A program made the translations under genes and the position numbers. A DNA stretch of 64,000 nt from Siphonodentalium dalli (taxonomy: Eukaryota; Mollusca; Scaphopoda; Gadilida; Siphonodentaliidae). This document shows positions 1 through 64,000 of this stretch, piece after piece (the stretch's first letter is position 1; the number at the start of each line of letters is the position of its first letter). Under the pieces are notes generated by a model that saw nothing but the letters and a program-made list of their open reading frames with translations, was not told the DNA's origin and searched no databases. Where the stretch lies: assembly GCA_032622095.1 (NCBI GenBank), contig CP136061.1, positions 252,289,582 to 252,353,581 of the forward strand. The letters run 5' to 3'.

Positions 1-590
1 TGGATGCCCGCCAACCATCCCTCGTGTGTGTTCAATGGGTAGGCAGGTTGTCTAATATTTCTTTTACTTTCTTCATTATTTGATTATCGAACAGATTTTT
101 GTCATAAAATATTGATATATCTGGATTCCCATGTGTTTTGTTCAATACATATTGTTTTTTTACAATCCATTTTAGAATCGGATCGATCACTAGGTTTTGA
201 GAAAAAGTTTGTTAACTCTTTCGCTGTCAATCTCGCATAAATGCGAGTTACTCAGCCGCTGCCAATAGCGCATTTATGCAAATTCGGGGTGCATCTGGTA
301 TACGGGATGATATCTATTGTTTTGTTGCATTACGAAGGGGATTCGGCTATTTTCTATATAGTGCTGGTTTGCGCCGACAATTTAGAAGAAAGGTCAGTCA
401 AGGTCATGCTACTCCTGAAGTTCTATGAGTACAGTCCAAGCCAGAATATACCGTTGGCGAATTCACTTTTGGTGGGATGAGATCGATATATGGTATATAT
501 ATATTTACTAATGTATAATACTGTAGTATATTTCTTAAGGGTTATTAAATTTGGAACCGAAAGGCGACGTCATCTAATTCAATTTTTTTA
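1..590. other. Unannotated AT-rich sequence
   Basis: No exon, RNA gene or repeat recognised. The 79-codon open frame at 241-480 has no recognisable motif and is likely chance. Confidence 0.5.
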
Positions 591-591
591 G

Positions 592-611
592 TATCACGGT
601 GGGGAATCACC
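592..611 (+). repeat. Solo terminus like the 18786-19274 element
   Basis: TATCACGGTGGGGAATCAC matches the terminal inverted repeat of the fold-back element at 18786-19274 (CACGGTGGGGAATCAC). Nothing after it resembles that element's interior, so this is a remnant or a related family's end. The rest up to 986 holds nothing I recognise. Confidence 0.5.
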
Positions 612-990
612 TTAGCAAATCCAAGGTGGCCGCAAAGGTCACGTGGCACCTATGATGACCCTATGACCTTGAATGGGTTTCCACGGCGGTAGGTGAATGA
701 TCATTGCCATATATACACCATGTGAAGTTTCAACTAAATACATCAATAATTACCCGATAGTCATTGCATTACCCATATATAAATAAAATACATGTATTTA
801 CAGCCATAATGCTTGGCACTGGGGGCTATGTCCGTGTGGCAGCAAAAGAGTTAAAAGAATTTGGCTTTACAAACTGAACGAGTCGAACGACAGGTGGCTG
901 CTGACTTATTATGGCTATTACCGCTCGTGGAATTGTTGAATTAGTTCTAAAATTACCAACCAATATTACTGTACTTACAACAATCATTAA

Positions 991-1245
991 CCCTTTGATG
1001 ACTGGAGCTTCCTGAATTTTTGCGAAAACCCTGTGCCAATGCATTCTCTTACATATGCGAGTCGCCCATAGGGCGCCTCGCATATGTAAGAGAATGCAAT
1101 GGCCTAACAATATTTACCTTGATCCTGTAAGCCAGTGCATTCTCTTATATATGCGAGGCTCCCAATGGGAGACGGCCATATATAAGAGAATGCACTGGCA
1201 CAGGGTCTTTAATGCTGCACCAGCACAGCTCCCATCATGAAAGAG
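991..1245. mobile_element. TTAA-type MITE family B with two hairpins
   Basis: Bounded by TTAA (987-990 and 1246-1249). Ends CCCTTTGATGACTGGAGC and, reverse-complemented, CTCTTTCATGATGGGAGC. CCC...GGG ends with TTAA target duplications are the piggyBac pattern. Inside are two palindromes, 1029-1101 and 1130-1202, each able to form a ~30-bp stem. The first has C/G changes in both arms (TTACATATG and CATATGTAA) where other copies have TTATATATG; the second uses CCAGTGC/GCACTGG in both arms. Confidence 0.8.
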
Positions 1246-1366
1246 TTAAAATATGTTGAATCGTCAGTAATAAGAAATGGTAGTTCAGCAATCGATACAA
1301 TATTCGCCTAAAAACAATGTGCTGATGTTGCATTCTTTTTCTGTGGGCACATACATTATTTGTTAA

Positions 1367-1600
1367 CCCTTTGAGTGCCAGGGGCCGATCTCATCGGCCC
1401 TAAACCTACAAAATAAGTCTGTTAAAGAATATAAGAATAAATTATTAAAATTGTAAAAAAATAAAAAAAATAAAAAAATGTTAGGCCAATGCATTCTCTT
1501 ATATATGCGAGGCGACCTATGGTCGACTCGCATATATAAGAGAATGCATTGGCACAGGGTATATGGGTTGATACAAAAATCGGACCTGGCACTCAAAGGG
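1367..1600. mobile_element. TTAA-type MITE family C with one hairpin
   Basis: Flanked by TTAA (1363-1366, 1601-1604) with TIRs CCCTTTGAGTGCCAGG / CCTGGCACTCAAAGGG. An A-rich spacer precedes one ~74-bp palindrome at 1486-1558. The inner end motif (GGGTTGATACAAAAATCGGA) is shared with the 2.1-kb element at 22183-24308 and the truncated copy ending at 44166. Confidence 0.85.
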
Positions 1601-1604
1601 TTAA

Positions 1605-2113
1605 TTGTCTGGGTATTCAATAATCTCTACCAGGAAGTTTGAGAACAGTCTACTTTCGGTTTCCATGTATACCATATCAATTTGCGATATTTTGGCAATA
1701 AAATCTTACATGCCATTTCAATTATAACATTGTGTGATCAATCTAGCGATAAAATATCATCTGGCCTAAATCGACTGGGTGGAAGGTGGTCAATATCCAG
1801 AGAGTCAAGTTTGTTTGGCGACAAACTTGGGAAGCCCAAATTCGTTACACGGGTCCGAAATTGGGCTAGATCAGACCTGGAACTTAGCGATTATAAACAG
1901 GGTGCTGGACGGAAAATTGTTTTTGGCCTTTTTTCAGAAACATTGGCCAAATTGAAAACTAAATAAGGCTGCTAGACCACAGTGCTCCAGGCCACCCCAA
2001 AACGGTGGCTTCATTTGAAGAGGGGGCTTTGTATAAGTAAATTATATGGATAAAACACTAGTGCATTGTCTCATACCTGAGCTGCAAACAAAAAATCAAA
2101 TCTGAAAAAACTC
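1605..2113. other. Unannotated sequence
   Basis: No recognisable exon or repeat family. The 94-codon frame at 1682-1966 (plus) has no motif I recognise. Confidence 0.4.
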
Positions 2114-2117
2114 TTAA

Positions 2118-2509
2118 CCCTTTACCCAACAGAAGGGCCCTGTGCCAATGCATTCTCTTATATATGCGAGTCGACCATAGGTCGCCTCGCATATATAAGA
2201 GAATGCATTGGCTTAACACATTAAAAATTATAAAATTGTTAAAGAATGTAAGAAAAAATGGTAAAAAGTGTTAAAAAAAGTTTTTGTTTAGGCCAATGCA
2301 TTCTCTTATATATGCGAGGCGACCTATGGTCGACTCGCATATATAAGAGAATGCATTGGCACAGGGCATAACTGTAACTATCACAATGTGGTCAAGGAGC
2401 CGGTTCCAATGATATCCATATTTGTATGGTTCTATTGAGACAGACCGAAGATATTTTAGGCTGTTGAAGATTTATTTGGCCGGTTTTGGCCGGTTTGTTG
2501 GGTAAAGGG
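2118..2509 (+). mobile_element. TTAA-type MITE family A, copy 1 (two hairpins)
   Basis: 392 bp between TTAA sites (2114-2117, 2510-2513). TIRs CCCTTTACCCAACA / TGTTGGGTAAAGGG. Two ~74-bp palindromes (2140-2214 and 2290-2366) are separated by an A-rich spacer, then a ~140-bp tail with GGCCGGTTTTGGCCGG next to the right end. Nonautonomous, piggyBac-like by termini and target site. Confidence 0.88.
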
Positions 2510-2539
2510 TTAAGTCAAAATCTTTTTTTATATAACCTC

Positions 2540-3060
2540 AAATTGGCACAAAATCATCAAAATTCTAAGTTGAAAAATTGCAAGACGACAAGAACCATAA
2601 CCGCGGTGAAAATGGGCAGACCGAACCGAAATTCATACTTGATATGTATTTTCATATGACATAACACCGCTAAAAATAGGCGGACAAACCCAAATTCAAA
2701 CCTGACTTGTATTTTCATATCAGTAATCCATATACCAAACTTGAAAACAAACATAACCATAGCAAAAAGCTATCATACGGAAACCAAAATAATCGGCAAA
2801 TTTTAGTCAACAAACAAAGACTATAACTCCAGTAAAAATAAGCGGACAAAACCCAAATTCGAACTTGACCTGTATTTTCATATGAGTAATCCATATACCC
2901 AATATTAAAACAATCAGATAACTAGAACTATAGTTATCACCCGAAACTTCGGCAAATTCTAAGTCGAAAAGAACCATAACTCCACAAAAATGGGCAGACC
3001 AAATCCAAATTTGGACTTGACCTGTATTTGTGATAATAGAAAGTAGATAATTTGCCACAA
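2540..3060. repeat. Tandem diverged dispersed repeat
   Basis: Three to four diverged ~200-bp units share 'CCATAAC..C.G..AAAAT..GC.GAC', an 'AAATTCGAACTTGACCTGTA'-like segment and 'CATATGAGTAATCCATATACC'-like text. Related single units occur at 6130-6404, 7520-7640, 54895-55030 and 61660-61790. Probably a fragment of an ancient mobile element; class unknown. Confidence 0.6.
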
Positions 3061-4680
3061 CTGCATTGCAGCTATCATTGCATAATTATCTTTCAAAATA
3101 AAAGTTGATACTTTGGCACGAAGATCGGCCTGGTGAAATTAATAAAATCAGAATATTTTCTTTCATTAGAGTTACCTGAATATATACTTGTGCTCGGCAA
3201 ATTATGCTAGGTGTATTTATCCAGTTCGTTTGAGTAACCTCACATGTGATTATTTGCTAAAAATGATGCTTCAGTTGTGTCCAGAAGTAGACAGTTGATG
3301 GCTGGCGATATTGCCATTTTTAGCTCAATTTGAGATATTGTCATGGGTTGGGGGCTTTGCATCTGTCAAAATTTTTCTTTGGCACACCCTACAGGCTACA
3401 TTTACATTCTTCATCCGATAATCATCAAACTTCCTTTGGATTTTTCGGGTGATATCTGGATTGGAGCGATCAAACAGTCATTTTTAATGTCACATTTGAA
3501 TCCATCAGCACTCTGCAGCCCACGTATCAAAGAAATATTTTTAAAATTCACAGGCATGTTTAAGATCACCTCTAGATGGTAGCTAAAACAATTTGAAGGA
3601 TTTTCGATCAAAAACATGACCACCAGCAGCCATCTTGGTTTTTACTATTTGCATGACTAAATAATTTGAAACGCCCTGCAACCAAACTTATCCATCTGAT
3701 TGATGTCACACTTCATACAGATCTTCAGGGTGACCGTTTATAATAGATGAGAGCTATCAAATTTGATAAATTTTCAATATTACTCTTTACATAACTAAAT
3801 ATTTTGGCATTCCCTTCAGCCAACATTTTTCATTCTATTGATCCGAAACCTCTATGGTACTCCAGCTTGACCTCTAGTGTTATTTAAACATTTCAACTTT
3901 CCGCATTCCATTGACTCTATTATGTATGACATTGTTGAGCTACAATGTCATTGACACTTTCAATTTATTATAAATTGATCAACTTCTGGATTTGAAGTTA
4001 ATATTTTCTCAAACTGGTTTCCCCCTTATATTATAGGGATTTTATGTTTTGAAGAATAATTTCTGAGGGAGGGGTAGCGCTGTCAACAAAATTTGTATTT
4101 TGAAAAAAAAGAAGTGTTTTTGAAGCCATTTTTACCCGAGTTGGTGCTGATTGACCTGGGACAGGTCAAGCACATCCTGAATTCAACTATTATAGATATA
4201 TTATAACTATTATAGTTAAATTTGACAATGTTGAATCCACCATTTCCCTCTTTTGGGATCAATGGGATCGAGCATGCCAGTGTTCAGCCAAATTGCATTC
4301 GTAGCAGCATTACAGCAAATTTTCAGTCACCCGATAAAATTCATTTTGCAACCGTTTGCGCCAGCTTATTTTAGTTAATAATGACACAAGGATGCCTTTC
4401 TAAATGACATTAACAGGATCACTCAATCATAAAAAAATTTAGGCCGCAAAAGAGTGTTTCAAATTAAGTTAAATGTTCCCGCTCGTGTGGCACATTAGAA
4501 CCACTTCAGTACACAGAATTCCCCCCTAATAAGTATGTCGTTTGAATCAAGTGATAAGACCCTGTGGGTTATGCATCTTTGAACAAAATCAAATGTGGAA
4601 ATAAATTGGAAACGGCAATTGATGTGGGAAGGTATTCATCAAATTTAAACTTATATTGGCCATGTTTATGATGGTTATTT
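3061..4680. other. Unannotated sequence
   Basis: AT-rich, with no exon, RNA gene or repeat family recognised. Short open frames near 3343-3623 overlap on both strands and show no conserved motif. Confidence 0.4.
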
Positions 4681-4686
4681 GAAGTG

Positions 4687-5165
4687 TTATTGTCCATCAT
4701 CCATTGCGGTACATATAGTCTCCAATTAGTGAGCGGAATAAGTTAATCATGTCTGATAGTTTGGAAGATCACTTGATCATTTTCGTTTCATCTGTATTTA
4801 CGTTCCGTATTTTTATATGAATCGGATATGTAGTTCTGAGCGTTGTTTAAAAAGATATTGCCGATGTTAAATCCATGTCAATAAATATATCATTCTAGGT
4901 AATCCCTATATGATGCATGGGTAGTACAATGTCACAATTTATCATTCGTTAGATCAGATTAAATTAGTTTATATCCATTACAAAGTTCTCCCTACATTTT
5001 TCTAGACCTGGAAGGTATAATAACCCATGCTTACTATGCCAGTCTGTAGTCAGTTAAAAATAAAAAATAAAAATAAAACCCTCGTTCCTTCATAGATTTT
5101 CCAAAAAAATTGCCTGAGAATAAAATATCTTTTTTTGTTTGGCCTTGCCGGAAGCGATATATGGG
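4687..5165 (+). repeat. Dispersed repeat E, uninterrupted copy
   Basis: Matches 37065-37405 and then 42455-42540 in the same orientation (shared: ATCATCCATTG.GGTACATAT, ATAGTTTGGAAGATCACTT, GGATATGTAGTTCTG, TCCATTACAAAGTT, TGCCTGAGAAT-type tail with TTTTTTGTTTGGCC). Here the two parts are contiguous. At 37-42.5 kb they are separated by a 5-kb insertion, so this is a natural empty-site reference for that insertion. Confidence 0.75.
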
Positions 5166-5310
5166 GTAAAAATATCCTAGTTTCAATTCTCTACATTCGA
5201 AACTGTGGATGAGTTGATTACACATTGTAATTCAATTGAGTATTTGTCACTAAAAACAAGCATTCTGATTGGCCGAGAGCGGATAACTTTCGTTTTCGAT
5301 TCACCGACAT

Positions 5311-5506
5311 CGGCCGATTCAGCGTGCATCAAATCTGAATGTAGCACGGTCAAATTTCATCGGCGCAGAACGAGTAGCGAAACGAGCACACCCGCGCGTT
5401 GTTTTCTATAGATACCGTTCATCGGCCGCTTCAGCGTGCATCAAATCTGAATGTGGCACGGTACAATTTCATCGGCGCAGAACGGAGTAGCGAAACAAGC
5501 CAACCC
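5311..5506 (+). repeat. Direct tandem duplication, ~109-bp period
   Basis: ATCGGCCG.TTCAGCGTGCATC to CGGCGCAGAACG.AGTAGCG occurs twice (5311-5395 and 5420-5506) with few differences. CpG-rich relative to its surroundings. Function unknown. Confidence 0.75.
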
Positions 5507-5687
5507 GCCCCACAGGAAATGGTTACAGAGCAGTGTTCCGAGTAACGCAATGAACAAATCCAATGATTCCAATGATTTGTGCACGGTGACAACGGCGAAA
5601 TGAAAGTCTCGGTTATGTCATGAAAATGACTAAATGATACTTTTTATACAGTTTTTTTGCAAATTCCTTGCTAGATTGAATTACAAT

Positions 5688-5833
5688 GGAGATAAACGTA
5701 CCCTGTTTCGTTGTACATTCTGGGATTCGAGCATGAAAACAGTTTGTGAACTCACCGGCAAGCCGGCTCGTTCACAAACTGTTTTCGTGCTCGAATCCCA
5801 GAATGTACAACTCAACAGGGTATGTTTATCTCC
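5688..5833. mobile_element. 146-bp near-perfect palindrome (fold-back element)
   Basis: The arms run from GGAGATAAACGTACCCTG to the centre near 5760 and back to CAGGGTATGTTTATCTCC. The centre reads ACTCACCGGCAAGCCGGCTCG. Arms differ at a handful of bases. Its symmetry makes matching open frames on both strands (TVCE.../SQTVF...), which are not evidence of coding. No clear target-site duplication is visible. Confidence 0.8.
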
Positions 5834-5839
5834 TAAATG

Positions 5840-6404
5840 AAGGTACCATAAATGTGGGAAGGACATATGAATGCCCTGACAGACAGTCGGAGGTCGTTTC
5901 TTTAGTCCCTCAAAAATAAATATTTCAGCGGACAAAAAACTACCAAGGCTTCGTTATCCCCCGAGTAATGTGTTCATTGTGCCCTGTTATATCATCTATG
6001 GTGTCAGAGGCAAATATTCAGAATGAATTTATTCCATATACTGGAATGGATGCTTTCAACAAAAGCCCATGTGATGGTCCAAAGACAGAGCTCAAAATCA
6101 AATCCAACCTTAATTTTTTGACAGTATAAACCCACAGGCAATTCAATACGGAAATGAAAATTCAGTGCAAATTCCAACAATTGGAACCCAACCTGTATTT
6201 TGTGCTAGTATAACTAAAGTTATCATCCGGAAACGAAAATTTTGTGCAAATTCCAATAAAAAGGACACTGACTGGTGAAAATTGGTGGGCGAAATCTGAA
6301 TTCGAACTTTACATGTATTTTGTGCTAGTAAACCCACATAACAAATTTCATTTCATTCAGTTCAGACTTTATCATCCGGAAATGAAAATTGAGAGTAAAT
6401 TCAA
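5840..6404. other. Unannotated, then dispersed repeat units
   Basis: 5840-6130 holds nothing recognised. 6130-6404 holds two diverged units of the dispersed repeat also seen at 2540-3060 ('TATCATCCGGAAA.GAAAATT', 'GTATTTTGTGCTAGTA'). Confidence 0.45.
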
Positions 6405-7520
6405 ATGAAAGTGTCAATGACACTGTAGCTCAACTTAGGTAGGGGAATAATTTAATGGTTGACAGTAAATGGAGGAATAGGAAAGGTGCTAATTGAAATG
6501 TCTAACCTGCACCAAAGGATTCAGTGATGCAAAGAGTAAAATACAAGATGGCTGCTGGTGGCCATTTTTTAACATGGCTGGTGGCCATCAAATTTCATAA
6601 AGATCAGACCAAAGGTACGACCTGTAGCCCGCGCCAAAGGATTTAGTCATGCAAATAGTAAAATCCAAGATGGCTGCTGGCGGCCATGTTTTTCGGCCGA
6701 ACGACCCCAAAATCACTCGTTCCCATCTACATGTCATTGTTAACATCCATGACAAATTTCATGATGTTCCGATCAAAGCTACGACCTGTAGCCCGCACCA
6801 AAGGATTTAGTCATGCAAAGAGTAAAATCCAAGATGGCTGCTGGCGCCCATGTTTATTGGCCGAACGACCCCAAAATGACTCGTTCCCATCTACATGTCA
6901 ATATTAACATCCATGACAAATTTCATGATGATCAGATGAACAGTACAACCTGTAGCCCGCGCCAATGGATTGAATCTTGAAATCCAAGATGGCTGTCAGC
7001 GGCCATGTTTTTTGGCCGAATGACCCCACAATGATTCGTTCCCATCTACATGTCAATGTCAACATTCATGACAAATTTCATAAAGATTAGACCAAAGGTA
7101 CAACCTGTAGCCCGCGCCAAAGGATTTAGTCATGCAAAGAGTAAAATCCAAGATGGCTGCTGGCAGCCATGTTTTTTGGCCTAACGACCCCACAATCACT
7201 CGTTCCTATCTACATGTTATTAGTAACATCAATGACAAATTTCATGATGATCAGATGAACAGTACGATCTGTAGCCCGCGCCAATGGATTGAATCTTGAA
7301 ATCCAAGATGGCTGCCAGTGGCCATGTTTTTTTGGCCGAATGACCCCAAAATGACTTGTTCCCATCTACATGTCAATGTCAACATTCATGACAAATTTTA
7401 TGAAGATCAGACCAAAGGTACAACCTGTAACCCGCGCCAAAGGAAATTGTTGACGGACACACGGACGACGGACGCCAAACCATGGCAATAGCTCAAACTT
7501 ACAAAAGTAAGTTGAGCTAA
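6405..7520 (+). mobile_element. Pearl/Helentron-type element, 6 tandem units
   Basis: The left end ATGAAAGTGTCAATGACACT is followed by GTAGCTCAACTT; the right end is a hairpin finishing AAGTTGAGCTAA. The two ends share a subterminal inverted repeat (AGCTCAACTT / AAGTTGAGCT). Between them are about six ~155-165-bp units, each with AAGATGGCTG.TGGCGGCCATG and GACCCCAAAATGACTCGTTC, then a tail with ACACGGACGACGGACGCC. Subterminal inverted repeats, a 3' hairpin with CTAA end, internal ~160-bp repeats and a microsatellite-like tail are the published architecture of bivalve 'pearl' elements and Helentron-derived elements. No coding capacity. Confidence 0.8.
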
Positions 7521-7647
7521 CAAAAAGGACCACAACTCTGGTGAAAATTGGCAGGCGGAACCAGATTTCGAACTTGACTAGTATTTTTTGCTAGTGAACC
7601 CATATACCAAATTTCATTCCATTAAGTTCAGACAATGCATTCCAAAC

Positions 7648-8102
7648 GTACTCAATCTGATTAGACGCTCCAAAATTATTATTTCTTTGGCTTTGGGGGA
7701 AAATATTTGATTCGAGTCGAGGAACCCACCCATCAAAGCTCAGAGTGATTAGATATCGATTTTTGAAATCTATTAATTTTCGGAGATGTGGGCCACAAGT
7801 TGGCAGAACCACATGCTCAAAACGAACAAATTGCGGGTGTAAGACGAATCACTCTAAAATAAAGTGGTTATTATTGTTAACAGTAACTACTTGATTTTAG
7901 AGTTATCCATCTTACACCCGCAATTTGTCCGTTTTGAGTATGTGGTTCTGCCAACTTGTGGCCCACATCTCCAAAAATTAATAGATTTCAAAAATCTGTA
8001 TCTCTGAGCTTTGATGGGTGGGTTCCTCGACTCGAATCAAATATTTTCTACCACCAAAGCCAAAGAAATAGTGATTTAGGAGCGTCTAATCGGATTGAGT
8101 AC
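7648..8102. mobile_element. 455-bp fold-back element, ~210-bp arms
   Basis: GTACTCAATCTGATTAGACG at the left is mirrored by CGTCTAATCGGATTGAGTAC at the right. Similarity continues through the arms (ATGTGGGCCACAAGTTGGCA / its complement, CTTACACCCGCAATTTG) to a ~35-base loop near 7870. Arms are roughly 90% or more alike. No target-site duplication is evident. Confidence 0.82.
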
Positions 8103-8715
8103 CTTTAAAACGGGCTTATAAAAAAAACAATTGAATTTATTAAATTGCACCCATCTATTTGTCACTGAAAAGTAGTCATTTCTTGCACCTGAGATACTCT
8201 CAAAGCAATCCAAGCTACGTATATTATGCAAGTTGGTCATTTCCGTGGGTGCATTAATTTTGTTGATGGTACCCAGAGCACTGATCATGAAATTACGCAC
8301 GTGAGACCGCAATCTGATTGAAGACTAAATAAATGAACAAGCTACCGAGTTACATTGTTTAGAAATTTATAACATTCCGACAGTTATAATTATACAGGCT
8401 AAAAAGCCTCTATGCATTGACCAATAATACCTAGCAAGAAGAATTGAATTAAGCATTTCCAAAAATTTCAACAGGTAGCTTCCGTGAAAATGAAACCGAA
8501 AGGATAAATTCTGTAAATCATAAAACTATTTGTGCGCTGTGACGTCATACAACAGAAGATATTTATAACGGCGTAATGTGAATGATAGCGAAATCGTTCA
8601 AATCTGAATGTGTAGCTTGTTCAGTAGTCTGCATTAGTCCAACATCTATAGTTAGGACCACTACTATGAACAGTTTTAGATCCCAAACCCCCCTCGAGCC
8701 CCCCCGTTATGAAAT
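8103..8715. other. Unannotated sequence
   Basis: No gene or repeat recognised; a C-rich patch lies at 8690-8706. Confidence 0.4.
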
Positions 8716-9475
8716 ATGAAAGTGTCAATGACACTGTAGCTCAAGGTAATTTTTTGTGATGAGCAATGAATAGAGAGATTAAAAAGGAGTGCAAAAAATG
8801 GGCAGTAAAGGATTTAGTCATACACAGAGTAAAATCCAAGATGGCTGCTGGCAGCCATGTTTTTTGGCCGAATGACCCCAAAATGACTCGTTCCCATCTA
8901 CATGTCATTATTCAAGTCCATGACAAATATTATGATGATCAAACTAAAGGTACGACATGTAGCCCATGCTCAAGGATTTAGTCATACACAAAGAGTAAAA
9001 TCCAAGATGGCTGCTGGCGGCCATGTTTTTAGTCCAAATGACCCCAAAATTACTTTTCCCCCCCATCTACATTCCAATTTCAACAGCCATGACAAATATC
9101 ATGATGATCAGACCAAAGGTACGACCTGTAGCCCATGCTAATGGATTGAATTTTGAAATCCAAGATGGCCGCTGGCAGCCTTGTTTTTGTCAGAATGACC
9201 CCAAATGACTTGTTCCCCATCTACATTCAAATTTCAACAGCCATGACAATATCATGATGATCAGACTAAAGGTACGACCTGTAGCCCGTGCTAAAGGATT
9301 TAGTCATACAAAGAGTAAAATCGAAGATGGCTGCTGGCGGCCATATTTTATGGCCGAATGACCCCAAAATGACTCGTTTCCCATCTATATGTCATTGTTC
9401 ATCCATGACACCTTTTATGATGATCCGACCAAAGGTACGACCTGTAGGCCGTGCCAAAGAATTTAGTCATGCATT
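8716..9475 (+). mobile_element. Pearl/Helentron-type element, 4 units, right end lost
   Basis: The left end ATGAAAGTGTCAATGACACT and about four ~160-bp units (AAGATGGC motif near 8839, 9004, 9161, 9326) match 6405-7520. The array stops after 'GGATTTAGTCATGCA' without the right-end hairpin or microsatellite tail, so the element is 3'-truncated. Confidence 0.78.
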
Positions 9476-9575
9476 TATGATAGATTGCTATTAAATTTAG
9501 GATAACACATGTATGTATCAAACAGATCATCAGCGAGGGGAATGAGGCCGTTCCACGGATGCCGAGCCATATTAA

Positions 9576-9920
9576 CCCTTTACCCAACAGAAGGGCCCTG
9601 TGCCAATGCATTCTCTTATATATGCGAGTCGACCATAGGTCGCCTCGCATATATAAGAGAATGCATTGGCTTAACACATTAATAATTATAAAATTGTTAA
9701 AGAATGTAATAAAAAATGGTAAAAAAAAAGATTTTTTTTTAGGCCAATGCATTCTCTTATATATGCGAGGCGACCTATGGTCGACTCGCATATATAAGAG
9801 AATGCATTGGCACAGGGCATAACTGTAACTATCACAATGTGGTCAAGGAGCCGGACCGAAGATATTTTAGGCTGTTGAAGCTTTATTTGGCCGGTTTTGG
9901 CCGGTTTGTTGGGTAAAGGG
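9576..9920 (+). mobile_element. TTAA-type MITE family A, copy 2
   Basis: TTAA at 9572-9575 and 9921-9924; same TIRs and two palindromes (9600-9672, 9743-9817). It lacks ~47 bp of the tail present in the other copies (the segment with GATATCCATATTTGTATGG), an internal deletion. Confidence 0.87.
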
Positions 9921-9924
9921 TTAA

Positions 9925-10608
9925 CAGAAACCCTGGTATACATAATTTAGTAAGCGGTATCTTTCCTTTTTTTTTTTATATTTTTCGACAAGTTTGAGAT
10001 CATTTTGTTTGTGCTGGTTAAATTTTTTAGTCAGCGGTCGCATAAAAACTATCGGAAGAAATTCTAGAGCTGTTGTCTCTATGAAACGTTTATGGTACTT
10101 ATAATTTTAAAGATTAAAATGAAGCGAATACAGCAAATGGAATATTTTTTTCAATAGTTCCATGTTAAGATAACGCAATTTACCATTTGCCGACATTCGG
10201 TTTCCGATTCCACAATATTCATGAATTCAAATGGTACAATTTTTGTACAGGGCCCATACATTTTGTACGAAACAGTATTTTTTTATAACTTCAATGCGTC
10301 ATTCTGGGACATATAACGCTCACAGAAAGGTAGTTCAGGTATTTATGGACCTATTTCGATATGAGGACAAATTAAAAAGGGAATATTTTTTAGGTTTATT
10401 TTGGAGCGCAAAGTGCCATGTGGCTTTACAAGACAAATTTCCCTACTACCCCACCATATCAAGAGAAAGCTAGAGTTCTGTTTTGGTAGGAAGACCTGCA
10501 TCCTGCATTTGGAGTTTTAAACTTGACTGAGGCAGACCTATTCAAGAAGCACATAACAAAAATAGGCAATATGCTTTTTGCAAACACAACCCACAAAAAA
10601 AAATGACT

Positions 10609-10639
<31 letters not shown>

Positions 10640-11284
10640 TAGGCAAGCCTTAAAATCCATAACAGTTAGCGAGAATCAAATAATAGCATATCTACAGCGA
10701 ATCACGAGAATCAAACTGCCAATCGAGATTCTGATTCTTGTCAGATTTAATCTCTTGTATGGTTTTACTTCTTGGCAACCCGACAAAACTTAATCAAACA
10801 TACAAACTAGAACATTCCATATGGAAAAAAAAAACAAACTTAAGGTCTAAATAGAACGATATTTCTACCGAAATGTGACCTATATTTTCTTCTAACAAAA
10901 CCATATACAAAAGCTAAATCCAATTAAAGAATCAAAACTTAAGTCATAAACTGGACACAAAAATGTGTATTCCCCAAGTCAAAAAACAACCTGAAAATTT
11001 GAGGAAAGCGACCATTCAATTGTCAGGTGAACTCAAATGAAAATGCCGTAAATGAAATACAGTTTGCCTAGATGTTTCATGAAGGACTCGCTATCAACTG
11101 ATTATAATTAGCCTAATCAAGGGCACCAAAACATAATATTCAAAGATTCACCAATGCTCATTATTAGTGAATAATAGCAGTGGAAGACTGGTATGATTTA
11201 AACATGCTCTGATGCAACAAGTTGCTGAAGAAATTTAAGAAAATTAGGAGCTTGAATAATTCTCAATTTTGAAAAAGTTGTAGG
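9925..11284. other. Unannotated sequence with a G29 run
   Basis: No exon recognised. A run of 29 G (10611-10639) is capable of G-quadruplex formation and is a likely assembly length error. The rest is AT-rich. Confidence 0.5.
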
Positions 11285-11288
11285 TTAA

Positions 11289-11681
11289 CCCTTTACCCAA
11301 CAGAAGGGCCCTGTGCCAATGCATTCTCTTATATATGCGAGTCGACCATAGGTCGCCTCGCATATATAAGAGAATGCATTGGCTTAACACATTAAAAATT
11401 ATAAAATTGTTAAAGAATGTAAGAAAAAATGGTAAAAAGTGTTAAAAAAAGATTTTGTTTTAGGCCAATGCATTCTCTTATATATGCGAGGCGACCTATG
11501 GTCGACTCGCATATATAAGAGAATGCATTGGCACAGGGCATAACTGTAACCATCACAATGTGTTCAATGAGCCGGTTCCAATGATATCCATATTTGTATG
11601 GTTCTATTGAGACAAACCGAAGATATTTTAGGCTGTTGAAGCTTTATTTGGCCGGTTTTGGCCGGTTTGTTGGGTAAAGGG
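11289..11681 (+). mobile_element. TTAA-type MITE family A, copy 3
   Basis: 393 bp, TTAA at 11285-11288 and 11682-11685, full A-family layout: palindrome (11311-11385), A-rich spacer, palindrome (11464-11538), tail with GGCCGGTTTTGGCCGG, TIR. Very close to copy 1, suggesting recent spread. Confidence 0.88.
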
Positions 11682-11734
11682 TTAAATAAAAGTTATCAAG
11701 TGGTGTAAGTTAAGACAAAGTGTGTCTGTCATTT

Positions 11735-12128
11735 GCAGAATGAGGTACCCAGAGGGTGAATTTAGTGACGCTATCCACATGGTGGGCTAGCATCACCAAA
11801 TTCACCTTCTGGGAATCTCATTCTGCTTAGTTCTCAACTTCTATGGGAGACCTAGGATCAGAGTGAAGTTCTCCAGTTGAAGTTAGTGCTGTCACTCATT
11901 AGTCACCTCAATGTATATGCAATTTATCTTCTGCAAATTAGGGGATAGAAAAACTGAACAGAAGGGAAAAAGTAACTAAAAACAATGTTAATTTGAGACC
12001 ATAGATACTTCCTAGAAGATGAAGTCTAAGCAGAATTAGGTCCCCAGATGGTGAATTTAGTGATGCTAGCCCACTGTGTTGGGTCGAGTCAATAAATTCA
12101 CCCTCAGGGGACCTCAGAAGACATTCTG
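11735..12128. mobile_element. Twin-palindrome element G, copy 1
   Basis: Two ~95-bp palindromes of the GCAGAATGAGGT...ACCTCATTCTGC type (11735-11826 and 12030-12128, both diverged) flank a shared spacer containing CTTCCTAGAAGATGAAG-type text. Similar pairs occur at 14028-15209 and 26010-26365. No TIR beyond the palindromes and no clear target-site duplication. Confidence 0.7.
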
Positions 12129-12221
12129 TAATTGACACACATTTCAAGGCTTGCATACAGACAAATGTGCTTATTTAATTTCTCCAGGAATAATGTTAAC
12201 GAAATAGACAGGGCTGAATAA

Positions 12222-12466
12222 ACTAATCCTTTTTATACTGAACAGATTCTCCCACCCAGCGTTAAAAGTACATATTGGAATGGCCTGTTGTTCATTTGGA
12301 GGGTTGCTCGGGTTATAAACAGTCAACATTATGACAAAAAGATAATACAAGTGCAGAAGGATTCATGTTCATTGATGGGGGGAAATGTTCAGATAATAAG
12401 TTGAAGTTAATATGCAAACATTTCATGAGGGAACTACTCATCAATGAGTATTTAGTATAGAAATGG
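12222..12466. mobile_element. TTAA-type MITE family D, copy 1 (reverse)
   Basis: The right end GTATTTAGTATAGAAATGG followed by TTAA (12467-12470) matches, reversed, the CCCTTTCTATACTAAA...GATGAGTAGTTCCC end at 20417. The left end is diverged (CCTTTTTATACTGAA). Confidence 0.6.
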
Positions 12467-12606
12467 TTAAAACTGTGCCATGCACAAATTTTTTCTTGAA
12501 ATGGAGGCACTTTCAAACTATATATCAATGGTTAACTTTGTTCAGATCAGCTTTTATTCTGTTGAAAGTTATTATAATTATGGCACCAAACCATGGGTTT
12601 CAGTAT

Positions 12607-13184
12607 TATGGCCCAGCAAATCGATTCGATGCGATTCTGAATCTTTCGCGAATCACTGGCACCAATTGTATTCTCATTACGGCAACGGACAACATTGCTA
12701 TTTCGCGAAGATAGCTTTTGATACCAACGAAAGACCCATTACAAACACTGTTGTAGACTGAGCTACACTGTATGAACCACCGAAACATTGCATGACTCAT
12801 GAAACTGATCTAGCAAAATTTCATATATATGTAGAACTTCAGCCACGTGAATGCCTACTGACATCATTATTGCTTATGATACCATTTTGATATTATATAG
12901 CAGAGATAGCTAGCCACAAAGAATGAGCAATTAAATGGTTAAATGCGAATTTGATCCATTTATGGATAATATTTACATTATATACCGACGACTACTTATA
13001 ATCATCATACGAAGTTAGTAAATTGATAACGGTAGGGCCACTCAGTCAAGTGATATCTACATCTTCACTATTGATACGTCTGATGTAATGATTTGATTTG
13101 AGATTCGATGCGATTCGGAATCATTTGGCTGACTCGAATCGAGATTCAGATTAAAAATGAAAATGCCTGATTCGCAAGGCCCTA
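12607..13184. mobile_element. hAT-type MITE with 8-bp target duplication
   Basis: Flanked by perfect 8-bp repeats TTCAGTAT (12599-12606, 13185-13192). Ends TATGGCCCAGCAAATCGATT and, reversed, TAGGGCCTTGCGAATCAGG; subterminal repeats of GATTCGATGCGATTC occur near both ends. Eight-base duplications with TA(G)GG-type ends are typical of hAT elements. No transposase frame. Confidence 0.85.
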
Positions 13185-13369
13185 TTCAGTATCCAATTGT
13201 AAAAGTCAAATGCTTTTCCTATGAAAGTAACATTCAGGACACTGAAAATTGATCACAAATAAGCTATCAGGCATATTCTAAAGCCTCCAAACAATGAAAA
13301 ATGGTAAATTTTACAACACCCCATTGGAAAAATTATTAATGGCCAGATGCCAGTAGTATGCAGCGTATT

Positions 13370-13540
13370 ATACACATGGTTATATGCAAGATATACACCA
13401 ACCAAAACATGCTCAATATTTTGTATCGACAAACCATGACCTGTGTATTCTGATGTCATGTATTTAAATTGTTGGTCATCCGTATTAGTTTGACAACAAA
13501 ATTATTGCCTTATAGGGCTGAGTGACATTACATAAAACAA
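13370..13540. repeat. Dispersed repeat, inverted partner of 17125-17275
   Basis: ATATGCAAGATATACACCAA, TTGTATCGACAAACCATG and ATTGCCTTATAGGGCTG recur reverse-complemented at 17125-17275. Family unknown. Confidence 0.65.
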
Positions 13541-13559
13541 TTCGTCTGTTGTGTGTGTG

Positions 13560-14027
13560 TGTGTAACTCAATGTGCGTGTCACGATTTTCGGACGTTTTC
13601 CAGGCCTGCAGGTTTCAAAATTATGTGTTACCTATTTTTCGTTCGCCTGGTTTGTGCTTAGTTAACCAATACAATAGGTTAGCAGGAGAGTTACACGAAC
13701 TGTTATAATCACTACAATTGGTATTATTAACTACAGATGGGCAACTCATTGAACTACCAAAATAAATTTGAATGTCTCATTTTGGGACTTGATTGAGCAA
13801 AAATTAAGGTGAGAATTAGTTATCGCGAGACCTGCATTTATAAAACATTGTCTTTACCATTTTTCGTTTGCAGCATTTTCATTTTAGATAACCTCCAGGC
13901 GAACAATGGTAGTTCGCCTCAACTTTGCAGGGCTGGTTGACCCATACACCCGATTTAGCCCAATTTTGGATAACATCCTGTGATGTATCTTAGAAGGCCA
14001 AGTCTGATTATAGTGTGCATGTCATTT
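13560..14027. other. Unannotated sequence with short GT repeat
   Basis: A short GT run lies near 13550-13563; nothing else recognised. Confidence 0.4.
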
Positions 14028-15209
14028 GCAGAATGAGGTCTCCAGAGGGTGAATTTAGTGATCCTATCCCGCACAGTTGGGTAGCATCACCAAATTCACC
14101 CTCTGGCATGGTTCCTGCACCTATTTTGTAATCAAATTCAAGGTTATTCCAGGAGTTTCCAAGGCAGGATTCAAGGGTTTTTCATGGGTGCGCAAGCTAA
14201 AAATTCAAAGGTATCCAAAGAGAAGGCTGATAAATAAACTAATGAAATTAGAAAGTGCATACATGTTATGTACTAGTATTACATGAGACTGATGAGTATA
14301 AAGTACTTCACTCAGCTGGTGTAATATGGTATAAAGTATTTGGAAGATAAAATTGTTGTAACTAAATATATTGAGAAAACTATTTTTTAGAATGGGAAAC
14401 TAAGAAATATTATGCCATATTGGCACCATCTATTGGTTTTATGCCAAGTTGACCTTGGGGCTGGTTCACAGTTCCATGGACTCGGTCCACTGGAAATTCG
14501 ATCCCATGAATTTTGGAAACAAACATCATTTTCCACCCAGCACTTTCATTTTAATACCAGGCCAACTAAAACAATTCAATTTTCGTGTGTGTATGCAATT
14601 GTAACTAACTAAAATTAAATACATCGAAACAGATGTGTTTACCTAATGACAGAGCCGCAAACAAACAGTAATGAAATAAATTGAGGAAGACGGAAATAGC
14701 GTACCAGGTTTTTTCAGGAATCTAAAATTTTTACTGCACATAATTATTTTGCTGATCACTTTGTGCAATCATTCCAAATCCCGCTTTGTTATGGAATGCC
14801 AACTATTCAAGGGGGGGGGGGGGGGTCCAACATTTCAAGGATTCATACATGGATATTATTCAAGGGTTTTCAAGGAGTTTGGTGAAATTGAAGAGTATTC
14901 AAGGGCCTGGATAATGGATTTACATATTCAAGGGTGTTCAAGGAACCACGGGAACCATGCTCTAGGGACCTCATTCTGCTTAGTCCTCATCTTCTGGGGA
15001 GTATCTATTGTCTCAAATTAAAATTGTCTTAGTTACTTTTCCCCTTCTGTTCTGTTTCTATTTCCCCTAATTTGCGGATGATAGGATGCATAATCGAGGT
15101 GACTTCACCAACTTCAACTGGGGAACTCCACATCATAGGGTGAATGTGGTGATGCTAGCCCACCATGCGGGATAATCACTAAATTTACCCTCTGGGGACA
15201 TCATTCTGC
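14028..15209. mobile_element. Twin-palindrome element G, copy 2 (interrupted)
   Basis: The first palindrome starts GCAGAATGAGGTCTCCAGAG at 14028. Its right arm stops at CCCTCTGG (14106) and resumes after a nested insertion as GGACCTCATTCTGC (14966 on). The second palindrome is at about 15135-15209. Spacer text matches 26010-26365. Confidence 0.7.
14107..14959. mobile_element. Nested nonautonomous DNA element, CATGGTTCC ends
   Basis: It splits the palindrome arm of element G. Ends CATGGTTCCTG / GGGAACCATG, flanked by CTCTGG (14101-14106) and CTCTAG (14960-14965), a near-perfect 6-bp duplication. The interior has many 'ATTCAAGGG'/'TTTTCAAGG' repeats and a G15 run (14811-14825). No transposase frame; superfamily uncertain. 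Confidence 0.65.
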
Positions 15210-15295
15210 AAATGTCAGACACCATACTTCCAGGCTTGCCTGAGACTGGCATTCATGTTATGGAATCTCAGTAATAACACGTGACAGCAGATTAA

Positions 15296-15676
15296 CCCTT
15301 TACCCAACAAACCGGCCAAATAAAGCTTCAACAGCCTAAAATATCTTGGGTCTGTCTCAATAAAACCATACAAATATGGATATCATTGGAACCGGCTCAT
15401 TGACCACATTGTGATGGTTATAGTTATACCCTGTGCCAATGCATTCTCTTATATATGCGAGTCGACCATAGGTCGCCTCGCATATATAAGAGAATGCATT
15501 GGCCTAAAAAAAATCTTTTTTAACACTTTTTACCATTTTTTCTTACATTCTTTAACAATTTTATAATTTTTAATGTGTTAAGCCAATGCATTCTCTTATA
15601 TATGCGAGGCGACCTATGGTCGACTCGCATATATAAGAGAATGCATTGGCACAGGGCCATTCTGTTGGGTAAAGGG
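15296..15676 (-). mobile_element. TTAA-type MITE family A, copy 4 (inverted)
   Basis: TTAA at 15292-15295 and 15677-15680. Reverse orientation relative to copies 1-3: the GGCCGG tail is at the left, the palindromes at 15428-15504 and 15581-15656. Confidence 0.87.
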
Positions 15677-15680
15677 TTAA

Positions 15681-16780
15681 TCTTGCTCCATAATTGGTGT
15701 CATAAAATGATGTCTGACATCAGCGACCTATGCAACATTTTGCCGAGAAAAACAATGTGAATACAAACCTATAGAACAAGTGCAATGCCAAGCGTTGGTA
15801 AATGCCCCCAACGCTCAGTTTAGAGAGTGGGCGATACTAAATGTTTGTATGGATAGAAATGTTTTTTGTTATTTTCTAAATCCAAGAAGTGGGCATTATT
15901 TCCTCCTAAACTGGGCTCTCAACACACAAAAGCACAACCAAATCCAATGATCCATGCCCTAGTTACAAGCCAAAATTTTCATATAGACACAAATTTAAGG
16001 AAATGTTCTGACAGAGCACTCTGCTATATGTCCCGACCCTCCTACAGGGGCATAATAACTGGGCTACCAGCATCGACATTTATTTCCTCAATTATCAGAG
16101 AAAATCTTGAAAATCCCAGATGACTAATCAGAGAATCTCCCTAAATTTTGTGCATTATATAAGCAATCGGCCAGATCATGGACATGTTGACAGGCTTTGG
16201 GAAGGGGGGGGGGGGGGTGTCTCAACAACCCCCCTCCCCACCTCCAACTTTAATAACAATTTTCAACAGTTGGAAACTTCACTAGTGAGGAATTTGTGTT
16301 TTCAGACCAACATTGCATATTTTTATACTTTTGGTTAAATTTTAGACTGAAAAGGCCATCAGTTGAAAATTTTCCAACACTTGGAAAGCTGGAGGCCAAT
16401 CTAGGTGCTAGGATTTTGGAATTGGCATGTTCAGATTAAATAATTTTCCAAAACTGCACTGATGTGCCCTGATCAGTCCCCCATGGCCAGTCAAAAACTG
16501 CTAGTCAATTTAAGAAAAACAAATTGGGGCGTGAATTTTGCCTGGAGATAGACCACAAGATGTCAGGAATTGGCAATTTTCAGGTCCAGTTCCCAAAATT
16601 TTCTCACACATGAGTTGGATAAAATTGAGGGGGGGTGGACAAGGGCACAAATAGAATTAACACACCTTTAAGTTTTGGTCTGGTTCAAGGGGAGTGGGGG
16701 GGGGCAGTTGGAAGTTCCAAGGTGGGCACCACCCACCCGTAATGGAGACCCTCTAGCCATGTCACTGGTTCAAATTGTGA
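15681..16780. other. Unannotated sequence with G-run
   Basis: No exon recognised; a G14 run near 16204-16217 and C/G-rich patches to 16705. Confidence 0.4.
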
Positions 16781-17124
16781 CAGCCCGTTCATTATATAAA
16801 TATGGGTAATCACAAAATATAACCATACAAAAAACAGGGGTGCGTGTGTCCGCATGTATTTAGCCATTTTGTGTGTACGGCGAGTGGCCATAACCTGCTG
16901 TAAGGCATTGCGAGGGTAATCATGTTGTACTGGAAATTTTATATTGTTAATGTGGTTAGCGGCTTTGTGTCTTTTACGAGTCAATGTTACTATTGTCTGA
17001 AATAGACACACTTTTTAGACTAGAATTTGCTTTCAGCATTTTTTTTATTGGAGAATAAACTGTTCACTTCACCGCTATATGGACCCTACATTAAAATAAA
17101 ATCTCCGGTGCCGAACACGAGGTA

Positions 17125-17275
17125 AGATCGTGCAGCCCTATAAGGCAATAATTGTGCTGTCATCCAAAAAAGTGACATATCAGAATAAATAGCGCATGGT
17201 TTGTCGATACAAAATATGGAGCGTGTTTTACTTGGTGTATATCTTGCATATAACCATCTATAAAATACACAGGCT
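17125..17275. repeat. Dispersed repeat, inverted partner of 13370-13540
   Basis: CAGCCCTATAAGGCAATAA, CATGGTTTGTCGATACAAAA and GGTGTATATCTTGCATAT are the reverse complement of the repeat at 13370-13540. Confidence 0.65.
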
Positions 17276-17654
17276 ACCGGCATCTGCCAAATATCTTTAT
17301 AACATGACAGATTTTGGATTAGAACCAGTTTCCTTGATTTAAATTGTAAACTTAAAGAGCCTGAATATCAATATTAATTTGTTTAATTTTGATGTTGGTC
17401 CAGTCACATTTTTGGGTCAATTTGTTCTCAGAACAAACTTATTTGTGATCTTAAAATGAAAATATGTGATGAGCCTGAAATAAATACAAGAATTATAGAA
17501 ATCAATAGAAATCAATATGGTATTGATGCAAATTTTACAGTTCAGATCAGCAACTTTAAATACACGACACTTGAGAGATACTAATAAACCAAATGCCAAG
17601 CCCTTTAACCAAACCCAAAATAGATGTCATGCACTACTAGAACGTTACATTAGC

Positions 17655-18030
17655 TTACTCAAAGACATATTATGGACTTATTCAGGTGTGTGAAACTGGT
17701 TAATACCCACACGCTATGCCAACTGTGGAAATTAAGCATTCTACTAACATAGACGAAAATCGCAAAGAAATCGACCATACCACCCCATAGAAATCATCAT
17801 CTGAACTATGCTTAATTATAAATATTTACATCTCGATTCGGGACGCCCAGTTGGCGATAAATTAACGCAAATCATTTCGCCATTGAGGGTCTCTGCATTT
17901 AATTAATATATAAGAATGACTGAGTTTGCTGTAAATTTGGATTAATATTCGTAAAAATAACTACTTTGAGCAAGATTATTCTCCATTCCTATTTGATCAC
18001 CCAACTGGAGTGTTTCACATCACCTTAATG
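17655..18030 (+). repeat. Dispersed repeat F, copy 1
   Basis: About 375 bp resembling 24890-25260 in the same orientation (AAAGACATATTATGGA, TAATATATAAGAATGA, ACTTTGAGCAAGATTATTCT, AGTGTTTCACATCAC). A short third piece is at 18560-18660. Class unknown. Confidence 0.7.
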
Positions 18031-18040
18031 TTTTATATAT

Positions 18041-18335
18041 TAAATGGATTCTCCCAGTCAGATAAAAAGTGTACATCGTTATGGTCTAATATTCAATTGG
18101 AGGAATGTTATGCTGATAAAAGCAGACAACAGATAATAAAAAAAAGTGCAGAGGGAGCCGTATTTATTGCTGGAAATGTTTCGATAATAAATTCAACAAA
18201 AGACATATAGAGTTTGGTGAAGTTATTATCTGAACATTTCCTATGGGATAGCTACTCATCAATGATACTTCAGTTTACACTCTGTTCATTTTGAACTAAG
18301 GGTTTTCAGACATAGTATTAGTATAAATGGTTTAA
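18041..18335. mobile_element. TTAA-type MITE family D, diverged copy
   Basis: Starts TTAAATGGATTCTCCCAGTC and contains GATAGCTACTCATCAATGAT, both family D landmarks reversed. The ends are decayed. Confidence 0.5.
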
Positions 18336-18785
18336 GGCATACTATGTGCTTATTTCACTACTTCAAACTTAAAATTATCAAATTAACAATGGATGTACCA
18401 TTCCGTAAAACACGACATCCGAATTACACAGAAATGTAAACAATCAGTCCGTCATTCGTCCCAAACAAATCGTTGATAAACAAACGAGAATGACATTGCC
18501 AATGAGTCACTGTTATTGATTTATATGATAGAACGACGTTGTGTGGTGTCAATTTTGATACAAAATTATTTTAAATACCTGCTTTGAGCAAGTTTATCTG
18601 CTGTGCACCCCAGCGGAGTGTTTCAAATCACTTTAATAAACAACTTATTCATCGGTAAAAACTGGCTATGCACCATCGATACATTTTTAATTAATAGCCA
18701 AATAAATTTTCGTACCAGTAAATAATATTAGTTCCAAATAATATCAATCGACCTGTAAAAAAGTTTGCATCAATATCAAATATAT

Positions 18786-19274
18786 TCACGGTGGGGAATC
18801 ACGTGGTTTCGAATTGATGAGTACAACGTAATCAAAATGGCCGAGTCGATCGCAAACGTGACCAGAAACGAGGAAAAATGTAATAACTAGGATATGATAT
18901 ATTACATCGTATTTTGGCAGCTACTAGCATATGCTATACTATTTTTCAAACAAGCTGATAACTCATTTGTGTCCAAACTGACAGTTGTTTGCTCGAACAT
19001 TATGATCAAAGTTGTCAGTCGAAGGATTCTCCTGGACGTATTGGCTGATGTATTCCATGAATCGCCGACTGGCAACTTTGGTCAGAATGTTATAGAAAAC
19101 TACCGAGTAATTACAAACAAATAAGGTATCAACTTGTCTGAAAAATAAACTAGCATATGCTTTAACAGTCAAAATGCTACGTTTTGTGTCAGTTCCTCAT
19201 ATATTATGTTTGTGCTCGCCATTTTGAATGCATGGTACTCACCAACATCGAAACCACGTGATACCCCACCGTGA
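18786..19274. mobile_element. Fold-back element, TCACGGTGGGG ends
   Basis: TIRs TCACGGTGGGGAATCACGTG / CACGTGATACCCCACCGTGA, with a second inverted pair inside (ACTAGCATATGCTATACTAT near 18930 against its partner near 19150, and ACAAGCTGATA / TATCAACTTGT). No coding frame supported. Target duplication unclear (TA?). A solo end lies at 592. Confidence 0.75.
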
Positions 19275-19388
19275 TACCAAAAAACCTGAAAAGTGCAATC
19301 AGTATGACGGTACGTAACTTTCTGTAGAAGCTGAGCAAATATTTCTCCACCGGTCCTATCGCCTCCAGCCTGCCGCAGTCCAGGGGCC

Positions 19389-19512
19389 AAGGAACGATTT
19401 GTTCCTTATAGGGGAAGGAACTATTTGTTCCTTATAGGGGAAGGAACGATTTGTTCCTTATTGGGGAAGGAACTCTTTGTTCCTTATACAAAGGACTAGG
19501 AACTATTTGTTC
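19389..19512. repeat. 26-bp tandem repeat with GGAAC-N5-GTTCC palindromes
   Basis: AAGGAAC starts at 19389, 19415, 19441 and 19467, then a diverged fifth copy. Each unit contains GGAAC-five bases-GTTCC, joined by TTATAGGGG. The symmetry is the same as a steroid-receptor element (two hexamers, 3-bp spacer), but no promoter is evident nearby. Confidence 0.85.
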
Positions 19513-20410
19513 CACATACATAAAAGATGGCAATTATTTTTAAGAGTAAAAGGACAATCTGCTAGACGCAGTTACCATATAAGGGAGACAATGGGCGTCG
19601 GCATGCAGTTTTCTGTGAAAGTTCTCCTCCTTGCTAGTTGAATCTTCCTGATCCATTTCCATGGTGCATTGTTTTACAACAGATGGACAGTAACTGAGTG
19701 GGACATGCTTCATCAATAGGAAAGAAATTTAAAGGGTCACTAATCTATATAATATCTTTGCTTCATCTGGTCAAAACTATTATAGTTTACAATACATAAA
19801 CTTTAGCATCAAGTTTTCGAGGCAAGAGTAGGGTAATATCAGAGGCGCTAAAACAAGAATGGCTTGTAGGTTGTTTGCTCTTGTACTAGAGTCGTGAAAA
19901 TTAAAAGCCATTAAGTAACGTGAGAGCTGAAGTCAAGCTGATCGGAAGGCCAGGGAGTTCATTAATGGGGTGGAATGGGATCCTCACAGCTCTCAATGAC
20001 TACAGCAGTATTAAGGGGCGTCATATTAACGGGAGTATATATCGCGTTATTATTAACCTCAGCCTGCTCAGTGCTCACAGCTTGAGAAAGGTACATACAT
20101 CACATGACCACTATCTCTGAGATTTTCATCTGAAATTGAAGATAAAGTTAGGAGTTACTACTGTGTCGATTGCATGTGCGGCCATTTCAATAAGAATAAA
20201 CATTTATAATTATTAGTGTGTTGAGTTCACCTATAGACATTTCAATACCGACTAAAAGTCATCGGTAAGATGCAAGATCCAATTCATCTTTTTAACATGT
20301 TCACTGCCAATGCCCATTCAATTACATGCAAAAAGTACGAGATAACTCGTAGTCGGCAGTGAACATGTTAAAACACTTCCCTCAAAACACCTTTCAATTG
20401 ATTTCCTGAC
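19513..20410. other. Unannotated sequence
   Basis: No exon or family recognised. A short inverted repeat (TTTTTAACATGTTCACTGCC / GGCAGTGAACATGTTAAAA, 20289-20372) could form a ~19-bp stem. Confidence 0.5.
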
Positions 20411-20416
20411 TATTAA

Positions 20417-20824
20417 CCCTTTCAATACTAAATACTAATTGACGAGTAGTTCCCTTATTAACCCCTTTCTATACTAAAGCATCATTGATGAGTAGTTCCC
20501 TTATTAACCCCTTTCTATACTAAAGCATCATCGACGAGTAGTTCCCTTATTAACCCCTTTCTATACTAAAGCATCATTGACGAGTAGTTCCCTTAGAAAA
20601 TGTTCAGATAATAAGTTCAACAAATGAAGGTGGTTTGTTGAACTATATATCTAAAATATCTAAATATTTCCCACCAATAAATAAGAATTCTTCTGCACTT
20701 GTTTTATCTTTCTGCCTGTCTGTCATCTGCTTATATTACCTGAACATCCCTCCAAATGAATAATAGACAATTCCAGTGTATACTTTTATAACTGAATGGG
20801 AGAATCCATTCAGAATAGAATAGG
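20417..20824 (+). mobile_element. TTAA-type MITE family D with amplified end
   Basis: TTAA at 20413-20416 and 20825-20828. The left terminus (TTAACCCCTTTCTATACTAA to GATGAGTAGTTCCCT) is repeated four times with a 46-bp period (20411-20594), each repeat carrying its own TTAA-CCC. The rest follows family D (AAATGTTCAGATAATAAGTT; GGGAGAATCCATTCAG). Confidence 0.75.
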
Positions 20825-20828
20825 TTAA

Positions 20829-21439
20829 CGTATCCCCCTTTTACATAATTAAATTGGATGCTCTGAGTCGTGCACATAGCACACCTAAATTTTCTTATTT
20901 AACCAACATTGAGCGCATTTCTCTGGCTCTGAGCCTCTCCTATTATAAGTGATCACAGAGGCACAGATCTTACATGCAGAAAAATTACTGCACATGCAAC
21001 CCTCTTAATTCGAATTGTTTGGCTTTGGCAATTCGCTATGGCCCAGTTTGCGTCAGCAAATGGCTTTGGCATTGCTGATTGCCATAGTCAATTATGAATC
21101 ACAAGTGCACTTTTGATGACCATATAATGGTAGACAAAACTAAATCGATAAAGAGTTTGGTCAGAAAAAATTGAACACAAACATTATTTCCCATAAGAAT
21201 GAAACAAATTTGGCAACTGAAAACTGGGTTCTGATAAAATTCTTTGATAGATTTGATGTCAAAAATCCATTATAGAATAAACTTGTAACAAGAAACGCCT
21301 AAAACCAGAATGAATTCTAAGAGAACGAGATGTTGCACAACTAATTCAAGAGAGCCATACAAAGAATGAGAACGTAAGCGAAGATACCTCAATCCAAGAA
21401 GGAGATAGACAACTAAACTCAAACTGGCAATATATACAT
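20829..21439. other. Unannotated sequence downstream of SCAF exon 8
   Basis: Presumed SCAF intron or 3' sequence. No RS or RRM exon seen. Confidence 0.4.
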
Positions 21440-21598
21440 ATTATCACTACAGTGAATTGATCTGGTCACAGTATCACGTCGAGTTGAAGAGGTCAGATCG
21501 CTGTATCAAAATGAGACGCCACAGAGTTTGATCCAGCGATTTGACCTTTACAACAAGACCTGGATGCGACGACCAGATAAATTCACTGCAGTGATAAT
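21440..21598. mobile_element. 159-bp palindrome (fold-back)
   Basis: ATTATCACTACAGTGAATTG ... CAATTCACTG-like complement: the right end reads AATTCACTGCAGTGATAAT. Arms also share TGATCTGGTC / GACCAGAT and GGTCAGATCGCTG / CAGCGATTTGACC. Lies 300 bp past the exon 8 donor, so it would be transcribed in the SCAF pre-mRNA. Confidence 0.72.
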
Positions 21599-21899
21599 AG
21601 GTTTATTATCTGACATATATGAAACCAAAATAACATTTGAATGACAAAACCCCATGTAAGAAGGCGATAGATTCAAAGAAACGTAAATGAAGCAATAACT
21701 GGAAACAACTGTTTTAAGCGCAGATGCAATTCCTAAGATAGAGGATGGTTGTACGACATCGAATCAAACTGAGAGCTGATCGGATTGTCAGAAAAAGATT
21801 GAAACTATAGTGGTATTTGGGGCAGTGTTTGGGGGAAGAAAAACGAGTCATTTTATAAAGCATGTTGAGAAAAGGCAATATTCCATCGGAATACTGTAC

Positions 21900-22150
21900 C
21901 TTGACCGTGATCTGTGACCAGATCTATGCGATCTGTGTCTGCTTCCTCCTCGTTCTTCATTAATTTCCGGTGTCCGATCGCGTCGCTCTTGGTTACGAAA
22001 GTCTTCATCTAGTTCGTTTTCAAACTGATTCTCAGGGGGATAACTCTGGTACATCTGATCAGGCGGAGGCATTGGCGGGAGTGGTTGTGGCGGCATCTGT
22101 TGCATCATGGGAGGAGGCTGATGCATCGGTGGCATCTGAGGAGGTGGAGG
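21900..22150 (-). CDS. SCAF8: SCAF exon 8 (visible): Pro/Met-rich to RS tract
   Basis: 251 bp: 83 codons plus two bases. The acceptor ATATTTACAG lies above 22150 and the donor GTACAG at 21894-21899. The peptide starts PPPPQMPPMHQPPPMMQQMP, passes an acidic stretch (FENELDEDFRNQERRDR) and ends GGSRHRSHRSGHRSRS, the beginning of an Arg-Ser tract. In SCAF4/8 an RS-rich region precedes the RRM, so the next exons should complete the RS tract and encode the RRM. I found no such exon between 21900 and 1, though a short one could be missed by eye. A 2.1-kb TTAA element starts 33 bp upstream of the acceptor. Confidence 0.9.
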
Positions 22151-25100
22151 CTGTAAATATAGTAAAAAAATTTTATATTTAACCCTTTCAGTTCCAAGTC
22201 CGATTTTTTATCAACCCATATTTCCTTGATCAATTTTTCAAATTTATTGATTATAATAATGTGATACATTGATGGAAAGAGCTCTAAATTTAAACAAGCA
22301 GTCGCAGACGGCGGTATCCCCCGCCGAAATGTGCAGTTGGGGAAGTGCATTGTCAATAATGTTTGCGTTCTCTGCCGAAATGTGCAGTTGGGGAGGTGCA
22401 TTCTCAACAAGAGGTGGGATTTTGTCAAAAAGCCTGGCTTGCGAACTCATTTTAGGACTGACATTTGTGGAAATTAGCCATATGACGTCGTCCAAAAGTC
22501 CAATAGCTCTGCTGAACTCGTTCTAGATACTAGTCAAATGAACTCATATACCAAATATATTTGAAATCCGTTGACATTTGTGGAAATGAGCCCTGTGAAG
22601 TCATCCATTTGCACACAAAAAAACAAACAAAGTCCAATAACTCTGCTGAAAATATCCGTCCGGACCTGGTTTGCGAACTCGTTCTAGATACTAGTCATGT
22701 GAACTCATATCCCAAAAATCTTTGAAATCCGTTGACATTTGTGGAAATGAGCCCATTTGCACGCAAAAAAATAAACAAAGTCCAATAACTCTGCTGAAAA
22801 TATCTGGCCGGACCTGGTTTGCGAACGCGTTCTAGATACTGGTCAAGTGAACTCATATTCCAAAAATCTTTGATATCTGTTAACATTTGTGGAAATGAGC
22901 CCTGTGACGTCGTCTATTTGCTATTTGGTAAATTCGACAATAATAATAAACAAAGTTCAATAACTCCGGTAAAAATATCCGACCAGACCTGGCTTGCGAA
23001 CTCATTCTAGGTAATGGTCAGGTGAACTCATATACCAAATATCTTTTAAATCTGTTGAGATTTGTGGAAATGAGCCCTGTGACGTCGTCTATTTGCTAAA
23101 TTCGACAAAAATAATAAACAAAGTCCAATAACTCCGGTAAAAATATCTGGCCAGACCTGGCTTGCGAACTCATTCTAGTTAATGGTCAGGTGAACTCATA
23201 ATGTTGAAACGATTAGTGAATTTCAGAATCGACTAGTCGAGGCCCAAAAGTCGCATTGCGTCGACTAGTCGGTACCCGATATCAAAACTTTCAAACATAA
23301 CATTGTACGGAAAATTCATCGTACATGGCGTACACTGATGACTGATGCAATGACGGTCTATTGCGCTGCGCATTTCCCTGCATACATACCAATTTATTTG
23401 GGAAATAATACTGTAATCATCTTGATATTTATCCAACACACTGAATGTAATTATATAATTAGACATGTGGTGGATAATGATTAGAAACACGATCATTTAT
23501 ACAGGTTTTAAATTTAATATCAGCATTCGAGATTATTTCGTTTAGTCACGTGATCACCAATAAACAGGTGCCGAGCGGTGTCACTATAAAATGTTAATGT
23601 TCTGACTAAATACGCCCTATAGTATAGGCTACGTTGTAGAATATGATAGCCAGTTCTTAATGTCAGTATCATTTATATACGGTAGCACCAATGACGTCAC
23701 CTTAAGCGACCTTCACCCAGCGTCGCATCATAACCTGACGGTGCAAGATCAATTGAAATATACAGTGTATATAAAAGCGGTCTCGGACAAACAACAAAGC
23801 TGCGTCAATCATTGCCATCATGTCTTTGACCTCAAACGACGAGTGAGACATTGTGTTGTCAATTTCATTCGTTCAATTAATAGTCGAGGTCACCGGTCCG
23901 TGTGTGTCTATACTAGTAACACTGTCAATTCCGGGTGCCACCAAACGTTATACTTTCCATAACTTACGCGCAGTTAACACCGTATATGCCGGAATTGATC
24001 TTGAAAACGTTATACATGCAACTAATACACTATATTCCGACTAGTCAACGGCAAAATTCAGAGTCGACGTTCTGACATTTCAGCGTCGTCTACGACTAGT
24101 CGATTAATCGTTTCAACCCTATGAACTCATATACCACAAATATTTGAAAACCATTTACATTTGTTCAAGTTATGACGCTTACAAATTCGGGACAGACGGA
24201 CGGACAGACGGACAGACTATATCCCCCGCAAATTTTTAATTTGGCGGGGGATAAAAATGATCAAGGAAATATGGGTCGATACAAAAATCGGACTTGGCAC
24301 TGAAAGGGTTAAAAACGATCAATTAAACGGACATAGCTCCCTCAGACCCCAAAATTATAATACATTATTTGGCATCGTTTCCCTCATTTTAGAGTATGTA
24401 TGACTCTTTGAATTTGTTCTAAATTTAAATAGCCAACCCACTTTCCTATGGTCTGTTGCAGTTTGGTGACCGGTTATCGGAAATCAAATACAAATCTGGA
24501 CATGTACAAAACAACTCTTTCTATATTGATTTACGTTCCATTTTATGGACCTCCCACCGACACAGCGGAAACGCTTCAATGACTAGAGCTTCCTGAAATT
24601 TGCGAAAACCCTGTGACAATGAATTCTCTAATATATGTGATAGGGCACCTCACATATATAAGAGAATGCATTGTCCTAACAATATTGACCTTGACCTTGG
24701 AAGCCAGTGCATGCTCATGTATGCGAGACTTGCATATATATATAAGAGAATGCACTGGCACAGGAAATTTAATGCTGCATCAGTGCTGCTCCAATCATGA
24801 AAGGGTTAAAAAACAAAAACATTACTTTCACTTTGCATAAATTGGCAGGCAAATACCATAATGAGTAAAAAATTTCTCCCGTCATGAAAGGTTATAAAGA
24901 CATATTATGGATTTGTTCGGGTGCATGACCCCAATATTCATGCCAACTGGAGGAATGTAGCATTCTACTAGCATCGCCGAAAATCTCAAGCAAATCGACC
25001 ATATTACTCCATACAAAACATCGTCTGAACTACGCTCAATTGTATATATTTACTTCCTACATTCAGAATGCAACTATCAGCAATAAATGAACGAAATTGA

Positions 25101-28100
25101 TTTTATCATCTATAGTCACTGCATTTTATTAATATATAAGAATGATGGTGTGTGCAGTCCATTTGGATATAATATTTGTAAGAAATAACTACTTTGAGCA
25201 AGATTATTCTCCATTTCTATTTGATCAACCTACCAGAGTGTTTCACATCACATTAACATCCATTACTTAAATGAAATGATTAAATGAAAGGGTTAAATGT
25301 GAGATATTGATTGCAAACCTGATTGATTTCTCTATTGATTTCTCTATCAAACTCTTCCTGCTGTTGGAGTAGGTCTGTTCTCATCTGATCTTGGTTGTTC
25401 AATCCTCCTGCGGATTCCCGATTACTTATACTCTGTGAAACCTGCTGGATTCTTTGCATGAGTGTTGAGTCGGCCAGTATATTCTGCACTTGTCTAAAAT
25501 TTATCAATTTGTAAAGTGATTTAACCCTTTCTTTAACCCTTTGCCCAACAGAACGGCCCTGTGCCAATGCATTCTCTTATATATGCGAGTCGACCATAGG
25601 TCGCCTCGCATATGTAAGAGAATGCATTGGCTTAACACATTACAAATTATAAAATTGTTAAAGAATGTAAGAAAAAATGGTAAAAAAAGATTTTTTTTAG
25701 GCCAATGCATTCTCTTATATATGCGAGGCAACCTATGGTCGACTCGCATATATAAGAGAATGCATTGGCACAGGGCATAACTGTAACTATCACAATGTGG
25801 TCAAGGAGCCGGTTCCAATGATATCCATATTTGTATGGTTCTATTGAGACAGACCGAAGATATTTTAGGCTGTTGAAGCTTTATTTGGCCGGTTTTGGCC
25901 GGTTTGTTGGGTAAAGGGTTAACCCTTTCTTTAATAAATACTCTTTCAAGCGTTGTTCATTCAGGAAATGTTCTGATAATCAAGTCTGCAAATAGCATGT
26001 CTGTCATTTGCAGAATGAGGTCTCCAGCAGGCTAGCATCACCAAATTCACCTTCTGGAGACCTCATTCTGCTTAGGCTTCATCTTCTGGGAAGTATCTAT
26101 AGCAACAAATTAAGATTGTTTTTAGTTACATTTCCCTTCTAGGAAGTTTCTATATCCCCCAATTTGCAGAATATAAAATTCATAATTGAGGTGCCCAATG
26201 GGTGAACATCACTAACTTCAACTGGGGAACTTCAATCTAATCCTAGGTCTGCCATATCAGTTGAAGGCCTAAGCAGAATGAGGTCCCCAGAGGGTGAATT
26301 TAGTGATGCTAGCCCGCTATGCGGGTTAGCGTCACTAAATTCACCCTCTGGGGACCTCATTCTGCATATGAGCTCAACAAACAGCAGGTCGTTGAACTTA
26401 TTATCTGAATATTTCCTACAAAAGAATATGAACCAGTCTGCTCATCTGTGTCATAAGCTAATATTTTCCTAAGCACCTGTTCAGATGAATAATAGAGCAT
26501 TCCAATATACAGTTTTATAAATGATGGCTGAATCCATTTAGTGTAAAGAATGGATTAACAGCCATATAAATAAGAGAAAAAATATCACAATTTTCTCAAA
26601 TCTTTCACAATTAAACACTGTAGTTCCAAACTAATACATAATCGCTAACGGTAGGACCAAATTAAATGAATATTCCTAGATCTGGAATTCAATCATTATT
26701 TTCATCTGCCAAATAATCATGAATAATTAACATCAAGACAATAGCCATAAACCAGGAACAGTAGATGGTAAGCACTAAGCAGCAATTTAAATTGCAAGTG
26801 CAAATTAAGTAAGAAAATATATCTATTATATATAAATATGATCCCATGAAATGAATGCTAAGAATGATGAAATATAGAATACACCCATAGTAGCCGAGAA
26901 TACCACGAGTGGTGAAAATTTTATACTCTCGGCTACTATGCATGTATTTTATTCATGCCATAATTATTATTTTTGATTTGTTCATCCAATTCAACACACC
27001 GAGAGACACAAACACAACGCTAAAAGGAATGTACGTCACGCGTAGTGATGCATACATTTACGTCACATGTGACGTCAGCCTGTTTCTGAGCAATCAGTCA
27101 CTTGGAATTACCATTCATATGTTTCCTAGTTCATATAACACTAGCAATTAGCTACAATGCTACATTTAATTGAAATGCAGGTAATTATTCTCATATTTTC
27201 CTAGTTTATATCATGACAACTTCCAATTTTAAATGAATAGGAACTATTTTGCTAACTACGATATAGTTCTATTATGGGTATAAAGTTTAACACATGAAAT
27301 TACCTTTGAACATTTACACCCACAGTAGAAATTTTATACCCACAGTAGGGTGTAAAGATGAAGTTTACAAAATAGGTGTTATACACACAATATAATAGGC
27401 AATTATGGTATAAAAACATATCCCTTAAGTTGAATGCTCCTAAACCAAAAACTTCAATAAATAATTATGGGAAGTATTAGGCCCAGAGGAACAATATAAT
27501 AGTTTTGAGAACAATTTGATGCACCATTAACATTAACTAGAGAACATACAGATTGGTCCAAGGCTCAAAATCATTTTTTTTCTACTGACTGTCAAAATGA
27601 CAGGCACCAAATGGATGGTGTTGGTCATTTCAAAATTGTGCCTGTCAAATTTTGAGATGTACTGAATGAGACCGTATTTAAATTTCCAATCAACTTATTT
27701 TTCGTCAATGAGTGAGCATCCAATCGCCACCCAGGAAAAACCCAAGTTATTTTTGTTTTCAAAAGTTCAAAAACGTTCCCGTCAATTATTACATACAAAT
27801 GCACTTCACAAACAAGATAATTGCATTAACTCGGAATTAATCTGAAATTAAAAAAGAACTATTTTTTACTTTCAATGTCTGATTTGGCCAGTAATGGCTA
27901 CTTGGATCTACCCGAACAGATTTGCATTGGGCAAAATGTCCGACAGATACAGAAGTGCATTGGACATAAGCTATTTTTCTTCGGACAATGACCATGACCG
28001 GCCACTTATTTTGAGCCTTGGATTGGTCACTTACATCTATTGGAATACTAACCCTTGGAAATTACCATTATCTGCACGTGCCATTTTTTGCATCTGTGAA

Positions 28101-31100
28101 GAAGCATTCCCATCTTCATCATCACTTTCACCATAATCAAAAGCCAGGAGATCCTAAAGCAAAAATAGACTTACTTGCAGACGGACGGACAAACTTACTG
28201 TAATAGTCTTACTTATGGCATATCTCTTCACTAAACTTACTATAATATAGATTCAGGAGTTTATAGCAATTTATCATGTTTTCATAAACTTTTTACGATA
28301 GTCAAAATATAAATCATATTCCCACTCCCAATTTATAATTATTGGATAGCATTTTCCAATATCGACGCTTTATCATACACAACATAACAAATATTCCCTG
28401 CGAACCACCAACCTCATCAAAAGTTATTGTGCTATCGCGATCAAAATTCACAAAAAGAACTGATAAAGGTAGACGACCGCCTACATGTGAACTGACCTTT
28501 TTAAAAATGAAAGTGTCAATGACACTGTAGCTCAACTTGGAAAGGGAATAATTTAATGTATTCCAGTCAATGGAGCGATTAGGAATGTGGTAAGTTGAAT
28601 CTCTAATACTAGTTTATAGACATTGAAGAGAAAAGTAAAATCCAAGATGGCTGCTGGCGGCCATGTCTTCGGCCGAATGACCCCAAAATGATTATATCCC
28701 ATCCACATGTCATCGTTAACATCCATGACAAATTTTATGACGATCAGACTAAAGGTACGACCTGTAGCCCATGCTAATGGATTGAATTTAGTCATACAAA
28801 GAGTAAAATCCAAGATGGCTGCTGGCGGCCATGTTTTTTGGACAAATGACCCCAAAATGACTCGTTCCCATCTACATGTCATTGTTAACATCCAGGACAA
28901 ATTTTATGATGATCAGACTAAAAGTACGACCTGTAGCCCGTGCTAAATGATTTAGTCATACAAAGAGTAAAATCCAAGATGGCTGCTGGCGGCCATGTTT
29001 TTTGGCCGAATGACCTCAAAATGACTCGTTCCAATCTACATGTCATTGCTAACATCCATGACAAATTTTATGATGATCAGACTAAAGGTACAACCTGTAG
29101 CCTGTGCTAATGGATTGAATTTTGAAATCAAAGATGGCCACTGGCGGCCATGTTTTTTGGACGAATGACCCCAAAATGACTCGTTCCCATCTACATGTCA
29201 TTGTTAACATCCAGGACAAATTTTATGATGATCAGACTAAAGGTACGACCTGTAGCCCGTGCTAAAGGATTTAGTCATACAAAGAGTAAAATCCAAGATG
29301 GCTGCTGGTGGCCATGTTTTTTGTCCGAATGACCCCAAAATTAATCGTTCCCATCTACATGTCAATATTAACATCCATGATAAATTTTATGATGATCAGA
29401 CGAACAGTACGACCTGTAGCCTGTGCTAATGAATTGAATTTTGAAATCAAAGATGGCCGCTGGTGGCCATGTTTTTCATCCAAATGACCCCAAAATGACT
29501 CGTTCCCATCTACATTCCAATTTCAACAGCCACGAAAAATTTCATGACGATCAGACTCAAGGTACAACCTGTAGTCCGTGCTAAAGGATTTAGTCATACA
29601 AAGAGTAAAATCCAAGATGGCTGCTGGCGGCCATGTTTTTTGGCCGAATGACCTCAAAATGACTTGTTCCCATCTACATGTCATTGTTAACATCCATGAC
29701 AAATTTTATGATGATCAGACCAAAGGTACGACCTGTAGCCTGTGCTAAAGGATCTAGTCATACAAAGAGTAAAATCCAAGATGGCTGCTGGCGGCCATGT
29801 TTTTTGGCCGAATGACCTCAAAATGACTCGTTCCCATCTACATGTCATTGTTAACATCCATGACAAATTTCATGATGATCAGACTGAAGGTACGACCTGT
29901 AGCCTGTGCTAATGGATTGAATTTTGAAATCAAAGATGGCCACTGGCGGCCATGTTTTTCATCCGAATGACCCCAAAATGACTCGTTCCCATCTACATTA
30001 TAATTTCAACAGCCATAAAAAATTTCATGATGATCAGACTCAAGGTACGACCTGTAATCCGTGCTAAAGGATTTAGTCATACAAAGAGTAAAATCCAAGA
30101 TGGCTGCTGGCGGCCATGTTTTTTGGCCGAATGACCCCAAAATTACTCGTTCCCATCAACATGTCAATATTAACATCCATGACAAATTTCATGATGATCA
30201 GACGAACAGTACGACCTGTGGCCTGTGCTAATGGATTAAATTTTGAAATCAGAGATGGATGCTGGCGGCCATGTTTTTTGTCCGAATGACCCCAAAACGA
30301 CTCGTTCCCATCTACATTCTAATTTCAACAGCCATCAAAAAATTTATGATGATCAGACTAAAAGTACGACCTGTAGCCCGTGCTAAATGATTTAGTCATA
30401 CAAAGAGTAAAATCCAAGATGGCTTCTGGTGGCCATGTTTTTTGGCCGAATGACCCCAAAATGACTCGTTCCCATCCACATGTCATTTATATTAACATTC
30501 ATGACAAATTTTATGATGATCAGACTAAAAGTAGGACCTGTAACCCGTGCTAAATGATTTAGTCATACAAAGAGTAAAATCCAAGATGGCTGCTGGCGGC
30601 CATGTTTTTTGGCCGAATGACCTCAAAATGACTTGTTCCCATCTACATGTCATTGTTAACATCCATGACAAATTTTATGATGATCAGACCAAAGGTACGA
30701 CCTGTAGCCTGTGCTAAAGGATCTAGTCATACAAAGAGTAAAATCCAAGATGGCTGCTGGCGGCCATGTTTTTTGGCCGAATGACCTCAAAATGACTCGT
30801 TCCCATCTACATGTCATTGTTAACATCCATGACAAATTTCATGATGATCAGACGAACAGTACGACCTTTAACCCGTGCTAATGGATTGAATTTTGAAATC
30901 AAAGATGGCCACTAGTGGCCATGTTTTTTATCCGAATGACCCCAAAATGACTCGTTCCCATCTACATTACAATTTCAACAGCCATAAAAAAAATTATGAT
31001 GATCAGACTAAAGGTACGACATGTAGCCTGTGCTAAAGAATTTAGTCATACAAAGAGTAAAATCCAAGATGGCTGCTGGCGGCCATGTTTTTTGGCCGAA

Positions 31101-34100
31101 TGACCCCAAAATTACTCGTTCCCATCTACATGTCAATATTAACATCCATGACAAATTTCATGATGATCAGACGAACAGTACGACCTGTGGCCTGTGCTAA
31201 TGGATTAAATTTTGAAATCAGAGATGGATGCTGGTGGCCATGTTTTTTGTCCGAATGACCCCAAAACGACTCGTTCCCATCTACATTCTAATTTCAACAG
31301 CCATTACAAATTTAATGATGATCAGACTAAAGGTACGACCTGTAGCCCGTGCTAAAGGATTTAGTCATACAAAGAGTAAAATCCAAGATGGCTGCTGGCG
31401 GCCATGTTTTTTGCCCGAATGACCCAAAAAAGACTCGTTCCCATCTACATGTCATTGTTAACATCCATGACAAATTTTATGATGATCTGACCAAAGGTAC
31501 GACCTGTAGCCCGTGTCAAAGGATTTAGTCATGCAAAGAGTAAAATCTAAGATGGCTGCCGGCGGCCATGTTTTTTGGCCAAATGACCCAAAAATTACTC
31601 GTTCCCATCTACATGTCAATATTAACATCCATGACAAATTTCATGACAATAAGACAAACGGTACGGCCTGTAGCCCGTGCTAATGGATTGAATTTTGAAA
31701 TCCAAGATGGCCACTGGCGGCCATGTTTTTTTTCCGAATGACCCCAAAATGACTCGTTCCCATCTACATGTCAATGTCAATATCCATGACAAATTTCATA
31801 ATAATCGGACCAAAGGTACGAACTGTAGCCCGTGCTAAAGGAAATTGTTGACGCATCACGCACACACACACTCACACACGCACACACGGACGACGGATAC
31901 CAAGCCATGGCAATAGCTCAAACTTTACAAAGTAAAGTTGAGCTAATAACTCAACCAATAAAACTGCCAATGATTGAGTTGCTCTTCAATTATCCAATTT
32001 GAATAGCATTTTGCTGTGCGAAACAAAAGTTATTCCAAAAGGACAAAATTTTAATTTGGTTTCTTTGCCCTGAACTTACCAACATTAAAAACACTCTCCC
32101 TACTCAAAAAATTGTATTGGCTTCTCGGAGAATTTTTTTTAATTCCAATGTGGATGATAAACACATGAATAGAATAATTGAAATGTATCAAATATTTTTT
32201 ATTTAAAGATGGATTATCTCTTCGTATAACAATTTTGAAATAGTTTTGTGGGTATAAAATAATAAATATGAATTGAAGATCCCTGTCCGGAAACACTTCC
32301 ATCAATTAATATTGATTTAAAAATATTTTATTATACAGACCCTCTCAAAATAAGTGTCCCTTTTAACGTGGTCCTCAACGTGGTCGTAACGTCAACGCAA
32401 TGCGGTCGTTGCGTTGATAACGCGTTGGTGATACGTTACGACCGCGTTGAAAATCAATGGACAGCGTTGAAGTTTAACGCAGACCGCGTTTACGTTAAAC
32501 ACGTTGCGTTAAGGATCAACGCACACACGTTGAAGATTACAATCACCGCGCCGAAAACTAAACAGACGATGAGTCGCGTTATTTGGCTTTACACCATTCA
32601 ATTTTTGTTTTATTTACGATCACCTATGACTAATTTAGTGTCATTTCCCCACTATCCGAAAATCACATATCTACGCATTCGTTCCAAAAAGGCAATTTAT
32701 TTGCAGTTTTTGACTCATGTTAGACTTTTTTGTGATATATACAGGTACAATGTGCATGTATCAGTGTATCGCACGGAGTGGTCGTGTGGTTGTGTTTCCC
32801 AATGTATGGAGTAAAACACTACGCACAAATATATTGCCATATTAAATGTCCGCTACAGAACTGCTGGAGAGTGAATATATGTACATGTCATTGCAACGAA
32901 GAATACATCTAATAGGCTTAGTAGCAGTAAATAAACCACAATTAACTAACATTCTGGTTTCGTAGTTGACGAAACCAGAATAACTTCGTCAACTATATTA
33001 GATTTAAAATGCGCAGTATAAACATGATGCCTGTCGTTTTTCTGCAGCAGTATGTCAGTCTCCGTTCAGGATGTGAATCTGACCAATTAGAAGATCAATT
33101 TTCAAATATGGGTGGAGTTATCTGGTGGTGGTGTGTGTTTTTTTAGCGGGACATTGAATTACCGTACATATTTTGTCCGGCATCGGCGTTTGAAATCAAA
33201 TGGGTACGCCATTATGTGTAGACTTGTTTGATTTGAATTGTTGCTATTTTACGATGTACTTGTCAGCAGAAATGATAACGAATTTCTGAGAATACTGTAA
33301 ATAAATGTGCTAAAGGTAAAATGCACAGGGCTCTGGGAACTTTTTATTTTATTATATTATTTTTTAAATTAATATCATAAAATGATAAAAAAAAATGTTC
33401 CCAGACACCTGTGTGTAAAATATATCATTGCACGTTTAACTTGATGTGGTTATTATGCACAACGTGTGCCGTTTAATTCCTACTATCATACCATGAACTA
33501 AAGGTTTCTATAATTGACATATATGAGGTTTTGATGGGCAGATATCGGCTTGAAAGAGAATAAATTTAACTCATTTGTTGTCAGTTTTGCAAAAATTCCA
33601 ATTATCGCCTCTAATAAAGAGCGTCCATACTTCCATCGAAACGTAGTAGGTAATAAAGAGAATTTAAATTATGATAGTTTGTACTCGTTTTCAATGTAAA
33701 ACCATCAACGTATGTAAATATAGATCGATGGTAAAATGGGTGGACACTTTTGTGTGTTTTCGCAATGTCTGACATAATAATTGATGGTGACTATTTTAAA
33801 GTTTTCTTTTAACCCGGAATGTTAGAAAATTACAGTTTTGTCTATTTCGTATCAACTGCGTGGAACCGCGCTTGGATCTTCAAATTTATATTTTGTTTTT
33901 AAATATTTGAGGAGGACAAATAAATAATTGAATTGCAGTGATTTAATTCTGGTAAGAAAAACAGAATTTAACTGAATTATTAAACTTATATATACTACGG
34001 TAAAAAGTAAGTTAATATTTATCATAGGCTTGTCTATACAATAGCGGACAATTACTGAAACTTATCTCTTCTAAGCCAAGTTGAGTAAGATTATTTCATC

Positions 34101-37100
34101 ATCATGAAAGTAACACGACCTCATCGAGTGATCATTGCGGTGTACTCTGTCCACCAGCCAATCAAAACCGATACTAGCCAATCAAAACCGACGAAGTTAT
34201 GACGCACGTATTCAATCGAGAATTCTGTGTTTGAATCACAGCATATCAATTTCAACTTTGGGCCCCAGGTTAATTCCTTTTTGTAAACACTGACACGTGC
34301 GTTCTTTTATTAAGTAGAGTAAACATTTAATTAATTTAGAGTTAACTTAGTACTTTGAGTATAAATAAGGCGCATATAATAACAAAGAATTGTTGCAACA
34401 AACATATTAGCATCACCGCCCTATTAATTAAATGTCTGGCCACTATCAAAGGAAGACACACCTGTGCATTGTTAGGGAAAAAATTCGGAACGTCAATCTA
34501 CTTAAAGACGCCCACGTGTGCGCGACAGATATTGAATATCCTAATTTGCCGTACTGTCAATCAATACAGAAGACAAGCTGGTAGGAGGAGTCATCTTCAC
34601 CAAATTGTTACACGGTAATAAAATATCTTGCCCCAGAAAGATGTGGATGCAGAAAGGCTTTTGACCTAAATTACAATATACAATACAATAATTAATTTGT
34701 ATAGCGCTCAATATTATGAGTACATATTCAACGGCGCTTTACATTACATCGAGCTCATTGCCTAATCAGCATAATACATGTACATGCACATATATCTAGG
34801 AATTAAATGCTACATCAAAGAGATATGTTTTGAGGCCGGTCTTAAACTTATTTAAATCAGTGAATATTTTCAAGTGAGGTGGAATGCTATTCCATAGATG
34901 TGGACCTGCAAATGAAAATGCCCTATCGCCAAACGTTTTCTGTTTGTTGAAAGGAATGTACAAAAGCATACTGCTATCAGATCGTAATCCATATGTACAC
35001 ACATTTCTGTTTTTGATCATATCCTGTATATACAATGGTGACATGTTATTACGAGATTTGAATAAAAGCAAAATAATTTTGAACATGATTCGATACTCCA
35101 CTGGCAGCCAGTTTAATTACTTGAGAACTGGAGTTATATGTTCATGCCGAGGAGTGTATGATACAACTTGCGCCGCAGCATTTAGCACTTTTTGCAGGCG
35201 ATCACACTGGTAATTCGGTAGTCCATACAGTAAAGAATTACAGTAATCTAAGTGTGACGTGACAAAAGCATGGACCAATGTCTTAGTTGAGTCTACATCA
35301 AGGTATTGTCTAATTTGTCGGATTTTGTATAAACCTCTGAACGCCTTCTTACACATATTAGAGATATGGTTATCCATTGTCATGTTTGTGTCAAAATACG
35401 ATCCCAGGTTGCGAACAGTGTCCTTGGTTGGTATGTCGGCGTCTCCCACATGAATTGAATTTAATAATAATTTCAAAAGACGAGACAATGTCACGCGAGC
35501 ACATGGTCAAATCGAGGTTCACGATGGGGAAGTTATGGTTTGGCACCAATCTCTAAATAATATTTTATGAACTGCTGACGAAAGGCTAATTAAAGTCCGA
35601 ATAATCAAGTCCTGGTATTCTTAAAGGGGTACTGTACGCCATTTTCAATAAATTCCCGGTGATAACAACGATCTATTATCGATACTATATAGAAATATAA
35701 GAAATTTGAGTCGAAGATGTATTCTGTAAACGCTCAGGTTAATAGGCTATCTTAAAATTTAATAATTTAAAAGTTAATAATTTAATATAAATGGCTATGG
35801 CTCCAGCCATAAAATGGCGTCTCTTAAAATTGGAATTTCTGTGTACAAAACGTAATCAAATTATAATTGAGGGATACTGGATTAATAAAACAATTGCACA
35901 CACGATCGTTTGAAACATTATGCTTATACGGGGAGAAAACCCAAGCCACTCATTGACTAGTGACCATACACTAACTTAAATGAGTATATGGGACTACTAA
36001 GCATATAATATAATGTTTATTTGATTCATTTGGTTGAAAACTGTACAAAAATTACTCGACAACGACAATTTGTATTTTTGCATTCCGGTAAATTTGCCAT
36101 CCGTAACAATACTTCGTACTCAACAGACTTTCAAAAAATGGAAAAGTTGTTACCTTATTCTCCGACTCGGGGATTATAGAAACCAACAACAACATCTTGG
36201 GTACAGTACCCCTTTAAGCATAAATCACAAATCGTGTTTATTTTATAATGATTATTTGTTTATTTAATATATGCTATGGTGGTAAGAATAACGAGCGTGT
36301 GTGAAAATTTTAAAACGACTGGAAAATTTCTGGGTTTTTTTCATGGCGTTTGTTCGTGGTGTAAAGTATATGAATGCTCTTTATTGTTACATGCTATAGA
36401 ATACAGTTTCGGCCGACATCGGAACTGACACAATAAAAGGAGACAATTACTCAATTTGTACCTAGATGGATGAACATGCAAAACTGAAAAGAAACTTATA
36501 TGCATGTGCGGTCCGTACATTTATATGTTTCAAACGGCGAAAACACTAAACTGAGACACCTGGAGTTCTGTTAATAGGTTTGCGTATTCTACCCCAATCA
36601 CCCCCAGAATGTTAGTTAATAAACGAAGACGAAAGTAGCCTGATGTGTACTATTTTAATTGACGTGTATTTTTGCGTGGGTGAAAACTATTGACAATCAT
36701 CGGTTTCTACATATAATCTTCCTTTCCGCATAATGAATTCGTGCTTGTCGCTTGAACATATAAAAGGACCGGGGCTCTCGATGTGATGTTTCTTGAAACG
36801 CGTACAATACAGAATAACAACGTTGTCAGGATATACGTAGGAAACATTATGTTATATATGTTACATATACACGCACTAGTTTAATCACAGATAATATAAA
36901 ATAAGATAAGGCAAACTAAATAACATGCGTTTCCGATTTGTTGACCTAAAAACTCCAGGTAGATAAGCACATGTGTTCATGTACACATATTCGGCTACAT
37001 GCCATCATCTCAGCCTTTCCATCATTGTTGAATTAATTCTTTCATGTTAAACATTCATTGCGTTTTATTGTCTATCATCCATTGTGGTACATATACAGTC

Positions 37101-40100
37101 TCTAATTAGTCTGTGGAATAAGTGAATTAAGACTTTCTATGATAGTTTGGAAGATCACTTTATCTTTTCATTTTGACTGTATTTACGTTCTGTATTTTTA
37201 TATGATTCGGATATGTAGTTCTGCATGCCGATATTGAAATCATATCAATATATATATATATATATATCATGTACGGGTAGTACAATGTCATAATTTGTCA
37301 TTATTTATATAGGTTTAATTAAGTTTATATCCATTACAAAGTTTTCCCTACATTTTCTAGATCTGGGAAAGTATATTAACCCATGATTACTATGGGCAGA
37401 AAAATATAATATTTATAAATAATATTACTTTTTCCTTAAGGGAAGCCCGAAACTGAACTATATGGATTACGTCTCCGGCCTTGTGTCAATCAGGAGGGTT
37501 AAAATTTTATTGCTGTGCCGACCCCACTCACATCCGTGTCCAGATTAGTCTCGCATGAATACACCCGCATTCTATCTATTGTCTAGTCAGTTTTTTATTT
37601 CCGACTTAATCATGAGATTTGCGAGTCGCGGGGTTGGGAATGGCACCACCATGGGAGGGATCTATGATAGTTCAGTTTCGGGCTTCCCTTAAGGAAAAAG
37701 TAATATTATTTATAAATATTATATTTTTCCGCCAAGGAGAAGCCCTCAACTGAACTATATGGATTAGAATGCAAGCCCAGGAGGAGGCACGAGCAATAAA
37801 GTTAATTAATATCCAAATTCGATGGGAATGTACTCTTCCGAAACATGATTCATGTAAATGTGATTTAGTCATGAATCAGATATGATTATGTTACGTGAAA
37901 GAGCTCCCAATTCAGATTACGACATTGCTCAAATGTGTACCGCCCGCCCCCCTTGTTATTGGAATAAACATCCCAGGTAGTGCCATATAATTCATGCTAG
38001 CGAGACAACCGAGCAAGTACAACTTTGCTGCATCCTATTCTCTTTGTCATCTTCTTCGCTCTCTCGACAGTTCACATTATGAACTGATGTCACATGCAGC
38101 CATTGTGTAGGCCATAAGATATCAGAATGCTTATGATACACCAGGGAGCAAATTAACTGGAATCGCATCGCGATTTGCCACTGAAATGTGGATACCGGTA
38201 ATAGCGAGGAATTTCTTTATACATGTATGATGTTATAAAAATGCTATCTAATCATGTCAATGTGAGATTATTTGCTAATCAGATATCGAAAGTAAATTGC
38301 TCCCTGTGATACACAAACCAGATATAAAAATGATATGCTGCAGATATCATAGCGAGGTATGAGGTTTCATTATATCATGCCACACATCTGTACTCCAGCC
38401 TCGTATAATGTAGAGAGCAGGGAACGCCATCATGATCCAAGGTATCATTGCATACCAGTATATATGGGATTAGAGAACACCACAGCGGACTTGATGAACA
38501 AGCATAGAAGCATCAGTGATCTATGATGGCGCACATAACGAGTGTCGGGTACATTTCGAAATGATCAAATGTAGCAGAATGATCAAAATTGCAAAATGAC
38601 CGGTGAAGGAGTGGCCTGGAGGTATCCCGAAGGTATTACGATTCCAGGAGATTGGACCCCATCGTGTGGAGATGTGGGCCACTGCACCGTGGGGAAGAGA
38701 TAGAAGGCTGGTTGGTGCAGCTCTTGGAGGCACGCAACAAGACTTCCCCACCCAGATCATTCAGCCTTTCTTTCCTACCGGTGAAGGAGTGGCCTGGAGG
38801 TATCCCTAAGGTATTACGATTCCAGGGGATTGGACCCCATCTTGTGGAGATGTGGGCCCCTGCACCATGGGGAAGAGTTAGAAGGTTGGTTGGTGCAGCA
38901 CTTGGAGGCACGCAACAACAAGTCTTCCCCACCCAGATCATTCAGCCTTTCTTTCCTACCGGTGAAGGAGTGGCCTGGATGTATCCCGAAGGTATTACGA
39001 TTCCAGGGGATAGACTGGACCCCATCTTGTAATGATGTGGGCCACTGCACCATGGGGAAGAGTCAGAAGGCCATTTGGCTGGTGCGCTATGTCTAGACTA
39101 TGAGAGCAAGAGCGTCACGTGACAACGAGTCTACCCCACCCAGAACATCCTCCAAAGGCTATTTTTTCTCTTTCTTCTTTTTATTTCTTCTTTCTTTTTC
39201 TGTTCTTCTTTTTTCTTTTATAAAAGAATCCTCGTCCGACAGTGTGCCTGACGACCCACTGTCGACCCGCGATTCTTGCTCATCGTCGTCAAACCTGCCG
39301 ACGCCATGCGATGCAGAGAAGCATGTCAAGATCGACGCCAACAGAATTGGCTGCATCAGGTTGGGATACCAGACTGTGGAAGAGGCCTACTCTGAAATGG
39401 TTCGACGCAAGACAAATGCTCTTGCATTTGGGATAAGTAGCTATGGCCTGTCCAAGGTCACCCCCTCAAATTCTGGGGCATCATCAAGCTGCGCCCCCAA
39501 GGCCAGAGGGAATAAGTTCTGATGAGCCATTTGATCAGAGGAAGCCCCTTCCATGGAATCCCCCAAATGCAGGTGGTCCTGACCAAACTGGAATAAATGT
39601 CGATGACATACCACTATGATCGCATGACGGCGGAGGAGCAGGCCCGGATGTATCCCGAAGGTATTACGATTCCAGGGGATCGACTGGACCCCATCTTGTA
39701 ATGATGTGGGCCACTGCACCATGGGGAAGAGTCAGAAGGCCATTTGGCTGGTGCGCTATGTCTATGAGAGCATATGCGTCACGTGACAACGAGTCTTCCC
39801 CACCCAGAACAGCCGCCAAAGGCTACTCCCAGGTGCCCAATAAACAGATCTTCGTGGCAGGAATCCAGGCCGAAATCAAAATACTGATGGAAATTTCACT
39901 CTATGTGGAATAATAGTATATCGATGTGAATTTTTTCGAAATTTAATAATCGTATTGCCACTACCATTAGGCACCTGAGAGAAAGGTGCCGGAGCAATCG
40001 CCCGTGAAGATTGGTTTCCCGAATCAACCGCATGCAGCACCCGCCTACCATTGGTTCAACTGCCGTAGCAGGACCTGGGGGGCCAGAACTGGTCCTGCCC

Positions 40101-43100
40101 GAGGTAAAGACTGGTACGGTTGCTCAAAGTAGGTAATCATTGACTAATATGCCCTTACCCAACGATAACAAGTAATACACCCGTGAATGAGCAACCTGCA
40201 CGGTGTGTGGCCATCAAATTCGAATCATGTTCGACTGCAAGACATGCTGTTAGTTATAACAAAGCAAGGTTAATATACATAACACAATACAACCTAGGTT
40301 ATTGAATATAAAGTAAGGTTAATATAAAATCACGTTATACCCCTGGCCACGTGATCTTACCTGCTATGACAGGTAAGATACTGTCTTTTCTCGTATATGA
40401 GGACGATGAGTTCCGAATGCACATAGGCAAGAACTAGGCGGTTTCCGTTAGGAAAGTGCGCTTACAGCGGACGTGAAGATACGAATGCCTGTATTTTCGT
40501 CATGATTGTATCGAATCGTTTTGTCACATAATCAGTGGATATGTCGATGATATACCACTATGATCACATGACTGCGGAGGAGCAGGCCCGGATGTATCCC
40601 GAAGGTATTACTATTCCAGGGGATCGACTGGACCCCATCTTGTAATGATGTGGGCCACTGCACCATGGGGAAGAGTCAGAAGGCCATTTGGCTGGTGCGC
40701 TATGTCTATGAGAGCAAGAGCGTCACGTGACAACGAGTCTTCCCCACCCAGAACAGCCGCCATAGACGAAGAGCCATGTCATGGCCGGTTTCGGAAATAT
40801 ATTGGCAGTAGATGTGCGCAATATAAACGCTGCGCATGTAAGCTCGCATTAGACATGTAACAATACAAATGCAGTCCTTTCTGCGCAATATAAATGTGTT
40901 GCATGTAACTGCGCATCATACACGAGTGAAAGCTATGTGGCAGAATATCGTTTTGATATATGTGGAAATAGAAGTTAGTGAGCCAAGTGATGGTCTCTAC
41001 TGGAAAGACTATTGGCAGTGAATCTGGAGCACGTGACAATATGTATTCTTTCTATTTCGCTGTTTGCCGTTATCATTCACTGATGAAACTGCAAAGTATG
41101 TCAGTATTGGGATGAAAACTGTTCACCATATGTAAGCATACTAGTAGTCAGTTCTGACAGCATACATGAGGCCCTGATACGATATGATTGTCATGTACAA
41201 TGTATGGAACTATTACGGCGTGCAATACATCATTGCAAGCTCGGCCACGCCGAGGCATATTAGAGCCTACGGTAAGATGGCTTAGTGTCAGGCCACAAAG
41301 TTTTCACTTCATTGCAGTTGGTGAACAATAGTTCGTAGGAACCCAAACTGTACATACATGGATGTAAAGAATGCAACACAATATTTAGAACGTCAGACAA
41401 CACATCAATTCGAAGTGTGGTTATATATGTGATAACGAATACCATCCCCCTGTTACGGAGTGTTAGTAACTATTGTACTGATGATACAATGAGTTATATG
41501 ATATTTAATCGTGATAGACAAGGTAGAATTTTCGAAATACCTTGAAGTCGATGTAATGTGTTATTACATTTGTCATGTGTCTAACAAGACCACGCGCTCA
41601 TACATACTGGCGGGCGTAGATTCGCAGGTATTGATCGTTAAAACAATATTACAGATCGCTCAGTCGAAAGAAATGTGAATTGTCATCTGATAGTGATAAC
41701 AAGTACTATCTTTCGTATTTATTCATGTAAATTATTACAAAGGAGGATATGGCTGTCCTGTGCAACTTTCTGCGAATTAACAGAGCAGTGCCATGTATGA
41801 TTTGGCAGTATACATTAGGATACAAAGCAACGGAACTTACGAAATAACCGAAGCGAGTCGACGGAAACTTATGTAAAGTGAAACACGTGTAGCACGAAAT
41901 TAGGAGACATCGCATACCGTACTACATTGCGTCCTCAATTGTAAGTCATGATAGTCATCACGCCGTATGTGTGGCACAATATGCACTATGTGGTTTTGCC
42001 ACAAGTAAGCTATGTGCTTCTTTAGTCATTGTCAAGATGGCCATCTTAATTCCAATTGTTGGAAGATAAAGCCGTCTTGAGGAAAACACGGAAACAAATT
42101 ACGGATACAGTGAAACGAAAAAGGTTCCCGTTTCGGATGTGAGAAATATTAATTAACTATCGGGTACAATAAATTGCAAGTTTGTAATATCAACAATAAA
42201 TATTGAGTCGATAAACTCGCAACACAGAAAGATACAACCTTGAGAAAATAGAAACGATCCTGTCCTGGCGAGGAGGAATAAAAACTGACTAGACAATAGA
42301 TAGAATGCGGGTGTATTCATGCGAGACTAATCTGGACACGGATGTGAGTGGGGTCGGCACAGCAATAAAATTTTAACCCTCCTGATTGACACAAGGCCGG
42401 AGACGTAATCCATATAGTTCAGTTGAGGGCTTCTCCTTGGCGGAAAAACAAAATTGAAATAAAACCTGTGCGCCCGCATTGATTTAAAAAAAAAACGTCT
42501 GAGAATCAAATATTCCTTTTTTGTTTGGCCCAACCTACCTACTGATTCTTGAAACTTTTATAGGGTCAGGGGGGAAACAATAATAGTTTTAAATGTGGTC
42601 CTACTTAGGGCTGGACGATATTAACGAAAATAAAAACCGCGATTTTTGGAAATTAAAACCGTGGTTAACAATATAATCGCGTTTTTTTTTAAACAGATAC
42701 AAGAAACTGAAAACAACTTCTCACTGTTCGCTAGAATCACATCATTGTCATTAGTTTTGACAAGTTGGCATCGGGAATAACATACCCGGTATAATTATGC
42801 AACCACTCAACCAGTGACAACCTCATGCTCGATCGATATTGGCGGAATGAAAAGTAAATTCACTGGTTAAATTCCGCTATTCGGACAATTTCGTTCCGGT
42901 GACTTGACAAATTCTGGTATATACCGGTAATTAATAAAACCATTATCTCGTATATGCCAAAACTAAAAGTGTTCTATACTATAGTATCCTTTTCTAACTC
43001 GATATGTTCAACTATGTTGAGTAAATATATATGCTATTCCCGATGACACTTGCGTCGCTTGACAACTGGAAATGTGGTTTACCGTCAAGACAAATTTGAC

Positions 43101-46100
43101 AATGATGTTCAGTCTTTTCGCGAAGTCCAAATACACGTAGTACATAACTTTTGGAATTCAGCCAAGCAAGGACATCATGTATTGTTGGGCGGGTTTGAAG
43201 CTCTAATTCTATACAATTGGTTTTAACCAATCGCAGTGAGTGGTTTCTTCTAGACGAGAAGAGGGCGGTATCTTCGCCCATTTATTATTTTGATTGACGG
43301 TGCATGTGCATCGTTGTACTGAAGGAAGAGGCGTGGCACGACTGACATTCATATCGATCTATCACCTGATCAGTCGTCGATTCATTTGGTGAATTCTCTT
43401 GTAATAAATATTTCGCAGGAAAGACGGAGAGCGAAAGAGGGACGTATTCTGGGTTTTCATATTCCCCCAATTTCGTTAGTCGTTCTAAACGTTGTTTACT
43501 ATGATGATTGAATATTGAAAAAATAGGACACGGGATTTAGTTGGAATTTAAAACTTAAATAACTCGATTTAGGCTTGAGTTAAACTATTTATTTGTATAT
43601 ATGCTTATGATTGGATGGCACCCACTGATTGCCGACGATATTACGATTATTTTAGATTAGACGATATTACTGACGATATTGAAATTTTAACCGGGTATTG
43701 TCGATTAATCGGGAAACCGCCCAGCACTAGTCCTACTCCGTGTCATACCTTGTTGAATCCCGGTTCTGGTGGTTTCCCTCCGCCCTCCGTGGGAACAGTC
43801 TTACTAAGCAGCTGATTGGTGAGTGTTTGTATCTGGGATAGTAGATTGTTGTCAAACAGTGGCGTCTGCTGCTGTTGAGGCATTTGCATTAGTTCCGTCT
43901 GCAGCTTGAGTTGTTGCTGAAGCAGCTGTAGCTGTTCTAAATGAGCCTGCTGTTCTGTAAGACTGATAGCGCCTCCCTGTAAATATATTAAAAATTATTA
44001 AAATTGTAAAAAATTGTAAAAAATAATAACAAATGATGAAAAATTGTTAGGCCAATGCATTCTCTTATATATGCGAGGCGACCTATGGTCGACTCGCATA
44101 TATAAGAGAATGCATTGGCACAGGGTATATGGGTTGATACAAAAATCGGACCGGGCAATGAAAGGGTTAAGTAATTGACCCAGTAACTGGGGTTATTATG
44201 TATTTATAACCGCAGTAAAACCATAACTGCATCAATGTTAACGGTTTTGTGATGGCTATGGCACACTGATTAAATACGGAAAGAAACCCTGATAATATTC
44301 CTTGACTGCCTGTACACTGTACAAAGCTAATGAACTGCTGACTGTGACATATAAATTTGTTGGAGCCGCAATTGTACTGGAAGTTACCATTTCATACCAG
44401 CTGATGATTTCATGGGTTCTAACCACACAATCCTGATTGTCTTGTGGTTTGTAACCACGTTTAAGTCTAACTGGAGTAGCCCCTAAACCCGGCCTCATAT
44501 TTTTAGTCAAGACACACATGTTATGTAAGAGCTTAGCACAATGATATCAATGTCAATGGTGGAGTTAACTTTAGTTAATTAGAATATAACTAGCTGATGT
44601 GCCCAACTTCGTCTGGGCTATTTAGGGATTTCTTTGTGATCGCCTCCGTCTGTGCAGAATAGACACGTTGAAAAGTATTAGGAGAAAGAAAAACTATTGT
44701 TCGATCAGTCCAGAAACATGCCTACAGACCTTCTCAAAAGTAATGGCCCTCCCGACCGCGTTACGACCGCGTTGGAGTAACGTTACGACCGCGTTGGTCC
44801 AACGCGGTCGTAACGTTACTCCAACGCGGTCGGGGAAACCGCCAACGCAACATAACGCGGTCGGCACGAGCACCAACGCAACAAACGCGGTCGAGATAAC
44901 CGTCAACGCAACAAACGAGATCGGGAGAATAGCTTATCAACTGTAATAATAATTATTGAATAACATTGTAAACATGAACTTTGAGACATGAACTCATTTT
45001 ATTAAAAAAACATTAAATTGAAAAGAGAAAATTCTGGAAAAAAATAATAAATAAATGCAGATCACATCGATCGCGCTGCACGAATTAATAGAGATGCAAT
45101 TGAGATTTCTAACAAACAAAAAACTTTGAGTTCACGTCGCAATGTACATGTACGTGTATTCTTTGAATATTTAATATTCAGCGTCACCTCCTAATAAAGG
45201 TCAATAACCTGTACGCCAAGGGTCCGATGTCATTTGAAATCTTCGTGAGGGTACGATAAAACACACATCTACATTTACACGCACGTTGGTAATTGACACA
45301 TGGATATACATGTACAGTGATGCAAATAATTTAGAATATTAATTATCCATGTGTTGTGAAATACATGTAAAACAAACAGCGCTCAGATTTGGTTACCAGT
45401 GATTTGTCACTTTAACCAACAGACCCCGGATCAAAAGCATGACACGAATGATTGACAGCGGTGTCAATAGACGCAAATACAATACGGGGCGTGTCTTCGG
45501 TAAAGTGGAGAGTGATACCATGCGACTCAAACGGAATTCTCGATTGAAAACGTGCTGTCATAACTTCGTCGGTTTTGATTGGCTAGTGACCACTCGATGA
45601 AGTCTTGTTCAGGTGTTACTTTATTCATTGATGATGAAATAACGAAATCAGTCGTATTCAATGGTGCTTCGAAGAGACCAACAATGTTTAATCCGCTATT
45701 GTGGAGGCAAGCATATGTCTTATGATAAATATTAACTTTCTTTTTACCGTAGGATATATAAGTTGAATAATATTGTTAACTTCAGTTTTTTTTTCACCGG
45801 AATTAAATCACTGCAATTCAATTATTTATTTGTCTTCATCAAATATTTGAAAACAATGTACATTTGAAGATCCAAGCGCCGTCCGACGCAGTAGATACCA
45901 AATTAGACAAAATTGTTTGTTTTTTTCTAGATTTCCGGGTTATAAAAGAAAACTTTAATATAGTCACCATCAATTATTATGTCACAGAAATCGCAAAAAA
46001 AACACACAAATGTCCACCGTTTTATTATCGATCTATATCTACATACGTTTGTGGTTTTACATTGAAAACGAGTACAAACTATCATAATTTAAACGCTCTT

Positions 46101-49100
46101 TATTACATACCACATTTCGGTGTAAACATGGACGCTCTTTATTAGAAGCGATAATTTGAATTTTTGAGTGAGTTAAATGTATTCTCTTGAAAGCCGATAT
46201 CTAGTCATCAAAACCTCATATAATAAAAAGTTCTTTTGTACATATATTTACAGTATGCTCCGAAATTCGTTATCATGTCTACTGACAAGTACATCGTACA
46301 CCGGACAAAATGTATACGGTAATTTAATGTCCCGCAATAAAAAAAAAACACCACCACCAGATAATTTTCTGTAACTCCACCCATATTTGAAAATTGATTG
46401 ATATGTGTACATGCAGTATGTAAAAATCGGCATGACCGCCAACGCAACAAACGCGGTCAAGTTGACCGTCAACGCAACAAACGCAGTCGAGATAACCATC
46501 AACGAAATGGAACGTTTCCAAAATAATACAATGTTGTTGACGTGATGGGAGTAATGCATGATAGATTTGTGTTAAAATGTTTTACATATTGGCCCACATT
46601 TAGATTTTTTCCGGGAAAAAATAATATATTAATGTAAATCACGTTGATCGCGCTGCACGAATTAATGGAAACGTAATCGAGACTGCTAACAAACAAAACA
46701 TATTGATGTCACGTCGCTATGTACATGTACATGTATGTGTGTTATTTGAATATTTAATATTCAGCGTCATATCCGTTTAAATGTCGATTACCTGTACGCT
46801 CATGTATAGACCAAGGGTATTGTGTCAGTTCCGATGTCGGCCGAAACTGTATGAAACAATAAAGCGCGTTTATATATGCCATAAACACACGCCATGAAAA
46901 ATTCCAGAAATGTTCACGACGCTCGTTATGTATACCACTATACACGTGCATGTACATGTAGCATTAAATAAACCAATAATCATTATAAAATAAACACGAT
47001 TTGTGATTTATGTCGAAGAATACCATGACTTGATTATTCGGACTTTCATTAGCCTCTCGTCGGTAGTTCGTAAAATATTATCCAGATATCAGTGCCCCTT
47101 TAATACAAGGAAAACATAACTTCCCCATCGCGAACCTCTATTGGACCACGCACGCTGCTGAATGGTGACATTGTCTCGTTCTTTGAAGTTATTATTAAAT
47201 TTAGATCAAAGGAATTTCTGCAAGATATTTTTATACCATGTAGCAACTTTGTGAAGTTGACTCCTCCTTCTAGCTTGTATTCTGTATTGATTGACTGTGA
47301 TTCAAACACAGAATTCTCGACTGGACACGTGCAAGCATAACTTTGTCTGTTTTGATTGGCTAGCGGACATCGTGTGCCACAATGATCACGCAATGAGGCC
47401 GTGTCACTTTCACGATGATGAAATAAACTTACTCAACGTGGCTTCGAAGAGACGTTACATGTTTCAGTAATTGTCCGCTATTGTATTGGCAAGCATACAT
47501 GTATTGTAAATAACTAAATATTAACTTTTACTTTTTACCGTACTAGTAGTATATATAACTTTAATAATTCAGTTAAATTCTGTTTTTCTCACCAGAATTA
47601 AATCACTGCAATTCAGTTTCTTTATGTGTCCTCATCAAATATTTAAAAACAAAACATATACATTTGAAAACGTGTGTGCGACGGTGCGTTGATCATTAGC
47701 GCAACGTGTTTAACGTAAACGCGGTCTGCGTTAAACTTCAACGCAGTCTGCGTTAAACTTCAACGCGGTCCGTTGATGTTCAACGCGGTCGTAACGTATC
47801 AACAACGCGTTATCAACGCAAAAACCGCGTTACGTTGGCGTTACGACTGCGTTACGACCACGTTGAGGACCGCGTTAAAAGGGCCACTTATTTTGGGAAG
47901 AAAGAAAAAACTATTGTTCGATCGGTCCAGAAACATGCCTATTATAGTATATGAGCATATATGAGGGAGATCAATGTCAAGAACAGTCGCACGTGAATTG
48001 GACACGCCCATATTCTTCCCGGGATCAAAGTAGGCCTACATACCAAATTTGAGTCAGATCGGTCGAGCAGTTTTCGACTCTCTAACACACATACATACAG
48101 ACAGAAGATCCAAAATATATATTAATAGACTAGCTGATGTGCCTGACTTCGTCCGGGCTATTTATGGATTTGTTTTGAAAAATATTAGGAGAAAGAAAAA
48201 AATATATTATTCGGTCGGTCCAGAAACATGCCTATATGAGCGTATATGAGCAAGGTCAAGGACACGGTCGCACGTGAAAGTGGACCCGCCCATATTGTTC
48301 CCGGGATCAAAGTTGGCCTACATTCCAAATTTGAGTCAGATCGGTCGAGCAGTTTTCGAGTCTTATAACACATATACATACAGACAGAAGTTACAAAATA
48401 TATAATAGATTATGATATTCAATTGGAGTTGGATTATTTAGTGTTGACTGAGATAAACATGGGTGATTGAACAATTCTGTCAACATGAAAAGACATTTAA
48501 AATGTAACATTATTTTTTCTTGAAGGTGTCTTTACTTCCTCTTTGGTTGTGATAAGGAAATCAGTATTAACTTTAGTAAATACCATAATTAATTTTTATA
48601 ATTTGAGTAAAACTTATCGTATTCAAAAATCTTGTGAAATTCATGTACATTTCTGCTATTTTTTTCCAACCTAAATGTTTGTAAACCAGGCAGTGTTCGC
48701 GCTGTCGGTAGCCAAATTAGCCAATGGCTAATCTTTTTCGAATTTGGCTAATAAAAATTTCATTCGGCTAAACTTTTTTTGAACCCAAATGGAGACTGAA
48801 AGCATGGAGCCAGAAAGCTAATTAATAAAAGCGCTCAATAGATCGACATTCAAGACGAAGTTAGGTGACGAAAGTATTTCATTATTTTCGTACTTATGAA
48901 ATATCGTACAAAGGGAAAACCGATCGACAACTCTATCAACCAAGCGATCACAAAGTGATATGCAATCATCTTTAGTTTTCACAAGACGGACATTCAAAGA
49001 CGCATGGACATTAAACCGACCGTGGTTGAATTATAACAATGTGAAGAAACCAATGTTTTGTAAAGTGCATTGACGCCGGTATATAAGCAATTTGTTCGTA

Positions 49101-52100
49101 ACATGTGCAGGCTGTTTTAATCTGGAGAAGATTACGTCACTCTGCACGAAGCAGCAAAAGGTCATTATTAATTTTTACATTTAATCCCCTGATCCCCCAT
49201 TCAGCCCATTGTCTGTTTGGTCACTCACGGCGCGCCTGCACAATGCATGTTTATGATGACATTGTATTTATGACGGTCGAGGTTTATGAGCACCAAGTGT
49301 AAGACAATAGCTTAATCAGCCAAATGTGAATCACGACATTGTGGCTATTTGTCGTCAATACCGATACAGTCAAAATAATATGCATGCTTTTATGACAGAT
49401 TGTAATTTGATAATGGCGTAACAATATTAAGTTATTAGTTTCCAGATGTCACTTAGATATTTTTGCAAGGATAAATATTTAATGATTTAAAAATAGATAT
49501 TGATATAAAACAAAAAAATAATGACATTAAGAAGGACAATCCCGGGTCTCCCCCCTCCCCCCCCCATATCACTCTTTCACATAAAGATTAATAAATTTTT
49601 ATTAAATGATATATGTAAAAATACTTCTAGTTCATCAAAATTATTTAAATTATTGTGTATTTTACCTTTGTCTGTTAGATTTTACGTTTTAGTCATTAAT
49701 TGTGAACCGACCAGAAAACGATGATTTAATTTGGCCAAAGTTTTTTTTAATTTGGCCAAAAAACATTTGGCTAAAGTTTTGTTCGGTCCAGCGCGAACAC
49801 TGAAACCAGGCTGTAATATGGTTGTGGCCTTACCTGCTGGGTCTGACGAAGTAACCTAGTAACGGTATTCAGCATATCTGTCTGCGTGGCTAGAATGTTC
49901 TCTGCAGTCGGTTCTTCAGCGAGTTCCGATTCATCGATCTTATCCAGGTCATCAGGATCATTGTCAATAAACTGCTCAATGTTCGCCTTTTTGTTTTCTT
50001 CAGCACTGTGATGGGCATGCTTCGTGTGAGCAGCAACCACAGCATCAACTGCTTGCTGGGCTGCAAATAAAGTAGCATATATCAAATTAAGGTAATGTAC
50101 AAAATTTGATGACAAACCGAAAGTACATGTCATGTGACACGCTGATGGCTGCACTATTTGTTCTATTAAATTGAACATAATATAACATGTGTATTAGTTG
50201 TCAGGATGCAGGACTAAAAACTGTACTATCATTAATAGTCAGATTCATGTAATAAAAAAAAATATTATTTACTTTCTGCAATTAATCTTTTACATTGATA
50301 TAATACCATATGACAACCATGAACATTTGTGTTTACTCAACATAATATGAATCGTACGTGACACGTAGTGGAGCAACCACACATGATGTGCCTCAAATTT
50401 GCCTTTTGTTCGGCGACATTACGCTAAGAATAATTTATGTAACACCATGCAGTTACATAATTGACAAGACGTGTCGTGGATTGTAAAATCTTGTCTGGAT
50501 TATCGTCATGACTTCTTCATTTTTCGTTTTCATTAAGCTGACCAACGAAATTGGTCTAATTGAAATTAATATACTTAAATCATATGTGAATTGTTTGTAA
50601 ATCGTGAAGTAGTTACTTTCATTTTTATCGCGATGCTTCATTTCCAATTCCGCGTTTTTTGCAATCTCCACTGTTGCTAACCGGAAGTCACGTGACAATT
50701 TCTCCAAAATCTATACCCGCGATCTTGAAAAATCACTGATGGATATAGAAAAAATTATATGACATCATTCACCTGCCTTATGTACAAGCACCCTTGGTGG
50801 TTGCTATTATAAGGCATCTAAGAAAGGTAACTCTAGATGGAAGAGTCAAGGGAAATATAACAATGGCTGCCGAGTGCCGACAGACCCCTAACTACAGGAC
50901 ATGTTCCTGTATTCCTTCACAAGTCCACCCATACCTACCTTTATACTTACCAAACATATACTTATGTATACTGGTGTATTACTGCTGTTGGTGCTTACAA
51001 ATCTAAGTATTATATAATACATAAAACATATTCTGGTATAATTATTACAATAATCAGAATCACCATCGGAATCGGCCGATTGTGATCTCAAATAATCGGC
51101 AATCGGCGCAAGGCTCTTAATCGGCTCATCACTAATTGCGTGCAACCTATTGCAAATACCTAGTTAAATCAGCCCATTATCTGAGCCCAGATTCTGAACG
51201 TATATGGCATATAATGGAAAAAGTCAACAAATGCTAGTTGCATGTTTTTATTTTTAACAAAATGGTAGGTTTTATGTGTTATATTGGAGTTTCAATATTC
51301 GGCTATCACAATTGTTAAATATAATTTGCATATACACTTTTTGCAACCTTTGTGCTAAAAACGTGAGCCTCACTTGCTTCAAGCAGACATTTTCAGGACA
51401 GGTTAAAATACTTTCTGAAGGATTCATCTTTCAATCAATACCACAAGCTCCCCTCAGAACCATTTATATCCATAGCATTTTATAATTTTTTTACCACCGA
51501 ATATTGTCTCCGGAGAGCGTAAATTTTCGGATTGATCCGACTCAGAGAACAATGGACGATATGTTCCTCTAAATTCACCCCCATGCAGCTTACTATAATT
51601 AAAAATCGGTCAAACGATCAACTAAGCATCTAGCGCTCAGTGATTTCGTGTCGGCTAATAATTTATTTACTCATACAAATCAACACATCGTCTGCCATAG
51701 TAGAAACAGCCAATCAGCGCTCAGTATTAAAATCGAGGTCAGGTCATAATGAATATTAAAATGAGGAGCTGCGTGAATGGCAAAAAAAAAATGAAAAAAA
51801 AATCAGAATTATCGACAGATTGTATATATAAGAGAATGCATTGGCACATGGTTTTCGCAAAATTTCCGGAAGCTCCAGTCATGGAAGGGTCAATGAAAAA
51901 TAAAATCTTGCAGATGGATGGTGTAACAATGTACATGTAAGGTACATATATTGCTTACCACGAGCGAGTGTATCTGGATTTATATCGGCAGCCATGTCCA
52001 ACAATGGCTGGATGACAGCTGTTGGAAACACACCATTCATCTGCCACAAATTCAACACTCGAACAATCTTATTCTGGAATATAAAGTCAAATAAGGAGCT

Positions 52101-54310
52101 CGGACAAGAACAAATATATATGAGAATAGTGCTGGATGGTATTTGCGTATAAAAAATACTGCAGTAATTATAAAATAACACCTTGGTATACTGTATTACC
52201 AATTATTCCGTATACATTCTATATTTCAGTAACTGAAGGAACAAGATCAAATCTCACACCAACAAGATAAGCCTAATTGTGATATTGACAGGTCTTATAA
52301 AACACCATAATTCTTATTAACATCGGTATTAATCCCATTTCGGAGCATATTCACACCTGAGCGTTGATTGCACAGCTGTGAATCAATCGTAAGGTGTCTA
52401 CAGTGACTAGCGATTTTGAGATTATCACACCTGAAGACTACAACTCATACACCTTACCAACTGGCAGTTCATCACCCCTTTGTTAAATTTCATAAAGGCC
52501 AGAACAATTTTGAAAACAAATTCATTTGTGTAACATATTAATACCTGTATCCAGCTTAGGCACTTTTAATGAGTGAGAATATTCAAGATTTCGTTTCGTT
52601 AAAATTCATTTTTTTTGTATTCATTAGCAATTTTAATTCATTTTTTTTTTCATATTCAGAAGTGGTAAAAATGCCATGCTCCCAAAATTATTATCTAAAA
52701 TGCTACCATTCTCTCACAATACTGTTTGGACATTATTCATAGTTATTAGAGTGATGATAAAAGATTCCATATTTGAACTACTGTTTCATCTTTTTAATTT
52801 ATATAGGCGACTTCTGTACTGGTCGATTTTGATTTTGTAAAGCCCATTTCGCCCTAGAGAACGCCCACTTCGCCTTATTTTTGTGACAGGGAGAAGTCAC
52901 TTCTCCCTGAAAATCAGATCTAAGCTGGTCCTTAATGCATACGGTCATTATAATCTGGGATTTATTAAGCATGAAGGAAGGTTTAGTACACGAATTGCCG
53001 ATCATACCCACTGGCAATATCAATTTGACTGGCAAATCAATGTTATAAACAAGGGACATCATACATAGACAGAACAACACAGTGTGTGAATGTTGTGAAC
53101 ATTATTGTTACTTAACTGGTTCAGTGCTGAAAGCCCATATTTGGACCCTATGTAAGAGTGCTGGAAGCCCAGATCTGGGCTTTGGCGATGACACTATATT
53201 GCTTGTTTAGTTTAATAATTTAAATAGAGACAACCAATCTCATAACCATAGCCTAATGAGACATCCAGACTCATAACCATAGCCTAATGAGACATCCAGA
53301 CTCATAACCATAGCCTAATGAGACATCCAGACTCATAACCATAGCCTAATGAGACATCCAGGCCCATAACCATAGCCTAATGAGACATCCAGACTCATAA
53401 CCATAGCCTAATGAGACATCCAGACTCATAACCATAGCCTAATGAGACATCCAGACTCATAACCATAGCCTAATGAGACATCCAGACTCATAACCATAGC
53501 CTAATGAGACATCCAGGCCCATAACCATAGCCTAATGAGACATCCAGACTCATAACCATAGCCTAATGAGACATCCAGACTCATAACCATAGCCTAATGA
53601 GACATCCAGACTCATAACCATAGCCTAATGAGACATCCAGGCCCATAACCATAGCCTAATGAGACATCCAGACTCATAACCATAGCCTAATGAGACATCC
53701 AGGCCCATAACCATAGCCTAATGAGACATCCAGGCCCATAACCATAGCCTAATGAGACATCCAGGCCCATAACCATAGCCTAATGAGACATCCAGACTCA
53801 TAACCACAGTCTAATGAGACAGGCTCGTGACCATAGCCTAATGAGACACCCAGACTCATAACCATAGCCTAATGAGACATCCAGACTCATAACCACAGTC
53901 TAATGAGACAGGCTCATGACCATAGCCTAAATTACATCCAGTCTCATAACCTAATCACAAATGAAAATGTGGGGGTCAATTTGAGAAAAGAGTGAAAATG
54001 TAGTAGATTACCTACTCCGAGCATAAAATTCAACGATTTTATGTTTATTGAAATATATATATATACGCATTTCATTATGTGTATGTAGGATATTTAGCAG
54101 CGAACCAGTTAATCATACAAATTTGTTGTGGTGCACTGTTACAATGAGAGCCGTAAGAGCTAAACATTTAAAAATTGACTCTACACAGAACAAAACAATC
54201 AATGTTAATGTCCACATTTGATTCATATTTGAATCCGAATTTACCCTAAGGCGACACCAATATATAAGTCTGGTTTACGAACATCGCCGACAACTTTTGT
54301 TCCATTCCAT

Positions 54311-54344
<34 letters not shown>

Positions 54345-55089
54345 ATTTAAAATTTTTTATTTTTTTATTTTTTATTATTTATAAATTAATATTTATTAGT
54401 GTACTAGTATTAAGCATGGGGAATAATAGTTCAACGTTACTCAGCTAAAAGGTAGGGCTTTTAAATTATATTTGCATATGCCTGGCTAGACAATTTGTGG
54501 ATTGGAGCAGTATGCACTAATTTCCTATTAATACATGTCTCTATTTTTATTTATTTTATGACAAGAAATGTTTGTTTATATTAAATTTGAATATTAAAAA
54601 CACATTTCAAATTCATATTTTATATATAATTATTGTGAAATTCAGGAAGAACTCCACAATTTAACCAATAAACTGTTCTGAGAGTTTTTGTTTTGTTTTT
54701 TTTTCCCTCCTGCATCTACTTTTTTTTTCCCCACATGTTCGTAAACCAGACTTAAAAATTGGTGTCACCTAATTATGCTTTGTAAATTGAGTTGACATAC
54801 ACAGGGCATAACTGTGGTTAGTTTTTAATTTCAATAGCTGTCTCCTTAAAACAATGCAATTGTAATATTTAACAACATCATCGCCAGGGTGTGGAAAAAT
54901 ATGCCCATGGTAATTCCAACAAAGGGCCAATACTCCTGTGAAAATTGGCAGGCAGTATCCCAATTCAAACTTGACATGTATTTTGTGTTAGTAAACTCAC
55001 ATACCAAATTTCAGTCCATTCAGTTCTGACTATCTAAAGTTAACACCCAGAAATTAAAAGCGAGCGAACGGAATAGACCAACAACGATA

Positions 55090-55120
<31 letters not shown>

Positions 55121-56775
55121 CTATATGGTCTACGAGCTTGTGTTTGGCCATACTAATAGGCTTTCAAAAATTCCAACAACAAAAGAGGGTAAAGAGCTAG
55201 TTTGAATATTCATATTAGCATACCACATACAAACAACATATCTTTTTAAAAACGGGGTACAAAAACATACCTTTTCATCTGAAGGACACTTGAACAAATT
55301 CTGGAAAGTTGCGATGACATTCTTCGTAAACCTTGGTGCAAAGACATCCTTTTCTTGGCCAAACTGGTGTCTCGACTGTCGTACAATAGAGTCTACCACA
55401 TACAGCCCAGGAACTTTATATTCAGGTTTACACTGCAGAAATATGAATATTAAATTGCAAATAAATGTGTAATGGTTTTAATTGACTTATATCAGAATCC
55501 ATGCAAACTGCTATATTTAGAACATATCATAAAATGTGATTTCCATGCCTTATTTGTCAGTGGTCTATTTTTTTTATAATTTAATAGTCAAATAAGCCTG
55601 AATGGAGACAGACTGAGAGAGAAAAAAAAAGGCAGTCAGAAATTAGTATTTAATTTTCTAAACATCCATTTACTGATCCATATCTGAAATATATTAATTC
55701 TGAATATATGCCGCTGGAAGCAGAAATTGCTAAAAGACAATGGACGTGACGTGACGATTGGGGAAATTTCGAACAAATATGACAGCAATTATTATCAGTC
55801 AATCTGAATTTAGTTAAAAATCATCGCCATTCTATACATTGTCGCAACTTGCATCCATTCAATCACAATTCAAGACTTTTACACCACACGTACATGCTGC
55901 ACACGTGATCATAACATTACTCGGTAGTCACATTATGAGTCGCTACCTGTGATCTCAAAACAACTATAAAAGGCAGCGCACAGCAGATGTCAACGGAAGC
56001 CATTTCTCGATAGTGTATATCTTTCCTTGATGTATTTGGCTTTAAAAGTGTATTGCGATAGGGAGTTCGATGAGCATATATGGGAACAAACGCCCAATAT
56101 ACATAAACATCGGAATCGGAAAGGCCAATTATGCCTCCAGATAATCGAAAATGAGCCTTTTCAGGAGTCGATTTAATTTTTTTAATTTGTATAACATTTT
56201 GTAGCACTGGGTAAATTTTGTATATAGCATTCCTTACCAATACATATTTTTTCATTATAAATTGGTTAGCACAAATATTGGAAATTACAGCACAAATTGC
56301 AATGTGAACACAGTTAAATCGAGCCCTGCTTTTCATTATCGGAACATCATATTATAAATTGGCCATTTGTTGAACTTTAAATTAATTTAATATTTCCCAC
56401 CATTTAATAGAGGGCTTCTGCCCTTGAATTATTTGTCATCTGCTTATATTTCCTGAACATCCCTCTCGATGAATAATAGACCATTCAAATGTATTATTTT
56501 ATAACTGAATGGGAGAATCCATTTAGTAAATAGAGGGTTAAAATTAGAATATTGACATATGATACAAAATGATTTAGTTAATGATGAATTTCTCAATTCT
56601 CTGAACCACATGCTTATAGAATTTGTTTATATGCTAAATGATTTACCTTCATGATGAATTTCTCGACACTCTGAACCACATGCTTGTAGAACTTAATAGC
56701 TTTGATAGCCAGCTTAGTGATATTAGCCATCTTGGCCCTCGACACAGGTGGCCGTCCCTCGTATAATGAGGAGAG
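21900..56775 (-). CDS. SCAF8: SCAF4/SCAF8 ortholog, 8 coding exons visible (partial gene)
   Basis: Minus-strand gene. Joined exons: 56775-56647, 55432-55271, 52073-51959, 50060-49834, 43976-43749, 28153-28053, 25493-25319, 22150-21900, total 1388 coding bases (462 codons plus 2 nt). SCAF4 and SCAF8 are nuclear proteins that bind the phosphorylated C-terminal repeats of RNA polymerase II through an N-terminal CID, and they suppress use of early poly(A) sites. Visible here: CID core with RQSRHQFGQEKDVFAPRF and IVRVLNLWQ; an acidic and Gln-rich linker; an LLAFDYG motif matching the LL-FDY motif after the linker in vertebrate SCAFs; a Pro/Met-rich stretch; the start of an Arg-Ser tract. All junctions are GT-AG and phases fit. 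Missing: the short first coding exon (about 10 residues, expected above 64000), the rest of the RS region, the RRM and the C-terminus. Invertebrates usually carry one gene for the vertebrate pair, so SCAF8 versus SCAF4 is not resolved. Confidence 0.93.
22183..24308. mobile_element. 2.1-kb TTAA-type element family C, hosts a hAT
   Basis: TTAA at 22179-22182 and 24309-24312. Long TIRs of about 45 bp: CCCTTTCAGTTCCAAGTCCG at the left, the same with one change reversed at the right, continuing through ACCCATATTTCCTTGATC. The interior has about five diverged ~200-bp units (CATTTGTGGAAATGAGCCC, CTGGCTTGCGAACTCATTCT), then GACGGACAGACGGACAGAC and a Gly-coding-like GGCGGGGGAT tail. No transposase. 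A hAT-type element is nested at 23199-24121. The left end is 33 bp upstream of the SCAF exon 8 acceptor. Confidence 0.85.
23199..24121. mobile_element. hAT-type nonautonomous element, TSD TGAACTCA
   Basis: Flanked by a perfect 8-bp duplication TGAACTCA (23191-23198, 24122-24129), and the host unit's continuous sequence (GGTGAACTCATATACC) is seen in neighbouring units. Ends TAATGTTGAAACGATTAGTG and, reversed, TAGGGTTGAAACGATTAATC, each followed by GACTAGTCG. Open frames inside (e.g. 23660-23962) show no recognisable domain. A solo end of the same family is at 56862-56950. Confidence 0.88.
24572..24805. mobile_element. TTAA-type MITE family B, decayed copy
   Basis: The right end TCATGAAAGGG is followed by TTAA (24806-24809); the left end is degraded (CGCTTCAATGACTAGAGC). 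Two hairpins (24612-24675, 24703-24762); the second keeps CCAGTGC/GCACTGG in both arms like the copy at 1130-1202, but its centre is lost. Confidence 0.75.
24890..25260 (+). repeat. Dispersed repeat F, copy 2
   Basis: Matches 17655-18030 in the same orientation. Lies in the intron between SCAF exons 7 and 8, ending about 60 bp from the exon 7 donor. Confidence 0.7.
25319..25493 (-). CDS. SCAF8: SCAF exon 7 (visible): Gln/Glu-rich coiled segment
   Basis: 175 bp: one base completing a Gly codon plus 58 codons, leaving in phase 0. The acceptor AAATTTTAG lies above 25493 and the donor GTTTGC at 25313-25318. Peptide: QVQNILADSTLMQRIQQVSQ, a Ser/Asn/Gly spacer, then DLLQQQEEFDREINREINQ, predicted helical by composition. 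It occupies the position of the helical segment after the FDY motif in vertebrate SCAFs; similarity is weak, so position and phase carry the call. A TTAA-type MITE starts 43 bp upstream of the acceptor. Confidence 0.88.
25537..25918 (+). mobile_element. TTAA-type MITE family A, copy 5
   Basis: Ends CCCTTTGCCCAACA / TGTTGGGTAAAGGG; TTAA at 25533-25536 and 25919-25922. Both sides carry TTAACCCTTTCTTTAA (25521-25536, 25919-25934), so the pre-insertion site was probably a 12-bp tandem repeat. Palindromes at 25559-25632 and 25702-25776. Sits 43 bp upstream of the SCAF exon 7 acceptor, in sense-transcribed intron. Confidence 0.87.
26010..26365. mobile_element. Twin-palindrome element G, copy 3
   Basis: The first palindrome (26010-26071) has lost part of its left arm. 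The second (26273-26365, 93 nt) is nearly perfect: GCAGAATGAGGTCCCCAGAG ... CTCTGGGGACCTCATTCTGC with two mismatched pairs near the centre (CCCGC TAT GCGGG). Located in the intron between exons 6 and 7. Confidence 0.8.
26385..26556. mobile_element. TTAA-type MITE family D, partial
   Basis: Contains TTATCTGAATATTTCCTA, AATAATAGAGCATTCCAATA and GCTGAATCCATTTAGTG, then TTAA near 26555. The left terminus is missing, replaced by element G. Confidence 0.55.
26886..26940. repeat. 14-bp stem inverted repeat
   Basis: CATAGTAGCCGAGA / TCTCGGCTACTATG with a 27-base loop, in the intron between SCAF exons 6 and 7. No TE family recognised. The flanks up to 28050 hold nothing else recognised. Confidence 0.7.
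28053..28153 (-). CDS. SCAF8: SCAF exon 6 (visible): LLxFDYG acidic exon
   Basis: Too short for a simple ORF scan. The acceptor TTGCTTTAG lies above 28153. The peptide starts DLLAFDYGESDDEDGNASSQ and continues MQKMARADNGNFQ. The LL-x-FDYG plus acidic run directly follows the previous exon's FNK, as in vertebrate SCAF4/8 (K-LL-x-FDY plus acids). I chose the donor GTTAGT (28047-28052) because it leaves two bases of a codon, the phase the next exon needs (GG|A, Gly). An alternative donor G|GTAATT, leaving an exon starting at 28066, would break the frame unless another exon intervenes. The upstream intron is 15.6 kb. Confidence 0.82.
28507..31946 (+). mobile_element. Pearl/Helentron-type element, ~20 tandem units (complete)
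   Basis: Complete: left end ATGAAAGTGTCAATGACACT then GTAGCTCAACTTGG; right hairpin ACTTTACAAAGTAAAGT then TGAGCTAA ending at 31946. About 20 units of 155-167 bp. Two alternating types exist, one with 'GGATTTAGTCATACAAAGAG' and a shorter one with 'TGGATTGAATTTTGAAATC', so part of the array is a two-unit higher-order repeat. A CA-rich microsatellite and ACACGGACGACGGAT (31858-31898) precede the end. The whole element lies in the 15.6-kb SCAF intron, 353 bp upstream of the exon 6 acceptor in transcript orientation. Frames inside (MAAGGHVF...) repeat with the unit and are not genes. Confidence 0.85.
31947..32339. other. Unannotated AT-rich sequence
   Basis: Intronic; nothing recognised. Confidence 0.4.
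34668..35456 (-). pseudogene. Non-LTR retrotransposon RT C-terminus, truncated and stopped
   Basis: On the minus strand, a jockey/CR1-type reverse transcriptase tail: SIHVGDADIPTKDTVRNLG, HLDYCNSLLYGLP, then after an in-frame TAA (35117-35119) WLPVEYRI, SPLYIQDM and LWNSIPPHL..F..GLKTYLF. These are signatures of the region after the RT catalytic core in such ORF2 proteins. The catalytic core itself is absent (5' truncation at about 35456). The 3' end near 34668 carries TTTGTATAGCGCTC-type tail sequence. The homologous uninterrupted site in the copy at 47170-47220 shows it inserted into an AATTTAATAA site. Inactive. Confidence 0.85.
35625..36213. mobile_element. TTAA-type element, AGGGGTACTGTAC ends
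   Basis: TTAA at 35621-35624 and 36214-36217. TIRs AGGGGTACTGTACGCC / GGTACAGTACCCCT. The paralogous copy near 47015-47045 reads straight through (GGTATTCTTCGACATAAATC reversed), giving an empty site. piggyBac- or Kolobok-like by TTAA target; no transposase frame. Confidence 0.8.
36436..37064. other. Unannotated intronic sequence
   Basis: Only CCAGAATGTTAGTTAAT (36604-36622 area) stands out, an inverted match to 32941-32957. It may mark the other end of an element spanning the L copy. Confidence 0.4.
37065..37403 (+). repeat. Dispersed repeat E, left part of split copy
   Basis: Same family as 4687-5165. The copy breaks at about 37403 and resumes at 42455, with elements at 37404-42448 inserted between. 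Confidence 0.75.
37404..37724. mobile_element. Small TIR element with perfect ~58-bp TIRs
   Basis: Left ATATAATATTTATAAATAAT ... AAGGGAAGCCCGAAACTGAA is repeated exactly in reverse at 37666-37724. The interior (37463-37600) is the reverse complement of the right arm of the adjacent large element (42275-42420), so the two are close relatives. Perfect TIRs imply recent origin. Confidence 0.8.
38599..39100 (+). repeat. ~178-bp tandem modules, gene-fragment-like
   Basis: ACCGGTGAAGGAGTGGCCTG recurs at 38599, 38777 and 38958 (periods 178 and 181), each followed by TATCCCGAAGGTATTACGAT, TTCCAGG.GATTGGACCCC and CATGGGGAAGAG. Related single modules are at 39640-39830 and 40560-40765. In one frame they read MYPEGITIPGD(RLDPIL) then stop. 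Confidence 0.8.
39219..39522 (+). pseudogene. Captured exon-like fragment, source unknown
   Basis: A long pyrimidine tract (about 39160-39215) runs into TTTTATAAAAG, a good splice acceptor. An open stretch follows: SSSDSVPDDPLSTRDSCSSS, then DAEKHVKIDANRIGCIRLGY, then VEEAYSEMVRRKTNALAFG and KVTPSNSGASSS to a stop at 39522. Composition and codon use look coding. I do not recognise the protein. A second frame from 39470 reads APPRPEGISSDEPFDQRKPL, so the fragment may have frameshifted. Confidence 0.5.
39600..39690 (+). pseudogene. Repeated C-terminal-like coding fragment
   Basis: MSMTYHYDRMTAEEQARMYP then EGITIPGDRLDPIL and stop; the same peptide with three changes recurs at 40530-40645. The shared stop and conserved reading frame suggest a captured final exon. 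Source gene unknown. Confidence 0.45.
40530..40765 (+). pseudogene. Second copy of the captured module
   Basis: MSMIYHYDHMTAEEQARMYP then the same EGITIPGD tail and stop; downstream non-coding part (GTGGGCCACTGCACCATGGG, CGTCACGTGACAACGAGTCT) matches 39700-39810. Confidence 0.45.
42455..42540 (+). repeat. Dispersed repeat E, right part of split copy
   Basis: AAATAAAACC, then CTGAGAATCAAATATTCC and TTTTTTGTTTGGCC match the 3' part of the copy at 4687-5165. Confidence 0.65.
42606..43729. mobile_element. hAT-type nonautonomous element, TSD GTCCTACT
   Basis: Perfect 8-bp duplication GTCCTACT (42598-42605, 43730-43737). Ends TAGGGCTGGACGATATTAAC and, reversed, TAGTGCTGGGCGGTTTCCCG. Subterminal ACGATATTA repeats lie near both ends. 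Minus-strand open frames inside (43012-43281, 43285-43470) contain Cys/His pairs (ECQSCHAS; HHCQICLDG) but I cannot match them to a transposase. The element's duplication ends 11 bp downstream of the SCAF exon 5 donor. Confidence 0.86.
43749..43976 (-). CDS. SCAF8: SCAF exon 5 (visible): Gln-rich segment
   Basis: 228 bp, 76 residues, phase 0/0. Acceptor ATATTTACAG, donor GTATGA (43743-43748). The peptide opens GGAISLTEQQ, has a Gln/Leu heptad-like stretch (LEQLQLLQQQLKLQTELMQ), then LLSQIQTLTNQLLS and ends PGFNK. Vertebrate SCAFs also have a Gln-rich LQALTAQL-type segment ending in F-(N/D)-K just before the LL-FDY motif, which supports the order. Both splice sites are crowded by TEs: a hAT target duplication ends 11 bp beyond the donor, and MITE-like sequence begins within about 16 bp upstream of the acceptor. 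Confidence 0.93.
43987..44166. mobile_element. TTAA-type MITE family C, 5'-truncated at SCAF exon 5
   Basis: The right end GGGTTGATACAAAAATCGGA ... TGAAAGGG is followed by TTAA (44167-44170). One palindrome lies at 44050-44125. The left part (AATTATTAAAATTGTAAAAAA, 43993-44013) equals the interior of the intact copy at 1367-1600. The left TIR is gone and the homology runs to within about 16 bp of the exon 5 acceptor. Confidence 0.78.
44588..44723 (+). repeat. RTE-like 3' repeat unit, first half
   Basis: CTAGCTGATGTGCCCAACTT, TCTGGGCTATTTAGG, then AGAAAGAAAAACTATTGTTC and CAGTCCAGAAACATGCCT. Continues at 47898-48125 beyond the inserted CpG-array elements; a complete tandem neighbour is at 48128-48413. 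Confidence 0.75.
44730..46432 (-). mobile_element. CpG-motif-array element, right copy R1
   Basis: Left terminus TTCTCAAAAGTAATGGCCCT then a CpG array (44751-44935) including a perfect 49-nt palindrome at 44774-44822 (GGAGTAACGTTACGACCGCG to its mirror). Blocks at 45520-46400 are the reverse complement of 34270-33000. 45040-45240 repeats directly at 46620-46830. It ends at a shared array (46433-46508). Confidence 0.7.
46433..47896 (-). mobile_element. CpG-motif-array element, right copy R2
   Basis: It starts with a short array (46433-46508: AACGCAACAAACGCGGTC, twice) shared with R1, and ends with a long array (47690-47870) and GGGCCACTTATTTTGGG. Blocks are the reverse complement of L (46820-47000 = 36435-36218; 47030-47220 around 35620-34640; 47250-47660 = 34300-33900). 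It lacks both insertions present in L, giving their empty sites. Confidence 0.72.
47100..47330 (-). pseudogene. Conserved open frame inside the CpG-array family
   Basis: The minus-strand peptide includes YKLEGGVNFTKLLHGIKISC and later GPIEVRDGEVMF. The L copy (34570-34670 and 35480-35560, plus strand) encodes KLVGGVIFTKLLHGNKISC and QIEVHDGEVM, with mostly third-position differences in the shared stretch. This suggests a decayed coding exon of the element or a captured gene. Protein not recognised. Confidence 0.5.
47898..48413 (+). repeat. RTE-like 3' repeat: second half plus complete tandem unit
   Basis: 47898-48125 completes the unit begun at 44588. 48128-48413 is a full second unit (TAGCTGATGTGCCTGACTTC ... 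AAATTTGAGTCAGATCGGTC, GAGCAGTTTTCGA, ACATACAGACAGAAG). The 'TCAGATCGGTCGAGCAGTTTTCGA' theme is common in 3' tails of RTE-type non-LTR elements. Confidence 0.7.
48691..49802. mobile_element. hAT-type nonautonomous element, TSD AAACCAGG
   Basis: Perfect 8-bp duplication AAACCAGG (48683-48690, 49803-49810). Ends CAGTGTTCGCGCTG / CAGCGCGAACACTG; both ends carry TTTGGCTAA/TTTGGCCA repeats. No transposase frame. The right duplication ends 23 bp past the SCAF exon 4 donor. Confidence 0.88.
49834..50060 (-). CDS. SCAF8: SCAF exon 4 (visible): acidic linker
   Basis: 227 bp: two bases completing the Ala codon plus 75 codons, leaving in phase 0. The acceptor TTTGCAG lies above 50060 and the donor GTAAGG at 49828-49833. 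The peptide runs AQQAVDAVVAAHTKHAHH, then an acidic stretch (IDNDPDDLDKIDESELAEE), then a helical segment ending RLLRQTQQ. It occupies the linker after the CID, which diverges quickly in this family, so assignment rests on phase and position rather than on close similarity. A hAT-like element (48691-49802, with its target duplication ending at 49810) begins 23 bp past the donor. Confidence 0.88.
50061..51025. other. SCAF intron, unannotated
   Basis: No repeat family recognised between exon 4 and 51025. Confidence 0.4.
51026..51134 (-). mobile_element. Solo element end, inverted partner of 61961-62071
   Basis: ATATTCTGGTATAATTATTA to AATCGGCTCATCACTA. The same text occurs reversed at 61961-62071. 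TAGTGATGAGCCGATT with subterminal CGGCCGATT repeats resembles a hAT end; no partner end nearby. Confidence 0.6.
51822..51890. mobile_element. TTAA-type MITE family B, terminal fragment
   Basis: TATATAAGAGAATGCATTGG then CGCAAAATTTCCGGAAGCTC and CAGTCATGGAAGGGTCAA: one hairpin arm plus the family B end. The other arm is missing. It ends 69 bp from SCAF exon 3. Confidence 0.65.
51959..52073 (-). CDS. SCAF8: SCAF exon 3 (visible): last CID helices
   Basis: 115 bp, entering in phase 0 and leaving one base into a codon. The acceptor TATTCCAG lies above 52073 and the donor GTAAGC at 51953-51958. Peptide: NKIVRVLNLWQMNGVFPTAV, then IQPLLDMAADINPDTLAR. KIVRVLNLWQ and IQPLLDMAA are signature sequences closing the SCAF CID. 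The split codon (G|CC, Ala) joins exactly to the next exon. Confidence 0.96.
52074..53235. other. SCAF intron, unannotated
   Basis: AT-rich; nothing recognised. Confidence 0.4.
53236..53950. repeat. 31-bp minisatellite, ~23 units
   Basis: Unit CATAACCATAGCCTAATGAG plus ACATCCAGACT, period 31. Variant units with GGCCC in place of GACTC recur at first every 5 units, then every 4, 2 and 1, an irregular higher-order pattern. Lies in the intron between SCAF exons 2 and 3. No spacers, so not a CRISPR array. Confidence 0.95.
54312..54342. repeat. A31 homopolymer
   Basis: A run of A followed by AT-rich low-complexity sequence to about 54420; related poly-T/A patches at 54690-54730. May be the tail of a retroposed sequence, but no body is recognised. 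The rest of 53951-54890 holds nothing else recognised. Confidence 0.8.
54895..55030 (+). repeat. Dispersed repeat unit (as at 2540-3060)
   Basis: GGGCCAATACTCCTGTGAAA, TTGGCAGGCAGTATCC and AAACTTGACATGTATTTTGT match the same dispersed family. Confidence 0.6.
55090..55120. repeat. G31 homopolymer
   Basis: 31 consecutive G (C on the transcript strand), about 150 bp from SCAF exon 2's donor. Likely polymerase-slippage-prone and of uncertain true length. Confidence 0.9.
55271..55432 (-). CDS. SCAF8: SCAF exon 2 (visible): CID core
   Basis: 162 bp, 54 residues, phase 0/0. The acceptor TTTCTGCAG abuts 55432 and the donor GTATGT lies at 55265-55270. The peptide begins CKPEYKVPGLYVVDSIVRQS and contains RHQFGQEKDVFAPRF, the most conserved CID stretch of the SCAF4/8 family, which forms the groove contacting the phosphorylated CTD. 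It ends CPSDEK. Length and both boundaries match the vertebrate exon. The intron to exon 1 is 1214 bp. Confidence 0.97.
55433..56375. other. SCAF intron between exons 1 and 2
   Basis: No repeat recognised up to 56375. A 139-codon minus frame (55917-56336) shows no domain I recognise and lies wholly inside the intron. Confidence 0.45.
56376..56537. mobile_element. TTAA-type MITE family D, partial
   Basis: ATATTTCCTGAACATCCCTC, ATAATAGACCATTC and GGGAGAATCCATTTAGTA, ending GAGGG then TTAA (56538-56541). Left terminus missing. Confidence 0.6.
56581..56628 (-). pseudogene. Partial tandem duplicate of SCAF CID exon
   Basis: About 47 bp in the following intron repeat the 3' half of the exon at 56647-56775, offset by exactly 70 bp, with roughly 40 of 47 bases identical. 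On the minus strand it reads NKFYKHVVQRIEKFIIN then a stop, against the real exon's IKFYKHVVQSVEKFIMK. No good splice donor follows it and the frame stops, so it looks like a decayed local duplication. A spliced poison-exon role cannot be excluded. Confidence 0.75.
56647..56775 (-). CDS. SCAF8: SCAF exon 1 (visible): CID helices 1-2
   Basis: 129 bp, 43 residues, phase 0 at both ends. The acceptor TTTTCAG lies at 56776-56782 and the donor GTAAAT at 56641-56646. The peptide starts LSSLYEGRPPVSRAKM, continues through AAIKAIKFYKHVV-like sequence (here LAIKAIKFYKHVVQSVEKF) and ends IMK. This is the start of the CTD-interacting domain, matching vertebrate SCAF4/8 almost residue for residue. The family start (Met plus about nine residues) belongs to an upstream exon that I could not find between here and 64000. 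A decayed partial copy of this exon's 3' half sits 70 bp downstream in the intron (separate entry). Confidence 0.95.
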
Positions 56776-56861
56776 CTGAAAATAATAACAATGAGACTGA
56801 GGTTCAAACACAGGGATCTGACAGGGATTATCCCAAATATAAACGAGAGGCCGATCACTAG

Positions 56862-56950
56862 TGTTGAAACGATTAATGGACTAGTCGAAATCGATGCGAT
56901 TATTAAATTAGTCGATCCCGAAATCTGCTAGTCGACTAGTCGGGGAAAAA
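56862..56950 (+). mobile_element. Solo hAT end (family of 23199-24121)
   Basis: TAGTGTTGAAACGATTAATG then GACTAGTCG; no matching right end downstream. The true first SCAF coding exon is not in this intron stretch. Confidence 0.65.
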
Positions 56951-59797
56951 GCAGTACCTATGTGCTATCATGACAGCAGTGCCATTGCACGGCCATATTA
57001 TCATGTAATCTGTAACAGTTAACACATATTAACTTCTTAAAGCCTTATTGCATTGTTCCTTTAACGATGCCAACTTAGTAACTGAATAAACTCTAGATCA
57101 TTCTTATACCCATACATCCCCCCCATCTCCGCCAACAATTTACAAGTACTGACCATGTAATGTTGTTTGTAAGCATGTTAGTACCATGCTTGTTGGTATA
57201 GGGCTATATAGGCAGCTAAAGTGACTCTTTAGCCTCAGATTTAGCAACATTCTGGATTTCACAGTATCCCGGACCACTTCACAGTGGACCACCGTATTAA
57301 CGTTCAGGAAACTTATGATCAACGGAAGAAATATTTAGTAACAAAATTAATATATTACCCAGTTGTATTATCTAAATAAAAGTAATAAAACAAAAAAACT
57401 CAATTACAAATTGGATACTACATGGTGAATACTAGTAGATATCATTAACCTGATTGTTGCATAACATGAAATTGAAAAGGGTATCTCATAAATTTCTAAT
57501 GTCTGAAATACTGTCTTGTTTTGGCATGTAGTCAAATTCATTCCTTCTGGTTATTTCTCATCTTGAATGATTGCAAGTAATGTTAATTTGCAACAATTAT
57601 CCAAATAAAACTGAATTGGTTATGATGAATGACATTACTGTTTACTGCTCACACAATCCCAAATGAAGGTGACGCTATTCTCATTGAATTTCCGAACTTA
57701 ATACATCTGGGAGCTTTATTGCTCAACAAGACGAAACTAAAATACTAATTGTATACTGTTATCACTTACAAATAGATGAACTGAAATAATGTGATGCATT
57801 CAGATGCATTGAGAAATGACATTCAATTCTTCATTCTGGTCTTATCACCATACCAAACCACATCAAAATTTGACAACCGACTCTTAACTTATATTGCAAA
57901 AACTTTGTATGGACTGAATTTCATAAAGTCGAGCAGGGCCCATAACTCTGGTAGGCATTGGTGGTCACAACCCGCGATATTATGCATATTCGCCCCCCCC
58001 ATTTCTGGTCCGTCACCATGCCATAGGGCATCAAATATGACAACTGACTCTTGAGTTAAAATTCAAAATGTTTGTACGGACAGACGGCTCGAGACGTCAA
58101 CTACATGTATATACCCGTCGACTAATATCGGGCAGTATAATAACCATATATCTATGTGTATACATAACCAAAAAACAATTCCCCTCCCCACCCCATCCCG
58201 TTGGATAAGACTAAAGAGTTCTTTGATCATGCACATATAATTGTGGAACCCCTGACCTGTTTACCACTATTTACACTGGCCAGTGTTCTCTGTCACACAC
58301 AACACACTCGATATATTAAGGCTATAATGGGGTCTAGGGAAATTTGTGACATATAGTGTACCTACACAATGCTTAATTAATATTGTTGTTAGATACTGAA
58401 AACACCAGGAAACACATGGAAATACAGTATATTTTTCGTTTTTCTGATCTGTGTTTACCAATTAGTAAGGCAGTTAACACAGTTATTGAAGAACGGCTAA
58501 AAAAAACCTCTGAAATTTTGATAAAAACATGAGAAACGGGGGGTGGGTCCCCAAAATTTTGGAGGATTTTTTTTTTTTTGTGTGCAAAAATGGGGTGGTG
58601 GGTCCCTCAAGGTCTGAAAAAAACTTTTTGGGCCCTATATGGGCAATTTTTTTCCAGACCCCACCCCCCCCCCCTTGCACAAAGAACGCTTTTTATGTTT
58701 ACCATCATAATATAAACAAACACCAGAAAAGTAACTTTTTATGCTTTTGTTTACATAACAATGGTCAAAGATATGACATGACAATAACATACTGTGTATG
58801 CGATATTTCTTATTTGTATACGGACAAAGTCTGTCTACATTTTGTTGTTCTTTCTGTTTGTGGCGGTTTTTGACGGGTTGAAATATTTTCACAGGATACC
58901 CACCGCCAAGGCCAACCGTACCTTTAATCATTTAAGTAATTAAAACCAATTCCATGTTGCTGGAAGGATGAGACTTTAATATCGATTACATTTTTTTCAG
59001 CGGCATATTTTCATTTTCATTTTCCGATAGTCAAAGTTGACCAAAGGAGCAATTATAAGAAATAATTAATATTATTTGTGTAAATATTGATAGCAGCCAA
59101 TATGCAACAATAAATATCAATAATTAATCAATAACGATCATTTTATGTAATAATAAACTCTTCAAACGGTGTTTGTGTCAACAAATGCGTTTTGTTTTGT
59201 GTTACGTCATTCGTCGTATTTGACCCGGAACTCGGCTGAAGGTTAGGCTATTCAGCATATTGCGTCGAATTACACAATCGCGTTTTGAATGTCTCTCTAT
59301 GCCCGCACGATAAAAAGAGGTCTTCGCACGAACCAATAATGATAAAACTTCCCAATTATAAGTAAAAATACCCAAATGAAGGAGTCTATGTAGGTCCCGA
59401 AGGAGTCTATAGACTCTTTGATGTAGAGTTCTGATGGAGAAAATGTAGGTCGATCTATTTTTGTCATAACTCTGACGTATTTTGACCTGGGAAAAAAAAT
59501 TGAAATCGGGGCTCACTACGAGCATGTCAGTTTTAAATATAGAAACAGGGAATCCCGACAAATGGCGATATCGGCGACAAACAAATAATCGAGAACAACA
59601 CATAAAATAAACATAGCAAAAACGTGGCACGGTAAAAATGTCAGAACGCCACGAGGTTTTACGTTGTTTTTGGTGACGTCATGGAGTGAAACGGAGTAGG
59701 GTGACACCAACCTACAAATCTGTCTGATCGCCATACTGTTGCGCGAGCGCACGTAATGACCTCAGACCATCTGTAGAGTGATATACTCAGCTGTGCA
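56951..59797. other. Presumed SCAF first intron or upstream, unannotated
   Basis: No exon recognised. Low-complexity G/C and A/T patches at 58538-58680. A TGACGTCA (CRE-type) site sits near 59674. Open frames at 59202-59752 on the minus strand have no recognisable domain. Confidence 0.4.
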
Positions 59798-61138
59798 TAG
59801 TCCAAGTCTTCTCGTACTAAAACCAGCTAAGATATTGGGTTGGCTAGATGCTGGATTTTAGTCCGAGATCGCGCCGTATGCCTTCTTATGACACGAGTTA
59901 AGCGTTAATGACCCGCTCAAATAAAACCACAATTATATGAAATAAAATATCACAATTGCGACAAACGGATATTTTCCGCAGAAGATATGCTATTTGATCT
60001 GAAACCCACATCAGTTGTGAATTGAAAGCGGTAATTTAATGTGAAAAGAGACAATTACCGCACTGTTTACAAATTTTTTAAAGTATGCGAACTCAGTTGA
60101 CCTCGTGAACTGTGTTCGGCATTTTCCGTTGTAAATATTCCGTAGATTTTCGACTAACCACGCAAATTACGATGAATTCTCCATTGTAATCGTAATTATG
60201 TGTGTCAATAAATAAAAAATAAATCGATTAAGTAAACATTGAAGATTACGGGAATTACAACCCTCTCAAAGTTTAAAACAGTGTAAACACAACGAGCATT
60301 AGAATAAATATGGCCTACATTTCACCCACATTTGGTGGACTTTCGCGAAATTAAGATATATACTAAGCGAACAGAGCAATATACTGCTCTTGTTAGGCAC
60401 ACACAAAATCAAACAAAATTTGTATAAATTTTGAACCTTACATTTGAAAAGTCCCACTAAAACGGAAGAACTATATTTCGAAACTGTGTGATTCGGTTCT
60501 CCGATTATTTTATCAACACAAAAGTCAAAATACACATGGACGAAAATCACACACATGGCAAGTCAGACACAAGAGTTCTAATTTGCTCCAATTTTGACAA
60601 GTTGCTTGCGAATATTGTCAACAAAACTACCGTTCTGTCATTAAGTTTTTAGTGAGGGAATTGTTCTCAAAGCACATAGGAAACTGGACTTTGGGGCGAT
60701 CAGTTTTCGCCATTTTGTTCGGAAAACCCCACGCTATATATAGAAACGGAAACTAGTATACCCAAAACAAACTCCGGATTATGCCGAAGTTATTCGGACC
60801 ATTTCGGCTTTCAGTTAAAAGTTAAAACGTAAACAAACAGAGAAAAAAAGCGATGTTTTAGGCAATCAACCAGAATATTCTCTGTGTAATTTAACATTAA
60901 AGTTAGATTATTATACACCATTATGACCATAAGATGTCACTCTTTCCAATGTATATAGCATCACGTATTGATTTGCTAGATAAATCGAGTAAAATACACA
61001 ACAAATACCCGCCACAAACCTTGGGCGTAAGTCGTGTCATAAGAGACCATACGGGACGATCTCGGACTAAAATCCAGCATCTAGCCAACCCAATATAATA
61101 ATATCTTAGCTGGTTTTAGTATGAGAAGACTTGGACTA
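59798..61138. mobile_element. MULE-like element, 9-bp TSD and ~105-bp TIRs
   Basis: Perfect 9-bp duplication AGCTGTGCA (59789-59797, 61139-61147). TIRs start TAGTCCAAGTCTTCT and run about 105 bp through GGGTTGGCTAGATGCTGGAT and TTTTAGTCCGAGATCG to CTTATGACACGA; the right arm has an extra ~9 bp (ATTATATT region). Long TIRs with 9-bp duplications are the Mutator/MULE pattern. No transposase frame recognised. Confidence 0.85.
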
Positions 61139-61147
61139 AGCTGTGCA

Positions 61148-61960
61148 ATGCAGCACAGATGTTCTAGTCTACTGTTAATATCATGTGATGTGTATTGTTG
61201 AAACTTTTTTTTAAATTAGATACCATAGCTTTCTTTATCTGCACATTGGCGATATATCCAAACCTCTATAGTATAATCTACCAGACCAGATACGGCATCC
61301 TCCTAACTAATATTTTGAGACATCAGAAAATAATATAGCCTTATCAATAGCTAAGTAGTCCAAAGGCATGGCATGGAATTGATGAATTTGGTTTAATGTC
61401 GCTCCAAACAAAATTATCAGTACATAACACAAGATTTTGGACCAATTTAAACCAAATTTGGTGTGGTGATTCAGGGTACCCTTGGCAGAGTTATAATGGT
61501 GTTAGTTTTTCAAATTTTGCTAACTTTAAAAAAAAAAATTGTTTTTATTTATTTTATATTTTTATATTTTTATTTTTTTGTTAAATTGAGCAAGGAATTC
61601 AATCTAAAAATATTTGTATTTTTTTTTTAAGAGTGACAATTTTTTTGAAAAAGGGCAATAACTCGGCTTAGTCGGATCAAACCCATATTCAAACTCGATC
61701 TGTCTTTTGTGCTGAGAAATTCATGTACAAAATTTGGTTCCGATCAGATAGAAAATATTTGAGTTATCGCACCATGCGTAAAGTGTCTACGGACAGACAG
61801 ACATGACGTCATGTGAAAATGTCAAACCATTTCATACCCCTCATGAAAATTCACACTCCTCTGATTCTATCACAATGCAACCACTCTGGGGAGGACTCGC
61901 GTGAGATTCGTTAAATCTCAAAAAGAACTTTCACATTGTAAATATATGACTGATATAGAT
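61148..61960. other. Unannotated with dispersed repeat
   Basis: 61660-61800 carries a dispersed-repeat unit ending in a GACGGACAGACAGACATGACG-like tail; otherwise AT-rich. Confidence 0.45.
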
Positions 61961-62071
61961 TAGTGATGAGCCGATTGTCAAATTGAGCCTTGCGCCGATT
62001 ATTTGAGATTACAATCGGCTGATTCCGATGCCAATTCTGATTATTGCAATAATTATACCAGAATATGTTAT
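61961..62071 (+). mobile_element. Solo element end, inverted partner of 51026-51134
   Basis: TAGTGATGAGCCGATTGTCA ... AATTATACCAGAATATGTTA. Reverse complement of 51026-51134. Confidence 0.6.
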
Positions 62072-62432
62072 ACATGTACATGTATGTGTTATACATGTAT
62101 ATTTACATACTAAGTGTGATTATCTGATTGGTCCGGGCCCACGTGGCTAGTTGCAATTATTTCTCGGTGAACGTGCAACAGCTCATAACTGCAGCCTCAT
62201 AATTACATCGACGCGTCATAGGTTTTGGAAAGACGAACACGTAATGCTTTGGGCGCATTTGGACTCGCGCAGGATTGACTTAATAAATCATCGGGTTTCA
62301 ATATAAAGAGAAATTGTTCCTGTTAACTTTTGCCAAGGGTGCTATGGGATATTTTGGGCTGGTTTTGTCACGATACACTTTTCGATTTAAATACTTTTAC
62401 AAAAGTGGCTTTTTCGCTAAATGTATATAAAT

Positions 62433-64000
62433 ATGAAAGTGTCAATGACACTGTAGCTCAACTTGGAAAGGGAATAATTTAATATATTACAGTCAATGGA
62501 GCGATTAGGAATGTGGAAAGTTGAATGTCTAATACTAGTTTATAGACATGAAGAGAAAAGTAAAATCCAAGATGGCTGCTGGCGGCCATGTTTTCAGCCG
62601 ATTGACCCCCAAATGAGTCGTTCCCATCTACATGTCATCGTTAACATCAATGACAAATTTTATGACGATCAGACTAAAGGTACGACCTGTGGCCCGTGCT
62701 AATGGATTAAATTTTGAAATCCAAGATTGCCACTGGCGGCCATGTTTTTTGTCCGAATGACCCCGAAATCAGACTAAAGGTACGACCTGTAGCCCGTGGT
62801 AAAGGATTTAGTCATACAAAGAGTAAAATCCAAGTTGGCTGCTGGCGGCCATGTTTTTTGGCCAAATGACCCCAAAATGACTCGTTCCCATCTACATGCC
62901 ATTATTAACATTCATGACAAATTTTATGATGATCAGACTAAAGGTACAACCTGTAGCCCGTGCTAAAGGATTTAGTCTAACAAAGAGTAATATCCAAGAT
63001 GGCTGCTGGCGACCATGTTTTTTGGCCGATTGACCCCAAAATTACTCGTTCCCATCTACATGTCATTGTTAAGAACCATGACAAATTTTATGATGATCAG
63101 ACTAAAGGTAGGACCTGTAGCCCGTGCTAAAGAATTTAGTCATACAAAGAGTAAAATCCAAGATGGCTGCTGGCGGCCATGTTTTTCGGCCGAATGACCC
63201 CAAAATGACTCGTTCCCATCTACATGTCATTATTAACATTCATGACAAATTTTATGATGATCAGACTAAAGATACAACCTGTAGCCCGTGCTAAAGGATT
63301 TAGTCATACAAAGAGTGAAATCCAAGATGGCTGCAGGCGGCCATGTTTTTCGACCGAATGACCCCAAAATTACTCGTTCCCATCTACATGTCAATATTAT
63401 CATCCATGACAAATTTCATGATGATCAGACTAAAGGTACGACCTGTAGCCCGTGCTAAAGGATTTAGTCATACAAAGAGTAAAATCCAAGATGGCTGCAG
63501 GCGGCCATGTTTTTTGGCCGAATGACCCCAAAATGACTCGTTCCCATCTACATGTGATTATTAACATTATTGACAAATTTTATGATGATCAGACTAAAAG
63601 TAGGACCTGTAGCCCGTGCTAAAGGATTTAGTCATGCAAAGAGTAAAATCCAAGACGGCTGCTGGCGGCCATGTTTTTTTGCCGAATGACCCCAAAATGA
63701 CTCGTTCCAATCTACATGTCATTGTTAACGTCCATGACAAATTTTATGATGATCAGACTAAAGGTACGACCTGTAGCCCGTGCTAAAGAATTTAGTCATA
63801 CAAAGAGTAAAATCCAAGATGGCTGTTGGCGGCCATGTTTTTGGCCAAATGACCCCAAAATTACTCGTTCCCATCTACATGTCAATATTAACATCCATGA
63901 CAAATTTCATGATGATCAGACGAACAGTACGACCTGTGGCCCGTGCTAATGGATTAAATTTTGAAATCCAAGATGGCTGCTAGCGGCCATGTTTTTTGTC
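62433..64000 (+). mobile_element. Pearl/Helentron-type element, >=10 units, runs off window
   Basis: Left end ATGAAAGTGTCAATGACACT as in the other copies. Units at about 62567, 62722, 62829, 62996, 63162, 63328, 63488, 63651, 63821 and 63969. One unit (around 62765) is shortened. Right end beyond 64000. Confidence 0.82.

Follow-up and report, generated by a model that had tools for sequence, protein, structure and literature searches.

A two-hairpin cassette within TTAA-flanked elements with different ends in a 64-kb window of Siphonodentalium dalli

Near-identical hairpins recur within elements whose terminal inverted repeats (TIRs) differ, and in some copies a change in one arm is matched in the other. 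How did different elements come to carry the same hairpin, and what keeps its arms symmetric? All statistics given here refer to one 64-kb window (Siphonodentalium dalli, CP136061.1), by which we mean the whole stretch of DNA analysed.

Hairpins and elements in the window

The full-length hairpin is 69 nt long, with two 33-nt arms and a 3-nt loop (about 75 if the outer CCCTGT is counted in). The window contains 14 full-length copies, two degraded hairpins (24615-24675 and 24703-24759) and one half copy (51826), at ten loci altogether; the earlier note's observation is confirmed. The chance expectation for the set is about zero. Allowing up to three mismatches, GCCAATGCATTCTCTTATAT has 32 arm matches in the window (0.01 by chance), and GCGAGGCGACCTATGGTCGACTCGC has 13 matches (0.00 by chance). 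A hairpin scan returned 23 near-perfect hairpins, and none in three Markov shuffles. Fourteen of the 23 are the cassette hairpin: 13 with 31-32 of 33 pairs, and the degraded 24615-24675; the scan did not return 1131-1199 and 24703-24759.

Pair 28, which lies five pairs from the loop, is a T-C mismatch in all 14 full-length copies, in a constant outer/inner orientation. The loop is ATA in 13 and ATT in one; the inverted loop occurs in none. Because the mismatch and its orientation are kept in 14/14 copies, the full-length hairpins all seem to go back to a single one that was duplicated as its mirror image. Each hairpin strand also has CCAAT at position 2 and TATATAAG at position 49, and 28 of the 35 TATATAAG words on both strands of the window lie inside hairpin arms; a promoter reading of these words may be conceivable. 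The elements, the two hairpins richest in paired changes and two stretches used for comparison are as follows.

987-1249, forward strand: element A1, family A, TTAA at both ends; hairpins 1035-1103 and 1131-1199; tips CCCTTTGATGACTG / CTCTTTCATGATGG, matching at 10/14 positions, one tip reading CTCTTT
1035-1103, forward strand: hairpin A1L, changed symmetrically at pairs 18 and 31 and on one side at pair 5
1131-1199, reverse strand: hairpin A1R, changed symmetrically at pairs 5, 30 and 31 and on the left only at pairs 24-26
1363-1604, forward strand: element B1, family B, TTAA at both ends, TIR CCCTTTGAGTGCCA; single hairpin 1485-1553; the alignment hints at what may be left of another near 1392-1405
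2114-2513, forward strand: element C1, family C, TTAA at both ends, TIR CCCTTTACCCAACA; hairpins 2144-2212 and 2292-2360
9572-9924, forward strand: element C2, family C; hairpins 9602-9670 and 9743-9811
11285-11685, forward strand: element C3, family C; hairpins 11315-11383 and 11464-11532
15292-15680, reverse strand: element C4, family C in reverse orientation; hairpins 15435-15503 and 15582-15650
20411-20595: separate tandem array that shares, by eye, CATTGACGAGTA with the published coral CMITE consensus
22179-24312, forward strand: B', a TTAA-flanked, cassette-free stretch of about 2.1 kb with B-type ends, used for comparison
24568-24809, forward strand: element A2, family A, degraded, left tip decayed, TTAA at the right end only; hairpins 24615-24675 (one-sided 8-nt loss at its centre) and 24703-24759
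25533-25922, forward strand: element C5, family C; hairpins 25563-25631 and 25701-25769, with one single-arm change in each
43977-44170, forward strand: element B2, family B, left part gone, TTAA at the right end; hairpin 44051-44119; adjoins a putative SCAF exon
51826-51893, reverse strand: half copy comprising the left end of a family-A element and a single hairpin arm; at its end, TTGACCCTTCC (TTGA) takes the place of TTAA

TTAA ends with CCCTTT-type tips are hallmarks of piggyBac-type MITEs. At 9 of the 10 loci one or both ends still have TTAA and a tip reading CCCTTT or CTCTTT, and TTAA stands on both sides of 7 of the 8 two-ended elements. TIRs of this class are about 12-19 bp long and start CC[C/T]T, and those here fit it, more weakly in A1: their tips match at 14/14 positions in B1 and C1-C4 and at 13/14 in C5, and all of these read CCCTTT. 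The elements are also short (two-ended ones 242-401 nt) and multicopy. Twelve TTAA-flanked TIR pairs were identified in the window, seven of them with CCCTTT/CTCTTT tips; each of ten Markov shuffles yielded 0-1.

No transposase domain was identified among the 19 of 88 listed reading frames that were scanned, and no protein domains in the five frames inside or overlapping B'. IMG/VR had no match to an exact 21-mer or to a 23-letter pattern, and C1 matched none of the phage records. Two GTDB genomes match a 19-mer, which we take as chance; the hairpin does not continue in their flanks. The hairpin strings had no match as literature text, and matches to one TIR string in two papers were judged to be chance.

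One cassette between different ends

The cassette consists of two mirror-oriented hairpins around a spacer and is bounded by CCCTGTGCC/GGCACAGGG, boundaries that are identical in families A, B and C; B keeps one hairpin. This is an inverted doublet with a less conserved spacer, as in REPINs, with the T-C mismatch showing which way each hairpin points. As in CMITEs, the inner region is better conserved between families than are the TIRs. Ten of the 12 hairpins of families B and C are letter-identical, and the sequence shared by B and C runs across the spacer too. The outer parts are unrelated: none matches another family at E 0.01, and the tips alone are alike. B' provides a version of the B-type ends without the cassette. 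Its first 44 nt are 91-93% identical to B1, the match to this outer end stops within a few bases of the cassette boundary, and its interior has no hairpin match. Matching 60-nt ends suggest that B' is one element.

The earlier note had placed the hairpins in distinct element families with different TIRs. The TIRs do differ beyond TTAACCCTTT, and the ends do not look as if one had drifted into another. The alternative, also raised there, that A, B and C are a single element whose TIRs simply drifted could draw on the fact that most tips start TTAACCCTTT or nearly so. We disfavour it and consider it very improbable, because 10 of 12 B and C hairpins are identical, the outer parts do not match and a B-type stretch exists without the cassette.

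Could the hairpin itself be mobile, as had been suggested? An independent two-hairpin element inserted into three TTAA elements would be expected to have the same boundaries in A, B and C, as observed, and the B-type ends without a cassette are also in its favour. But the hairpin is never found alone: at each of the 10 loci it adjoins a family-type outer flank, on one side if not on both. Nor was a target duplication seen by eye next to CCCTGTGCC/GGCACAGGG in family A or C. We therefore regard this explanation as unlikely. Insertion of the cassette as a nested TTAA element was also considered and rejected; its edges have no TTAA, and TTAACCCTG is absent from the window.

The explanation that we prefer, although with only even confidence, is that three families of non-autonomous TTAA (piggyBac-type) MITEs share one inner two-hairpin cassette, which was exchanged between ends, and that the symmetry of its arms derives from source copies. 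A piggyBac-type transposase would act on the tips and move the elements, and recombination or conversion among elements, rather than transposition of its own, would have set the cassette between different ends.

A possible but less probable alternative is that ectopic gene conversion among the hairpins, perhaps from breaks at extruded palindromes, both maintains their identity and carries them from one family to another. The identity of hairpins across B and C is consistent with this, as is the lower number of singletons in hairpins than in flanks (2/759 vs 13/910 combined, P=0.016), and Galileo elements are described as including chimeras with exchanged TIRs or inner parts (PMC3573991). Conversion by itself creates no symmetric changes, however; the B-C sharing that covers the spacer fits a single exchange equally well, and no conversion tract was seen by eye to stop within a hairpin.

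The claim that hairpins are better conserved than spacers survives in part. It applies modestly to the young families (P 0.008-0.08, depending on the test), but not to family A. Family C has 38 pairwise substitutions in 80 spacer columns and 8 in 138 hairpin columns, and in young C copies hairpin changes are mildly under-represented (2/690 vs 15/1243, P=0.042), which selection at the level of source copies need not produce. Between A1 and A2, the hairpins decayed as fast as the rest (15/117 vs 20/124, P=0.58), with 21 nt lost from hairpins and 1 from the rest.

Symmetric changes in the hairpin arms

The paired changes named in the earlier note are all present: TTACAT/ATGTAA at pair 18 (1035-1103), GCCC/GGGC at pair 31, and CCAGTGC/GCACTGG at pair 5 (1131-1199 and 24703-24759). 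Its claim that arms change together holds above chance in family A, to which the evidence is limited, and there mainly to three hairpins. Raw Monte Carlo values for symmetric changes are P=7.5e-4 (A1L) and 2.3e-4 (A1R). Changes on both sides affect six pairs, in 8 cells over 7 distinct rows, and the covariation of 0.117 (0.058 shuffled) was reached by 0 of 500 shuffles. Chance symmetry via CpG decay, considered through CpG-weighted nulls and rejected as a general explanation, can account for pair 24.

Both changes common to family-A hairpins are symmetric (pairs 5 and 31; P from 3.5e-4 to 0.0072 by CpG weight). A further four symmetric changes are private to single hairpins among A1L, A1R and A2L, although family A has only two elements with both hairpins, so that shared and private changes do not separate cleanly. 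In the remaining hairpin, A2R, 11 private arm changes affect 10 pairs and not one is symmetric, but the centre of this hairpin aligns poorly; its outer 20 pairs contain three one-sided changes and no symmetric ones. We give both versions of the private test: with A2R, there are 4 symmetric changes where 1.9 are expected (at CpG weight 8, P=0.08); without A2R, left out since its centre does not align, P is 0.00095 at that weight and smaller still at 4 and 1. The pair 31 difference, which may have arisen in either direction, is common to A1L, A1R and the sole remaining arm of A2L. Given the four private symmetric changes, symmetry may also arise after landing.

Under the explanation that we prefer, symmetric changes would have arisen mainly in mobile source copies that keep the dyad, most likely because the palindromes have a role in transposition like that of the subterminal sites in known piggyBac ends. 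Landed copies would then decay one arm at a time, and template switching between arms may supply paired changes.

Template switching between arms during replication (quasipalindrome correction) may instead suffice without any selection on the hairpin, a reading to which we give some weight, though less than to source-copy symmetry. The process is reported to homogenise the arms of inverted repeats and to yield compensatory changes (PMC8794818; PMC8604942). Symmetric changes at three of the six pairs (2, 30 and 31) are transversions, without a wobble intermediate, and the adjacent pairs 30 and 31 are both altered in A1R. The few hairpin changes in young copies also fit. Against this, the pair-28 mismatch survives in every full-length copy, the loop is never inverted, though spacer inversion is a known outcome, and A2R has no symmetric private change, with the reservation made above about its centre. 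Family P, a set of unrelated hairpins also present in the window but with older and fewer copies, has no excess of covariation (0.039 vs 0.032, reached by 115 of 500 shuffles). Of the earlier suggestion of arm-to-arm repair, then, the symmetric changes in family A stand, but efficient repair is unlikely because of the persistent mismatch, A2R and family P; young copies, moreover, carry one-sided changes.

Four loci (24568-24809, 25533-25922, 43977-44170 and 51826) lie, by eye, between putative SCAF exons, in agreement with the earlier placement of copies in SCAF introns, and a CID domain was confirmed. The hairpins might be kept because intronic transcripts fold to double-stranded RNA from which small RNAs are cut, much as human mir-548 is described as deriving from Made1 MITEs (PMC1784062). 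The hairpin consensus and A1L both fold at -54 kcal/mol (z about -14). We nevertheless think an RNA role unlikely: no Rfam family reached the gathering score, and so no member of a described RNA family was identified, in the whole window, and resident copies such as A2 are decaying. Sub-threshold microRNA matches in 900-2600, on both strands, were judged to be generic long stems.

Related systems and meaning

The closest precedents are the CMITEs of corals and, by analogy, REPINs. CMITEs of Acropora, as described in PMC2872659, have a TTAA target duplication, CCCTTT-type tips and families with different TIRs around a common inner region that is better conserved than the TIRs; one copy lies in a presumed intron. 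Their inner region is given as one 75-nt block, unlike the paired 69-nt near-perfect hairpins and spacer here, and the published 60-nt consensus folds no better than shuffles (z -0.65).

The ends of piggyBac include 19-bp palindromes bound by two cysteine-rich domains, and piggyBac and piggyBat, as presented in PMC11707139, likewise have a TTAA target and subterminal palindromes near the tips. Those palindromes, at about 14-19 bp, are far shorter than the 69 nt here. For the elements here, the frames scanned gave no transposase, and the tip-to-hairpin distance varies from 26 to 149 nt. Given this variation, the single hairpin of B and the lack of any in B', not every TTAA element in the window needs the hairpin.

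REPINs, bacterial REP doublets, share the inverted units, the less conserved spacer and reported compensatory changes (PMC3116915). According to that account they are thought to be mobilised by a RAYT tyrosine transposase, and the REP units pair with each other, whereas the cassette is eukaryotic, lies inside TTAA elements and comprises two self-complementary hairpins. The mirror-image doublet might nonetheless be a eukaryotic REPIN-like selfish cassette that converts or recombines into TTAA families, gaining ends and transposases, its symmetry kept by recognition of the folded hairpin. This is rather improbable; if it were so, the unrelated doublet of family P would be a further instance of the same design. 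Galileo resembles the present case in that some of its elements combine the TIRs of one subfamily with the inner region of another, which is attributed to ectopic recombination or conversion, but it is placed with P elements, has long TIRs and occurs in Drosophila (PMC3573991).

The cause of compensatory change in the evolution of RNA stems is an unsettled point. Many dated copies of the cassette would separate template-switch mutation from selection for pairing as its cause. If the cassette was exchanged between TTAA families, this would bear on the origin of the common inner region of coral CMITEs, a matter left open in their description (PMC2872659), and exchange would be a route for non-autonomous elements to new ends and hence to continued access to new transposases.

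Hairpin loci and the plan of the cassette

The window looks eukaryotic in character, since a CID domain is encoded on its minus strand (55130-55477). A second CID piece (51879-52202) scores under the Pfam cut-off, and the arrangement is presumably that of SCAF-type genes; further SCAF exons, read by eye from translations, are putative. The hairpin is present at ten loci in the window.

Hairpin-bearing loci, named by element of the TTAA-flanked families A, B and C
A1, 987-1249
B1, 1363-1604
C1, 2114-2513
C2, 9572-9924
C3, 11285-11685
C4, 15292-15680, reversed
A2, 24568-24809
C5, 25533-25922
B2, 43977-44170
Half copy, 51826, one hairpin, half

The earlier note placed the hairpin in at least 14 places, and the count is borne out: 14 copies are full length, 2 degraded and 1 half, where chance would give 0.01 matches to the arm pattern and 0.00 to the centre pattern. 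Full-length hairpins span 69 nt, with 33-nt arms (29-32 of 33 pairs formed) and a 3-nt loop. From outer to inner end they read CCCTGTGCC-arm-ATA-arm-GGCYTAA, family A departing from this slightly. Where an element has two hairpins, the second mirrors the first across a spacer that measures 69-80 nt in the C elements and 27 nt in family A. Pair 28 is a T-C mismatch in all 14 full-length copies, always with T in the outer arm and C in the inner arm. Thus, the two hairpins appear to have arisen when a single ancestral hairpin, already with this mismatch, was duplicated in inverted orientation. TTAA occurs at both ends of seven of the eight two-ended elements. At nine of the ten loci a TTAA end whose tip is CCCTTT or CTCTTT survives on one side at least; the tenth, the half copy, has an end reading TTGACCCTTCC.

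Within the window, 28 of 35 TATATAAG words fall in hairpin arms (1035-44119). CCAAT lies 47 nt upstream of TATATAAG on each hairpin strand, a layout that may be promoter-like. The AT-rich spacer of B2 (43977-44051) adjoins a putative SCAF exon, whose splice acceptor (TTTACAG, minus strand) it appears to provide. Another TTAA element lies at 212-854; its tips read CTCTTTCGCTGTCA and CTCTTTTGCTGCCA, and the left one has the short palindrome CTCGCATAAATGCGAG nearby. Tandem repeats with a 164-nt unit form three arrays (6589-7444, 28634-31842 and 62768-63955) that resemble one another in sequence (...AAATCCAAGATGGCTGC...).

One cassette behind different ends

Drift of the ends of a single element is disfavoured: 10 of the 12 hairpins of B and C (B1R and B2R, the single hairpins of B1 and B2, and eight from C) are letter-identical, yet the outer parts of A, B and C gave no between-family match (BLAST, E 0.01). 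Aligned locally, B1 and C1 match across the AT-rich spacer as well, up to a few bases past the cassette on the right; the stretch aligned on B1's left may be what survives of a first hairpin that was lost. The TTAA-flanked stretch 22179-24312 has B-type ends (91-93% identity to B1 across 44 nt) and diverges from B at the cassette boundary, within a few bases. No hairpin match was found inside it, apart from a single 9-letter word of the arm at 22397. Thus, the cassette may be present or absent behind the same type of end, and the same cassette occurs behind different ends; the distinctness of the families claimed earlier is supported. This 2.1 kb stretch has matching ends of ~60 nt and is partly built of 148- and 175-nt tandem repeats; no Pfam domain was found among five frames scanned.

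The suggestion that the hairpin is itself a mobile module fares less well. No target duplication flanking the cassette in A or C was seen by eye and a family-type outer flank lies beside it at all ten loci, and for these reasons we favour spread via recombination or conversion over transposition of its own.

Paired changes and conservation of the arms

Arm changes were scored relative to the B/C consensus (L and R denote an element's left and right hairpins). In A1L the left arm carries 2 changes and the right arm 3, giving 2 symmetric changes where 0.07 are expected (P=7.5e-4); in A1R the arms carry 6 and 3, giving 3 symmetric changes against 0.20 expected (P=2.3e-4). Across seven distinct rows, both-sided changes occur at 6 pairs (8 cells), and covariation is 0.117 versus 0.058 shuffled, attained by 0 of 500 shuffles. 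Because these shuffles ignore relatedness, shared and private changes were separated. The shared changes are symmetric in 2 of 2 cases (pair 5 in A1R and A2R; pair 31 in A1L and A1R and, for A2L, in its surviving arm), with P from 3.5e-4 to 0.0072 depending on CpG weight. Four private symmetric changes (pair 18 in A1L, pair 30 in A1R, pairs 2 and 24 in A2L) give P=0.08 with A2R and P=0.00095 or lower without it. Together these results make symmetric arm change likely to be real, though it depends on a small number of hairpins, all from a single family. The earlier claim that arms change together thus probably holds for family A. C5L and C5R show a single one-sided change apiece. That of C5L (25563-25631) is an A-to-G at pair 18 on one arm, a half-way state with a T-G wobble; A1L has the same change matched on both arms.

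Control hairpins of family P, unrelated to the cassette hairpin
11735-11826, 12029-12131, 14028-14106, 15128-15214, 26010-26071, 26273-26365

Family P hairpins are likewise arranged as mirror-image pairs. Their arms drift apart, with both-sided changes at 2 pairs, and covariation is 0.039 versus 0.032 shuffled (attained by 115 of 500; six copies, two truncated or interrupted). Thus, symmetric change is not automatic for hairpins of this region, a comparison that is suggestive only, as the P copies look older.

Family P is a second MITE-like family (11735-12131, 14028-15214, 26010-26365; GCAGAATGAGGT..., arms ~45 nt), and in its best copy (26273-26365) the loop is again 3 nt long, ATA/TAT. By eye, an insertion of ~840 nt with CATGGTTCC/GGAACCATG ends (14107-14949) appears to break one hairpin of the element at 14028-15214. 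Old hairpins of both families have lost central sequence (24615-24675, 24703-24759, 26010-26071), by deletion, one-sidedly in the first and last; the two kinds of palindrome, though unrelated, decay in a similar way. More unrelated near-perfect short-loop palindromes occur at 5688-5833, 7644-8106 and 44764-44832; the window has 23 near-perfect hairpins in all, versus none in 3 shuffles.

Hairpins were also said to be better conserved than spacers, which applies modestly to the C elements and not to A1 versus A2. Among the five C elements (P values uncorrected, several tests), singletons fall at 2/690 hairpin sites versus 15/1243 in flanks plus spacer (P=0.042) and 10/865 in flanks including tips (P=0.077); with the B pair added, the counts are 2/759 and 13/910 (P=0.016). 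Variable columns number 2/138 in hairpins versus 18/227 with tips (1/36) left out (P=0.008) and 10/147 in non-spacer flank (P=0.036). Between A1 and A2, changes do not differ (hairpins 15/117, rest 20/124), and losses amount to 21 hairpin nt versus 1 nt elsewhere. The consensus and A1L each have a predicted RNA fold energy of -54 kcal/mol; that of A1R is -46, and the hairpins of A2 reach -28 and -23.

Known systems and maintenance of the dyad

Literature text searches, largely open-access and mostly by words, found no published report of this sequence. In the coral CMITEs, an inner region is common to TTAA families with differing TIRs, as here, and its origin was left open (PMC2872659). The published 60-nt CMITE consensus folds no better than shuffles, and the hairpin doublet thus sets the cassette apart. 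Bacterial REPINs resemble it in plan only (PMC3116915). A tandem array at 20411-20595 (46-nt unit, TATTAACCCCTTTCTATACTAAAGCATCATTGACGAGTAGTTCCCT) is reminiscent of tandem CMITE arrays and has CATTGACGAGTA in common with the published CMITE consensus.

Template switching between arms, a process described in two reports (PMC8794818; PMC8604942), is a close rival as the source of the symmetric changes, three of six being transversion pairs. A dyad upheld during mobility and decaying once landed is the best fit to three observations taken together: symmetric changes alongside a mismatch that is never lost, one-sided decay in an old landed copy, and the lack of an excess in family P. The two readings differ in their predictions for genome-wide copies. 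Paired cysteine-rich domains of piggyBac-type transposases bind a dyad near TTAA ends (PMC11707139). By analogy, such binding may be the reason for a maintained dyad here: the hairpin would be kept while the elements are mobile, and landed copies would be left to decay, their arms changing one-sidedly.
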